Of a DNA stretch of 64,000 bases, positions 1 through 64,000 are shown one piece after another (the stretch's first letter is position 1; every line of letters begins with the position of its first letter). Source of the DNA: Phialocephala subalpina (taxonomy: Eukaryota > Ascomycota > Leotiomycetes > Helotiales > Mollisiaceae). The stretch spans positions 248,001 to 312,000 of the forward strand of contig FJOG01000042.1 in the NCBI GenBank assembly GCA_900073065.1. Reading direction: 5' to 3'. The notes under the pieces were generated by a model. It did not search any database. It was not told the DNA's origin and saw nothing but the letters and a program-made list of their open reading frames with translations. A program made the translations under genes and the position numbers.

Positions 1-1
1 C

Positions 2-1684
2 TTGCGCAGTTCTTCTCGCGCTGCAAAACGATTTGCTTCCGATAGCCAACGAGAGCCCTACGTCCTCCCCCGTCTTGTTATCGACCTCGATGCTGCAGAC
101 AGCAAGTATGTACGGCAGGCCGAGGAGGATGAGCTGAAGGAATGGCAACCAGATTCCTCAAAGATACCCAAAAAGCCTCCACGCTCGATCCCCGATTGGA
201 AAAAGGGAACGATAATGCGGAGAGATCCAAACGGATTAAGTACAATCCAAGTCACTCCACCAGACTTGCTGACTTTCGCCCTTCTTGGAGATCCGAGTGG
301 TGGATGGGACCCAAAGACACAATACTTGCGTGGCATATATCGATATCGCAAAATTGTTCCAGAGGATGGTGTTAACGCCAAAGTAATACAATTATCATCC
401 GATTTTACACGCAACGCAACGGACCGCCTTTCTCTGGCTGGATTTGGGGAAGGCCAATACAAAGAGACAGTCATAACCAGACAGTTAGGACGAAATGATC
501 GAGGTGGTTATGCCCATCTTGCGCGAATGATTACAATGCTCTCTACTACGAAAGAAAGCTGTTCATTCTTGGCAACACGGGGTAATATTATCTTGAAAGC
601 GATCAAGAATTGTAGGAAAACCCAGAACCGAGAAAATCGCCGGACTATTGTCACCTCTAACATGGTGCTACTCCTATTGAACAATTTGCGGCTGAGCATG
701 GAATCGAAAAGGATGTATGTCAATGGTCAATTTGGTAGTATAGGACTTTACTACGCGGCAAAGGCATGGAACCTACCTTCTATTCGCACATATCTCGAAA
801 TATTGTCTGGAGAAGTTTTTCATGTAGCCGTGCCAGCAGCCACAAATCTTTCGGCATTCATTTCACGCCTTCTGGATGAGCCAGAAAGGGCGGTGGGGTC
901 AACGATCCAGGCAGCAGTGGAACTTATTACGGGGTGGGACGTAAGCAAGGATTCAGCTCTACCAGGACATAGAAATCTCTCTTTCGCTTCTGTATTTGGC
1001 AGGCGCGAAAAGAACCACACCTTCACTTCGGCATATCTAGCGGGCCTGGCTGAATTGGGCCTGAAGGACACACTTCAAGTAGAGTGGGCAGCTGACTCGG
1101 GGATCGCAATTGGGAACAGGCTGTGGAAACCCAACACGAATCTCAGAGCACAGACTTTTGCAGCAGCTTTTCTTCTCGTTGGAGATAGGGATCGAGCTTT
1201 GTCGATACTTCAATCTGCTCCCCAGGACCAGACAGCAGAAGTCACTCTGAGCGATACTCTGCCCTCTTCCCAACTACCATTGAAGCAAGACGAAGAGATC
1301 ACTGAGGAAGCTGCTGATGAAGCCAACGATGGAAAAAGGGATGAAAAGACTGAACGGGGATCCTCACGACTGCGAGCACTCTTTCCGTTTTTCGAGAATC
1401 ACTACCGCTATCACAATGTCCACCCGAACGACCATCTCAAAGGAATTCTAGTGAACGCTCTAAACCATCTTCCGAATGATCCTGAGCAAATCTTGAGCAT
1501 ATTCGAGAAGTTCCTCATTCGCGATTATAGAGCGCCAGCTTCTCATAATGAGAGCATCAAGTATATTCAGTGGTTTGATGATGGGGCGGAGGGACTTGTA
1601 GTGATGGCGGAAGAGGGGGATGTTCCTCTGTATTGGAAGCCGGTGAGGGCAGAAGCAGAAGCAGCAACCCAAGCTGATGCGTAG
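2..1684 (+). CDS. Unrecognised protein, 3' part (5' end outside window)
   Basis: An open frame runs from the window edge to TAG at 1684, about 560 codons with no stop and no obvious intron. The first codon seen is TTG, so the true start lies upstream and this is a partial gene. The visible N-terminus is rich in Arg and Ser (RSSSRAAKRFASD), which would fit the end of a mitochondrial targeting sequence. The middle (about residues 170-420) looks like an all-helical repeat-type fold, and residues about 430-460 are acidic low complexity. I do not recognise the family. A fungal mitochondrial helical-repeat protein is possible but is inference only. The neighbour on the right is convergent (bHLH gene). 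Confidence 0.75.
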   Translation: MRSSSRAAKRFASDSQREPYVLPRLVIDLDAADSKYVRQAEEDELKEWQPDSSKIPKKPPRSIPDWKKGTIMRRDPNGLSTIQVTPPDLLTFALLGDPSGGWDPKTQYLRGIYRYRKIVPEDGVNAKVIQLSSDFTRNATDRLSLAGFGEGQYKETVITRQLGRNDRGGYAHLARMITMLSTTKESCSFLATRGNIILKAIKNCRKTQNRENRRTIVTSNMVLLLLNNLRLSMESKRMYVNGQFGSIGLYYAAKAWNLPSIRTYLEILSGEVFHVAVPAATNLSAFISRLLDEPERAVGSTIQAAVELITGWDVSKDSALPGHRNLSFASVFGRREKNHTFTSAYLAGLAELGLKDTLQVEWAADSGIAIGNRLWKPNTNLRAQTFAAAFLLVGDRDRALSILQSAPQDQTAEVTLSDTLPSSQLPLKQDEEITEEAADEANDGKRDEKTERGSSRLRALFPFFENHYRYHNVHPNDHLKGILVNALNHLPNDPEQILSIFEKFLIRDYRAPASHNESIKYIQWFDDGAEGLVVMAEEGDVPLYWKPVRAEAEAATQADA

Positions 1685-2307
1685 AATATGTACATCATTC
1701 ACTGTACAGTGGGTAATCGTCATGATAATGTATCATCATAAGTGAAGATGCATCATTCACACGGTAGATGTTTTTTTCTCCTCTGCATTGCTTGATTTAA
1801 CTCGAGCCCGCACCTTCCAGAGGACCTTCGAAGCTAGCTAGCCAATTGTCTATACCGAACTTCCCAACTTTCGACAGGGAAATAGCCCCAAGTTCTTCGG
1901 GACTTCGGTCCGGAGTCCCTTCGCAAAGTGCGGGGGTTTCATCACTCGCATTCATGTGTTCGAGATTGGAGGGAAGCAGCCGTCAATCTGCTCGATAGCA
2001 TCTATGGTTGCAAGGTTCTAAGCTTCTTGTCTCAATTCCACCCATTATTCCGGTCCGGCATACTATGCAATCATTCCTTTCACGTGATCACCAAGAAACG
2101 AGTGTTGTTGGTATTATTGGGAATACATTAAGTAATCTGAAGGGTACTGGGAAAGATGCTTTCGTCCGTTCCAGTCAGCAACGCCAGCAGGGACATCAAA
2201 TGCAAAATGCACCAATCCATGCTTTTCAACCGATCACAAGAATCGCTATCAACGCCTCGCACATTCTCCAAAAACAAAGCTTTCAATTCAATTCTCTCGA
2301 GCTCAAT
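1685..2307. other. Convergent intergenic stretch
   Basis: This lies between the 3' ends of the partial gene and the bHLH gene. Plus-strand ORFs around 1928-2313 are short and show no family motif. I see no RNA gene or repeat. Confidence 0.5.
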
Positions 2308-3519
2308 TCATAATTCCGATTCATTTTTTGTAGCTTGTCTCGAATTTCTCCTTCTGGTGTTTGGGCCTGGCACTGGTCTGTATTTTGGTCCCACTTGCTT
2401 GAAATCTATTATCATTATTAGCAATTGTTCTCAGAGGCAAACTGGGGAGGAAGACATACCGGCACGAATACTCTCAAGCGTCTCACTCTTACATACCAAC
2501 ATCCCACTCGCCACTAAGCCAACCCGATCAGAAAGCACAATACTCCCACTCATCGCCAACTTCTCAAAAGCGCCGACCCTATTCTTCAAAAGGTCAACCT
2601 CATTCCCCAACCGTTGGGTCGTGTTCTCAAGATGCTTGATATACTCCAACGCCCTTGTCAAGATAGCAGCCTTGCCATATTTCTGCCGACCAATCTTGGA
2701 ATCTTCGCCATCCATGTCCTCATCCTCCTCTTCTCCATCGTTGGATTCGGAGTTTGATGATCGATGTGGGAAGGCTGGGACAGATTGGCGGAGACAATCG
2801 ATCTTCTCGTTCAGGTTGGTACGGTATCGTTTCTCGATTGCGTTGTGACCTGTTTTTCGGGACTGACAGAGAGCGGTTCGCATCTCGAGGTCGTCAACGA
2901 CGGACTTGCGCTTTTTGTTCTTGCGGGTTCGAGTAGGTGGCTCGGGAGAAGGAGAGGGGGCGGGTGAGGAGTAGGATTGGTCGGGACTTGATGCTGCAGG
3001 GGACTCTCTCATCTGAGCAGCGAGGACATGGTATGGCATTGCGATATCTGTGAGACTGCGTTCTTCTTCTTCTGTGAGGGATGAGAAGCCGCGGAAGGTT
3101 CGGGGGGCTTCGGTAGGTGTCTGGATGATGTCGGTTGAGGAGGAGGAGAGGTTGCTATTTGGCAAGCCGTTGTAGAGCGGTGGTGGGATTTCATCGAATT
3201 CAAGCAGGGCATCTTCAAATGAGAATTCATTATTGTTCAAGAAAGGAGCGAACATTGCGTCTTTGCTAGAACTTTCGACGTTGGCTGATGTGTTCTCGAG
3301 CCATGAGACGGTGCTTGCTATACTTTCTTTTCTGTCTACGATAGGAGAATCTCGTTCAACAATGTTGCCTTCGTTTTGCACCCAGTCGTTCCAATCTCTC
3401 ATGTCCATGTCGACGGTGAAGTTTTCGTCGAAGACGTTCTTTGCGTTTCCCAAGTCTTTGAGGGAGATCAAGCCTGAGTTAGCTCCTGCAGCTTGGAAAG
3501 AGTAGTTTCTTGTGGGCAT
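2308..3519 (-). CDS. SREBP-type bHLH transcription factor
   Basis: Model: complement(join(2308..2405, 2460..3519)), 385 aa. A 54-nt intron has donor GTATGT, branch GCTAAT and acceptor AATAG. Without it the frame stops 8 codons later. Residues about 222-300 form a bHLH: basic region with GHNAIEKRYR, then a long acidic loop (about 250-277), then helix 2 with KAAILTRALEYIKHLE. The Tyr in KRYR replaces the Arg of other bHLH proteins and is the established SREBP-class hallmark, allowing SRE as well as E-box binding. A leucine-containing coil follows to about 320. No transmembrane segments are present, so unlike membrane-bound SREBPs it needs no proteolytic release and resembles the small soluble partner type (SrbB-like, by analogy). 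The N-terminal half is acidic and Ser/Pro rich, as in activation domains. The exon 2 tail (TRRRNSR) is basic. Sterol or hypoxia control is inferred from the family. Confidence 0.88.
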
Positions 3520-4771
3520 TGCGCTGGCACTTTCTGGTATCCACGTGTGAGCTAGAGGTAGCTGATGTTGTGAGGCGATTGGCGATGGGATGCAGAGGTT
3601 GAGGGGCTATGATCGACAAGAGTGGATGCCAAGGGTCTAATGTATGGTAATGTGAGGCTTGATCGAGATGGGAGAGTAATTGTGAAGCTTGGATCTAAGA
3701 GGGGATGGGGTACTTGTACAAAACCTGATATTCAAACCTCAGTTCCGGAGTGGATGCAATTCTGAAGAACCCCACAAGGGTTCCAAAGCTCTGCTATGGC
3801 TATTGAAGTCCAGCCTTCTGCACCCTCGCCACAGGACCGTGGCTAGACCTTGACAACGTGATTGACAAGGATGCGGGGAGCTTAGCTAGATTGTCTCTGA
3901 GGCCCCGACCCACCGATATTTTCTGAACGAGGGGTTGTCGTACAGAGATACACAGCATATCGCCTTCTCTGCTGGCCCAGCCATACATAGGCACTGATCC
4001 CAGCCACGGTGACAGACCCGGTCCCTCTGAATGGCCACCGCGCAAGCGACATATCGTTCTGGTCTCATCGAAAATATGCGGGGAGAAAAATACAGGCTTG
4101 GTGGTGTCTTACTGCGTCATCGTACAGCAGCAGAAAGACCCTGAAAGACCCTGAAAGACCCTTTCCCGGCAATGAGAGGACCCCAAAAGACCCCTAAAAC
4201 GCTCGGATAAATTCCGTTGCTCCCTATGGACTCGCTTCGGGAGACAGCTCACATTAACAGCTCATAAACAACAGTCCACGAGCCCGACCACACCACTCAT
4301 CCCCAACTTTCCCATGGAGAAAAAATTCCATCCTGCGTGCAAATTGCGGTTTCCCGCGAGCAGGTTATCAAGATTATCAGACGCCACGTCGTCACATGTT
4401 GGACCTTGGATTCTAGAATGTGGACTATCACATACGATTGCGACTACGGCCGTCTGGTTTTCACGATTCTGTCCCATCTTGGTCGTCGCACATGCCGCTC
4501 CGATAAGCTATTGGGAAGCCGAAGGACGAGTGTTCCCCGGCACAGTGTGCTGTCGACGAGCTTCTTCGAGGCCCGTTATGAAGCATACTGTACGGGACGT
4601 ACTCGCGTATGAATACGAAAAATTGAATGGAAGCACTGCACCATGAATGAACCTCGGATAATATTTAAAGGCCCACAGAACGACACCACTTACCCCTTGG
4701 TCCAGAGATCGAGCCTGACCTTGGCCATCTACTTTTCTCCTCCCGAAAGCTTCGTTATGAAATGCACCGGC
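3520..4771. other. Upstream region of bHLH gene and 3' flank of kinase gene
   Basis: About 1.25 kb with no convincing gene. The right part precedes the 3' end of the histidine kinase. It holds one short tandem repeat (4131-4160). ORFs at 4314-4646 and 4337-4612 overlap in different frames and have no recognisable motif. Confidence 0.5.
4131..4160. repeat. 10-bp tandem repeat
   Basis: Three near-identical units of C(A/T)GAAAGACC occur in a row, the first with one mismatch. It is non-coding in any supported model. Confidence 0.8.
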
Positions 4772-7700
4772 TTAACCAGATCTTTTCGCCCCTGTCATCA
4801 GTTCATTCAGTTCCCTTCGTTCCATCCCGCCTTTTTCTAGTGCAGCATTCACTTGCTGACTTTCAATTTCCCGGCTTTTCATCCACCCATCCAATATCCG
4901 CCCAACTTCTCTGAATCTGACGGGCTTGCAAAATTTAGTTAGACCATATCTCAATGACCCGTCATGCGAAAAGCCGTGAAAGTGACATACCTTTGTCATA
5001 AAAATATCTACTCCACTCTCAAACGCCATTTCCTGGTCCTTCTTGCTACTGAACCCCGTGAGCGCAATAATGAGAGCTGGTCGAGCGCGATATGCTGTTG
5101 GGCTTTTGAGGTCAATACCCAATGTTGGGGAGGTAGAATATGTACCATCAGGGATCGGAAAGGGAAAAGAGGGCGATTGTTGATTGACTGTGCGAGGTGA
5201 GAGAAAGGGTCCTTGCGTTTGCCACCGAAGATCGTCAGCTAGCCGGCGTTCAGTTTCCACGTTGCGGATGGCGCGAGTGGATTCATAGCCCGTCATGACA
5301 GGCATAGATACATCTGTTACCATAAGTCTGGATCGAAGTAGAGTCTCCTTGAGGAGACGATCGTCAAGACTTACCCATGAAAATAATATCGAAGCCTTGA
5401 GGCCTATCCTGGAAAGCTTGAAGGGCTATTAACCCGTTCGTTGCTGTTTCGTAGTCCCACTTGTTTTTCTTCATGTAAGTAGCTAGCAGCATCATGTTGA
5501 CGGGGTTGTCCTGGCATAAATGTCAGCGTTTTGCTATTTGATAGGACTGCTGCAAGACACCAACCTCAACTAGCAGCATCTTCAGTGGCCGTTCAGCGAC
5601 CAATTCCGGAACAAAAGGTAGTTCGGTATTGGAGATGCCATTCAAAAGGTAGCTCGAGCTGCTGTTTGAAGTGGCAGAAGTATTTGAGCTCTCTAGTGTT
5701 ATATTGCTTGCATTCGTGCTTTCCGAGTTTCGCATCTCGGTCTCACTGGACATCCTGTGAAGGAACGGTGGTCGATGATTCCCAGTCACTTGATCCTTGG
5801 TGTGGGATGCTGGCAATCTGCTCAAATTGGTCGTTGTTGGCGAGAACCCGATCGACGACTGCATTTTCCCAATCAGCCTCAAATTACTCACAGCACCTGC
5901 AGTCGCTCTGGCATCTCCTCCAGCTAAGATTCGAGGCGAAGTCCCTCCGCTATGAGGTTCAACATTTACGCTTACTGCATTGGCTCTTTTCAGGGCATCT
6001 TCCTTATCAAGACAGTTCAGCAGTGCTTTCGCGAGTCGATGCGGGCCACATGGCTTGCTAACGAACTCGACATGTTGGGCGAGACGAGAACGAGCCGAAT
6101 AGAGATCTCGACGAGCCCCGTTACTGCAGAGAATGAGCAATAACTGTGGCTTGCATCCAGAAGGCTCGGTAGCACCAAGGGATGCTGATTCATCTGAAAT
6201 GATGATGTCAGGAGATTCGTTGGTGGAGACAGCTGTGAGATTGAACCATTCGGTTATGTATTTTTGGATCGAGGCTTTGAGACTCTCCCCAGCAGCGACT
6301 TGCAGGTCGGATTTCCCAAGCGAGTTGTCGAATCCGCTGATAGCAACGGTCCGGCCGCGAGCACGGCGACGTACGGCATGGATGGAATCCCCGTCTGGGA
6401 ATACTGGGTCTAACGCGTCTGAAAATTTGTCCAAATCTGCGAGGCAATTCTCCAAAGGTAGACTAAGCTTAATCTCGGTGCCCTGACCTAACTCACTGTG
6501 GATGTCAATGGTTCCACCAGAGAGATCCACAATTTGCTTCACCATGCTCATTCCTAATCCGGTACCTGGAGCTGTCACGTCTTCCTTGTGAAATAGTTAG
6601 CATTGATATCAAAAACCTAGAATTTATAGGTTGGATATAAGGATCATGCCTGTGAGAAAGGAATGAACAGTTTCGTCCTCATAAATTCACTTGACATGCC
6701 CCGTCCAGTATCTGAGATTGTAAGTGTTACAAGCGTTGTTTCGGTAGTGCTTTGTCCGGGGGTTGAGCTCGTATTAGAAGCACTTCGAGCTTCGAGCTTC
6801 ACTTTAATGTATCCATCGTGGGTGTATTTCAACGAATTGCCAAACAAATTCATAGTAAGTCGCCTCCAGGTTCCAGGAACCGTGGGGAATTTCCACTGGT
6901 CTCTGAAATCTATGTCGAGAATGACTGTGAGCTGATTCTGTGGATGGCCGACCTGTAGATTATTCGCCGTCTTTGTTGTCCTTGTCACCTTTGGCATTTC
7001 TCGTATCCCACTTTGTGTCGTATCTGCTAAGCCCTGAGAAGATAGCCCGTTAAATTCGAATCCTGCATATACGCCTTCAAGTACTTCTTCAATGACTGCG
7101 GAAACGTCAAGATCTGCGACAACTCCCATTGGCTGGGAACTTTCTTGGCCAAATTTCTTTATCTTTGAAAAGTCAAGGACATGTTCAATCGTGTCCAGTA
7201 AAGTTCGGCCACATATGTCCACTGTGTCGACCAGGTTCCTTTGGAATCCATCCAAAGTAGTGTCTGCTAAGAATTCTACACTCGCTAGGATTCCATGCAG
7301 AGGGCTTCGTAGTTCGTGACTGACGTTGCTTATGAAGTCGCCCTTTGCGCGATCTGCGCTGAGTGTATTCAGTCGGCGAACTTCCGACATCACACTGTGC
7401 CCAAAGGCAATAAGATATGACAAGTGGTTATCAGCAGAAAATATGCGAGTCGATGAGGTCGACCAAGTGAAGGATCCGATGAAACACCCTGATGTTGAAT
7501 CGTATAATGGGACGAAAAATATTTGTCGCGCTCCAGGAAAGGCGACCAATAGACGGAGCATCTCAGCTCTTTTGCGAGCCCTATGGCGAGCAAATTTGTC
7601 TCTGATAGATGCGGAGGCATCTGTAATTGTGGCCTGCGAGCTCTCTAGCGAAGGAGGAGGAGAGATTGGGCCGTGTTCATCGAAGACGAAGAGCTCGCCT

Positions 7701-9240
7701 TGAGGGTAGCGCCTAACAAGTGAGGTAAGAAGGCTCTGGTCGATGGCGGTAAAATTGGCGGTGGTCCCCATTTCATGATTGTCCCATGAAGAAACTCCAC
7801 GAGTAGAGAACCCTAACACGTCTGACTTCAAACCCATGGAAGCTCCGCTGTGGGTGGAATCCGGACGCTTGTGATCCGCGTGCAAGACATGGGGTCGGGG
7901 GCCTGGCCTGGCATCGGCATCAATATCGGAATGATCCTCAGGATCGCTATCACTCAATTCTTCGGATCCCTTTCCCTCTAGACGGCGAGGATCTGTCTCG
8001 AGCGTGCTTCGTCCTTGATAGAACCTGAAAGGAGCATCAAAAAATACTGCTCCATCAACCTCCATGCCCTCCCGAACAAGGTTTGAGGCGCGGGAAAACG
8101 TCGTGTGGAGGAGATTCTCGAACCCATCATTAGAATATTCGGCGTCTCTCCCACCAATAAGCTTCGCTGCAGTTTCGTCGAATCCTTCAAAGACGGACTT
8201 TAATGTTGGGATCTGAGGAATTTCAGACGAAGAGCTCCAAGGTGAGTTGTTAAAGTTGAACCGAGCGTCCGAACCGCCTCCCGCATGCTGCAGTGGAGAC
8301 TGCCCGGAGTTGAGGACTTCAAGTTCACCAGAGGTCGGGCCCGTTCGAGACGCGTTCTTGCTGATATAGTTCCTAGGGCCTTCATTCTTGCTGCTTTGCC
8401 AAGAAAACCCAACTCCGGCTCCAGCGGGAAGGTTGTATTTCTTCAGCCGTTGCCAATCGCCGTCCATGGTTCCTTCGCCCTCGATGAACGCATGCAAAGC
8501 TTGGCTCATCCTCGTCATCCTGACAACGTCCTCTTTCGCTCTGATGTTTTCAAGATGATCCATCACCGTAGCAGCCATCTTCGTCAAGAACTGTGCTTGC
8601 TCGAGACTAATATCGGTACGCGGTCTGTCATCAACGACATAGACGCAGCCGATATTGATGCCACTTTTGTTCGTCAAAGCTACCCCGCAATAGAATCTCA
8701 GGAATGGTGCTCCTTTGACGCAATCGAGTTCCTTCATGTTCTCGTCATGGAGCAGATCTGGGACCAGGAATACAGGAGTCATCTCTGCTGTTGTATCTTG
8801 GTTTGGGACGAGCCGCAAAGTCTGCTCGCAGAGAGATGCTCCACGGGGGACTCTCGCGCCACTAATTGATAGCCAGGCATTCTGTGTGGACGACTCATCG
8901 TCAATGAGACTCAAGGTACTTGTAGATTCGGCTAAGAAGTATTCGTTTTCGTGATCGATGAGGGACACGATGGCTCGTTGGGCGGAGAGCCGGAGGGCAA
9001 TGAGTTGGGCGAATGCAGTGAGTGCGGTATCTGAGAAGGATTCTTGTGTGTTGAAATTCGTTGCATGATGTGCGTGTGAATGATGAGACTGCGCTGAAGA
9101 TATTCCCGGTGGGTCCGGTATATCTTTGAGGTTCCTGGGTTGGTAGTATCTGTTGTCTGTGAGAAATTGACCTGTGGCGCATTGGATTTCACCAACCTGT
9201 ATACCTCTCTCGCACGAAAAGTCTCAGCGGCAGACGCCAT
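4772..9240 (-). CDS. Hybrid histidine kinase with GAF domain and C-terminal receiver
   Basis: Model: complement(join(4772..4924, 4991..5313, 5375..5510, 5565..6584, 6650..9149, 9197..9240)), 1391 aa. All phases close. It is a cytosolic sensor kinase that autophosphorylates on His and passes phosphate to its own receiver, then presumably to an HPt protein. Order: N-terminal MASAAETFRAREVYRYYQP, GAF-like sensor (about 50-190), Ser/acidic linker, HisKA with SHELRSPLHG (His near 624), HATPase with N box (NLFGNSLKYTHDG), DTGRG, FIPFSQ and GTGLGMSMVKQI, then receiver. The receiver shows the acidic pair E-D (EDNPVN), phospho-Asp in FMDVSMPVMTG (about D1234, its codon split by an intron), a Ser/Pro-rich insert of about 45 residues, LTGFSS, and Lys in MTKPVRF. 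No membrane segment is seen. Introns are 47-66 nt; the one at 6585-6649 is GC-AG. I do not assign a numbered fungal class. Confidence 0.93.
6585..6649 (-). other. GC-AG intron inside the kinase ATPase domain
   Basis: The donor reads CAG|GCATGA and the acceptor TTTCACAAG|GAAGAC, with branch GCTAAC. Splicing joins FIPFSQ directly to EDVTAPGTGLG, restoring the expected F-box to G2-box spacing. Retention gives TGA two codons after the donor. No GT is available nearby. Confidence 0.85.
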
Positions 9241-10840
9241 ATCTTAGGGTATAGGTTCGCTAACTCGACGATGATGTTGATCTTCTCTTGAGCAAGTAAA
9301 TGCCAAGCGCATTTGGGATGGGGAAATAAATTGCGATGGGTTGATAAATGCAGATGTTCAACATACGATGCCGGGATGAAGACCCCTGCGGTCCATTGGA
9401 CTCTAGGCCCTACCCACCCTAGGAGCTCTGAGCAGGAAACCACCGTGGCCTATCGAGCTCTGGACTGGAGTGCGGCGAAACTGGTATTCGCGGTCCAGTT
9501 TAACGGCGCATGATGGTGGCGAACGTGGTTGTGGATATACTCGTGAAGAAAAGCATGTCTATGGGTGAGTGGGAACCACGGTGTCGAGTTATCAGACTAA
9601 CAGATGTGGAATTAACATTTTGAGGGTCCACGCTAAATTGCTTGGCAGGCCCCCTTACATTCGAGGATTGACGATCTTGCGACCACCCAACATTCTCAAT
9701 TGCCATTCAACCACGGAAGTATATGACGAGAGGTTGTTTGACAGCGACGTCCTGATGATACGCTGAACTTGAGTTTGGATTCTTTTGCAAATGTTCCATT
9801 CCTCCGCGCTTCCTTCGGATCCGACCGAGGAATGCACACAACGGTATATCTTCTTCACGGCCGGTTGCCATGATCCCATCATTTCGTGGTTTCTGCACTG
9901 AACATATCGCAGTCAAAGTCAAGCCCAAGTCCAGCTGAAGCCATGAATACCATGCATCGGTCTTCACCCCAGAGCGAAGAGCCAAACAAAGTTGAAAGCC
10001 TCACTTGCTTGCATTACCATCTCCTCAAATATGCATCACGATACTTATAACGTTTCTTAATACTTGTTTCTAGTCGGTCCCAAAATCACCGCAAACCAAA
10101 TATTTTTATTTTCGACCAGTTCTTGCCGCTGCACAATGGATCTACCCCAGCAAGTGAGGCCCACAGTGGATATACTAGGATGAAGATTCCCAGATTTTCA
10201 AGAACATCCACAACTTGTACCCAGTTTCTGCACTCGCTTCTACCTTTTCCATGTAAATCAAACGATCTCGGCTTTCGAGATAAGATGCAAGGGATGAATT
10301 AGAAGTTGACCCCATCATCATTGTCAACTTCCCCCAGTAAATGTCGAAACTTCGCGAACAGTTGAGCCCATCAAGTCGACAAACCTTTAACAATCTATAC
10401 CATGGTGAGCTGCAGGCCAACAAACAAGATTCTATGTTTTTCTTAGTGGTCCCCCTTGCGTCGCTCCCAATCATGAATTACCACCACCCTTTCCATCCAT
10501 TGAATAATACAACCGGTTTTCAAAGAATGTTGTGACAAAATAATAAGATGGCGGGAACGAATCCGTCCTCTGCCCTCCAAGAAACTCCGTGACTGCTTCC
10601 TTCCTGACGGTCACTTGACGCTTCTCCCCCAACATCGGAAGACGAAATATGGGGTAAATCTCCTTTACTCAAAAACAACACAAATCCCTAAATTCCAGAA
10701 TCAGACCGCAAGTCTCTTGATCCTCAGTCACCCAAACCTCAGTTGTCCAAGAACAAAAACGAAGTAGATCTGAAGGGAGAATCTAGATGTTGTTTAGGAA
10801 CCTGGGTATAACGCGCAAAAACAACTTATATACCATCCAT
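9241..10840. other. Upstream region of kinase gene, 3' flank of DUF6536 gene
   Basis: 1.6 kb. ORFs here are short, overlapping and motif-free. The left part is the likely promoter of the kinase. I see no RNA gene, and no repeat longer than a few units. Confidence 0.45.
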
Positions 10841-13588
10841 CTAGATATACAAATCCCCCACCCTAGGCGGTTCCACCTCCTCACTAGTAAAACAACAATG
10901 TCCCGGCGTCCCATCCTCCATCTGATGATGCAGGGCACCCCACCTCACCTTCCTCAACTCCGCTCCCGTATCACCCGTACTCCTATGACAGGCCGCCGAG
11001 ATCGCAAGACTGTTGTTCCCTACCAACACGCCTCCTTTCAACTTCCTCGTTCCGTTCGCTATCATTGCTATTACCATTCCACTTCCAAACAACAAGGATA
11101 TCAGGATTGCGAGGGGGGAGTATCCAACTTCCATGTAGGAAATCGGTTCGGGATTGCCGTATGTGTCGAGGATCTCGGTACGAGACACGAATAGAGACTG
11201 CGAGATGAGCCAGTGGAGAACAGAAGAAGCGATTGCGAGAGGAAGGGCATAAGTCCATGGTAGACTGAGCCAATAAGTACTCCTCTGCTCACCCTTCGGA
11301 TCCGTCGTCCGCAACGCCTTCCTATGAAGTGTGAACCTTGACCACTCGTCCGCCGACACCATGGAGGTATAAACAGTATTATACGCGAAATACAAACAAC
11401 TAACAATGACTTGCGGCAGGTTAGCAACAGCAACCATGCCGATCAAAATACTGTTGGAAGAGAAGTCTTTGGCAGTAAGGGTTTGGGCGTTGGAGGTTGG
11501 GAAGATGTTGAGTGTTGCGTCTGAATTGTAGGTCCCGAAGCCGATGCCATAGGGGGAGGAATAGTCGCCGTTGGACATAACATTATCGTTTCCTGTGCCT
11601 AAGAGGACCGAAACGATGATTATTGCGAGTGTGCAGCTAGAAAAGTAAGTAGTTGACAGCAAAAGTGGGATTTGGAAAGTACGTACAGGCTCAAGGTGAG
11701 GAACCAGCGACAGGGACTAGGCGCGTGCCACCATATTCGTGCGCGTTTGGGCGGAAAGTATCGTACTGGTTTCTTGGGTGGTAATCGTCTAAAATTTCGA
11801 GCGTGGCTTCGGTCTAAGAATGGTCGGAAAGCAGTGATTCTGTCTGGTTTGTTGAGGAAGGATGCGATCCCGTCTCCGATTGTGGCTAGTATTGGTTCTA
11901 AGTGTGTGAGCAGGAGGAAGAGGATGCAAGAGAATTTGATGCTGTTTGCAATAAGGACAATGATCATGATCACCAGACTGTATTGCAGTTGGCACACTCC
12001 GGCCAAGTTGCTTGGTTGAGCTAGGCAGTAGTCGATGTCCCATTGGTCTCCTGCCTTGAGAGCGAACTCGTTGCTTGGGTCTGAGTGATATGATCCTAGA
12101 GTCCATTGGTCGGCGTCTGCGGCGATGGTTTTGTACTTGCAATTGTAATTGTTGGCAATCAAGTATGCAGGATCACAGACCCAGTTGTTGCCCGTGTAAT
12201 TAGAGATGAATTCCTCAAATCGGAGCTGCATCAAGATGGTATTGTTCGTGGAGGCGGGTTGTTCTTTCGTAACCACAAGAACATTCCCATATCCTTGCAA
12301 CTTATCGTCACCTTGGCCGTAGGTTTTGATACATGCTTCGTTGTCCAAGCGAGTTAGGCCCCCTTGGGTGTAGTTAGCTCGGAGAGCTTTGGAGATATTG
12401 CAGACGTCGGTTTGGTACCAGTAGTCGTTACTAGTAGCGGCATTTGTGTAATTGCCGTATCCTGGAAGGCTTGTAAAATAGAGAGGCCATCTATCGTCAT
12501 ACCAAGTTGCGGTGTTATAGCTTCCATACAACACGGTGGCATTTTGGGAGCAGTCGACGGTTCCATTGGTCAGGAAATTGGGCGTGACAATGTAAGCATT
12601 ATAGTCAAGTTGCTGAGTAGTTGTGAATACCGCGGAGTTCCATCTGTTCGATTGTCAGCAAACTGTAGACGAACAGGAGGGAACAGCTAGGGAACTAGGC
12701 AAATCAAAGCTCGCATGTTTCTCAACCCCAGGAATTACTTACAAGAAATGTAACGGCACTGTAGACAATACCAGAAATGTGAATACGATCTTCTTCTTCC
12801 AACCGTTCAAGTTCTTCGGACTCGGTAGTCCAATATCGAGATACTTTCCCCTCGAATGAGCAGCATCCACCTCTTTCCTCGTAGGAGAACTCAGACATTG
12901 CATCGTGTAGTTACTTGCACCAAGCAACATGGTACCCATCACGTTGATGGCGATGTGTAACCCCGAATCTGCCTTTCTCACTGTGGCACAATCTCCGGCG
13001 TATATAGTTCCAACTTGTGTCCCGCTCTTTGATTTCGCGGCCGCCCATATTGTGAATATCAGATTGATCAAGAGCACCAGACCCGAGCTGCAGGCTGCTG
13101 CCAGAATACCTCCACGCCAACCACTGAACTTTCGAGGTTCTTCCGAGTCTCTGGGGGCAGCATATTCGTATTGGACGTGGGAGACATATCTGCCGGATCG
13201 CCGGATGAATCCGAGGAATGAGTGCCATCCATTTGGAGCTGGCTTGATGGTGTTATCGAACGTCGGCGATCGGTCTTGCAGACTTCGTGAATATCTGGCA
13301 GATGTCAGCTTTGTGAACAGAACCTTGTTTGGTGAATTCGTCTCACCCATTGAAGGATTTCGTGTCTTTCTTCCCAACATTTTCGAGATCCTCTTCCCAT
13401 CTTGACGAGTATGCTGGTGGATATTGCGACGCGACAGGGCTTTTCTGAATCCCGATATCAGAACTGTCCAAGTCTACCATCTCATACATCCCGCGTGAGT
13501 CTCTGCCCTCTGTCGGTGGGTTCTTTTGAATGCTCGCGGCATGTTCGAGGAGATGTAGCTGATCGCTACTTCGATTCTCAGCCATCAT
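10841..13588 (-). CDS. DUF6536 multi-pass membrane protein
   Basis: Model: complement(join(10841..11636, 11687..12643, 12743..13294, 13347..13588)), 848 aa, introns of 50, 99 and 52 nt. All junctions keep phase (for example NG|YSRS, HFL|WNSAVF, TLSL|CTLAIII). After a hydrophilic N-terminus of about 115 residues comes the DUF6536 core: KFSGWRGGILAAACSS, a first membrane helix, IYAGDC, a helix with GASNYTMQCLSSPTR, EVDAAHSRGKYLDIG, and a helix leading into VPLHFLWNSAVF. A long loop rich in N-glycosylation sequons (NAT, NYT, NIS, NNT) and Cys follows, consistent with an extracytoplasmic face, then several more helices and the family's C-terminal SAACHRS and GHCCFTSEEVE motifs. The family has no established function. 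A plasma-membrane location is inference. Confidence 0.9.
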
Positions 13589-15309
13589 TACATCGCTTCA
13601 TCTGTCTTCCCGACCCTGCCCAGTATACAAATGATTCAAGAGATAGGAGCAAGCCAACTAGGTGCATCACCAAACTTGGAACTCCGCGAAGTAGCTGCAG
13701 ATCCGGCGAACGCCTCATATATTGTCTGTACGTAAATCCACAAGGCTGCAAGGAACAATCCCCTCCTTTGGATTCAATGGGATAATCCGATCTTATCTTC
13801 AAATCAAATCGCTAGATTTGAATTTAAATATAGACTTGTAGCTGACATGACGTCTATTTTGCAGGTTCGCAGCGATCCAACAAATCACAAAGGACGAGGC
13901 TGGTGATGAAAGGAGAAGATCTGCTGTTTCTGACGAGAAGGAGCTGGGCGCGGGTAAGATTGGCACAGCGCCGTTGCTGCGCCGCACTTTAAATGTTGGG
14001 TCCAATTCAGGGGTACGCGATGAAACTCAAGAACTCTTCCTTTATCTTATGGATTTCTCATCAAATCCTCATCCTTTCTGAGGAGAGAATGATCCAAGCA
14101 AAAAAACAATAGCCATGTATCTCAGCCTTGGAGGCTGGAACATCAAAATGCGGAAGTGACGCATGTGAAGAGGCTGACTTTGCCTCTTCTGAGCCTAGTG
14201 GCTTGAAATTGCGATCCAGGCAGCATGTATTTCTTTTGTGCATGCAGATCCAGTGATCGAAATCGTGTCTCCCATGAGTTGTCACATCTCGCAGACACAT
14301 GCGTCCACATGCAATGCGGGGGAGCTGCAAGGATGAACGTCGGGAATTCGAAAAGTTACTGCTGTCGCCTTCAGCGTTTTTCTCCGCCTTCAGGAAACTG
14401 CGGAGAGTAGACGGAAAGGAAGGGTTATATCTTCTGCAATAGCACGTAGGGTTGCCGAAGCACTTGTATGTCTTGCATGGGAAGTCCTGGCTAATCTACA
14501 CGTGGCAGATGTCGCGGAATCTTTGAATCGGGTTTGTGCGGGAATATATCCCGTTGTTATAGTACGAGTCGTCGAATCAATGTTTCTGATTTGTTTGCTT
14601 GCGTTATCGATTGGTCGATTGTGTCTCTGTTGCCTTTTTCAAAGTAGGACGTTGCCTAACGATCACTTTGATAGCGTAGGTGTGGTTGTACAAGGCGAGG
14701 AGAACTGACTGTTTCTCGCAAACTTTATGATACGGCTCGGATCGCTTCAGTGTGACGACAGGAGTCGACTTGTCATTCTAGGGACCGCATTGATGATTGC
14801 TTGAGAACAAATCTCCAATTTCTTGCTCTATTCCGATACAGTGGACAATTTGGAGATACATATCGTGGCTGCAGAAGCAACCTAACTATCGGGAACGATG
14901 TCTCGTTAAAATCCGACAATTTGAGCAGATGACCCACTTGCATGAGGTGTGGATGTGGGTAGCAAGGATCGTGCAGCATGTCGTTAGAGATTGTGTCCCA
15001 ATCACATGTCTATGGTTACGAGAGATTTCGCTGCTTTATTCCTCTATTGCCATTGGCCCTAAACAGCTCTGAAAACAACGTATGGTTTGAACGAGGCTGC
15101 CGGATATCATTCTTATCTGGTTGAAGCAATGAATTTGTAAGTCTTCGTTGTTTGTTTATTAATGGTACATCGTAATGACAAAAGGGACCAAAAGTGTTGC
15201 TATATACTTGAGAGTATTATTATGGCGATTTTCTTATTGAACACCTTTTGAAGACAGAGAAAACGGTTCGAACACATAATTCAAAGCAGTGGTACAATGT
15301 ATCCTGTAG
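13589..15309. other. Intergenic region upstream of DUF6536 gene
   Basis: 1.7 kb, with the presumed DUF6536 promoter at the left and the 3' flank of the first coiled-coil gene at the right. The short ORFs overlap each other on both strands and lack motifs. Nothing else is recognised. Confidence 0.45.
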
Positions 15310-16680
15310 TCATGGCGGCTTTCCTTGTCTTCGTATATTACTTGAAGCTGGATTCGAATTCGAGTGCCAGTGCGGCGGAGACGGGGGAGCGGGTGTAGGC
15401 GGTGCTTGGCTTGTGATCGTCGTGTCCTTGAACTTATTGGTGCTTCTCTCACTATCAACCCTGGTTTCGTTGATGCTGTCCCTCGGAGATAAATTTGATG
15501 GCATATGTCGGTGCAAATTTGTCGCTATTGAGGCTCCGTTCTTGTCTTGGTTTGCGCTTTCGTTTTTAGCAGATTGCGCGGTTTCGACTAGGACATTCGG
15601 TTTCTGGATGTCTTCAGGTTCTCTAGCTGATCTGGAAGCCTCATCCAACTCCCAGTATGCAATGACCAGCTGTGACCAGTTGGAAGGCACACTCTGGTCC
15701 TCTTTTGCAAGCAGATCCCGTAATATGGAGAAGAGCGTGACTCCCTCAAGGCGAGATTCAAGTGCGGTATTCATCAGCCATTGACTGACTCTTTCCCTTC
15801 GTGTTGAGAAGACCTCCAAAGGCTCAGGATATAGTTCGATACCAGTATACCGAGATTTCGGAAGTGCGCGTCGTGATCCATACTCGTTGGCTAACGGTTT
15901 GTCTCCAGTCGCAGAATCACCGTGTGTTATTATTGGTGGCGGAAATCCCAAAACAGAGTCAATGTCTCCAACTCCAGAATCCAAATCAGAAACCGAGGAA
16001 AGATTTTCAAGTTTTTGGTCGTCTGCCTTCTGCAAGTCCAACTGCATCAAATCTTGTGCTGCGAAAGTGTTGTTGTTCTCAATTTTTGCGGTCTGTTCAT
16101 CTCGGCCTTCAGCATCAGAAGTTTGACTGCCATAATCGGAATTCGACGAGTAGGAGCTTGTGGCTTCACCACCATGAAAGGTAGAGTATTCTGCAGCATC
16201 CCTGAATTCCTCCTCAAACTCGTTGTACAGTTCCTCCTCGGCCTCTCTGAGCCTCCATAAGTGCCCTTGCCATTGAAGTTCAACGTCGATACTGTCTTGC
16301 TCTAGTGGACCTAGCAAATCTCGTGCAGCCTGACATTCGGCAGCCAGTCTCGATAATTCTTCGAAGCCTCTCAGTTTGCCTTGTGCATCGAGTCGTTGGA
16401 TCTCCCTCATGAACTTGTCATCTCGGACCCACACATCCTGTCGTTTGAACGAGGCTTCGCGTCCTTTCTGGCGAACCTCGATGCGGGCCCTTGTAGCTGC
16501 TCTCTGTAATTTGGCAACGCTCTGCAATGAGAACAACAGCTGGGCCCAACGATTGTTGTTGATAGTTTGAGAACCCTCCTCCATTCTAGGTTCGGTGTGA
16601 GGATCGTCTTCGGATGAATCCTTGTCTCCACATTTGCTTTGCCCCTGACTTTCCACCGGCGTCGAGGCAGACAGACCCAT
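15310..16680 (-). CDS. Coiled-coil protein, pair 1 (paralogue A)
   Basis: An uninterrupted ORF of 456 aa starting MGLSASTPVES. I do not recognise a named family, but it is paralogous to the minus-strand genes ending at 26645 and 33217. Shared layout: basic helix (about 55-110), helical hairpin with ECQAARDLLGPLEQDS (GPLE about 124-127) running into an acidic coil with LYNEFEEEF, a linker of Ser/Asp, then a second conserved block with RERVSQWLMNTALESRLEG (WL about 301) and PSNWSQLVIAYWELD. The C-terminus is low complexity (Ser/Pro/Asn). No signal peptide or membrane segment is seen. It is the shortest of the three paralogues. It faces the DUF6590 gene at 17599 across 918 bp, the same divergent arrangement as its two paralogues, so shared regulation or a complex with the DUF6590 product is likely but unproven. 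Confidence 0.82.
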   Translation of the reverse strand: MGLSASTPVESQGQSKCGDKDSSEDDPHTEPRMEEGSQTINNNRWAQLLFSLQSVAKLQRAATRARIEVRQKGREASFKRQDVWVRDDKFMREIQRLDAQGKLRGFEELSRLAAECQAARDLLGPLEQDSIDVELQWQGHLWRLREAEEELYNEFEEEFRDAAEYSTFHGGEATSSYSSNSDYGSQTSDAEGRDEQTAKIENNNTFAAQDLMQLDLQKADDQKLENLSSVSDLDSGVGDIDSVLGFPPPIITHGDSATGDKPLANEYGSRRALPKSRYTGIELYPEPLEVFSTRRERVSQWLMNTALESRLEGVTLFSILRDLLAKEDQSVPSNWSQLVIAYWELDEASRSAREPEDIQKPNVLVETAQSAKNESANQDKNGASIATNLHRHMPSNLSPRDSINETRVDSERSTNKFKDTTITSQAPPTPAPPSPPHWHSNSNPASSNIRRQGKPP

Positions 16681-17598
16681 TCTAGGGGGGTGGGCTCAAT
16701 TGAAGTCCGCTCCGAGTTCTCGAGCTTTGACTCGGTCGGATTGACAACGCGCTCAGGGGCCTGTCTGTATGGTAGACTAAAGAACACATGTCAGTTGACT
16801 CGGACTATCAGGTCGTTGTCAAACACGTAGCATTACTGCTGACTTCCGAAATAGCGAGGTAGAGATCTGGCCTCACCGTTAGAACATTGTCCAATGCCAC
16901 GCTGACACAAGTCGAAATTACCGTTTGGGCACAATTCACGAACTTCGTGCTCTGCGTAGTTGGGTACACACAATGGATATTCAGCGTCGGTTAAAACAAA
17001 CGGCGTGCAGGTGCAGCACGGCCCAATGGCTCAGATCAGTTCCAACTCACTTGTTATAGGTAATCCGATTTACCCGCAGGTGGGATCAATGCGCCACACA
17101 ATACCAATCAAACGGGATCGGGGGGCGATAAAGACGGAAGTAAAACCTTCCCGGAAACGAGGCAATCGGCTTGTATGTACACCTTTCTAAAAGCGGCGCC
17201 TTCCTCCGTGATTGGCACCAGGGGTTCTCATTTGCGACAGCCTTCTTCCCTACCTTAAGAATTGCCAATGGCAGGCACAGCGTAAGCGTCCTCTGATCCT
17301 ATCTTTGCAACCACTACCGCATCGTCATAGGTGTGCTGCCGAGACAAGACCAATTGGTGCATCAATGGACTTCCATGTCGAGCAGCACCAAGAATCGTTT
17401 CGCTGCAGAACTCCACACTATGGCTTGAGTCTTCCCAACGCACAGCTATCATACCACCTGGCTAATCTTTGTTTAGTCTGCGGCTCTGCGTGTGTATGCG
17501 GAGGCAATGTCGTGGCTGCAACCATAAAGAGGCACTTATCGGCCCAGCAATTACGATGATAAGTATGCACCCACGGAGCGGTCTCCAAGGAGCGAACG
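16681..17598. promoter_or_regulatory. Shared divergent promoter region, pair 1
   Basis: 918 bp between two start codons pointing outwards. It holds several CCAAT/ATTGG pentamers (for example near 16890, 17022 and 17212), which is not above what chance predicts. I found no long sequence shared with the equivalent regions of pairs 2 and 3. Confidence 0.5.
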
Positions 17599-19046
17599 AT
17601 GGCGCATCAATCGAGAAGTGCTGGAAAACATGCCGATTTATCGACTGACTGGTCAGAATGGATCTGGAGCGAAAAGGATGGGTACTCTTACTGCACTCGT
17701 TACGGCCCTACTGGTGAGCTAGAGTATGATTATTTTTACCCGGAGGAAACCAATCCAGAGGAAACACCACGCACAGTACCCACAAACTGGACTCAAGATA
17801 CTGGGGAAGGTGCCCCTCCTTCTTCAGATAGATATACTACCGATGATCCTGAAGACAACTCTGGCGAGGTCGGCGGTTCAAATTGGGTTCCAAACTATGA
17901 TCAGAGTACTTCTGTTGGTTCCTCGAGGTCCACAGGACAGCCAAATTATTCAGTCGCAATTCCAGCCTCTCGAAGTTATGGAGCATCTACTAGCAAATAC
18001 AACTCTGGCGTGGGAGATATGACGCAGCAGATGGAGGCGACGTATTTGGAGACTGTGCAAGGTACTATTGTTCCTCACCTTATCATCACAACATCATTAC
18101 TAACTTCCTTATAGAAGACTTGCCTCTAAAGTACGTGGAAGGGCCAGGAGGACAGGTAGGAACGACGAGACATATCACCCAGAGCCTCGATAACGACAAG
18201 CTCAGAGATCGTATGTGCCGAGTTTTCAGGCGAATATGATGATGCTAACTCTAGAAAGTATATGTCGAAATTGATGAGCGCAAGAACAAGAAATTCTGGA
18301 AACCAGGTCGTGTGTTCATGAGTAAGTGCATTTACTCCTCAGATTGCTATCCTTACCACTATATCTGACATCTCAAAAGTGTTGTGGACAGAACCAGCGA
18401 GGTCGCGAAACACGCAAGGATCCCAATACAACACTGTGTGGCTTGGACAACAAGTGTTCAGCGAGATCCGCCGCTTCGTCGTCATTGGGGAAGGATGGGG
18501 AAACGTTGTCTGCTCGTAAGTCACCATGGCTCCGGATTATTGGTTGTTCTGGTTGTCTGACATCGGCGCAGCCCCATTCATACTTACTCGGGGAAAGCCA
18601 CCCTCAAAGACAACCTACCCGACCCGCAACAACACGCCATTATTTACACGAGTTCGAAACCACCGGCCGAGTGCTGCGAAAAGGACTCTGCAGGCAAGAT
18701 TGTGCGGGAGGAGCTCATCAAAGATCCTATTCGAGTGGTGTCAGAGCTTGCTGGTCCGGACGGAGATCTAGGAACTCTTTCCAGGATCAACTACGCCAAG
18801 CTATACACGGTGGAGAAATACGTGCGGGTCCTCAACATCGGCAAGGTTCATGACGACTCTATGGACTCGCTACTCGCGAGCTGCTTCTTCGCTCGGCCTG
18901 CTGATGAGCCCCCGCAAGGACCCAGGAAGTCGAGACACAGCAGCAGCAGCAGCAGCAGTAGCAAGCCTAAGGAAAGGAGTGAGAAAAGAGACGATAGGGA
19001 CAAAGGACAAAGCTCGAGATCCGGTCGTCGAAAGGGGGGCCATTGA
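17599..19046 (+). CDS. DUF6590 domain protein, pair 1
   Basis: Model: join(17599..18061, 18115..18210, 18259..18321, 18380..18515, 18572..19046), 410 aa. The acceptor of intron 2 (at 18258, CTAGAAAG) is the least certain junction. The N-terminus has the motif WSEWIWSEKDGYSYCTRYG followed by ELEYDY, which recurs in a recognisable form in the other two paralogues. The DUF6590 core spans about 190-365: FWKPGRVFMMLWTEPA, EIRRFVVIGEG, CSPIHTYSGKA, HAIIYTS, PIRVV, LSRINYAKLYTVEKYVRV, IGKVHDDS. The tail is a Ser run encoded by a CAG/AGC microsatellite, then Arg/Lys-rich, possibly nuclear. DUF6590 has no established biochemical role. The gene lies head-to-head with the coiled-coil gene at 16680. Confidence 0.85.
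18938..18958 (+). repeat. CAG trinucleotide microsatellite in coding sequence
   Basis: Seven CAG units read in the AGC frame, giving the Ser run near the C-terminus of the pair 1 DUF6590 protein. Length polymorphism between strains would be expected. Confidence 0.85.
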
Positions 19047-21463
19047 AGATGAGTGGCGATTCCTCGATGCCGTCGCTGACTCGTCTCACTACGTTCGGAA
19101 TTCACTTGTCCATCTGCGAAAATTACGTTACACTTCAATGAAGTGCTCCCTCGGCTGCCGGATTTCTCTAAGCCAATTCATACGCTATAGGTCACCCTCT
19201 GCAACAGGTGTACTTTTACTACCAGCCTGCCTCCATTCATTATTGCTATGTTAAGGTTTCATCTCCTACTTTGAATGATGTTACGAGTTTCCTTGGATTT
19301 GAATCATTTTTGTTGTCTGGCATAGCTACTATACCCTTAAAGACTCTTAGGTCTTATTCATAGGAGGTCGAGGATTTCGTATACGCTAAGCACAGCACTT
19401 CACTTGTGAAAGATCAAGTACAGAAAAGAGGGTGTTTCCAAGTTCAGATTGATAAGGGTAATCACTCTGGAATGCTTTACAAGGCAACAATTCGAGCATG
19501 TATCCTTTCCTCAGCACAAACATACTTTTACTTGCCGCTTTGAGCAGTCGCATCATCTTGGCATGTGTTTCTATTGATTTCGACGTACGTCTATTGCCAC
19601 CGATGCTCGTCTCGCTTCAAGGTTGAGTCTAGCTTTGAGTCACCGCCGCTCAGTCATGACTCTATTCCCAGTCCTGGTCCTGCCGCCTACCACCGCCTCA
19701 CAGCTATCTCGAAACGAAGTTTTTCGCAAGCCAGCATCTCGGTTGTTCGCCTCGAAGTTTTCTCTACCCACACTCGTCAAGATCTTGATGGACGGATCCA
19801 CTGTTCTGAGTGCGTGCGAAACAACGTCCGACCGTGTTGTCTCCAAGCGTGTCTAGCTCAAGCCTCACTTTCTCGTTTTTACCCGTCCATCGAAAGAAAC
19901 TTTTGGGCAGCAATCTGCCAGTTTACTTCTCTGAAGATCCTCATACTATGGGAAAATTGCAGTTTGCATGGAAAACCAACGACCTGATCGCAGATCAAAG
20001 GTCTCCAACCGCCCAAAATTAAACACCCTCCCCAATCAAAACATCTCATCTCGTCAGCCTCGCCAAGCAAGCCCTATCCTTCACTGGACGCCACGTCCCG
20101 TCCCGCTGGGCCATTCTTTTCAGCACATTATCATTATCTATCCGCATCCGGCTAGATAGGGTACAGAAGCATACTAACGGTAAGTTACGGAGTTATGATT
20201 ACCAAGCCTTGCGCGATCCAGCTTGGAATGACTCAAGTCTTACCTTCCTGTCGGTACATGTGGATCTCACTCAATATTACGATGCATTGCAATAAGGAAT
20301 CCCAACCTTACCCAGAACTTCGGGTGGAGGCTTCCTCCTACGATTCCAACCTCCTCCAGTGTGCTCGCATCCTTCGTTCTATAAATAACTATCCAACTAG
20401 TCATTATGATTTGTTAGAGTAGATAAGGCAAAATGCACCGATACTAGGACGCATTCGACGTGCAGGATGCTGCGGCCTGTACCCCAGCTATTGCGACCAC
20501 GTGTGCAACATCTAATGTGACTGGCTTGGTTGCCTTACTGCTGCTTTATGCAAGGCAGCGGGTGTGAGTGGGGTACTGGTTGCCTCACGACGCAAACGTC
20601 CGGCGAGGCTCTACTTGCCCAGTCGTGATGAGAGGGGGGCTTTTGATTTGTGTTGTTCGCCCTGGCCTGACCCCACGATCACCGCACCCCAACTCCTCCC
20701 TTTCACAATCAAGAGCTCATGGCAACAAGACTATACAGGTAAGGTCCCAAGCCATGAAAGCATGAAAGTTTCCTTTGCTAATCTCCATTTTTGATGTGCA
20801 GCACAGTACTTCTCGCCTGTTTCTCATTCTGATCTTCGAAAACTTTATCCTCGTCCACCGTCCACCGTCCACCTCCGTCACATGCTAAGAAAGCAGACCG
20901 TTGCAAGTATCCAGACTACTACTTTACCTTTATTCCCTCTCCATCTGGACCCAGTGCCGGCAATTCAAACTGAAAACTCCCGCCACCACTAGGTATCTCT
21001 CCCCCTTCAACCTGAATATTAAAGAACATAGCTGGCTTAAGGGTTCCTGGCTCAGGCGGCTGCCAACCAGTCCACTCAGCCTTCCCTGTCTCAAAATCGC
21101 TCTGCGATCTTAATTCCGACAAGTCAGAATCTAAGTTTTCCGTCTTAGCCCAGACCGCAGCAATCTGCCCCGGAATATCCAGCGTATTCTCCATCTCTGC
21201 TTCGCTCCACGGTTTGAAGGAAATGATCGCCGTTGACTAACTTGATCCACTACGACCTTGCACGCATGCGGTGGCGGACTTAGGTTCCCGCAAGTGGGTC
21301 TCGACGGCCAAGGGATCTCCGTCTCCAAGTACTGTACGAAAGAACCTCGATGTCCGAGCCTAGGGCCAGAAGATCCGCGTAGCGATAATTGAGATCTCGA
21401 ACCAGGGGATAGGTAAAGAAGATCAGTCGCCTGACAGGAGTGTGGACTAAAGGGTGAGAGTTA
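19047..21463. other. Gene-poor stretch right of pair 1
   Basis: 2.4 kb with no supported gene. ORFs at 19565-19987 and 20564-20794 have no motif and overlap others. One diverged repeat (20540-20557) also occurs near 23056. The short minus ORF 20919-21194 has a plausible composition but no support. Confidence 0.45.
20540..20557 (+). repeat. Copy 1 of a dispersed diverged repeat
   Basis: An 18-nt exact match, GCTGCTTTATGCAAGGCA, to 23056-23073. The surroundings are also similar: a TTGCCTT or TGCCTTG just before, and GGTTGCCT about 25-30 nt after. The two copies flank the MITE and the decayed ORF. Confidence 0.6.
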
Positions 21464-21713
21464 CTCTACGGGGTACGGAAAAATTGGCCGATTTTGGCGA
21501 GGCGCACAAATGTGACAAATTTACAATTCTACTAACGAAGAATTAATAAAAGTCTTAAGTTATTATATTTGCAAGCTCAATAAGTAGTTTGACTGCGATA
21601 TCGGAAAGCGTATGAAATTCGACGTGCGGAAAGTTGAGAAATAAGGCATTCCGTACATTGGATTTTGATGTTCTAGCGTGCCAAAATCGGCAACTTTTTA
21701 CCTACCCGTAGAG
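21464..21713. mobile_element. MITE-like element with terminal inverted repeats
   Basis: The left end begins CTCTACGGGGTACGG and runs into TTGGCCGATTTTGGC. The right end, read on the minus strand, begins CTCTACGGGTAGGT and runs into GTTGCCGATTTTGGC. The inverted repeats are thus about 34-37 bp, imperfect, bounding about 250 bp of AT-rich sequence with no ORF. TTA/TAA flanks both ends, compatible with a TA target site, but the exact duplication cannot be fixed. Tc1/mariner- or pogo-type origin is inference from the size and TA flank. Confidence 0.72.
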
Positions 21714-21825
21714 AGTTAGCATTGAGGTTTTTGTGTGCCAGAGGAAGTCTTACTTGAAGCTTTCGCTGCATTTCTGGAACCCGCACTTCGACCAGAAAAG
21801 GCTTTGATGTTTGGATAGCTATTCA

Positions 21826-22320
21826 CTAAAGTTCGAAATACATGAATACATTGGAGTTGTGGCCATGCGTGAAACCAACGAGTGGCTCGGCAGCCGCAAT
21901 GGGATCGTCGAGGCTATCTTCTTCCTGTATAACTTGGTCATCATCCTCGTTAGCGATGCTGTTGAGGTTTAAGGAATTGATGTAATCTCTGTAAGAGGCG
22001 TCCCGGACTGCCTTATTTGTCTCGTATACCTTCGTATGCCAAGGGCAATGTTGTACTTGGCAACTTTGATGTCGTAATGTTTTCTTAATGACTGTCGACT
22101 CTTGGCTGAATCACCCTTCTTTCTGGGCGGCAATAGTCTGGGTGCGGTAGGCTGACGGTGGAGCGCCCGGATGACCGACTGCGGGCGCAGACAAGTGCGG
22201 TGTGTAATATAAACGACAGTCAGTACGATAATTAGCAGATGTCTGTACGGACGAATCGATTCTCTCTACGGGTATAGCTGGTGGAACTCGTATTCGTTCC
22301 TGCACGTCTGGATTCCCCAA
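21826..22320 (-). pseudogene. Decayed ORF, family unknown
   Basis: On the minus strand a single frame stays open from about 22320 to TAG at 21826 except for one in-frame TGA at 22111-22113. The part after that stop reads like real protein (TLRHQSCQVQHCPWHTKVYE, then ARDYIN-type sequence with SYRDYINSLNLNSIAN, then an acidic stretch). No ATG starts the frame; a TAA lies just upstream. I do not recognise the product. It sits 112 bp from the MITE-like element in a gene-poor, AT-rich stretch, so a transposon-derived or captured gene is possible. One CGA-to-TGA change would explain the stop. Confidence 0.5.
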
Positions 22321-23819
22321 TGATTAAAAACCCCATGTTTTTGAAACGTTTCCTGCGATTTGAAGTCCAAATAAAATTGAGGGAGCAGTCAGATTTGAAC
22401 GTCAAATCGGGTACTTTCAGTAACCGTTATCATAGGACATTATAGCTGCTGTTGACAGCAGTTCAAATATATTAGCATTGGAAGAGAGGATGTGGGTGTG
22501 CTTTTAACGGAACAAAGGAAATACGGCGTCTAATTGGTTGTCGAGAACAAAGAACAGCACCCTGTTGTTGACTTTAATAATTGAACATTCTTCCGGCGAG
22601 CCGCGAACATTCGTTTCAATGGTTCAACCTGAGAATTTCGCTTTCTTATTCTTTACAGTTTTAAATTTTGAGCAAGTGCCTTCACAATAACCATAAATGA
22701 AAGACACTAGAATCATTCTATATTATCAAATATGATTCAAAGCTCTTACAACCAAGTAGTTCCTCAAACTTTGTGAAAACAATAAGCTATATAGAACTTT
22801 GCAGCATCCATCTTTTGATTGCTTACAAGAAGTGGACCTTGAGACTTCTCCCTAACACCCATTTCCTCAATTAAACTAGACGCTAGAAATTTTAGGCGGC
22901 TGGGAGATTCATTGAGAGCGTTGATAGCTTCCATCAATAAGCACAAGGATAGCAAGAAAAAAAGTCAAGATCCACACGTGGTCACAACACCAAAGCCACA
23001 TCCTGCATCATCCTGCACCTCGAATGCGTGGTGTTGTTGGTCTGACTGCCTTGTGGCTGCTTTATGCAAGGCAACCCCTTTTCGCGGGGGCATTGGTTGC
23101 CTAACAAAGTTGGAGGCCATGTTGCGGCTCCTACCCATCGTACAAGAAACGAATCAAGAACAAGTCTCGCTAAATCGGGTGTAGAGAACCCCCAAGGCTA
23201 CAGTGCACACTGGTGGAAATGGGAGGTGATGATTGGTTGATCAGGTGAGTGAGGAAAGGAGGCATTGGGAAGCGAGCGCCCGGTGAGGCTTTGTTTGTGC
23301 ACACGTGGGAATCCATGAGGTAGAACTATTGAGATTGCGGGACTTTTTTGGGTGATGATATCGATGCCATCGAGGAGATCGTCAATACCGGCGATGAGCG
23401 CGAAATGGTTGGTCTCGAGAGTTCAATTCTTACTGAACATCGAAAACAAGGGGTGGAGTATCGTTTCGGAGTCATACAGATTTGATTCATTTAAGTGTCT
23501 TGGGATGCTGGCTAAGGATCACCGGTCTTCTACTTTCCTTCAAACAGAAGAGCGGCTCAAGTTCCGAAGTGACGAAAGTCACTCCAAAGAAGCCGAATAC
23601 ATATGAGCCGGAAAGCATAATCCTCCTCCCAACCCACAAAGAAGCATGGAGATCTCAAGTCAGCTTGCCTCGAGCTCGGGCAAACTTGCTGCAGCTTTCG
23701 ATTGCTAGCTGTTCCTCCCAAATCTAACCTCACCACTGCCTCTCAACGAGCAATGAATTTCAACAAGATGTACGCTGATAATATCCGAGCCAAGTCTGCC
23801 AACGTGAAACAAAAAACCT
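22321..23819. other. Gene-poor stretch left of the sugar transporter
   Basis: 1.5 kb, AT-rich in its left half, containing the second dispersed repeat copy. No supported gene or RNA is seen. The segment right of 23300 is the 3' flank of the transporter gene. Confidence 0.45.
23056..23073 (+). repeat. Copy 2 of a dispersed diverged repeat
   Basis: Matches 20540-20557 over 18 nt. ATTGGTTGCCT follows, as in copy 1 (CTGGTTGCCT). Same orientation. Confidence 0.6.
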
Positions 23820-25530
23820 TCAAAATTTCTCCTGCCTTGCATCCTCGACATGAAACGCGGTACTGCTCGCTCCCTTCTCTTCGAATACCCTGTTAGCATC
23901 AACAGTCTGATGTTCCGTCAGGTACGCAGCAAATTTCCAAGTAGGCACCCTCTTCCCAAACAACTCATCCAACTGCTCCAAACTCCTCCCCTTCGTCTCC
24001 GGTACGAAGAAAAACACCCAAATCGCGAGTATCAAATTACTAGCTCCCCAAATATACCCATACTTCGGTCCCCAATTCAAACTCGTCGGATTTATAAAAT
24101 ACGGCGTACAAAACGCAACCAACCACCCAAAAATAAAATTGATCCCGTTTGCTATACCCACTGTTTGAGAACGCAGGCGTTGAGAAGGGATCTCGGATGT
24201 AACAGCCCATAATACAGGACCTTGGCCAAGACCATATGTCCAAGTGAAGATTATACTCAGCGCTACCAATGCTTTGCCCGCGGATGGATTTCCGTTAGTG
24301 GATTTCGTATACACGATCGCCATACCGAACATCATTATCGAACTCGCAATCGAGCAACCAATAAGCAGTGGTCTGCGGCCGAAGAACCGCATAGCAGGGA
24401 AAGCGCCGAGATTTCCTGTTAGAGCGATGGCGAGTCCGATCATGACCCATACGAAAGGAGAACCGATTCGGGCTTGGACGTAGAAATAAACTGAGTAGCC
24501 GGCGAGGAAGGTTACGCCTGTAGCTGTTTGCCCGACTGAGCATCCGAATGTTATGAGAGTACGGCGGAGATCGGAGCCGCGGAACATGTCTAGGATTCGA
24601 GCGTCTTTGTGAAGTTCTTGTTCTGTGTCCCATGTATTTTGAATATCTGTGATATCGGCTAGGATACGATCTATATCCTTTATCCCTCTTGTTTTCTGGA
24701 TTGAGCGAACGGCAGAGTCGTGTTTACCACGAGAGATGTAGTAGCGAGGTGTATCTGGCAGAAAGACAAGGGCGGCAGACATCAGAGTTGGGATGATGTA
24801 CATGACAGCCAAAGGAATTTGATAGGACTTTCGTTCAAGTGATGTACTGGTGTAGTTCTCGATCAGGATACCGATCAAGGCTCCAAATGAGGTGTGGAAA
24901 GTGACTAAGCCGACAACAGAGCCTCGCAGATGTGCGGGTGCGATTTCGGACATGTAAGTGACGGAGAAGGTGAGGTAGAAACCGTTCGATACGCCGAGGA
25001 GAAAGCGGCCGGCGTATAGTGCCCCTAAAGTGGTGGGCCCGATTTGGATTGAGATGGCGATTACTCCTATTGCGCAGGCGATCCATAGACCGACGCGACG
25101 ACTTGCTCGAGGTCCTAGGGCGTAGCATCCGAAGGCAGCGGTGAGCCCACCCAGATTCATCAAACTTTGAATTAATCGCTGGACTTTGGTGCTGATGTTG
25201 TAACCAATTGTGATCTCGGGCTATGAAAGCTCTATCAGCAGAGGAGCAGACACTAGGATGATGCAGCGAAGGTATAACACGCAGTATTGAAAAGACAAAG
25301 GAAAGAATGGATTGAATGTTTTGCCTCCAGGTCAAACCTACAGCAGGATATCCGAAGATACGAAGGAAGCCTGGCATGCTCTGGAACCCCGACACGGCAG
25401 CAGAATCATATCCATACTGGAACTGAGCAAAGCCGATGATGAAGCAGATGAATATGACTCTCCTCTCCTCCCAGAAGGTTGTTAGACGACCTTTTCTACC
25501 AATGTCCTCTTCCATTGTGGCGTTCTTCAA
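23820..25530 (-). CDS. MFS sugar transporter
   Basis: Model: complement(join(23820..25220, 25342..25530)), 529 aa. One 121-nt intron (GTAGGT ... CATAG) joins FGYPA to PEITIGYNISTKVQR, the family's normal sequence. It is a 12-helix plasma-membrane hexose/maltose-type proton symporter of the sugar porter family. Visible signatures: FAQFQYGYDSAAVSGFQ in helix 1, RASRRVGLW, GRFLLGVSNGF, SEIAPAHLRG, the cytoplasmic PDTPRYYISRGK, GRRPLL, the TSEIPSQRLRSQ motif and C-terminal PETKGRSLEQLDELF. Length is normal. The substrate cannot be told from sequence. It lies between pair 1 and pair 2 and transcribes in the same direction as their coiled-coil genes. Confidence 0.92.
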
Positions 25531-26644
25531 TGTTCCAAGTGATTGAACAAAGTGTGGAGCATGGCAGAGGTGCCGCAGGTGTTCTTATATACTTGCTCGC
25601 ATTCGTTGATCGATGAGCAGCTGCGGCTTATGCCCAAACAAACCTGGGGTAAATAGCGCGGGTTGGGGTAAATCAAACGTCGAAGTACCGCGACAGGGGC
25701 CGGCAATATGGTCCCGAGATCTCGGCTTCCCCACCTTCCCGCAGCCATAAAAGCGATGCCATCAACGCCTCTTATGCTTGTATCGGAATTGGCAAGCTGG
25801 CAATCTAGCTTTGCTCCTTGGTGAAATGATTGACATGTATTTCCCCTGAGAGATATGAAATGAGCAGCTCCGTTGGCGCGACAACACTTGCGCAGAAAGT
25901 GGTGAAGCAATCGGCAGTTATGTGCCAAAAAACCCGAGTTCAGGAAAAATGAAAGAAACCAATCATGCAGCTCGATCCGTCCGCCAATGCGCGTGCTGGC
26001 TACCTACCCCTCACTTTACCCAATGCAGGACCGGGATATTGAAGCCGACAGGGTCTACATCGCGTAGCACTGCAAAGAACCTGGTTGAAGCAAAGGCTCA
26101 GTGAGGCTCTCCGCAGCCAGTTGGGAGGCAGAATGGGAAATGAATCTCGGGGAGTAATTGGCGATTTGAATGGCGATGTAGTGGAGGTGAAAACAAAAGC
26201 ATTCATCGCCAGAGTCGTGATTGAATGAGGTGATTGGCAGGATTGTGGAAGTGAAAGCAGAGGCATTGGTCAAACATCCCGACAAAACAATATTATTGCA
26301 CCTGTGACGATCCTAAGATAAACGCCCTGCGATATCGAAAAGCAAAAACGGGAACAAACAAGGAAGAAGAAGGGTATCATCCAGCCGCCCAAGAAGCAAA
26401 GCAGATCGCAATTCTATCCTTATCCTAGTCCTACAGATTGTCCGTATCAAACAGACATTCGCGACAGACTGTTCTCGCATCGCGCCGAGACAAGGGTACC
26501 AAATATTTGTATCTTTCCTTTCCACCGAACACCGTCGCTGAAATCGCTCAAAAGAAACATTTTTCTATCATTGCTTTTGACAAAAGAAACGAGGATTAAA
26601 AGTGGCTGGCTGCCTGGCTCAGCCTAGACCGGAAATAAATGAAG
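25531..26644. other. Transporter upstream region and 3' flank of pair 2 coiled-coil gene
   Basis: 1.1 kb, presumably the transporter promoter at the left. Minus ORF 26000-26285 contains two overlapping frames with similar Ser/Thr-rich text that arise from a local near-repeat (ATTG-TGATTGAATGAGG region). I see no supported gene. Confidence 0.45.
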
Positions 26645-28381
26645 TCAAGTACCTCCCCAAGGCATTCCTCGAAGAGAAGTTAGTGTTTGAAGTTTGCTCG
26701 TGCCGAATGCGCGTTCCGTGTCGTCTGAAACTTCGGAAGCAGGTCGGCTTGAAGATGAGAGTAGAACGTGAATCGAGCCTCGCATATGCTCTTGTGACAG
26801 GTCTGATGAATGTGAAGTCTCGTCCGGATGTTTTGTGCTCATACTCGAGTGGCTTGCTGCTGGCACTGGTCCTGGACTTGTGATCGATCCTGCGGTGCCG
26901 TCTTCGTACCAGACCTTGAGAACACGGAATTGCCAATCTTTGGGAGTCCTTCTGTATTGTGTCTCGAACGTGCTGGCCAGTAGATTGACATCGAGAGGCG
27001 AAATTCGTAGCTTGTTCAGCAACCACTCATTGATCCGAGTCGTTGCTGTCTCTGACGCCACGTCAGGTCTCGACTCGAACTGTCTTCCGTGTTTCCTCCC
27101 CGGTTGAGGAAGTAGTAAGGGATATTTGACATACTCTGAATTGTGATCACGTGGATCCATATCCTCTTCCACGAAATAGGATTCTTCCTGGCTCTGGAAA
27201 CTGGTAGGCTCTCCATCTTCGTCGATTAGGTTCTTTGATAAGCATTTCCGCTTCAGGATTTCCAATTCCTTCTCTAATGAATGTATTTTGCCGATGATTT
27301 CGGCGTGTTCTGTTTCTGCATCGTCGAGCCATTCTTGGTCATCCGCGTCGAGGGTGAGGCCGAACCGGTGCCGGGATTGTTTTTCTGCTTCCAGAGCTGC
27401 TTTTTCGTCTCGGAATTCGTCAAGTCGTTCTTGCATGAGATCGAGGTCTCCTAGTTTCGAGAGGTAATCGTTGACCAAGGGATGATATTCTGATGGTTCG
27501 AAGTCATCGTCGTCGTCGTCAGAAGCAATAGATGACGATGCAGAATGCTCAACATTCAGCAATGATGGTGGAGGAGGTCTTGATGGCTGTGACTGGCTTT
27601 CCTTCAGCTTGGCGAAAAAGTGATCTTCGAGTCGAGCAAGCCTAAATTCTTGCTGCGAAACGCGGTCCTCGAGGCGATTGCAGTCGTCCTCTAATGGCCC
27701 ATACTCGTTCCTGGCTTCTTGGCAGTCATCCATGAGTTGCATTAGACTCTTTTGACCTGGAAACGGACTGCTGCTGGAGTCTGTGAGGTTCAGACCACGT
27801 GCTGTCATGTAGGTGATGCGTCGAAATAATATGTCGTCGGCAGCTGATTTGACTTCCTGCTTCACGCGCAGGCTGGCTCGCATCTGATGTATCTGCGAAC
27901 GTAGATTCCAGACATCTGCTCTGAGTTTCTGGATCTCCTGCCATTCTGGTCTTGATTCGAATTTCTGGGTTTCCAAGCCTGGTGATAGTCCGAGTGTGGT
28001 GTCTGAGAGGGTCACGAGTGCCTGACTCGGAGTCGCCAGCTCCCATCGCGGAGGCGGCATATTGGGTAAGCCCATTACAGGTCGTGACACGTCCTTTGGA
28101 GTCGACGCGTAACTCTGTGGTGATGTTGGACGCGTTTGTCCAGTGTCAGGTGATTTTGGGAGGTTTCCATCCGAAATGCGTTCTGGTGTGTGCTTTTCAT
28201 GTTTTCTCGTAGCAGGGCTAGGCAGCGGCTCTGAAGTTTGCTCGGTGTCCTTCCTTCGGGTCGCGACTGCCCCACCCGTCCGACGTCCCCCGTTCCTGCT
28301 GGCAAGTGCCCGTCTTCCTTCGCTGGGCGCGTCCTTCGGGCTCAGCAATCTCAACGTTAACCTCTCGTCTTGCTTCGACAT
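26645..28381 (-). CDS. Coiled-coil protein, pair 2 (paralogue B)
   Basis: The ORF is open from 28690 but that first codon is GTG. I choose the ATG at 28381 (MSKQDERLTLRLLSP), giving 578 aa; an ATG at 28474 is also possible. Residues 1-140 are basic and Ser/Pro rich. The two conserved blocks of the family follow: helices with the motif DDCQEARNEYGPLEDDCNR (GPLE about 228-231) running into RLARLEDHFFAKL, then an acidic coiled coil (DEFRDEKAALEAEKQSRH) and TRINEWLLNKLRISPLD with a TPKDWQFRVLKVWYEDG end. The C-terminus is Ser rich. It is paralogous to the genes at 15310-16680 and 33217-36345. It faces a DUF6590 gene (29181) across 799 bp. Function unknown. Confidence 0.8.
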   Translation of the reverse strand: MSKQDERLTLRLLSPKDAPSEGRRALASRNGGRRTGGAVATRRKDTEQTSEPLPSPATRKHEKHTPERISDGNLPKSPDTGQTRPTSPQSYASTPKDVSRPVMGLPNMPPPRWELATPSQALVTLSDTTLGLSPGLETQKFESRPEWQEIQKLRADVWNLRSQIHQMRASLRVKQEVKSAADDILFRRITYMTARGLNLTDSSSSPFPGQKSLMQLMDDCQEARNEYGPLEDDCNRLEDRVSQQEFRLARLEDHFFAKLKESQSQPSRPPPPSLLNVEHSASSSIASDDDDDDFEPSEYHPLVNDYLSKLGDLDLMQERLDEFRDEKAALEAEKQSRHRFGLTLDADDQEWLDDAETEHAEIIGKIHSLEKELEILKRKCLSKNLIDEDGEPTSFQSQEESYFVEEDMDPRDHNSEYVKYPLLLPQPGRKHGRQFESRPDVASETATTRINEWLLNKLRISPLDVNLLASTFETQYRRTPKDWQFRVLKVWYEDGTAGSITSPGPVPAASHSSMSTKHPDETSHSSDLSQEHMRGSIHVLLSSSSRPASEVSDDTERAFGTSKLQTLTSLRGMPWGGT

Positions 28382-29180
28382 ATAGGTGTTTCTCTCGGAG
28401 CCTGTGGGATGACTAGCTTCGGACGTGCATTCGAGCACCTGACTTCCACGACGGTGTGACGAGCGCAGAGACATGTCAGTCTGACCATCGGTGTCGACGA
28501 GCGTCGTGTCGACACATGATATGAGGCCCGTATCGAGTCGACGACCAAGTTGGGGCAAGGCTGACGATATCCAGAGTCGATGAGGTTGCTTGGTTGTGCG
28601 AGGCGAGCACAGAGCCGCACACCTAGCTTCCGCGATTCTTTTTTGGGAGTGCAGTCCTCCCGCAATCCCGGAGTGGGGGGTTCGCGTCACGCATTGGGAC
28701 GCCGACAGGGCTGGTCAGACGCCTGCTCATTGCGTGGGGAGTGAGATTTCAGTGAGTGCTGAACACAACCGCTTAGCGAGCAAATCTCAGCACCAGAGAC
28801 TCTTCCCAGCTCCATCTTCTTGCAGCGTAAAGCAGCATCATTTGCTCGTCACAAGCTCTCCATACCATCCCGCGAATAAGAGTCCTGAAGGTGGCCGAGC
28901 CTTGTCGAAAGGCGCCTGCACAGTGATCAGAGTGGACGAAGTTGCCCACTCTACCCTTACAGCGTCCTTAGGCTGCATGTACAGCGTGTTAAAATCAGCA
29001 TCGTGGCATCGCAATGGCCGTGGTGTGGACGCAAACTGCGGCTCTTCTCTTGCCAATTCTGCCGCCGAATCACTGATAAAGACGTGTGTGACAGACGTTC
29101 GGCCGCACCGTTTGGAAACGTCTTTGCTGTTCATGGCAAGAAATGGATTTTCCTTCCGTTGTTTATAACGCAATGCCACA
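28382..29180. promoter_or_regulatory. Shared divergent promoter region, pair 2
   Basis: 799 bp if the 28381 start is right. An open minus frame continues to 28690, so the 5' leader of the coiled-coil gene may occupy part of it. I found no motif shared at length with the other two regions. Confidence 0.45.
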
Positions 29181-30979
29181 ATGTCGTCCTCCTCTCGCTC
29201 AAAACATCGCTCGAAGCGATCATCATCATCGTCATATTATCCAACCCAGTGGAGTCAATGGGAGTGGGATACAGAACGTGCCGATTGGAAGCGGTATCGA
29301 TTAAAAGCCAAGGGTATGACAAAAAAGCAAATGTGGAAGGGGTCTCTGACGAAGTGATCCCAGATGAATATGAGTTTGAATACGAATCGACGTCAGCAGC
29401 TGCAGATTCGGCAGAACCCAGGACACCCCAACCTTCACTGGACCCAATCTCCGAGGACTCGTACTCTTCGTCAGCAAATTATGCCCTATCGTCAGGGCCG
29501 TCGGTGGCGGGAATCACTCGAGGACTCGCAGCATCATCACTAGCTTCGGAAACCACAGCCGTCCCGCCGAGGAATCAAACTCCAGGAGTGAGCGATACTC
29601 ACATCACGACGATCAATCCTTATACCGATAAAGAAGAATTCGATCCTCGTAAGTAGAAGGCCATGCCGGTGATTATCACATGCTAATGTTGCACAAGACT
29701 ACAAGGTTCACAAAACCTTCGAATTCAAGCAAGGACGGGTATGTCTTCGTGGCTATGACTTGCGGGGTCTTGCTGATTTTCAAAGGTGTTCAAGGTCCTT
29801 TGGTCCGAACCATCAGGCCAGGGGGGAGGCCGAGGTGATGGAAGCAGTAATCCCGAGACCTATACGGAAGGAGTCAACAAGTTTGGAGAACCTTCCTTCC
29901 AGAAAGTTCGACGTTTCGTCATAATCAGGCCTCTTGCTGGCCATTGTATTTGTTTGTGAGTTATTATTAAAAGTCACCTCGTGACTTTTCTTTCCAAATT
30001 ACTGATTTCAGCCAGACCTATCAACACATATTCCAGACAAGGCGTGACGAAGAATGGAGTTCATGCCGGCGATCACACCATCGCCTACAGCGGAATCAAG
30101 GCCGTCTACTTTAAAGGCGAGAAGGCGAAAGGTCTCACGAAGAAGCCTCTCAAGATCGTGACGAAAAACCCTCGACACAAGCTAGCAGACACTTCTCGTC
30201 TCAACTACGCCAAAACGTACACTGTCGAGTACAATGTCAAAGTTTGGTTCATCGGAAATGTCGACAAGGATTCCATGTGGCATTTGATCACGGATTTCAA
30301 TCAAGTCCATCCACCTCTTGGTACTCAAGGCCTGACAGAACCTTCTCCGTTCCAAGATGGAGAGACCTCTTATGCTGATGGAGGTATGGAGGACTCTTAT
30401 GACTCTTACACGCCTCAAGATTCAGGTTATGGATCCATGGCAGCATCTTACGGCTCGCCGGCATCTTCATACTCACAGCCTTCATACTCAGCGTCCTATG
30501 ACCAGCCCCACGCTCCGACTGAGAAATACCCACGAGGCTCATCTCACAGTGAACGCCCATCGCGGTCCAGAGGGAAAGGGAAAGCAGTACAAAGGGACGA
30601 GGTACCTGAAGAAGACATTGCCGAGGATCCTGGAGAGGCAGAGCATGGCTATGACAAGCATGCGTATGAAGATCCTGGGGAACCGGAATACGACTACGAT
30701 GCGTACAATCAAGCGAGGCATGATGAGGGTGATTATGCTGCGCATGAGTACGGGCCAGCGACTGAGCATCATGTTGTAGAGGCACCTCTGGATGAAGGAC
30801 ATCAGATGTACCATGACCCCGCATGCGCACCAGAAGCAGAAGCAGCAGCGTACGATTATTCAGCAGCACCCGAGGACTATGAGCACCATGGGCGAGCGCA
30901 TGGAGATTATGTTGAGCATGAAGGAGTCCACACGGGGACGTATCACGCTGCGGTTGCGGAGCACAGCGATGAAGAATGA
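29181..30979 (+). CDS. DUF6590 domain protein, pair 2
   Basis: Model: join(29181..29313, 29355..29648, 29698..29738, 29786..29955, 30016..30979), 533 aa, all phases consistent. The 41-nt first intron is short but joins the N-terminal motif WSQWEWDTERADWKRY to PDEYEFEYE, matching the other paralogues. The last acceptor was placed at 30015 because it restores CICLPINTY. The DUF6590 core spans about 143-310: YKVHKTFEFKQGRVFKVLW, KVRRFVIIRPL, HTIAYSG, LADTSRLNYAKTYTVEYNV, FIGNVDKDS. The long tail (about 311-533) is low complexity, rich in Tyr, Glu, His, Ser and Ala with repeated EDPGE-type units and a basic SRGKGKA patch. This looks like a disordered, possibly phase-separating segment (inference). 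Confidence 0.86.
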
Positions 30980-33216
30980 CAGCTTCGTCAAGACTCCTTC
31001 GCGTCCGAGGCTGATGAAAGAGGGGATGTTCCTTATGAGAGAGTATTTCTCAAGACTGAATTTACGTTGAGGCATCGCATTCGTGCGTGTCTCTTCAAAC
31101 TACGCTATTGGATGCTGGTACCCTCGAGCTCACTCGAGGCTTCCTCCCAATAAACTAGACCCTGTATTTTTTTTATGGCGGGGTTCGTGATTTCCAGGTC
31201 GAGATTCCTGTTGGATTTCCAGATTGATTTTCGGTGGTGGTCTTTTCGACGCGCCTTTTTGATGGCGGAATGATTTTTATCCCGCTTCATGTTTGAATTT
31301 TCTTCCTGCTTGGGGGTTTCAGCGAGCATATTTTTCATAGCATATTACTTACGACTCACGATTACGACAAAGCATGGGAACGATGAAAATCGACAGAGGA
31401 TGCTATCAGTGCAGCTACGTTTTGGTTCGATCTGGCATTGGCATATGGTTACATTTTAAATGCATGGGTTTGGATGAGCGGGGCTACAATAAATACCTAG
31501 ACTCCTCTTCTGGTCAGCTGACCAGATTTGGATTTCTGGATTTTTGGATTGAGAATACATGTTCACAATCCGTCTTGTCAAGTTATGTTTTTGGGGCGAC
31601 AGCTTTCTTCAAGCCATTAGGTAACATTGCATCAATAAATGATTCAGAATGGCAAACTCCTCATCCACAAATCTCAAAATCGCATGATCACTGCTGCCCA
31701 TCAACGCCCATTCATGTCTCCATACCCAACCCAGCCTCATTACCCCGCATCAGAAAAAGAAAAGCAATTCATCTCACCTCCCAATCTCAGCCTTTCCCCA
31801 ACTTTCCAAAAACGGCCCTCAGCCTCGTCGCCGCTCTTCCGTTCAAGGGAACGCCACACTCGCCCGACTACATAGCAAACCCAAAATAACCTTGCAGATT
31901 AACCCTTGCTTGCCCTAGCATGTTGCACGGCCCGCACAATTATTTTATCACTTCTCGGATTCCGGGATCGGGATCCTTGCTGGCTAGTTTGGAGTTAGAT
32001 GAGGATGTCTTACCAGCCGCGCGGATAAGCGGGGGATTGGGGGGAAAATTGGATGAGCCACCACAACGATGATGACGACGCGTACCACTTTGTCGGGCTC
32101 GTAAATAAATCGATGCTTTTTAAGCTGCCATTCCATTGCGTACGAATTTTGAGGCGAATTGTCCGTGTGCATGAGGGTCTCTGTTGTCCTCTCCTTCCTC
32201 GTAACCATACCGCCTCGCAAACACTCAGCTCCGAAGATCTCGTATCTTAGCCTATAAAACGCCAATTCTCGTCTTCGTATCCGGAAAAGTGAAGTATTGG
32301 AAAGGCAAATAAAATGAATGGCCGAGATGAATGCCGAAATCACGAATCGTAACCAGGTACCGGGTTTGGCGGATGTTATTGGTGAGGCGGAATTGTAAGG
32401 CTGAAGCTGAATCAAGCTGGCTCGGTTGGCACGAGGAGGAAGCGAAGCGAGATGATCTGCGATGCCGGGAGTTGGAGGGGAGGTGAGTCGGGCGTTGTGA
32501 AAAGGGGTACATCGGGCGTTGGAAAGGGGTCAGGGCCTAAGATACAGGGTTCTTGAGATGAAGATCAAAGAGATGAAGGTTAATAGCCGGTGGGCATCGG
32601 CTATGATTTGTCGGGCGAAGAACAAAGTCCTCGTTTCGCTTGAGACGAACGATCATATGTCTGCGGGGGAGGAAGAATGGCTCTATAGAAGCTTGAGAGA
32701 AATTGAGAGAGAGAACATCCAGAGTAACAGACAGTAATTAAAGAGGCAAAATATGCCAGGTGTAAAAATATATCGTATGTGCTAAATCTAGGGTATCATA
32801 CTTGTAAACATATACAGAAGTCTTTAGATCGGCCCACTTGTCCCATCCCAATTTTCCCCAACAAAAACCAAAAAGAGACATAAGAAAAGCAGTAGCATGT
32901 TTGCAATCTGTAAATAATGAGAAATGAACTCCATCTATACCATCCTGGCCTAATAGAACACCAAACACAAAGACATGGCATTCTGATAGACGAAACAGAA
33001 AGATTGCGTATTAAATCATATATTCCCGCTCTTGAACCTGCAAGAGAAATGGAGGAGACGAAAATCTGCCGCCAAGCAATAAACAACCCCAGCGAACTCC
33101 TTCGCTATGTGTGCAGAACTTGGAACGAAACACAAACTTTAAACCAGATATATGATAATTATACAAGTACTGAGGAGAATCGTAAAGTTGATAAATAAGA
33201 GATTTTAGTTAGCAGG
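30980..33216. other. Intergenic region between pairs 2 and 3
   Basis: 2.2 kb between converging 3' ends, so it is longer than terminators need. ORFs 31374-31889 (+) and 31984-32415 (-) have no recognised motif. The first has four Cys but no zinc-finger spacing. I see no RNA gene or repeat. Confidence 0.45.
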
Positions 33217-36200
33217 TTAATGAGTACTATTGTACCTCGTTCCCAATGTTGGGCTGACATTGAGTCCTGGTCTTGTTGCGTATTGAAGGGCAAACCGTCC
33301 TAGGCCCAAACTGTATTCTGTTTGAGGTTTGGCCTCTTGTATTTCAGCTTTCGAATATCGTTTCTTGGTATTGAGATTATTGGCAAATTTGTTAAAGGTC
33401 CCCCTCGCCCGAAGCCCAAATTTCTCGCGGGTCTCTTGTAACTTCCTGTGGCATTTGTTTTCTGCTAGGTGGCGGACGGTGGAGTTTTTGATGTTGTCTG
33501 CGAAGTTGAGCAATCCATTAACTCGGTGCAAGATCAGGATCGACATGGTGAAGCGACCCGTAACTTGACGCTCGCCGTAATGCATGTGAAGCCCTCGCCA
33601 AGATCGATGAAGGAGAAAGGCTTCGCTGACGGCTGTGGTTGCTCGAGACTTGCAGAGCAGCTCTTCCCGAGATGGGATCGCTACTTGTCCGTATTGTGAT
33701 GGTAGGGACGACGTCGCTTTTAGCTCTTGGGCGATGCTTCGGGGGTTTGGGTCTTCGAATGGTGTGGTGGTTGTTGGTATTTCGAGGGTTGGCGTCTCGG
33801 TGGTTTGAGTAGTAAATGCTGTCTGCGCATAAGGCGAAATATTGTCCTCAGACTTTGACGCCGATACTATCTCCCAAAGTCCAGTCCGCTCGAGGCCAGG
33901 GCTTAACATTGCAGTTGAGATTTCGGTAGTTGTATTGTCGTAGTTAAGCGGACATTGTTCAGGCGTAGCAGAAGTTGTATCGTTGTGAAGATCAATCGAT
34001 GGCATTACCTCGAAGAGCGCAGACTTTTCTGGTTCAGAATTTGGCTTTGTGTTTATCGCGTCGAGGGACAGTGTTGTCATGTCGGTGTGCTCAATGTTAC
34101 CGATGGTAGGCCGTGCTTTCGGAGTAGCTATCATATCATTCTGGGGATTCGAAAGTGGAGGTTGTGAAGTTTCGAGGATTGGTGGACTGAAGGCTGCTGT
34201 GCTTTCTTGAATGAAGTTTGAGATGTCTGGCAAATTGCTTATATCAGGGTGATCACTCGTTGGTAAAGTTGGTTCGGCCTCTGGAGGGTTGTCTGTCGTT
34301 TGTTCAACAATTTGAGATTCCTCGTTTGGGTTACAGGAAGGGTCTTGGGGAATGTGTAGAGAATCATTGTCAGTGCAGGACGATTGGAGAGACGGCTTTC
34401 GTCCAGATGTGGCGAGGCTGTTGATGCTTTGGATGGAGACAGAAAGGCTGTCGTGGGGATGAGGAACGTTTTCTTTGAGTGGCATGCTAGCCATGACAGG
34501 AAGCCCAAGGCTGTTGGCACTAGGAGTTTGAACTTGTGAGGCAGCAGTTGGGGTGGAGTCAAGAGCCAGTGATATTAGGGGAATTTCTTCGCCTGCACTC
34601 GAAGCTCTTTGTCGGCCTGGGGCGACTGGCGACCCTGCTTGCTGAGTTGTATGAGACGCAGATTCGGTTCCGACGAGAGGCTCATCCATGACTTCTTCCT
34701 CGTCCACGATAGCGTCTAAAGTCCGTAGACTGCTCGAAAGACCTGATCTTCCCGTGCTTGTAGCATGCCTCTTGCCAGCAGCTCCTGGTGTGATTCCAGC
34801 AATCGTATCAAGCCTGCTTTCACGGTTGTTCTTGTTCGCCGAATCGCCTGCTTGATCTTTGTCCCAGTTTTCCACTGCTAGTTCAGACCACCTCTCATCG
34901 CCTAGCTTTTCCTTGTCTGCGTTATCGGGGAATTCGAAGTATATCCAGGATCGGAGAAGTAAAGCCCCAACCGTACTTTCTTCAACCCACTGCAAGAGCC
35001 ACTTATTAACATAATCCTTCTTGTCTCCGAAATTGGCGGTCTTTCCATCGTAACGAAGGTGAAGGGCCGCAACGCGAATAGGCGATCTTTCTCGCGCATC
35101 GTACACCGAATCCATAATATCGTCACATAATGCGTCCCTTGGCTCATATGCATGTTCAGATTCCGTGAAAAGGCCCAGCTCAAGGCACTGGTCTCGCATA
35201 TTGAAGAGAGCGTCTTCGGCATCTCGCAGGTCGTTCAGAGCTTCTGCATGCAGTCTTGGGTAATCGTCGAGGAATTTCGAAGTCTCTTCGGTGAGTGGTA
35301 TGTTATGGCGCTGACGGAAGGTTGCGGCTCCTGACTCTTTTAAATAATCGTGTTCCAAATCCTCTATATCTTCTTTCAGCCGTTCTGCCTCCTCCACTTT
35401 GTCCAAGTATTCTCGCACAAGAGGGTTGTCTAAGGCAAGGTCCGTGGGCTCCGAATCGATAATCTGTGATGGTTCTGCAGGCGGCGAAAGGCTGGCGTTG
35501 ATTTTGCTTTCAGGGACAGATATGTTAAAAAGTTCGTTGTGGCGATAGAAATGGTCTTCCTCTTCCTCGAGATCATCTTCCTCTTCATCCAACCTCCTAG
35601 CCAAAGTGTCGTATTCATCCTCTGCAGGGCCAAGTTCGTCCTGCGCAACGCGAAGCTTCTCGTAATACGGATCGATACTATCTGGGATGGCTAGGTTCAA
35701 AGCTCTGATTTCATTAAATTTCCTGGTCAATTTGTCGATAGCATCTCGAACGTCGTTCCGAGCTCTTTGCACTTTTTCCCTACAGACTCTGAACCGATGC
35801 CGAGTTCGTCGTGCTCGTTCACGCCGAATAAGCATCCGCTCTCGAGCTCTCAACTGCCGAGCCTGGACATCAAAACCCACCTCCGAGCCATTGCCTTCGA
35901 CGCCTCTGGTTGAATAATAAGCTGAATCTTGTCTTGGTGGTCTTGAAGCTTGATTTGGGCTTTCTGCAGCGGACGAAGCATATGTGACTTCTCGAGGCCT
36001 GTTCTCTGCCTTGTCTTCCGGAGTTTGGGGTCTTTGGGAGCTTCCCACTGGTGATTCAAGCATGGCGAAGGCTTCAATTCTTCCCAAAATAGATTCATGA
36101 TTCTGATCACGAACATCCAGCGACTGTAATCTCAACTCAGACACTGGATCAGCGCTAGATTGCTTGGGCTCATGGGAGACGGCAGGGTCTGTCGCCGTCC

Positions 36201-36345
36201 GGGCATTCTGTTGAATTGGTGGCTGGTGGCCCTGGAAGGACGGACGTGGCCCCAACGTCGGCAACAGCTGTCGATGTCCGTCATCTCCTGCTTCTACTTG
36301 ACACGTCTTCGTTCCAGGACCTGTGTCTGATATGCCATCGGCCAT
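33217..36345 (-). CDS. Coiled-coil protein, pair 3 (paralogue C, long form)
   Basis: An uninterrupted 1042-aa ORF from ATG at 36345 (MADGISDTGPG). After a disordered Gln/Pro/Ser N-terminus comes a very Arg-rich helix (about 165-200), then the family hairpin with LRVAQDELGPAEDEYDTLA (GPAE about 239-242), a run of Glu/Asp ending DHFYRHNELF, a second coil (about 300-340) and the WL block YVNKWLLQWVEESTVGALL with ERWSELAVENWDKD. A long Ser/Thr/Pro-rich disordered middle (about 500-870) follows. Paralogue C alone adds a C-terminal basic domain of about 150 residues with RSWRGLHMHYGERQ, LHRVNGLLNFADN and RARGTFNKFANN. It lies head-to-head with the DUF6590 gene at 37319. It has no membrane segment and no recognised catalytic motif. 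Confidence 0.83.
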   Translation of the reverse strand: MADGISDTGPGTKTCQVEAGDDGHRQLLPTLGPRPSFQGHQPPIQQNARTATDPAVSHEPKQSSADPVSELRLQSLDVRDQNHESILGRIEAFAMLESPVGSSQRPQTPEDKAENRPREVTYASSAAESPNQASRPPRQDSAYYSTRGVEGNGSEVGFDVQARQLRARERMLIRRERARRTRHRFRVCREKVQRARNDVRDAIDKLTRKFNEIRALNLAIPDSIDPYYEKLRVAQDELGPAEDEYDTLARRLDEEEDDLEEEEDHFYRHNELFNISVPESKINASLSPPAEPSQIIDSEPTDLALDNPLVREYLDKVEEAERLKEDIEDLEHDYLKESGAATFRQRHNIPLTEETSKFLDDYPRLHAEALNDLRDAEDALFNMRDQCLELGLFTESEHAYEPRDALCDDIMDSVYDARERSPIRVAALHLRYDGKTANFGDKKDYVNKWLLQWVEESTVGALLLRSWIYFEFPDNADKEKLGDERWSELAVENWDKDQAGDSANKNNRESRLDTIAGITPGAAGKRHATSTGRSGLSSSLRTLDAIVDEEEVMDEPLVGTESASHTTQQAGSPVAPGRQRASSAGEEIPLISLALDSTPTAASQVQTPSANSLGLPVMASMPLKENVPHPHDSLSVSIQSINSLATSGRKPSLQSSCTDNDSLHIPQDPSCNPNEESQIVEQTTDNPPEAEPTLPTSDHPDISNLPDISNFIQESTAAFSPPILETSQPPLSNPQNDMIATPKARPTIGNIEHTDMTTLSLDAINTKPNSEPEKSALFEVMPSIDLHNDTTSATPEQCPLNYDNTTTEISTAMLSPGLERTGLWEIVSASKSEDNISPYAQTAFTTQTTETPTLEIPTTTTPFEDPNPRSIAQELKATSSLPSQYGQVAIPSREELLCKSRATTAVSEAFLLHRSWRGLHMHYGERQVTGRFTMSILILHRVNGLLNFADNIKNSTVRHLAENKCHRKLQETREKFGLRARGTFNKFANNLNTKKRYSKAEIQEAKPQTEYSLGLGRFALQYATRPGLNVSPTLGTRYNSTH

Positions 36346-37318
36346 AGAAGAGAAGCCTCGTTTTCATCTGGATAGTGTTGTTGAAGTCACGCTGTTGTGG
36401 CTTGCCAGAGGAAGTCGGGTACCTGACTAGGGACAGATCTACACACAGCATCGGGCAGGTTCCCGGATGTGATATATTCTTCTGGGTGCTGAGCTGAGGA
36501 AATATTACGATGTGATTGCCACTGCCACACTGGCTACCGCTGGCGGATTGTCGAAGAGCCGCATGAGAACTATTCTGCATACAAATGGGAACAGAAGACA
36601 CAGCCTTGAGTGAGGGTGTGGTGGTCGAGAGATTGGTGGCTTGCAGGGATGCACGGAGCCTACAGGGGCTCCAAAGTTTCTTGTTAGTGGCGGGCCGCGA
36701 GGGAAAGGTGTGCGGCAAGGCTGCAGAAATTAGGTTACAGACGGCAAGGGCATTGGCCCCAGGTGTCGCCAGCTCCCAAAGACACCCCACGCGTCTCTTC
36801 ATCATGACACTTCTTTGCAGCAGCCCAAGCACGACGAGGGGCCATACAGAATCATCTTTCCGAGAAGATGCATCACTCTGATGACTCTTTGGTGAGAAGC
36901 TCCCGATGTATCACCTTTATCCGCTGCCTGCCCTCCTCTTCTGGCCTTCCACATGTCACTCGCGCCGCTTTTCCATATGCTGCATACAATGCTGCCTTGA
37001 AAGCGTCCATGTGACCCTCGACCTATCAAGACTGTCCATGATTTTCGCAATTCATGCATGCCTTAGCCAGACGGCTATCAATGGCGTCCACCATCGACAA
37101 CATCCATCTTCGGGAGCAACACACCCCGCATTCACATACACATTCACACCCACATGTGCAGCGATACGTGGACCATCTGCTCACAATCGATCGGACCCCA
37201 CTATGTCTCTCGATGCAGAGCCTCAACCAATCTTCTCCGCCCTATGGGATAAAGGGTGAGCAATCGCGGGGCAAGGCACTCCTCGGCCTCCAAACCGTTC
37301 AGCGAGTCTGTCTCACTG
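36346..37318. promoter_or_regulatory. Shared divergent promoter region, pair 3
   Basis: 973 bp between outward-facing starts. The plus frame of the DUF6590 gene stays open upstream to a GTG at 37256, so its real 5' end could lie slightly further left. No long shared element with pairs 1 and 2 was seen. Confidence 0.45.
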
Positions 37319-39227
37319 ATGGCGGATACCCAGTGGCTATCAGAGCCTGAGACCGGGCGATGGTATGTAAATTATACGGAATCAAGTAAACTATCATGCG
37401 GCTCGTCGATGTTTGCCTTTACTAACTGTCATAAATAGACGGCCGGACTGTTCGCAGATACTCGGACGAGTTGCAACAGTCAGAGCAACCTCGATACCAA
37501 CCTGAGTACCAAGAAGTTCCTGAAGAATATCCACAAGAATCGGGACCTGGAGCACAGCCGTCGTCGTAAGTGCAACCGCCAATTACCTACTACCAAAATT
37601 GATCTAACTTTGTCCTGACAGTCGTCGGCGAACTCGAGACACTCGTCCTCCCATTACTTCCTCGACCTCGACTAGAGGTACTCGAAGAAAGTCTGTATCC
37701 TTTCCAGAATCTAGTCGTCAGGCCGAGCTCGTACCCGCACAGGGCAGTCGACATGAAAGAAGATACCATGGGTCTCGAGGATACAACCAGTCTAGAGAAG
37801 GAGAGAGGTCGGACGACAGGTCACCATACGAGACTTATCGAACCCCGAGGCCGGATCCTACAATTGGAGGCGAGCAAGAGTCCTATTACGAAGATAATGC
37901 TTCGGTCGACTCCGCCGCCGGAGAGTTGGAGAGGATGACCATGCAAGACCCCGACCTTGTTACTGGCCCTCATTACAAATTCTCGCCTCCTCAGCCAAGT
38001 GCCGGCTTGCCATGGAGTGCCAACGTTGGCGAAGCCCGCGGAAGCTCCCGTCCTCGCCCGCCCATTCCTGTGGCTGGAGATCCACATGCGGGTCCTACCG
38101 AGAAACTCGACCCCAGTTTCCGAATCAGAAACAACGACTACAAAACCTTCTTCAGGTGCGGCCGTGTATTTAAGACTCTTTGGACAGACCCTGCTGGTCC
38201 AATGACCGCGAGTGAGAATAGCCAGTTCATGAGCAAGGTCAGATTTAGAGTTGCACATGGCGAATATGTTTACTCGAAGATCAGACGCTTCGTCGTCGTT
38301 ACGCAAGGTAATAGATCTTGCCAATGTCTCCCAGTGACCACCTATGATGGCAAAGGCTATGCAAAGAGAGGGATCAATTTAGACGAGCACGGTCTCATCT
38401 ACAATAGCGACGAAGCCCCTGTCAACGTCGCTGGTATTACCAAATACCCACTTAGGGTCAAACCTTCAAAGAATGGTGAAAGGTTGACTGGCAATTCATA
38501 CATCAACTACGGAAGAGCATATTGTGTCGATACGAACGTGAAAGTCAAAGACGTCGGAGAACTTGACTCAGCTTCGAGAAAATGGCTACGGGAGTACTAC
38601 AAAGAGATCCATTTCCCTCCCGATGAAGACATGACTGGTCCGAGCTATTCGAAACCTCCTAGCCAGTCTACCCAACTCCTAGGTATCACAGGCAACGCTG
38701 ATGATTACGTTTATGGGCTACAGGGTACCCAGGCTGAGGCTTCCATGACCTCGCGCTCTTCACGGTCTGCAGTTAAACGTCGTCAGTCATCGAGTTCCTA
38801 CCAGCCCGACGATACGTGGACCGAAGCTGAGGCCGTGGGACAATACCAATCTGGAACACAGTACAGCGAGGACTACGATCGGGATGCTCCTGGCAGCGCT
38901 AGTCCACAGTGGCCTCCAGCTGATGAGAGTCATATTCCCCATGACTCGGCGCACTTTATACCCCCGCAGCCAAGTGCCCAGGACGAGTACGGGTATGAGC
39001 AGCAAGAGCATTATGAGCAGGCACCATTATCTGGCTCTATCGAGGATCCCAACTACTCACCTCCTGTTGGTCCCCCTCCGCAACAGACTAGCGAACTGGA
39101 ACAAGCTGGATATGATGAAGAAATTGTTCTCCCCCAGCCTCAAATTCCATCTAGCTCCAGGGAGAAACACAGGCGGAGTCATAGAGAGAGAGACAGAGAC
39201 AGCGACAGAAGGAAACACAGACATTGA
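37319..39227 (+). CDS. DUF6590 domain protein, pair 3
   Basis: Model: join(37319..37385, 37439..37565, 37622..39227), 599 aa, phases closed. The start is the first ATG of the frame (MADTQWLSEPETGRWYVNY). Its N-terminal motif aligns with WSEWIWSEKDG and WSQWEWDTERA of the other copies. Introns carry good branch points (ACTAAC, CTGAC). Residues about 65-220 are disordered and Arg/Tyr/Ser rich. The DUF6590 core spans about 226-400: KLDPSFRIRNNDYKTFFRCG, RVFKTLW, KIRRFVVVTQG, SCQCLPVTTYDGKG, HGLIYNS, PLRVKP, SYINYGRAYCVDTNVKVKDV. The core is in one exon here, unlike the other two copies. The tail is Gln/Pro/Tyr rich and ends in an RERDRDSDRRKHRH run, probably nuclear or RNA-associated (inference). 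Confidence 0.87.
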
Positions 39228-40337
39228 TAGACTGCCCGTTGCAGCCACACGGTCTTCAAATTGTACTATTACTCACACGTTTGACTTCGTTTAGAAGTAC
39301 ACCAAATACGTTCCGCCGCGATCAATACCACGGATACCTCTCCCACGTTTATGGCACAATGCCATCTTATCTTGGTTCACACGAACCCGTCACCGCCTGT
39401 TGGTCATCGCTTCTGTCTATGACCACCTTATTTGAGGTTTCATCGAATGCCTCTCTCCGATATCTCTGTTCTCGAATGGCGTTTCGCGGTCTCTAGCGAT
39501 AACTCGACATGAACACACTTGTGTTCTCCCGAAAGCGTTCTTGTGACACAAGCGACCATCTTATTTCTCATTTGATAGCATTTGAAGGATGCACTACTTT
39601 GATGGCATCACTCATCCTCAATGGACAACTTCACAGCTCGAAGAATCCGTTTGAATGGTTTCAATGCGCTTCTCATTTTTTGGATCGCGTCTTGGCGAGA
39701 GAATTCGTGCACAAACATCGACAGTAACAACATGGTTTACGGAACATTTCCTCTCTCCAACTGTGGCTCGCGATGCAGGTCGTCATTCGCGGTAATACTG
39801 GGATAGGCCATCTGATGTTGCAGGAGCTCCAAGTTTGGACATATAGAGCCTCCTTGCTACTAGTACATATATATTTATCCACCTCTTCCACTCACAATCA
39901 GCTCATGGACACATACCCTGTTATCACGCCCAACATATTCCCATTTATCACCAGTTTCTCATTTCCATTCATCGCAAACTTCGCATTTCGAGAATAGCTC
40001 CCGCCCCCGCCTCCTTACAAGGCATGACATATACGTCGCACCCAATCACAACCGGTTCTAGAAGCTGTCAGAACAAGGCGCAGTGCCGTTCAACAACTTG
40101 TTCGCTCCCATCCAATTAATATTTTCCTAGTCGCGCAAGCGCATTCCTAGTGTGGCCTCAGCCTTACGTGAAGCGGGCTTGGCGAACGTCACTTGGCGCG
40201 ATGATGGCTGAGGTGATGATGATCTTCGAATCCTGCTGATGATTCAAGGCAGCGGTTTTCTATATATTGCAGCTTCATCTCTATCGTTTACTCGTGTGTT
40301 CATTTCGTCCCAGATAAATAAACCAAATACTAACAAA
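39228..40337. other. Intergenic region right of pair 3
   Basis: 1.1 kb. The right end is the promoter of the small glycine-rich gene. No supported gene, RNA or repeat is seen. Confidence 0.45.
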
Positions 40338-40786
40338 ATGGGATGCGGACCAAGTCGATCGAGAGGTGCGGGGAGGCATTATGATCCTTATAATGGACCA
40401 AGGTAAAACTTATATCTTCCTCTCTTCTCATCTGGACCTTTCTGCTTCTTGCCCATGTCTTGAATCTTGATTCTGCTACACTGGTTCCTGTTGTAATAAA
40501 TCATGGCTAACACATCTGATCAAAGAAAACATCGCTACGGCAACAGCGCAGCCGCAGGAGGCATGTACGTAGATCCTGGTGCGGGAGGTAATTATTATGG
40601 TGGTGATGGTGGTGGAGGACAGCATGGTTAGTCTTGTTGTCATTGATTGAATGAGAGAAGGTTGCTAACAAGAGAATAGGTGGAGGTGGTTTCTTTGGCG
40701 GTGATGGCGGTGGAGGTGGAGGAGGTGGAGATGGCGGCGGTGGAGGAGGAGGGGGAGGAGGAGGTGGAGGGGGAGGTGGGGCGTGA
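40338..40786 (+). CDS. Small glycine-rich protein with MGC lipidation-type N-terminus
   Basis: Model: join(40338..40402, 40526..40626, 40680..40786), 90 aa. Too short for a single-exon ORF search to find. The N-terminus MGCGPSRSRGAGRHYDPY has Gly2 followed by Cys3 and a Ser at position 6, a classic N-myristoylation plus palmitoylation pattern, so membrane attachment is likely. Introns of 123 and 53 nt have GTAAAA/CAAAG and GTTAGT/AATAG borders and branch GCTAAC. The rest is Gly-rich, with exon 3 coding an almost pure Gly run broken by Asp, Phe and a final Ala. No catalytic domain is present. It sits 151 bp from the 3' end of the DUF6594 membrane-protein gene. The role is unknown; a membrane-tethered low-complexity peptide is the safest description. 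Confidence 0.72.
40681..40783 (+). repeat. GGN/GGTGGA low-complexity tract in coding sequence
   Basis: A nearly continuous GGT/GGA/GGC repeat forms exon 3 of the glycine-rich gene. Read on the minus strand it gives a spurious polyproline ORF. Confidence 0.85.
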
Positions 40787-40937
40787 GTTGGGACCCGAGG
40801 AGGGAGTTTCTGACGATACCACGATTTGTATAAGTGTACTTCTACCAACACACACATTTGTTGTCCTACACCTTCCAATCCCATTTCTGTCACCTGCAAC
40901 ATAGCAAGTTCTTTCAATGCTTATCAAGCAATATCAA

Positions 40938-41953
40938 CTACATGAGTACTGCCTTGCTTTCCGACCAGCCGCTTGTCGGTGTCGCACTCGTTCCCATAAA
41001 GACCACAAGTACTGCTGCATACGCAGCAGTAGCTGTCAAGATATCCTTCCCGTTACCTCTGAAGGTCAGCGTGAAAGCGAAAAGTATAATTGCGACCCAA
41101 GAAGTGGTCAAGGCAGTATTCCTACCAGGATACAGACTTATAATCAGTACTGGAGTCATAGGAGCCAAGCCACCGAAGAGTGCTCCACCGAACGCTACGA
41201 AGCTGAATCGTTCCAGTACAGGCACTTTCTCTCGTGCTGCGCTTCCTGCTGCGTCTAGTTTTCGGAATTGGAGGGACTCCTGTGGCATAGTCTGAGGCAA
41301 ATCGTCCTGATTTTGAACAGCGTATTGCATCATTCCTACTTTTGGCCGTCTCAAGAGACGATCTAGGAGCCATGGTGATGGGATGTAATGCGGCGTATCT
41401 ATCAACTCTTCCGGTGGCCCAAACAGTGAGTGGCCAGGCAGTACGGACTCCAAGGTTTTCTGCGATAGAGACTCATAGTTTCGTACTGCCTCATCTACTA
41501 CATGTCAAAAACGTCTAAAGTGCTCCAGAGATGGGACATCGTACAGTACTTGCTGAGCGCTTCGTCGATTTGGTTGACCTTTGCAGCGAATTCTTCAGCC
41601 GTGAACTCTTTCGATGTAAATCTGATTGAGAGTTTTAGCATTTCCTGCTGTAATGATTTGATTCTGAGCCGCTGTAAGACTTTGAAGTTTAGAGTTACGA
41701 TCCTGGCATTGTGTATTCGCGTGAGATGAAGTGCTTTTTTGAATGACGATTGAAATTTTGAGGGAAATAAATCAACGAACCCACTCAAGAAGCGCAATGC
41801 TGAGGAGACTTGCGGGAAGGCACCCGAACTAAACAGTTCGGAGACGAAAACGGATCGCTTCGCGGGTTTCTTCAAAAGTCTCAAAGCTGATGAGAAGTTA
41901 CCAGAAGAGATAACTGAAGGACCAAAAATCATAATACTGTAAGTAGCAATCAT
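40938..41953 (-). CDS. DUF6594 membrane protein, 5' end unresolved
   Basis: Supported exons are 40938..41497 and 41545 to about 41710. The 47-nt intron (GTACGA ... CATGTAG) joins IDEALSKY to LDEAVRNYES. The C-terminus shows the three closely spaced hydrophobic helices typical of DUF6594: FSFVAFGGALFGGLAPM, then TTSWVAIILFAFTL, then ATAAYAAVLVVFMGTS. Before them lies the N-terminal helical part (FKVLQRLRIKSLQQEMLKLS) equivalent to the family's RRF-L--LQ-EL region. No ATG lies just upstream of it. The frame is open to 41953, but that part overlaps the first exon of the plus-strand GTPase, so an unseen 5' intron or a lost start is likely. The family has no established function. Helices suggest an internal or plasma membrane. 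Confidence 0.7.
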
Positions 41954-42914
41954 CGTTCTCTGAATTCGAAATTATGTCTAACATTTGTAGTGTAGTTGGA
42001 GAAACAGGATCAGGAAAGAGTACAGTAGGTTTGTGCAGCAGAAGAGTCGAGACAGACTTTTGCTGACCTAGTTGTAGCTCATCAACAAGATAATAGGTCG
42101 TGATGAAGTTGTAATTGGCCATGAATTAGAGTCCATGACCAAAACAATCACAGCCGTGACCTTGACGCATCAAAAAAAGAAGATCATTTTCTTCGATACC
42201 CCCGGGTTTGATGATACATACCTGCCGGACGCTAAGGTGTTCCAAATGATTGCTTCATTTCTGCGAGACCTGTTCGTATTGCCATAGGTCATAAAAAGAG
42301 CCTTACTGACGTGGAGAGGTAGATATGAACGACAAGTTTATGTCAACGGCATCCTGTACTGTCATCCTATTGACAATCGCCGGGTAACCGGCTCATCAAG
42401 ACGACAACTGGAGTTCATGGAAAGGCTTATTGGGCAGAAAAGCCTGAAGAATGTCATCTTTGTTCTGACCTTTGCAGACAGAATGGATTATAACAGAGAT
42501 CTTATGGACAGCCGAATTGGTGAACTCAAGAGAACGTATTGGGCGCCGTTCTTAGCGAAAGATGCTAGGATGTTCATCAAGGATGGAGACGGGCCACCGA
42601 GAGCTCTGGTGGACATGGTTTTGAGAAGCCAGAAAACGATACTGGATCTGCAAAGGGAGCTGGTGGACGAAAGGCGCACACTACTTCGAACGAGCGCAGG
42701 TGGAACTATCAAGACTGAGTCCGAGAACAAGATATCTTATTTGGAGCAAGAACTCGAGGCTTTGCGGAAGGAGATAAAAGATCCTGCGACGAGGAAGGAT
42801 CCCGAATTGGTGCAGGAGATACGAAAGTTAGAAGATGAAGTGAAGTCTAAGCTTGAAATAGTCAAGAGCGAGCTGGTATCTTTGGATCGTCAAACGGATT
42901 CCAGTTCTACTTAG
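41754..42914 (+). CDS. P-loop GTPase (AIG1/septin-like G domain) with C-terminal coiled coil, start unresolved
   Basis: Exons: 41754(open)..41938, 41991..42024, 42078..42271, 42323..42914. Introns of 52, 53 and 51 nt rebuild a continuous G domain. Walker A/G1 is VVGETGSGKST, a second motif is GHELESMTK, and G3/Walker B is FFDTPGFDDT. Then come YVNGILYCHPIDNRRVTGSS and KNVIFVLTFADRM, the family's usual G4-region order. The C-terminus (about the last 90 residues) is a charged coiled coil (LEQELEALRKEIKDP, IRKLEDEVKSKLE). The first exon is open back to 41754 with no ATG, so a further upstream exon is needed or the start is lost. It diverges from, and overlaps, the DUF6594 locus. These GTPases are often single-copy accessory genes of unknown role in moulds. 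Confidence 0.78.
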
Positions 42915-43467
42915 GACATATCGCACGTGTTCCAGGTAGGCAGTTTACGGAGAAAGTTCAATCTTCGACGTTCCAAAATAATTATTTTCAAGGCATGAAC
43001 CTTTTCAAAAGAATAAATTATCAGTAATAGTTGCTTCTTTCAGCCCTCTGATTCCTCCACTTCGTTGCTTCTCTCAATTATCCTCCCACTTCACAGAACC
43101 CTTTGCATGCACGTGATCAGAAGCTATCTATCCCTTCGAGGTCAATCCGAGAGATCTGATTGCCAGCGAATATGGCATGTTTAAATGTCCTGTCCTGATG
43201 CGATATCAGCTCGTTGAATTACTCATCCATATGCACATACAGTCAGAGTATTAGCAGGTCTTGTTTGAAGCATCTCAATTTGTGGAGATTTGATTGTCCC
43301 CAACCATCTTGAGGATTTGACCTGCAGAATCTCATATAGGAGAGCGAATATTCGTAAAATCACAGTGCCTAAAACAAGTAACATGTTATCTTGATCAGAT
43401 TTCCCGATTCTTACTCAAATTTAGCTTCTTATGACACCCCTTAAGAAGCGAGCAACGGTATGCCAGC
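42915..43467. other. Intergenic stretch
   Basis: 553 bp between the GTPase gene and the decayed coiled-coil gene. AT-rich, nothing recognised. Confidence 0.5.
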
Positions 43468-44957
43468 TCATTGCACCTCAATCCCATTCTCACACCAAAT
43501 CCTCACCGCCAGCGGCTTATAATCAAACGTACTACACTCCACCCCACCCCTCTCCCTCTGCCTAGGATGCTGGCCTTTCAACTTCGTCCTCCACGTATGC
43601 TGAATACAATAACACCCCCTCTCCTCATGAACCGGACACTCCCCTCCGTTCCTAATCTTCTGCATAACATCTTCATGCCATCCCAATCCCTCAATTATCA
43701 TTCTCAGTTTCGCAAAAGTCTTCGTTCCCCAGGGAAATCGTGTCGACTGCATTCGTTGTGGTTCGGCGCGGCGCGGCGCAGGAAGGCGAAGGCTTCTTGG
43801 TAGTAGAACTTACGTGCGTCGAGGTTGCCGATTTTGAGTTGTGCTTTTCGCATTTGGGCGGAGGCTTTCTGCTTTCTGGCTTCAATTCTCGCCTGTTCTT
43901 CTGCTTCTTGTCTCTATCGAATAGCTTCCAACTCCCTCGCAGCGACTTGTCTTCGCTCTTCCTCTGCTCTCCTTTGGTCCTCCCTCATTCAGATTCTGAC
44001 TGTTTCTAGAACTTCTATTCCTTGGAGTGGATCAGGGTGTGCTTGGGTTCTCCTTGCTTGTGCTACTGCAGCTCGCCGACCTCGCTCTTCGAGTCGTCTT
44101 CTGTTCGCCGCTTGGGCTCTTTGGGCTATTTCAGCGTATTCTCGTGCTTCTCGGTTTTGGATTGTTGCTGCGATCATGCGTTCGCGCTGGACCTCCAGGG
44201 CTGTATGAGGGTGGGTGACATGTCGAGGTGGCGACTGAGGTTTTGGTTGCGGTTGAGATCGTATTCTGAGCACCGGTTGGCATTGCAACGGCGTGACTTG
44301 TGGTGGCTGTGATGGTGATGAAACAGTTGGGGCTAGTTCTTCTATTATCCTCTGCTATTCTCTCAGTGTCGTGGCTTCTTGCAATGGCCTCAAGTTGTCA
44401 TCTATCCAACCTCTCCTGGTTCTATCCTGGACTCTCTCCGCTTCTCCTAATCCCCTCAGACTCTCCTCATCTCGAGCTCTCTTCGTTTCATCCCGGGTCA
44501 TGCTCCCTTCTCCTAGCATTCTCGCGGCTTCATGCATTCTCCTTATACTCTCTAGATTACTAACTGCCCTGCTTTCATCTAGATCCCTCCTCTGTTCCTT
44601 CAACGTTCTTCGTTGCTCGTCCAGTGTTCTTCTCTGTTCATTCAGTACTTCCCTCTCTACTGCCAGCAAGTCGACCTCAAACTGACTAAAGCTCCTTGGC
44701 GGTCTTTCCTGTGCTGTTTCCGGGATTCTTGGTGTCTGCTCGACATAGACTATTTCCGAAGGTGATTCTAACCGTGCCCTTAATTGCGTCTGCGCTGACG
44801 ACACAGGACAACTCGAAGCTTGCGGTGTATACGGCGGAGATGGTTCCACAAGCGTACTCTGAGCTTGAGGCGTGTAAGGCGGTGGGGGAGAAGGGGATCG
44901 TGGTCTTCGTGTTGGAGGAGCCGGGGTGTGCGGAATATAATTGACCGGGTAGGGCAT
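43468..44957 (-). pseudogene. Decayed Arg/Glu-rich coiled-coil gene
   Basis: One minus-strand frame starts with ATG at 44957 (MPYPVNYIPHTPAPPT) and, read through stops, gives a coherent protein: Pro-rich N-terminus, then a long Arg/Glu/Gln coiled coil (EQRRTLDEQRRTLKEQRR, AREYAEIAQRAQAANRRR, EERRQVAARELEAIR). In-frame stops are TAG 44355-44357, TGA 43989-43991 and TAG 43914-43916. Each is one C-to-T step from Gln or Arg. After FAFLRRAAPNH the frame changes near 43733 (a CCC run) to a second frame that continues FPWGTKTFAKLRMIIEGLGW to TGA at 43468. One missing base would restore it. A GTAAGT at 43814 looks like a donor, but no acceptor gives a good frame. The family is not recognised; the C-terminal Cys/His-containing block is distinctive. 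Confidence 0.72.
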
Positions 44958-45318
44958 CTTCGCATGTTCTAGCTCTGGATTTCGAATGTTCTTGCAAATC
45001 TAGAACAATCTGGAAGGAATTGACTGGGTTATATATAGTTGATCAACCCGCCAATTCCCCAGACGTCATGAAAGTGTCACCAATAAGTGGTTTTGACGGC
45101 GGGAGGCCGGCGGGAGATAGACATTGGTAGCGAGGTCACATGCTCCTCATAGGACCCAAAGAACCACATCGTGACGCGCGACTTGGACTTTTTGAGTAGG
45201 GACCTAGCTTCGGATAGACTCTAGATCAAGTAGACCAGATTAAAATGTCCCATATATGATTTGAACATCTTAGCTTTGAACACCGACTGAGATTCAAACC
45301 CACAACCTCCACTTGAAG
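44958..45318. other. Divergent intergenic region
   Basis: 361 bp between two outward-facing starts (decayed gene left, small coiled-coil gene right). No element recognised. Confidence 0.5.
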
Positions 45319-45861
45319 ATGTCCTCCCAAATTACAAACCACACCAAGCAAGCCAACGTCGTGGAACTAAATCCAAACAGGCCGGCATTCGTGCCTGGAG
45401 AAATGTACCAAGCTCAACAAGCCAAAGTACCAGTATCTCACTGGGACGAAATGTCACCAGAACTCAAAGAACAAATGAAGGAGGCAATACAATGGAACGC
45501 AAATCACATGGGAGAAACATCTCCAACCCTCAAAGAAGGATATCTTCTGCTCGCCGCCGGACGCGAACATTCAGCAGACCCTCTGGAGGCTCGACGGACA
45601 ATGGGATTGATGCACGGGGTACTTAAGAAGATACAGAAAGAATACATCGAGCTTCAACGCGAGATCAGAACCAAAGATGCGGATATCAAGGCAAAGGATG
45701 CGAGGCTGGAGAATAATAGACGGAGGAATCTGAGGTATGGAAATGAAGTGGAAAGGCTGCAGAACGTTGAATACGAGTTGGAGTTCGAGGTCGAGAGGAG
45801 AGAGGCTGTGGAACGGGAGTTGCAGGAACTGAAGGCGTCGATGGCAGGGAGTCGGATCTAA
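45319..45861 (+). CDS. Small coiled-coil protein, family unknown
   Basis: An intronless ORF of 180 aa from ATG at 45319 (MSSQITNHTKQANVVELN); a TTG two codons earlier is not a likely start. The N-terminal 75 residues contain RPAFVPGEMYQAQQ and EMSPELKEQMKEAIQWNANH, probably helical. Residues about 95-175 are a continuous charged coiled coil (KKIQKEYIELQREIRTKDAD, ERLQNVEYELEFEVERRE). No signal peptide or membrane segment. It is divergent from the decayed coiled-coil gene to its left but I see no sequence relation beyond composition. Codon use and the intact frame suggest a real gene. Function not known. Confidence 0.7.
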   Translation: MSSQITNHTKQANVVELNPNRPAFVPGEMYQAQQAKVPVSHWDEMSPELKEQMKEAIQWNANHMGETSPTLKEGYLLLAAGREHSADPLEARRTMGLMHGVLKKIQKEYIELQREIRTKDADIKAKDARLENNRRRNLRYGNEVERLQNVEYELEFEVERREAVERELQELKASMAGSRI

Positions 45862-46341
45862 AGAAGTAGCTCGAGAGTTGGGGAGTCGATGTGGAGTACT
45901 AATCCTTGAATGTTGGACGGGCTTCCAAGTCACCATCGAAGGGATTTTGTAGGGTAGCAATTCTTGCTTGATCGCGATGTGAGATACCCTTTACATGCTT
46001 GCGTAAGGCCAGATGGTTGCGAATCAAAGAAATGCTTTGTGTCCAGCTTTGTAATTCAAAATGTGGTTTGCTGAGACGTCCTACTATACAGCTTTCATCC
46101 ATTTAACTGCTTGATATCCTCGAGTAGTCTTCGGACGACTTGAGCGTTCAAGCACCTTGCCATTCCACGGCCTTCGAGACTTCTCCTTACAGTTTGTAGT
46201 CCGTGACTACTTAGTTCTTTTGAGTCAGAGCATTTGATAGCGCTCATCTTTCCGAGCAGACTTCGCTTCCATATTTCTGGGGGTAACTTCCTTTACAAGG
46301 CCAAAGCGGAATTTGAAAGTAAAATGCTGGGTATCAAGAAT
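45862..46341. other. Convergent intergenic stretch
   Basis: 480 bp between the 3' ends of the small coiled-coil gene and the syntaxin gene. Nothing recognised. Confidence 0.5.
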
Positions 46342-47494
46342 TCAAGGTGGTGGTACATCTTCTTCCGGTTCGCCTCCGCCCCCACCACTATGCCGTTTCG
46401 GCTTAACAAGTAACAAAATAAACATCCCCACCACGAGGATGATCAGCAATAGGATTATCCTCCTCTTGGTACCTTTCCTCTGGTACCCGCTCGCTACTTT
46501 CAACTCCTTCTCTGCACCTTTGACATCTGTCGCCATTCGTTCGACGTTGTAGTCTATTCGATCCAACATCGTGCCTTGATCAATGATCATAGATTGTAAC
46601 TCTTTGAAGATGTCGGCTAGCTCGATGATGCCTTGTGCAATGTCTGTTATTTCTCGTTCCCGTTGCATGATAGCAGCGTCATTGGATGTGAGTTGCTTTT
46701 GTGAAGTTTGTTGGAGTGTTGATTGGGAGTATGATTTATCGGCGTCGGATTCCATTAGCGAGGGGTCGTTGTAATTGGTGTAGAGGGGTGTTGACGCTCG
46801 GTCTATTGGGGCGGACATGCCGCTGAGGCCGCGAAGTTCTGGGCATGTTAGATGGTTCTTGCACAATCTTGGTGGCGGGGGATATACTCTTCAGGTATGC
46901 GCTCTGCTTTTTCCTGAACCCTGCGCTGGCCTCTTGGACCCTTCCTGCCAAGGAGATCTGTATATTCCTCGCCATTGTCTCTTCTCCTTTGCTTATTCCC
47001 CCATGCTGTTGGCTCTCCCTAACCATCTGCTCTACCCTCTGTATTGCCTTCTGACATTGGTGGAAGCCTCTCGTAATGTCCTGTGTCAACCGTTCAATCT
47101 CCCCTTCCTCGTTCCGCTTGACTTCTTCATCGTCGAATCCTGGCAACACATGCTTCTGATGGAGCTTGTCTAGCTTCACGCTCTTTGCCGCAATATCGGT
47201 GAGATACTCTGTCACTTCATCTGATATGTCTGCCCACCGTGGGGGTAACAAGTCCATTTCTATGACTGCATCACCATCGTCTTCAAATGCGCCAGCGGAC
47301 ATGAGACCCTGGCGTTCAGAGGACCCCGAGGGAATGGAAGAGCTAAAGCCATTGCCGGAGGAGGAGTATTTCGGCTTCTTGGCTGGGTGGTGTGCGTATG
47401 ATTGGCGGTAGGAGATGTAGCTATGTAAATATCAGTATCAGAAGAGGTGTACGTGGAGGGATGCACTCTACAGATTGGTACGATCGCGCCACAT
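46342..47494 (-). CDS. TLG2: Syntaxin of the late Golgi/endosome (Tlg2/syntaxin-16 type)
   Basis: Model: complement(join(46342..46838, 46888..47420, 47472..47494)), 350 aa, introns 49 and 51 nt. The first exon codes only MWRDRTNL and the sequence continues YISYRQSYAHHP, the hallmark N-terminal peptide of this syntaxin group that binds its Sec1/Munc18 partner (Vps45 in yeast). Then follow a helical Habc domain (about 70-190, PPRWADISDEVTEYL), SAYLKKLRGLSGM, the Qa-SNARE motif (about 245-305, REREITDIAQGIIELADIFK, LQSMI with the central Gln), and a C-terminal anchor (RRIILLLIILVVGMFILLLV). After the anchor lies a short Gly/Glu/Pro tail. It mediates fusion of endosome-derived vesicles at the trans-Golgi. 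It is divergently transcribed from calmodulin. Confidence 0.93.
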
Positions 47495-47889
47495 GGCTGC
47501 GTGGGGACGAAGGAGGAAGGAATAGGAAGCTGGTTCAGTGCCTCATCTATCCGACAAAAGAGTAATTAATCGGGGTATCCGTGGTGCTGAAAAGAGTGAT
47601 GGCATGTTGTCTGGGCTTAAAGTCACTCGAGTTCGGAGCTCTCCCATGCTGCCCTCTCGTCAGCCTCAGGCATGGGGCTGGATTCCTGCATAGTTGGCTG
47701 GCTCGGCTGCCGTAAGGTTATTCTGTCAAACTCCCAGCAGCATTCACGCATCGCAATCAACACGCCTTTTCCCACGTCTGCCCACAACGACGACACCCTC
47801 GATTCTTCAACCATAAAAACCTCGAGCGGCGCATTACTTGTACCGTCTAAACACCTTTCACTCTTTTCGAACACTTTCGACCCTACAAC
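47495..47889. promoter_or_regulatory. Divergent promoter of syntaxin and calmodulin
   Basis: 395 bp between the two start codons. Pyrimidine-rich, with CAATC/CACGC stretches directly before the calmodulin ATG, as usual for strongly expressed fungal genes. No specific site claimed. Confidence 0.5.
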
Positions 47890-48865
47890 ATGGTACGAAA
47901 CCTTGGTTCCTGCATTCTCGCATGACCCCGCGATCTTGTTTCGTGGCCTGCGGGGAGGCGCAACAGCTTAGTGAAAGATGGGAAGCTAATGTGTTGGCTT
48001 GGTATAGGCTGATTCTCTTACTGAAGAGCAAGTCTCTGAGTTCAAGGAGGCTTTCTCCCTGTTCGTAAGTACCTTCTACCCCATCACTTTTCAGCCGCAA
48101 AGGGGGTGGGCACATTGGTGTACAAAGTTGGTCGCTGACAGAATTCTGTGCAACAGGACAAAGATGGCGATGGTTAGTGCTTTCCCTTCCTATTCTAGAG
48201 CTTCTACAATGGCCTGCGAGCTGTCCGACCTCGAGACTTTGAGACCTCGAAATATGTCGAACCGTTGCCTATCGAGTGTTGATAAAGGGGGACGATACAT
48301 CCCAGAAGAATGGGGACTGATGGAATTACAATAGGACAAATCACCACTAAGGAGCTGGGAACTGTTATGCGATCTCTCGGACAGAATCCCTCCGAGTCTG
48401 AGCTCCAGGATATGATCAACGAAGTTGATGCTGATAACAATGGCACTATCGACTTCCCAGGTACGAAGGCCCTGAATGGCGTGGGACATTGGACTGATAA
48501 GATGGCAGAGTTCCTCACAATGATGGCAAGAAAGATGAAGGACACCGATTCTGAGGAGGAAATCAGAGAGGCTTTCAAGGTTTGTATACCTGGGTCTATG
48601 AATTATAGGGGGGAAGTGCTGATAAGATGCCGCGATAGGTCTTCGATCGTGACAACAATGGATTCATCTCCGCAGCTGAACTCCGTCATGTCATGACATC
48701 CATTGGCGAGAAGTTGACAGATGATGAGGTTGATGAGATGATCCGTGAGGCTGATCAGGATGGTGATGGACGAATTGATTGTGAGAGCCCTAGTACATTT
48801 CCCTTGCTTCATATACTAACGTTGTTATAGACAACGAGTTCGTTCAACTCATGATGCAGAAGTAG
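47890..48865 (+). CDS. Calmodulin
   Basis: Model: join(47890..47892, 48008..48064, 48157..48172, 48335..48460, 48509..48579, 48639..48780, 48831..48865), exactly 149 aa. Exon 1 is the ATG alone, and exon 3 is only 16 nt. Four EF hands are complete: [36 protein letters not shown] and [12 protein letters not shown], each with Asp at positions 1 and 3 and Glu at 12. The start is MADSLTEEQ and the end is VQLMMQK. It is the calcium sensor activating calcineurin, CaM kinases and other targets, and is expected to be essential. The small exons mean any single-ORF search misses it. No anomaly in the coding sequence. Confidence 0.98.
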
Positions 48866-49640
48866 AGGTCTCTTTCGTGCTTTTCTATCTGCGTGGCAAG
48901 CGAGCAGGCATCGATTCTTGCATGTTGGGGGATCGTGGACATCAGGACATCGGTGATGCGGGGAAATGGTCTTAAGAAAAACGGTAGACTTGGTCGGTAT
49001 GGCTCAACGTTGCGATGATTACCCTTCAGAAATACAATTCGAGTTCTTGGTCGGAGAGCCATTGGGATATCTTTGTGTGTGTTCATGTGTGCTACCGTGG
49101 ACTTACCCTTGTGTTACCAGCCTCTCGAGCTCGACCTTCCGCACCCAAGAAAGACTTGTACTACGACTTTGTCTTGAGATGTTGCTTCTTGAACATGACA
49201 CTGATAGCTCAATATCTCACGTGCGAACTGATATCTGGATTTGACTTCTTGCAGACCCCTGAATTTAGTTAGACCCTTGTCAGCCTGGTCCCGATCTAAT
49301 TGCAGATCCCTGCCAAGACGGGGCAGCCTTCCAAGCATCATCATCAATGTCCCAAAGCTCCCGCGGCTGCATACCAACATTTGACAACCGCGACTGAACA
49401 TTTCTATTTCCGACATTCTTTCCAACAAATTCTTAGAGACCCAGAAATGGCCAGTTTCTAGATAACACCCTGTTAATTCTCCGTTTCGACTTCAGTCATT
49501 TGTTGCTTTTGCTTGGACACCGAGGCGTCACATCGATCTGGAACAAGAGTCTAGAGGGAGGCATGTGTGTCAACATCAACACCAACATCAACCTCACTCC
49601 TTCGACCTTCAACCCATCTCCACCTTAAACAACACTCAAA
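48866..49640. other. Intergenic region, calmodulin 3' flank and mannosidase promoter
   Basis: 775 bp. The last 100 bp before 49641 are C/A-rich with CAACATCAACACC-type tracts, a common fungal leader composition. No gene seen. Confidence 0.5.
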
Positions 49641-51523
49641 ATGCCAGCAGTACGCAGATGGCGGGTCGCTGCCCTCACCCTGTTCTGCACAATTGGCGGT
49701 CTTTACTACCTCACACGACAACCCAAAGCCTGGAATGGCTATGGCACCTACATCCCCGCCCTACCCAAAGTAATCATCCCAGATGGACACGTACATTGGA
49801 AGAAACTACCCGAGCGATATCCCGTTTCCTCATTAATCCCCTTACCAACAGGGAGACCGAAAGCGATTCCTCAAGTCCAAGTCAAACAACCAGCGGAAGA
49901 TGCGAAAGCGAAGGAAGTGCGGTTACAGCGCCGAGACGCCGTGAAGGAGAGCTTCCTGCATAGTTGGAAAGGCTACAAAGAGCATGCCTGGCTCCGAGAC
50001 GAAGTCGGTCCTATGTCAGGAACCTACAAGGATACATTTGGAGGATGGGCAGCTACCCTGGTCGATGCGCTGGATACGCTATGGATTATGGGGATGAAGG
50101 AGGATTTTGAGATTGCTGTGGCTGCGGTACAGCAAATCGACTTTACGACTACGGAATCGAAGGATGTTAATGTTTTCGAGACGACGATTAGATACATGGG
50201 AGGGTTTTTGGCGGCGTATGATATTAGTGAGGGGCAATATCCTTTGTTGCTTGCTAAAGCGGTGGAGGTGGGAGAGTTGTTGATGAGTTGCTTTGATACA
50301 CCGAATCGAATGCCGATTACAAGGTGGGATTGGAAGAAGTAAGTCTGCCGAATGTGGGTTTAGGGAGAAGGTCTAACATGATTAGGTATACCGAGGGAGC
50401 AGCTCAAAAGGCTCCACAGAGAATGCTGGTTTCTGAGCTTGGTTCTTTGAGCCTGGAGTTTACCAGACTTTCTCAATTGACTGGTGATTCTAAATACTAT
50501 GATTCTGTCGCACGCATCGGGGATGAATTCGAAAAGTCGCAGAACAGCACTCAGCTTCCGGGCATGTGGCCAGTCAGTATCGATGCATCTCTACCATCAT
50601 TCAGTGAAGATACCATGTTCACACTCGGTGGCATGTCCGACTCGCTCTACGAGTACTTCCCAAAGCAATTTCTATTGCTTGGTGGGCTTTTAGCTCAACC
50701 AAAGACCTTGTACGAAAACTTCATCGAAGTTGCGAAGGAACACTTGTTCTTCCGGGTATACAATCCCAAGAACGAAAACATCACTTTATCAGGCGATATA
50801 CGCACAAAGGAGAAAGAGCCCGAGCTTCTTGCACGCAGCCAACATCTAACATGCTTCACAGGAGGCATGGTTGGACTCGCCTCCAAAATATTCGACCGCC
50901 CCGCCGACCTAGCCGTCGCAGAAGAGCTTACTCAAGGCTGCATCTGGGCATACGACAGCAGCCCCAACGGCATCATGCCCGAAATCTTCCAAGCTCTTCC
51001 CTGCAAAAAGAACCACGACTGCACCTGGGAAGAAAAGATCTGGGAAGATGCCATCCTCTCCAACTACCCATCCGCCGCTACCACCACCGACGAAGAAAAG
51101 AGAACCCACGCCCAAAAAGTCATCTCCGAGCGTCGTCTCCCCAAAGGCTTCACGACAATAGACGATCGACGTTACATTCTCCGTCCCGAAGCCATCGAGT
51201 CCGTCTTCCTCATGTACCGCATGACAGGCAAAAAAATCTACGCCGAAGCAGCATGGCGTATGTTCCAAGCTATTGAGAAAGTATCACGAACTCCAATCGC
51301 GGCAGCAGCTATCATGGACATTACAAAGCCAGCAGGAGGCAGTGGGAAAGATGATGAGAATGAGGTGGGGGTTGAGGGGCAGAAAATAGATAGTATGGAG
51401 AGCTTTTGGTTGGCGGAGACGCTGAAATATTTTTATTTGTGTTTTGAGGAGTGGGATGTGGTGAGCTTGGATACGTTTGTGTTGAATACCGAGGCGCATC
51501 CGTTGAGGAGACCGAGGGCGTAG
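49641..51523 (+). CDS. Class I alpha-1,2-mannosidase (GH47), type II membrane form
   Basis: Model: join(49641..50338, 50386..51523), 611 aa, one 47-nt intron (GTAAGT, branch TCTAAC). It trims alpha-1,2-linked mannose from N-glycans in the ER/Golgi with a calcium-dependent inverting mechanism. A short cytosolic tail (MPAVRRWR) precedes a signal anchor (about 8-24). The (alpha/alpha)7 domain then shows FGGWAATLVDALDTLWIMGM, VFETTIRYMGG (acid near E180), MLVSELGSLSLEF, HLTCFTGGM, RRYILRPEAIESVFL (acidic catalytic region) and LNTEAHPLRRP, where the Thr of NTEAHP is the known calcium ligand. Length is normal for the fungal Golgi/ER enzymes. Single intron, no anomaly. Which compartment it occupies is not decided by the sequence. 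Confidence 0.95.
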
Positions 51524-51845
51524 GGGTTGGGTTGGGAACTCGTATCTAGTATTTGGGGTTTGGGAAGGAGTGAGGGAGTTTATACCCAGGATAAATATCT
51601 GGATGGGTTTGGGAATGGGAATGTAAAGTATTGTGATCCAACAGCGTTCTATTCTTCAAAACCTAGGCCTTCAAGGAAACTGGAGCATCTTCTTCCTTAG
51701 CAGCTATTTCGGCGTTAGTACGCCTCCTCGCATTTTACTATCTTCATCGCTTTCCACTTTGTCTCAGAAATCACAACTCCCCAACATCTACCCCTCTCCA
51801 TCGTCACCACCACTCTCACCTCCCTCAATACCTCTCTTCATAACT
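51524..51845. other. Convergent intergenic stretch
   Basis: 322 bp between the mannosidase stop and a small minus-strand open frame. Nothing recognised. Confidence 0.5.
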
Positions 51846-52172
51846 TCAGAACTCTCTCCTCAAAGTATCGAGAAGATCGCGTAACCCATTCTCCAGCTCT
51901 TTGATACGCCTTTCTCGCTTGCTGAGCTTGGTGCGGAGGGTCTTGTGCGCGTTCTCAATGTCGTCTAGTGCAGAGAATAGTTTTGCGGAATTGGGGGTTG
52001 GAGTTTGTATTGTGTCGGCTAAGAGTTGTCTGAATTCTTGGAAGTATGCTGTGATTTTGGGGTAGGTGGGTGTGGGATTCTGGGAAGAGTTTTCTTGTGC
52101 CTGGGCAGGCCCAGTTGGAGAAGGATCGGAAGTCGTTTGGAAATTTTTGTTGTTTTGATTAGAGATACAATT
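51846..52172 (-). CDS. Short coiled-coil open frame, start not found
   Basis: A minus-strand frame of 108 codons ends at TGA 51846-51848 and has no ATG. TGA closes it just upstream (52173-52175). Its first half is Pro/Thr/Gln rich (PSPTGPAQAQENSSQNPTP). The second half is a convincing heptad coil (SALDDIENAHKTLRTKLSKR, ERRIKELENGLRDLLDTLRR). Coding composition is good, so it is likely the last exon of a small gene whose first exon lies further right, or a decayed one. No acceptor was fixed with confidence. Unknown family. Confidence 0.4.
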   Translation of the reverse strand, partial: NCISNQNNKNFQTTSDPSPTGPAQAQENSSQNPTPTYPKITAYFQEFRQLLADTIQTPTPNSAKLFSALDDIENAHKTLRTKLSKRERRIKELENGLRDLLDTLRREF

Positions 52173-54439
<2,267 letters not shown>

Positions 54440-55032
54440 GGTCGCAAGTCTTCGATGTGAAAAGATAATGAGTCCATACATTCAGTATCAACAACCATTT
54501 GGTTTTTCTCACATTGCCAATCTAACCCCAGAAAAGTTACCCAACGTTCCTCGAAATCCAGAACGTTCAAATGCTCGTCGCCAGCCCAACCACTCCCCGA
54601 AACCCGTGATTATCCAGACAGCCATCCATATCCTCGGCAAAGGCAGTCGATTAGAATTATGAGTCTCACCCTTTCGATATCGAAGTCAAGATCAGCGTAT
54701 TATCTACATAGTTTCGCGGAAATCTTTCCTTTGAAATCTTCGCTAGCGTTTCGATCCCTTCTCGCTTAATACGAAGCGATTCTTACCCCTCCATCCACTC
54801 TCGTTCTCTGCGGCAGACGTTCACATTCAAAAAATTTAGCTCGGTCGATCTTGTAGTGCCGAGATTGAATGCAAGCTTCCATTCCGTCTGGTGTTTCTGA
54901 TAACAACATAGGCTTCCATTTCAAGATGTCCCAGACACTCTGGTACCAAGTACATGCTGCCCTGTACACCTACTTCCAATGACTGATCACGCCTCCGATA
55001 CACCTCTGGCCTCCCGCAAAATCCTTTTTAAC
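54440..55032. other. Intergenic stretch right of amine oxidase
   Basis: 593 bp. Plus ORF 54429-54662 and minus ORF 54766-54969 have no motif. Nothing supported. Confidence 0.45.
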
Positions 55033-55318
55033 TCAAAATTTAAAAGGGGCATTGACCTCTCCCGTTGGCAGACCCTTCAGACACTTTCTCCACCTGTTCT
55101 TGATTATCCTAACTGAGTCCTCTACATGGGGCATAGGCTCGGCAATATTACTAAAATGTTGAGCAATCTGCCGATTATTCATTGTCCGAAAGCTTATTTC
55201 AAACCAAATTAAATCACTCGCATATGCTTCACTTATGCTCTTAATAATAGAACACTCCCCGAGAGAAACGAAACCCCCACCACCCCGACCTCCAACCCTC
55301 CGTCCGCCGCATAAGCTA
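55033..55318 (-). pseudogene. Exon-like coding fragment, unknown family
   Basis: A minus-strand frame of about 95 codons ends at TGA 55033-55035. It starts after a TTACTTAG that could be a splice acceptor (about 55319). The text reads as real protein: SIISEAYASDL-like region, WFEISFRTMNNRQIAQHFSN, then a helix-turn-helix-like EDSVRIIKNRWRKCLKGL. The first ATG is at 55182, leaving only 49 aa. It may be an isolated last exon or a remnant of a transposon-derived DNA-binding protein. It is not part of a complete gene that I can build. Confidence 0.35.
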
Positions 55319-55671
55319 AGTAAGTACTATGCATTTGTATTTAATTCACATTTTAAGTTTTATACAATTATAATTTAATCACATAGAACTATCAATTTCA
55401 AGTGCAATACAAAGAATTTCATTGAGTTATACTCTTTACGAGGCTTACATATACTGCGCAACGGAAAACTTTATTTATTAGACGCTTACTGCTAATATGC
55501 TCACCATATTATAACTGACCCGAAGGTCACTAACCGCAACACTAGGGCAAAGCCTAAGTTGAGCTTATGCTTAACTTAGACACCATCGGATGCAAAGGAG
55601 CGTAAACTACCGCGTTTACTACTTGCACAACATTAGTACAACGTATGCTTGATTAATTTGGAACACTTGCC
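55319..55671. other. AT-rich gap
   Basis: 353 bp, clearly AT-rich with TATAC/TTATA runs. No ORF of note. Confidence 0.5.
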
Positions 55672-55926
55672 TTAGGCACTAGTCTTCTTAGCAGCCTTAA
55701 TCTTCTTAGTAGAGGCTTGCTTGCCGCGACCTGGGCATAGCGTTAGCATATGCTTAGAGCATGCTTGACTTAAGTATCTCACCTCGCTAGGAGACGGAGG
55801 ATCTTCTTCGTTGGGAGGCTCGCGACCACGCTAAATATAGTCAATATATGCGAAGGCTATGACCGGCATTGAAATGTTACGTACCTTTCTCTTACGAGAA
55901 GAGGGTAGTGGGGAACCAGCAGTAGA
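55672..55926 (-). CDS. Three small exons of a basic, AT-hook-like tail; gene incomplete
   Basis: Candidate exons complement(55885..55926), complement(55783..55830) and a last exon ending at TAA 55672. Junctions are textbook: acceptor after TACTGACCTTGGAAG, donor GTACGT, branch TTGAC with acceptor TTTAG, donor GTGAGA, branch GCTAAC. Exon 1 reads STAGSPLPSSRKRK and exon 2 reads RGREPPNEEDPPSPSE. The last exon, with the acceptor at GGCAAG, reads QASTKKIKAAKKTSA. The composition is that of a histone-H1-like or AT-hook nuclear tail. The upstream exons are missing or not recognised. The next thing to the right is the truncated 2EXR locus. It may be the true 3' end of that gene or of a lost one. Confidence 0.4.
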
Positions 55927-56031
55927 CTTCCAAGGTCAGTATATGCTAAGACGAGGAGCAACTCTGAATGGGCGATTAAGCGATTATTAAGATCGATCGA
56001 TCGGCGGGAGATCGGGATATTGCCGAGCTTT

Positions 56032-56328
56032 TTAGTAATATTGTTCAGCTGCATCCCGTTGTTGGAGGTAGACCTCCCGAGACTCCTTGCAAGCCTGGAA
56101 GAAAGCGCAAGGTGTGTAGGAACTATCTGTTGGGCAGAACCGAGAGTCTGTTCTCTTGGACCACTCAATCTCAACCACGCGAGGGCCTGGAAGCGCAAGA
56201 TTCCAAATGATCAAGCGCAGCTCAATTGGAAGCTTTTGGAAGCTCTTGAAGGTGGTGGGGATGGATGGTCGTCCGGCGATAACAGCAGAAGATGAGGCGC
56301 TGCGAGATGCGTTTTGAACGTCGGACAT
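56032..56328 (-). pseudogene. Truncated 2EXR-domain gene
   Basis: From ATG at 56328 (MSDVQNASRSASSS) to TAA at 56032, 98 aa. It contains only the front of a 2EXR domain: FKSFQKLPIELRLIIWNLAL, GPRVVEIEWSKR, CAFFQACKESREVYLQQ. The frame ends directly after the CKESRE motif, where family members normally go on for 150 or more residues. A longer frame upstream of the ATG (to 56541) has no further support. Either the gene is truncated, or it splices into the basic exons at 55672-55926, for which I find no clean donor. Function of 2EXR proteins is unknown; fungal genomes carry many. Confidence 0.6.
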
Positions 56329-57258
56329 GTTGAATAATTGCTTGTCGTTGGTTCGAGGAGGTGTATTGGTAGAGAGGGACTCGATTGCGTATGCGCAGGT
56401 TGTGGAAGTCTTGGAGGTTGGGATGGCGCGAGCGTGTACGTGCTCTGCTTTGAATTGCGAAAGCGCAAATTGTCGAAGAGTTTGACAATAACTATTTGGC
56501 TCTTGAAGGTGTAGAGGAATGTAGACGAGTTGCGGAAGCAAATTGCTGATGTCTCTGATAGTGATTGGCGTTGAAGATTGAAGTATGGTCGAGTTGTGGG
56601 AGTTGAAGAGTTGATGCTTTCCGGAAAGTAAAATTGGAAGATGTTGTTTATATCCACGAAGGATTCAAAGTCTCGCAGGCTTGTCGCTAGTGGGACGCCA
56701 AATAACCTTAAAATTAGCGTGTGTGTGCACTTGGACTTGGCTTCCAAACGACATCCAGGACATCAAATTGGCAGGTCACTTGTGAACCCGCGAGTGTTGA
56801 CCTACCCATCGGGTTGTCCACACGCTTCCTAACTATCTATATAGGGCCAGTCAACCTTTGGGCCGCACCATTGAGGAGCTGCATCATTCACGTTAGCACG
56901 GGTCACTTCAGAAGTATTGTCCGGACGATACAAGTCACATTCGACTGTCAAACTTCAAGTGTTTGGTTGCAAGGAAGACATTCCTTACTAATAATGTAGA
57001 AGATCGACGCAAGTACAAAAGCCACTTTTCTCTATGAAACTCAATCGGAAAGTGTCCATATTACGTTGTTCCCTGCCCATACGAACCCTCTTCAGCTCGC
57101 CCGTTCTGTCCAAAAGAAAAATTAAAAGAAAATACAATTGCAGGAGTCTCAACATTCACCTTCCTCCCATCAATAATTTTTCGGTCATATCAGGCGCAAA
57201 TACTGCTTTGATATCGATACCAGTGTGTGTGATCATCAAGCTATTCTTCCCGAAAAAC
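56329..57258. other. Intergenic region between 2EXR loci
   Basis: 930 bp. Minus ORFs 56211-56747 and 56222-56488 overlap the 2EXR start in other frames and are shadows. Nothing else supported. Confidence 0.45.
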
Positions 57259-58341
57259 TCACGGAGAACGTGGCGAATATCCGGGAGAGTATGATTCGTA
57301 CGGAGAAGCCGGTGAATAGGTAGGAGAGGTTGGCGAATAGCTCGGAGAAGTTGGACTATAGACCGGAGAGCTCGGAGAGAATCTTGGTGAGCTTGGCAAG
57401 TATTCAGGAGAGTCTGGGGAATAGGCTGGTGAGTTTGATGAGTTTGGAGAGTTTGGCGACCAATTGGGAGAATCTGGAAAGTAGGCTTGGGAGGTCAATG
57501 AGAGCTTAGGAGACTGTGGTGAGTACTCCGGCGACGTTGGTTCGTTATTCTAAGAAGCTGGAGAGTAGCTAGGTCCTCTGCTAGGAGAGGTTGGCGAAAA
57601 TCGTGGAGAACTTGGGGAATAGTTATTGGAGGATGACGAATATCGAGAGATTGCACGGGCTCCATAACGAGGATAAACCGGGGAGGACTGTGGCTAGTTT
57701 GGCGAGTAGACTGGAGTGGTCGGGCTCGGTGGGATCAAGCGGCGAACGGCTTCCTCGCTCATTAACATCTCGCCTTCCCAAATCTCTCTTCCCTCAATTG
57801 CGATACATCGAAGAGATTGGCCTTTCTTTAACTCCGCCAAGACGACAGACTTGATCTCGTCGACCGCGCTACAGTCTGTTTCGTGATCTTGGAGATGGAT
57901 TATCCCTTTGCAATCATTCGTCGAGGGGTGCTGAAACCAACCAGGATCGCCTTCAACGGTGGTCAGGGGTTTAAGGTGTTTAAACATCAGCAAGACTGCA
58001 ACAATCTGTTCCAACTGTTCCTGAATAGGCGCATATAGGGCCTCGTGGCACGCGAGAGATCGCAACTTCTGCAGAGCCGGAACCGACAACAAGGTGACAA
58101 GACCTTCGAGGAGAGCGGAGAAGGAAAGTCTTCTTAAGTAATCGTCCATATAGATGGTATCGATTGATGGATTGAAGTAAGCTGTTGCGATATGCGATGT
58201 AATGCTGGGTTGTTTTGGGGACTCGGTGAAGGAGTAAGGCAGGGGCGGCAGCCAATCCTTCAAGACGACTTCGCGGGACTCTTTGCAAGCCGCAAGAAGG
58301 TTAAGAAGTTGTTCGGCACTCTCTGTCGGACAGAACCAGCA
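57259..58341 (-). pseudogene. 2EXR fragment followed by RNA polymerase II CTD-like repeat tail
   Basis: A single minus-strand frame runs from 58341 to TGA 57259. It enters in mid-domain (WFCPTESAEQ, LLAACKESREVVLKDW) directly after an in-frame TAG, so the LPxEIR half is missing. A helical 2EXR C-terminal part follows (about 180 residues), then PSPTTPVYSPN and TAG at 57694-57696. Beyond it, still in frame, come [18 protein letters not shown] at 57550-57552, then a dense heptad-like series: [34 protein letters not shown]. The units match the YSPTSPS heptad of Rpb1. Both stops lie in the repeat tail, not in the fragment. Whether the tail was ever translated with the 2EXR part is inferred from the shared frame. 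Confidence 0.68.
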
Positions 58342-58365
58342 CTAAAAATTCGAGGGTGAATTGCT

Positions 58366-59163
58366 TCACCATTGCACAGCTGGGTAATCCGACTTCGAAA
58401 AGGTGAATTCGCCGTCGAATGTCAGAACCTGAATCTGGAACCTGGTCAAGTTATATCTTGACAAGAATTCCTTCAGTCGAAAAAAGGAACCCTCTATCAA
58501 ACTCGCGGTGACAAGTCTTGTTTCATCAATGCCCGTCCCGGATTCGATATCCTTCAGCTCAAAAGATGAGCGCGGCCGACTCTCCAGTCCAGGAATGAGA
58601 GTTGGCGATCCAAGTGTGAAGATGATTTCTTCAAGGGAAGGACAGTTGAATGCGAGGATCGTAATGTACGCATCTAGCCGCCATGGTCCCTCGTCGCTCA
58701 AAACCTCCTTGGGGAAAGGCAATGCCGCAACACGAATAGAATTGGCAAATCGAGATCGGGAATCTTTTTGTGGGAGTGTACTGATCATATGCATGGGACA
58801 TATGCTTAGAAATATGTCAAAATAACCACATAGGTGGTTGTCGAGCATGAAGATATCCTTCCTCGGGTCGAAAAATGTTCTAGAGTGCTTGGAAGTTTTG
58901 GCAAGTTTGTCGGCAATGGGAACCTGAGAATAAGTCTTCAGGTACTCATATCGGCTTTCTTTAGAAGCCAATAACAGAGGGTCGTGGTGATCGAGACAGC
59001 GACAGTCTGTAGTGGGACCATTGCAGCAATCTTTGTAGAAGTCCAGATAGTCGTCTTCCTCGAGGTTCATTACTCGAACAATACGACTGTCGGGCTGTGC
59101 ATAAGTCCAAATTCGCAGACGTATTTCGGGTGGAAGCTTGGGAAAGAGCGTGAAGGTCGCCAT
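58366..59163 (-). CDS. 2EXR-domain protein, intact
   Basis: An intronless ORF of 265 aa starting MATFTLFPKLPPEIRLRIW, the textbook 2EXR opening (FxxFPxLPxEIRxxIW). Then come QPDSRIVRVMNLEEDD, a Cys-rich insert (CCNGPTTDCRC), LLLASKESRYEYLKTYSQ, FDPRKDIFMLDNH and a C-terminal helical/strand region ending PAVQW. Length is normal. It is the only intact member of the three loci between 56.0 and 59.2 kb. Its stop codon lies 24 nt before the 2EXR fragment on the same strand and, by chance or descent, in the same frame. The function of the family is not established. Confidence 0.88.
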   Translation of the reverse strand: MATFTLFPKLPPEIRLRIWTYAQPDSRIVRVMNLEEDDYLDFYKDCCNGPTTDCRCLDHHDPLLLASKESRYEYLKTYSQVPIADKLAKTSKHSRTFFDPRKDIFMLDNHLCGYFDIFLSICPMHMISTLPQKDSRSRFANSIRVAALPFPKEVLSDEGPWRLDAYITILAFNCPSLEEIIFTLGSPTLIPGLESRPRSSFELKDIESGTGIDETRLVTASLIEGSFFRLKEFLSRYNLTRFQIQVLTFDGEFTFSKSDYPAVQW

Positions 59164-59917
59164 GACGTTGGATGGAGTTTGTTGAAAGAGTGAAGATTGT
59201 GAGAAGTTCGAGGGAGATTGAAGTTAAGCTACTATCCTGTAACCTCTTAATGCCTCAGGCCGCGCAGCCCACCATTCCGTATTCATCCTAGCCCAAACTG
59301 ACATTTTGGTACCGAATCACCAAAGCATCATCGACTCTCTTGATACTTTTAAACATTCTTTTTGTTGTTTAATATTAGCACTAGGTTGTCACGCTCAATA
59401 AAATATCAAGTGACAATGTAAATGTTTAGCGTTTAGCGCTCTGTGGGGTCAATTTGCAGAGTACAGAAGCACGCACTCGGTCAAGAAACCTTCTAGAACA
59501 GGGTCATTCGTGTCATGGCACCTTACTTTGGAAGCCCGTTAATGGCTTCACGATCCAATTCTTAGCCAGACTTTCATCACTGACTTGAAGTAATCTTTGT
59601 ATTTTATCCGATCAAGAGGTTAGTTTCCAGACAGCTACCCAACTTCCCCTATCCTAACCGAGACGTGAACATCTTGCCTAATTCATTATTTTCATTATTC
59701 ATTTTGGTAATTATTGTGAAGCAAAGTTCCATCCAGCCTGATCTCATACCACTGAGTAGTCTTCACAAGTCCCTCCAGGCTATCCTTGGTCTACGTAACG
59801 GTACCCTCGGGCCCAAACGCAACCAAAATCTGGTAGGCACGTGATGACTACAGAAGCAGCTTCCACCATAAGTGCTTTATAATACTACAAGCAGTCAGTT
59901 CCAACAGTTTCACAGTT
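59164..59917. other. Divergent region between 2EXR and F-box-like genes
   Basis: 754 bp. Contains the upstream element shared by the two F-box-like copies at its right end. No gene. Confidence 0.5.
59798..59851 (+). promoter_or_regulatory. Conserved upstream element, F-box-like copy 1
   Basis: ACGGTACC...GCCCAAA...AAATCTGGTAGGCACGTGA followed by TGACTAC, ending 66 bp before the ATG. The core is repeated before copy 2 with few changes. It includes a CACGTG E-box. Confidence 0.6.
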
Positions 59918-60944
59918 ATGGGGGCAAACATTTCGAAAACTTTGTCATCAAGTGACACAGGTAAGGACTCTGTTACAGCAGTCCAGTCGATCACGAATCT
60001 CGGAGAATTGCCTCCAGATATCCTAAACTGCCTTATGGATCATCTCCCGATACAGTCTTCTGCCTGTTTAGCTCTCGTAAATCGCTTTTCGGCACTAGTC
60101 CTGGGACCAAGAACATGGTCATGCTTGCGCAAAGCCGATCACGAGTGCCGCATGGATTTCCTCAAAACATTATGCAGAGACCTGCCTCAATATTACGCCT
60201 GCACGCTTTGCGAGGCATTGTGTAAATCTAACATCTCACTTGGCCACGCAATTTTCCATCCGAGCAGCATCCCGACGACAGGCCTTATGTTATTCAATCA
60301 TCGTAGATCCCCCAGCCTTACAGGGTCAATTTTGTGCATGTGCAGGTGTGCAGGTGGCAATGGACAATCATCGATACGGAGTTGGACATGGGATTCTTCT
60401 GAAAGCGTTTGCCCACACTGAATTTCGGCACCATAATGAAGACGAATATGGGACTGCCGCTTGCTTTCTCTCAGTTTATGCACAGATTCCCTGGGACGAT
60501 TACTACGAGGGAGAAGGGAATGCTCCCGAAGAGTTATTGCTGCGCTCACAGTTGTGGACAGTGATCTCCCGAGACCGGGGGAATAACATCGCAACCAAAG
60601 GACACGATTGCAACAGGAATCTTCAAAGTTTATGTCGACTTATTTGGCCCACGCCAGCTTATCAGCGAGAAACTCGTTTTTTGGCTCGGTTGGTACAATC
60701 TCGATTGGCGGGATCTAGAAGTGAGCTTTTGAGGTGCAATTGGTATCCCATGGACTTTACGGTCAGAGTCCAAGATTTGGGCAAAAGAGGCGTAGCCTTG
60801 GTTGTCACAAGGTGGGAGAGCTTGGGTGCTGGTTTAACGCTTTCGGATCGGAAGTGGCAGAGTCGTTTGTTCCAACCAACCGGATTTAGAGTCCAGACAG
60901 AAGGTTTAGGCAATATCATGAGACGCTTTGAATTTGAAGCCTAG
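59918..60944 (+). pseudogene. F-box-like protein gene, copy 1, frameshifted
   Basis: Frame 1 starts with ATG at 59918 (MGANISKTLSSSDTG). The Gly2 start would also suit myristoylation. It has an F-box-like helix pair (NLGELPPDILNCLMDHLP, SACLALVNRFSALVLG), then FLKTLCRDLPQYYACTLCEAL. About 60236 the best reading shifts to a frame with TWPRNFPSEQHPDDRPYVIQ, and near 60306 to the frame of 60944 (PALQGQFCACAGVQVAMDNH, EELLLRSQLWTVISR, NWYPMDFTVRVQDLG, VVTRWESLGAGLTLSDRKW). Two small indels therefore break a family that copy 2 shows with a different break. An intron (GTAAAT at 60222 to CGTAG) could bypass the region but would delete conserved sequence. Stop at 60944. Confidence 0.65.
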
Positions 60945-61374
60945 CTAGAAGAATAATGTGGAAATATCCAACATCAACTTGAAGAGGTTGTACTCGGCGG
61001 CTAGACGGAGCATCTGAATTAGTCTGGAAGAGGGTCATTGATACTGGAGGCCTACAAGACTCAGCATGCTGGCGTCTCAGCCCTGGTGTTGTGAGAAGGT
61101 ACCACATCCCTTCCACGGCCACTGGGTCCAATGACGTTACCATACCCATAAGGGAATCTAGGATGTAAGGCACGACAGACAGCTTAATCTATACGCTTGT
61201 TGACGCAAGCAATACTATTCTCATTTACTGTTCTGATGAGCCTCTATCATCTCTTGCAATTGTGAATCATTTGACAGTATCAATGTGTGATCCCTTTGCC
61301 AAGCCTAGGGAGACTTCGCAGCGTGGGAGCGAGATCAGCTGCGAAAACCAGTGAAAATTCTGATTCTTATATTA

Positions 61375-61415
61375 TCCTCTCTCCCTCTCCTCTCTCCCTC
61401 TCCTCTCTCCCCTCC
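61375..61415. repeat. Pyrimidine tandem repeat
   Basis: About three units of CTCTCTCCCTCTC (13 bp). A polypyrimidine tract with mirror symmetry that could adopt an H-DNA triplex. Confidence 0.8.
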
Positions 61416-61877
61416 ATCCTTTCATCGAGCTCAGCGAACAAAGTCAAGAACCCGATTATTACTTGCAACCTGAGGAATATTATACTGCTTCCTTAAACTC
61501 AGTAAGGACCCAAGTCAACAATACCCACACTTCGAGCATGGTCAAAGCGACAGCCACCATCGATCGCCTCGCCGCCATAGCTAGAGGCGAAAGACTACGC
61601 ATTTGTCCAGCAAGCTTTCACGGAGAACTAAGGGGCATAACCTCGGGACTCATCCACCGTTGTAGAACCATCACTTGCTACGAGCAGCAAACCGAAAACC
61701 CGAACACCGGAAAATCGAGGGTTTGAAAACGGAGCTCAGAAAGTCGGAGAAATAGGGATATTGTGATAAAAGTTCAAGAATAATAATAGCAGATCTCTCC
61801 TCAAACGCAGAAGTCTCATGACCTCATTCACTAGATGCTATTTCAAGATTACTGGGGCATCGAGATGAGGTTCTGTG

Positions 61878-61934
61878 ACGGTATCGTCCATCGGCCCAAA
61901 GGAAGCAGAAATCTGGTAGGCATGTGATAACTAC
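61878..61934 (+). promoter_or_regulatory. Conserved upstream element, F-box-like copy 2
   Basis: ACGGTATC...GGCCCAAA...AAATCTGGTAGGCATGTGA followed by TAACTAC, ending 107 bp before the ATG of copy 2. The E-box core is CATGTG here. Confidence 0.6.
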
Positions 61935-62041
61935 CCACAAAAAGCTCCCCGGTCAATTCTGTGGCCCTTTACAAGACGCAGAGCTCACTTAAACTTCTCA
62001 AGCGGACGCGATAGAAAGCCAGTACAAACCCTACCACAAAC

Positions 62042-63030
62042 ATGGCGCCGAGCGACTCACACGACTCTCCATTGAGCAGCGCGACCAATGCTCCTTCCAA
62101 AGCAGTCCGAGCAGTTGAGAGCCTCATCGACTTCCCTGCAGAGATTAGACAAATCATTGCCGACCATATGCCAACACCGGCTGCTGTCTGTCTTATTCTC
62201 AGTTGCCACTATCTGGAAAAATTCTTGAGGGAAAGAACATGGCCACGCGTGCGTGAAGCCAAACGAGGAACCCGCATGGAAATTGTTTTGGCCTTGTCCA
62301 AAGACCTCCCTCAGTACTTTGCAAGCCACACTTGTGCGCGTCTCGAGAAAGTAAGCTCGATAAAATGGCCATGCGATTATGATCAGCAGAGTCAAATTAT
62401 TAATTCTTCATTAAAGCATTGGCCTGAGGGATGGCCACATTTCATCGTGGCACATTCTCGTTACTTCATCCACTTCGTCCATGTACAATTAGCTATAGAG
62501 CGTCGTCGACAAGGCTTGGAATATGGAACACCTCTCAATCCATTCGCTCTCATGGAATTCCAGACTTGCTCATATGAACAACTGAGTTCTCTCGAATCGG
62601 TTGAGGCTAGGATTGAATCGGACGAGTTGCTTCTGCGTTCCCAGTGGTGGATAATTATGTCTCGACAGCAAATGGATGAGATAGCCACCACGGAGATCAA
62701 GGCTTGGACGAATTCTGCACTCCATTTTGAGCTCACGGCCAACATTAATGATTTCATCAGAAGTGAACCTCTTGTACCCCAGCTGATGCAGGCTTGCATA
62801 AGAGGTTGCCAGCTGTCACACATGAAATGGAATCAATACCCCATGGACTTCTTATTGAGACTCAAAACTTTGGGGATGGAGGCATCGCTTTGATTTTGAC
62901 GAAGTGGACAAGCTTGGGTGCCGAGTTGCTGCCTTTTGATCGGAGATGGACAAGCCATTGCCTTCAAGGCCTGGATTTTGGGCTTGAGAATGCACCCCTG
63001 GGAACTCTCAAGCAACGCTTTGAATCCTAG
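62042..63030 (+). pseudogene. F-box-like protein gene, copy 2, single frameshift
   Basis: ATG at 62042 (MAPSDSHDSPLSS) opens a 283-codon frame with the F-box-like region SLIDFPAEIRQIIADHMP, then MEIVLALSKDLPQYFASHTC, SIKWPCDYDQQ, FIHFVHVQLAIERRRQGLEY, DELLLRSQWWIIMSRQQMDE and NQYPMDFLLRLKTLG. It then hits TGA at 62891-62893. At 62872-62875 a GGGG run is one G short: reading on in the other frame gives DGGIALILTKWTSLGAELLP and FDRRWTSHC to TAG at 63030, exactly matching the C-terminus of copy 1. The break is thus a 1-nt loss in a homopolymer, by mutation or sequencing error. Tandem duplicate of the gene at 59918. Confidence 0.72.
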
Positions 63031-63434
63031 CTAGGAAAAACATACGAAACTATCAGAGAAGCTTATTTAGGAAAGGTATATTCATGCTTACAACTTTCGG
63101 AGGGACAAACAAATGTGAAAGTTGATGGATCATATGGATTGGTCTGGAGGCTACGAGCTTCGAACCCTTAGCACTGGTAACTTTGCTCTAATACTATTGG
63201 CAATGAGGCTGAAGGGAGCAACCTCCCCACTAAGGCTACAAAACTTAAAAACATGGAGGATCCTTCCAAACCGCTTTTTTCCCCGATCGATACCCAAAAG
63301 TGCTAGAGAATTCAAAGAAAGGCAGGCCGAAAGCTTCATTGCGTGTTGATTGATCACCCATTTCCAGTACACCAGTCAATTATCAATTTGATCTCTGAAA
63401 ATTTTTTGAACTCGCACTTTTGTAAAGGTCAATG
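63031..63434. other. Intergenic stretch
   Basis: 404 bp between the F-box-like copy 2 and the minus-strand fragment. ORF 63122-63349 has no motif. Confidence 0.45.
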
Positions 63435-63905
63435 CTACTCGTAGGCTGTGCACGGATGGGGAAACGAGGCCCACACTTGAAGAATTTCCAAGATTCTTGA
63501 AGGTGAGACATCACCAGGTTGATTAACCACAAACGGTACGCCCCGCCCATCAATAACAAGTATGGCAGATTCGATCAGATATTCGCACCTAAGCACTGCG
63601 TTAAAGTCAAACAACCAGGGGCCGCCGAAAACATCTTTTCTGGGAATTATGATGAGATGAGTACTAAACCTCAGGAGAACTAGCAGCAACGAAGGCATTG
63701 GAGAAAGAGTCACAAAATCAACGACGCAATACAATCTCCCCGCCCTGATCAAGATTCAACGCTGCGACATCATTCAGATGAGCTTCATCGAAGCTCTAAC
63801 TTCAGCCCTACTGTACTTCCCCACCCGCAATGTTTCACCAGAAGGGAACCAGAAATGCTCTATACTTTCATTACGCATTTGTCCATAAAATTCAGATTCA
63901 TCCAT
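63435..63905 (-). pseudogene. Small minus-strand gene, probably broken
   Basis: ATG at 63905 opens MDESEFYGQMRNESIEHFWF, then PSGETLRVGKYSRAEVRA, and stops at 63778. In the next frame the text continues FDEAHLNDVAALNLDQGGE and IVLRR before a stop. The third frame ends the locus with VIDGRGVPFVVNQPGDVSPS and RILEILQVWASFPHPCTAYE to 63435. Pieces in order, on one strand, in three frames point to one gene with a 1-nt shift near 63790 and then an intron or second shift (a GTATTG donor and an AACGCAG acceptor at about 63599 are candidates). Family not recognised. Nothing supported to its right up to the window edge. Confidence 0.45.
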
Positions 63906-64000
63906 GGTTAGTATCCTGCGTGATGTTTGAGACTAGTGCACTACATCTCGAGGCTTAGGGATCCGCACTGGACCTGGTCATGCCATACATCGAGGAAGAT

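Follow-up and report, generated by a model that had tools for sequence, protein, structure and literature searches.

Type II toxin-antitoxin operons, mazEF among them, place two unrelated small families side by side, and one of the two has a toxin-type fold; in E. coli, mazE and mazF are in tandem. The catalytic residues of the MazF toxin are an arginine, Arg25 in B. subtilis and Arg29 in S. thermophilum, and a threonine, Thr48/Thr52 (PMC10893535). In fungi, parts of Davila Lopez et al. (2010; PMC2871058) deal with conserved divergent gene pairs, which have starts less than 1 kb apart and are kept across species, and passages on het-S/nwd2 of Podospora describe adjacent unrelated genes acting together (PMC4344463).

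The window, which is the whole stretch of 64,000 nucleotides analysed here, contains three head-to-head pairs, each joining a coiled-coil (CC) gene to a DUF6590 gene. It belongs to Phialocephala subalpina (Helotiales), a root-dwelling fungus. The sequence-only reading had described three divergent pairs with 0.8-1.0 kb between starts, and ATG is present at all six start codons, at the positions claimed, with ATG-to-ATG gaps of 918, 799 and 973 bp in units 1, 2 and 3, respectively. Its exon counts for the DUF6590 genes (five, five and three) also hold, by a scripted model in unit 2 and by eye from the translations in units 1 and 3. The features are:

15310..16680, minus strand: unit 1 CC gene, a single open frame of 456 aa plus stop (family profile E 3.6e-13)
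16681..17598, no strand: unit 1 common intergenic region, 918 bp, ATG to ATG
17599..19046, plus strand: unit 1 DUF6590 gene, five exons by eye from translations (last exon 84.8 bits by Pfam profile)
26645..28381, minus strand: unit 2 CC gene, a single open frame of 578 aa plus stop (106 relatives; fold model of the annotated protein)
28382..29180, no strand: unit 2 common intergenic region, 799 bp, ATG to ATG
29181..30979, plus strand: unit 2 DUF6590 gene, PAC_17103 (gene model with 99% identity to PAC_17103; fold model)
29181-29313, 29355-29648, 29698-29738, 29786-29955 and 30016-30979, plus strand: the five exons of the unit 2 DUF6590 gene in the scripted model, with GT-AG introns of 41, 49, 47 and 60 bp
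33217..36345, minus strand: unit 3 CC gene, a single open frame of about 1042 aa plus stop (family profile E 3.6e-19)
36346..37318, no strand: unit 3 common intergenic region, 973 bp, ATG to ATG
37319..39227, plus strand: unit 3 DUF6590 gene, three exons by eye from translations (Pfam 156.1 bits)

DUF6590 (PF20233) is a Pfam family of unknown function; in the literature searched its name is absent and PF20233 appears a single time, in a paper on drug delivery. With the gathering cut-off of 27 bits as threshold, the three rightward genes all contain this domain, as had been proposed: the last exons of units 1 and 2 score 84.8 and 89.8 bits, unit 3 scores 156.1 bits and the annotated unit 2 protein, PAC_17103, 154.5 bits. 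The model also matches the 24 members of set A2. A comparison of DUF6590 with solved structures by sequence gave no match, and a scan of IMG/VR gave 62 pattern matches and no relatives. The CC proteins show no Pfam family above cut-off, and their comparison with solved structures by sequence gave nothing but one designed coiled coil (E 0.53). The paralogy claimed for the CC members of the three units was borne out by a profile that was made from unit-2-type sequences and contained neither unit 1 nor unit 3; it recovers unit 3 at E 3.6e-19 and unit 1 at E 3.6e-13. This profile rules out a mere generic coiled-coil similarity between units. The C-terminal WL(L/M) block alone scores 0.0006 in unit 1 and a weak 0.14 in unit 3. 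The unit 2 CC protein has 106 relatives among the search matches; its fold model, based on the annotated protein, predicts helical hairpins, a helical block at the C-terminus and an N-terminal part that is largely disordered, and the fold search matches generic helical hairpins only. No CC-DUF6590 fusion is found among the 83 DUF6590 and 121 CC proteins listed.

Two further CC/DUF6590 pairs are located on other contigs of the P. subalpina genome, which gives a total of five pairs on three contigs, all of them divergent and with ATG-to-ATG gaps of 669-973 bp. They share with the fungal pairs of Davila Lopez et al. (2010) the divergent orientation and the distance below 1 kb and may also resemble them in conservation across species, but, compared with the pairs in the parts of that paper considered here, both families are uncharacterised and the pair is multiplied within one genome. 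The genome has six CC loci and at least 13 DUF6590 loci, a lower bound in which C119c and C119d are possibly one two-domain gene; eight of the 13 show no CC neighbour. A HET-domain gene adjoins the C119 cluster of DUF6590 genes, and within the cluster another repeated family, for which nothing scores above the Pfam cut-off, is next to DUF6590 genes. By chance, about 0.002 CC/DUF6590 neighbours within 1 kb are expected (6 x 13 x 2 kb / 68.1 Mb) and five are observed, although the five are not independent events, since each copying step may have carried a whole pair.

Among the 17 other named assemblies present in both protein lists, 12 have both families on one contig and five have them on different contigs only. 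In the six of these 12 that are serially numbered, the partner gene numbers are 1, 1, 1, 1, 3 and 4 apart, so that four of the six show consecutive locus tags. The lists come from three homologue searches, two of which limited scoring to the roughly 8000 candidates with the most words in common, and absences from them therefore mean little. There are 16 candidate shared contigs in all, including those of 2295, 6088 and 6425 bp. The 2295-bp contig (P0019/P0136) was discarded as linkage evidence because two proteins, of 600 and 447 aa, are too large for a single contig of that length, and the matches of 6088 bp, which fits both trees, and 6425 bp, which is unsure, are left out of the 12. Linkage thus exceeds chance, as the sequence-only reading had anticipated, with the divergent orientation seen in P. 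subalpina only. Its expectation of congruent partner trees also stood: CC and DUF6590 relatedness across the five P. subalpina pairs correlates with r 0.84, a value reached by two of 120 permutations, and between species the congruence is mostly by class. Identity among the five pairs is 14-36% in CC and 29-46% in DUF6590, and the unit 2 pair of Phialocephala and Mollisia shares 57% (CC) and 73% (DUF6590) over the aligned part. Within subclades the pairing has been lost.

An element beyond the earlier reading is the 8-mer GAGCCGCA, common to the shared promoters of the five P. subalpina pairs. In the window it is located at:

17479..17486, minus strand: site in unit 1, 112 bp before the DUF6590 start
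28612..28619, plus strand: site in unit 2, 561 bp before the DUF6590 start
29037..29044, minus strand: site in unit 2, 136 bp before the DUF6590 start
36556..36563, plus strand: site in unit 3, 755 bp before the DUF6590 start and off the position of the other four pairs

The exact word is found in none of seven regions upstream of unpaired DUF6590 genes and, with one mismatch allowed, in five of them too; the gene ends from which these regions start come from profile hits and not from complete gene models, and the remaining unpaired locus of the eight, C119d, lies immediately after C119c and was omitted for that reason. In four of the five pairs the word lies 112-136 bp before the DUF6590 start, a position pattern noticed post hoc, and no longer consensus around it is visible by eye. 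By itself the word marks nothing, since the genome contains many copies of it (1673, versus 1761 for the reversed word).

Repeated pairs and congruent distances could be produced by segmental copying alone, the neighbours being duplicated together and never separated, with no functional link between them. We consider this quite unlikely: the copies are very old, yet all five pairs keep the divergent orientation and the narrow gap on three contigs, the linkage also occurs in the 12 other assemblies and the pairs have a promoter word in common. The repeated pairs first noticed in the window are confirmed, and their pairing is old and congruent. As regards the two-component unit proposed for them, linkage and congruence support it, but the pair is not obligatory, as the eight DUF6590 loci without CC neighbour indicate.

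A second addition is the fold predicted for DUF6590. The model places the domain in the MazF/PemK-CcdB fold in all 50 structural-aligner matches listed, CcdB among them, as a MazF-type SH3-like barrel to which a small three-stranded sheet at the N-terminus and long disordered stretches are added; no Foldseek match lies below E 1e-3. The alignment of DUF6590 with MazF/PemK by hhalign has a probability of just 6 or 35%, with column shuffles in one direction alone, the one scoring 21.3. At E 10 or less, PF02452 (PemK) matches none of 24 DUF6590 proteins; across the whole P. subalpina genome it matches nothing, and three of 14 control genomes match. The predicted barrel, the Arg of the RP-VV strand and the PxT core are as in MazF/PemK/Kid and CcdB. 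The MazF catalytic Arg aligns with Arg195 (PAC_17103 numbering), which is Arg in the 85 rows with a residue there, and the catalytic Thr with the variable position 213; at the next position all 85 have Thr or Ser, and a one-residue alignment shift is possible. Because the Thr position is variable and PF02452 gives no match, DUF6590 is not filed as MazF, from which it also differs in a domain about 60 residues longer, with the extra sheet and disordered tails, and in eukaryotic, intron-bearing genes.

These features could also belong to a structural or signalling pair, in which DUF6590 would be a non-catalytic peptide- or RNA-binding barrel with CC as its scaffold, and neither a nuclease nor a toxin-like step would be involved. 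This is possible, if less probable than the module preferred below: an SH3 barrel of the MazF type is not necessarily a nuclease (the CcdB match is a topoisomerase poison by entry title), the catalytic Thr position is variable, and the disordered stretches of both proteins and the CC hairpins suit a scaffold or granule, whereas the near-invariant Arg195, Lys222, His230, Asn273 and Asn283 exceed what a plain scaffold needs. The least probable explanation, in our view, is a toxin-antidote-like or allorecognition couple, one product being harmful without its linked partner and the pair kept without benefit to the fungus. The predicted toxin-type fold would fit such a couple, as would the close linkage of the partners, the multiplied and strongly diverged pairs, the loss of pairing within subclades and the HET-domain gene beside the C119 cluster. 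It is opposed by the many DUF6590 genes without CC, by the fair conservation of unit 2 between Phialocephala and Mollisia, unlike a fast-changing conflict gene, and by the absence of HET, NLR or prion Pfam matches in either partner, which also separates the pair from het-S/nwd2 as described in those passages (PMC4344463).

Since the partners are often kept together and one has a predicted MazF-like fold, the pair may be an undescribed two-part control unit. The most likely reading, held tentatively, is an old two-gene Leotiomycete module, co-regulated, in which CC would hold or aim a nucleic-acid-acting DUF6590 protein. Both genes would be transcribed back to back from one short common region, and the pair would have been duplicated and retained as a unit. 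The conserved polar residues Arg195, Thr/Ser214, Lys222, His230, Ser270, Asn273, Asn283 and Lys285 (PAC_17103) look like a putative site for binding or cutting RNA or another nucleic acid, and the most likely role of CC is to bind the DUF6590 protein and to restrain or position it. We infer a CC-DUF6590 complex, a nucleic-acid target and a control role of CC. Against this module stand the unpaired DUF6590 loci and the five assemblies with the families on different contigs only, the variable Thr position, the Foldseek, hhalign and PF02452 results, the generic hairpin matches of CC and the absence of fusions among the listed proteins.

A stronger version, in which DUF6590 would be a widespread fungal MazF/PemK branch still acting on RNA and CC its dedicated controller, is unlikely. 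It would make the pair an intron-bearing eukaryotic toxin-antitoxin analogue with a shared promoter, multiplied, diversified and perhaps with exchangeable partners; this last point is based on CC at five loci and the other repeated family beside the C119 DUF6590 genes. As in mazEF, two unrelated families stay side by side and one of them has a fold of toxin type, here a predicted one. The genes differ from mazEF in being head-to-head instead of tandem, CC is a large protein of helical hairpins that does not resemble MazE and is outside known Pfam families at the cut-off used, and solitary DUF6590 genes abound; the pair shows no antitoxin of known type in an operon.

Parts of a 2020 review (PMC7180214) list toxin folds shared with eukaryotic systems and describe as not clear how the MazF barrel is related in evolution to other proteins of the SH3 type. 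A fungal family that has a MazF-type fold and is linked to a dedicated partner gene would open this kinship to testing with one purified protein and one interaction assay.

The sequence-only reading had described three head-to-head gene pairs in the window (units 1, 2 and 3), and these were borne out, each with a leftward gene of a coiled-coil (CC) family and a rightward gene in which DUF6590 (PF20233) was matched (3/3). The DUF6590 protein of unit 2 matches, at 99% identity, PAC_17103 from Phialocephala subalpina, an ascomycete of the Mollisiaceae (Helotiales, Leotiomycetes). The leftward genes are paralogous across units, as had been claimed, since a unit-2-type CC profile matches unit 3 (E 3.6e-19) and unit 1 (E 3.6e-13), mostly via the helical hairpin; for the WL(L/M) block at the C-terminus, E is 0.0006 (unit 1) and 0.14 (unit 3). 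No Pfam model reached the cut-off in the CC family, whose relatives with a named organism we take to be all Leotiomycetes. The predicted CC structure shows helices 176-295 and 332-413 as hairpins with high confidence, a C-terminal helical block (477-524) with lower confidence and mostly disordered residues 1-167, and structural matches to this fold were generic. A DUF6594 (PF20237) frame lies 1.7 kb past unit 3 (40938-41504, minus strand; 36.7 bits, cut-off 30).

The 68.1 Mb assembly, in which the window is on contig C100, contains at least 13 DUF6590 loci; CC relatives were sought in it with single-protein queries. CC adjoins five of these loci: units 1, 2 and 3 and two likewise divergent pairs on other contigs, C46 and C36, with start-codon-to-start-codon gaps of 918, 799, 973, 678 and 669 bp, respectively. 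The WLL block was not found in the C36 CC gene. At eight DUF6590 loci no CC neighbour was found within the stretches examined, and four further CC-like places (E <1e-3) have no adjoining DUF6590:
C117:835660-836190, CC-like fragment, no DUF6590 alongside
C67:810800-811081, CC-like fragment, no DUF6590 alongside
C13:90743-90934, CC-like fragment with one stop inside, no DUF6590 alongside
C73:732280-732576, CC-like fragment with two stops inside, no DUF6590 alongside
DUF6590 was sought in the flanks of the first three and none was found, and the genome-wide DUF6590 search gave no match on contig C73. Because two of the four fragments contain stop codons, unpaired CC copies seem to decay.

Outside P. 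subalpina, linkage was inferred from locus tags and matching contig sizes in protein lists (121 CC and 83 DUF6590 entries). Both lists contain 18 named assemblies, counting P. subalpina, and 13 of these show both families on one contig. As far as it was run, the adjacency check favours the pairing, with linkage above chance. Common contigs occur in 12 of the 17 other assemblies: M. scopiformis, Leptodontidium PMI_412, Cadophora M221, Hyaloscypha variabilis (two assemblies), Stipitochalara, H. finlandica, Lachnellula willkommii, Cadophora gregata, Ciborinia, Cadophora MPI-SDFR-AT-0126 and Rutstroemia WRK4. In Cudoniella, Halenospora, Cadophora DSE1049, H. hepaticicola and Hyaloscypha PMI_1271, the families are seen on separate contigs only. 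The lists have 16 contig sizes in common, including the window's own contig, and jittered sizes, used as control, gave a mean of 0.14 and a maximum of 3; a common contig of megabases is weaker linkage evidence than a common small contig. Serial locus tags, which run in positional order, exist for six of the 12 linked assemblies: they are consecutive in Cadophora M221 (009370/009369), H. variabilis (015882/015883), L. willkommii (001881/001880) and Rutstroemia (8759/8758), and close in C. gregata (011709/011712) and Ciborinia (011256/011252).

The unit 2 class and the C46 class split apart in both the CC and the DUF6590 tree, which are quick trees with many branches below 80% support. The congruence proposed as a further check is seen in class, with same-class partners on a common contig in eight of the 12 linked assemblies (M. 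scopiformis, Cadophora M221, both H. variabilis, L. willkommii, H. finlandica, Cadophora MPI and Stipitochalara), and in the CC and DUF6590 distances across the five own pairs (r 0.84, reached by 2/120 permutations, the identity permutation counted). Different classes were found for the two proteins on the common contig of Leptodontidium and of C. gregata, which would fit two adjoining pairs with one partner missed in each; Rutstroemia and Ciborinia show CC outside the unit 2 clade and DUF6590 inside the matching clade. The CC of units 1 and 3 form very long branches (>4 changes per column), which makes their position in the tree unreliable. The nearest relatives of the unit 3 DUF6590 (loci C119c, 71%, and C100b, 65%) and of the C36 DUF6590 (C64, 69%) are unpaired, which implies that pairing was lost or gained inside subclades.

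All five intergenic regions of the own pairs contain the 8-mer GAGCCGCA, with six sites in total. Four sites, on either strand, are 112 (unit 1), 136 (unit 2), 116 (C46) and 116 bp (C36) upstream of the DUF6590 ATG, and unit 3 shows one 755 bp from it. Some 8-mer was common to all five regions in 4/3000 dinucleotide shuffles and in 11/3000 draws of real genomic stretches. The exact word was absent upstream of the seven unpaired DUF6590 genes searched, out of eight, and was found in five of these seven with one mismatch; across the genome it is ordinary (1673 copies).

In a second DUF6590 cluster (C119:213387-226654, stretches L021 and L022), three copies of a different family, also unnamed, are interspersed among four DUF6590 domains:
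C119:216498-217106, plus strand, unnamed-family copy
C119:219187-219816, minus strand, unnamed-family copy
C119:223027-223650, minus strand, unnamed-family copy
These copies are mutually 29-32% identical, and a genome search found none elsewhere in P. subalpina. Judged by reading frames rather than gene models, each copy adjoins a DUF6590 gene in divergent order, as though another partner stood in place of CC. In this cluster, the DUF6590 protein PAC_16928 (L021:4388-5913) has a zinc-finger-like sequence ahead of the domain; its W-x2-W-x-W element is located after the domain and not before, and therefore looks like a module that can move. A HET-domain (heterokaryon incompatibility) gene adjoins the cluster (L021:1315-3318, PF06985, 107.9 bits). 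At C100:196000-205900 (L024), an unpaired DUF6590 gene is between two large, similar-looking frames (724 and 741 aa), for which no Pfam family was found at E 0.1.

DUF6590 is not mentioned in the literature searched, and PF20233 has an unrelated mention only; bioRxiv as a whole and most journals behind subscription were outside its scope, so novelty is not proven. Titles and abstract openings in that literature gave no report of a fungal MazF, and what was found on the MazF fold in Ascomycota or fungi concerns bacterial endosymbionts instead. A 2020 review (PMC7180214) names toxin folds that also occur in eukaryotic systems, and calls it unclear how the MazF barrel is related in evolution to other SH3-type proteins.

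Conserved divergent gene pairs of fungi tend toward related function, and their conservation is optimal at intergenic distances of 100-1000 nt, according to PMC2871058. Given this prior, the old and kept pairing, the congruent distances and the shared promoter word, joint function of CC and DUF6590 is the best reading. The models, with a MazF/PemK-CcdB fold predicted for the DUF6590 domain, suggest that DUF6590 may act on nucleic acid, with CC as controller or adaptor: the two proteins would form a complex, in which DUF6590 would have a nucleic-acid target and CC would control it.
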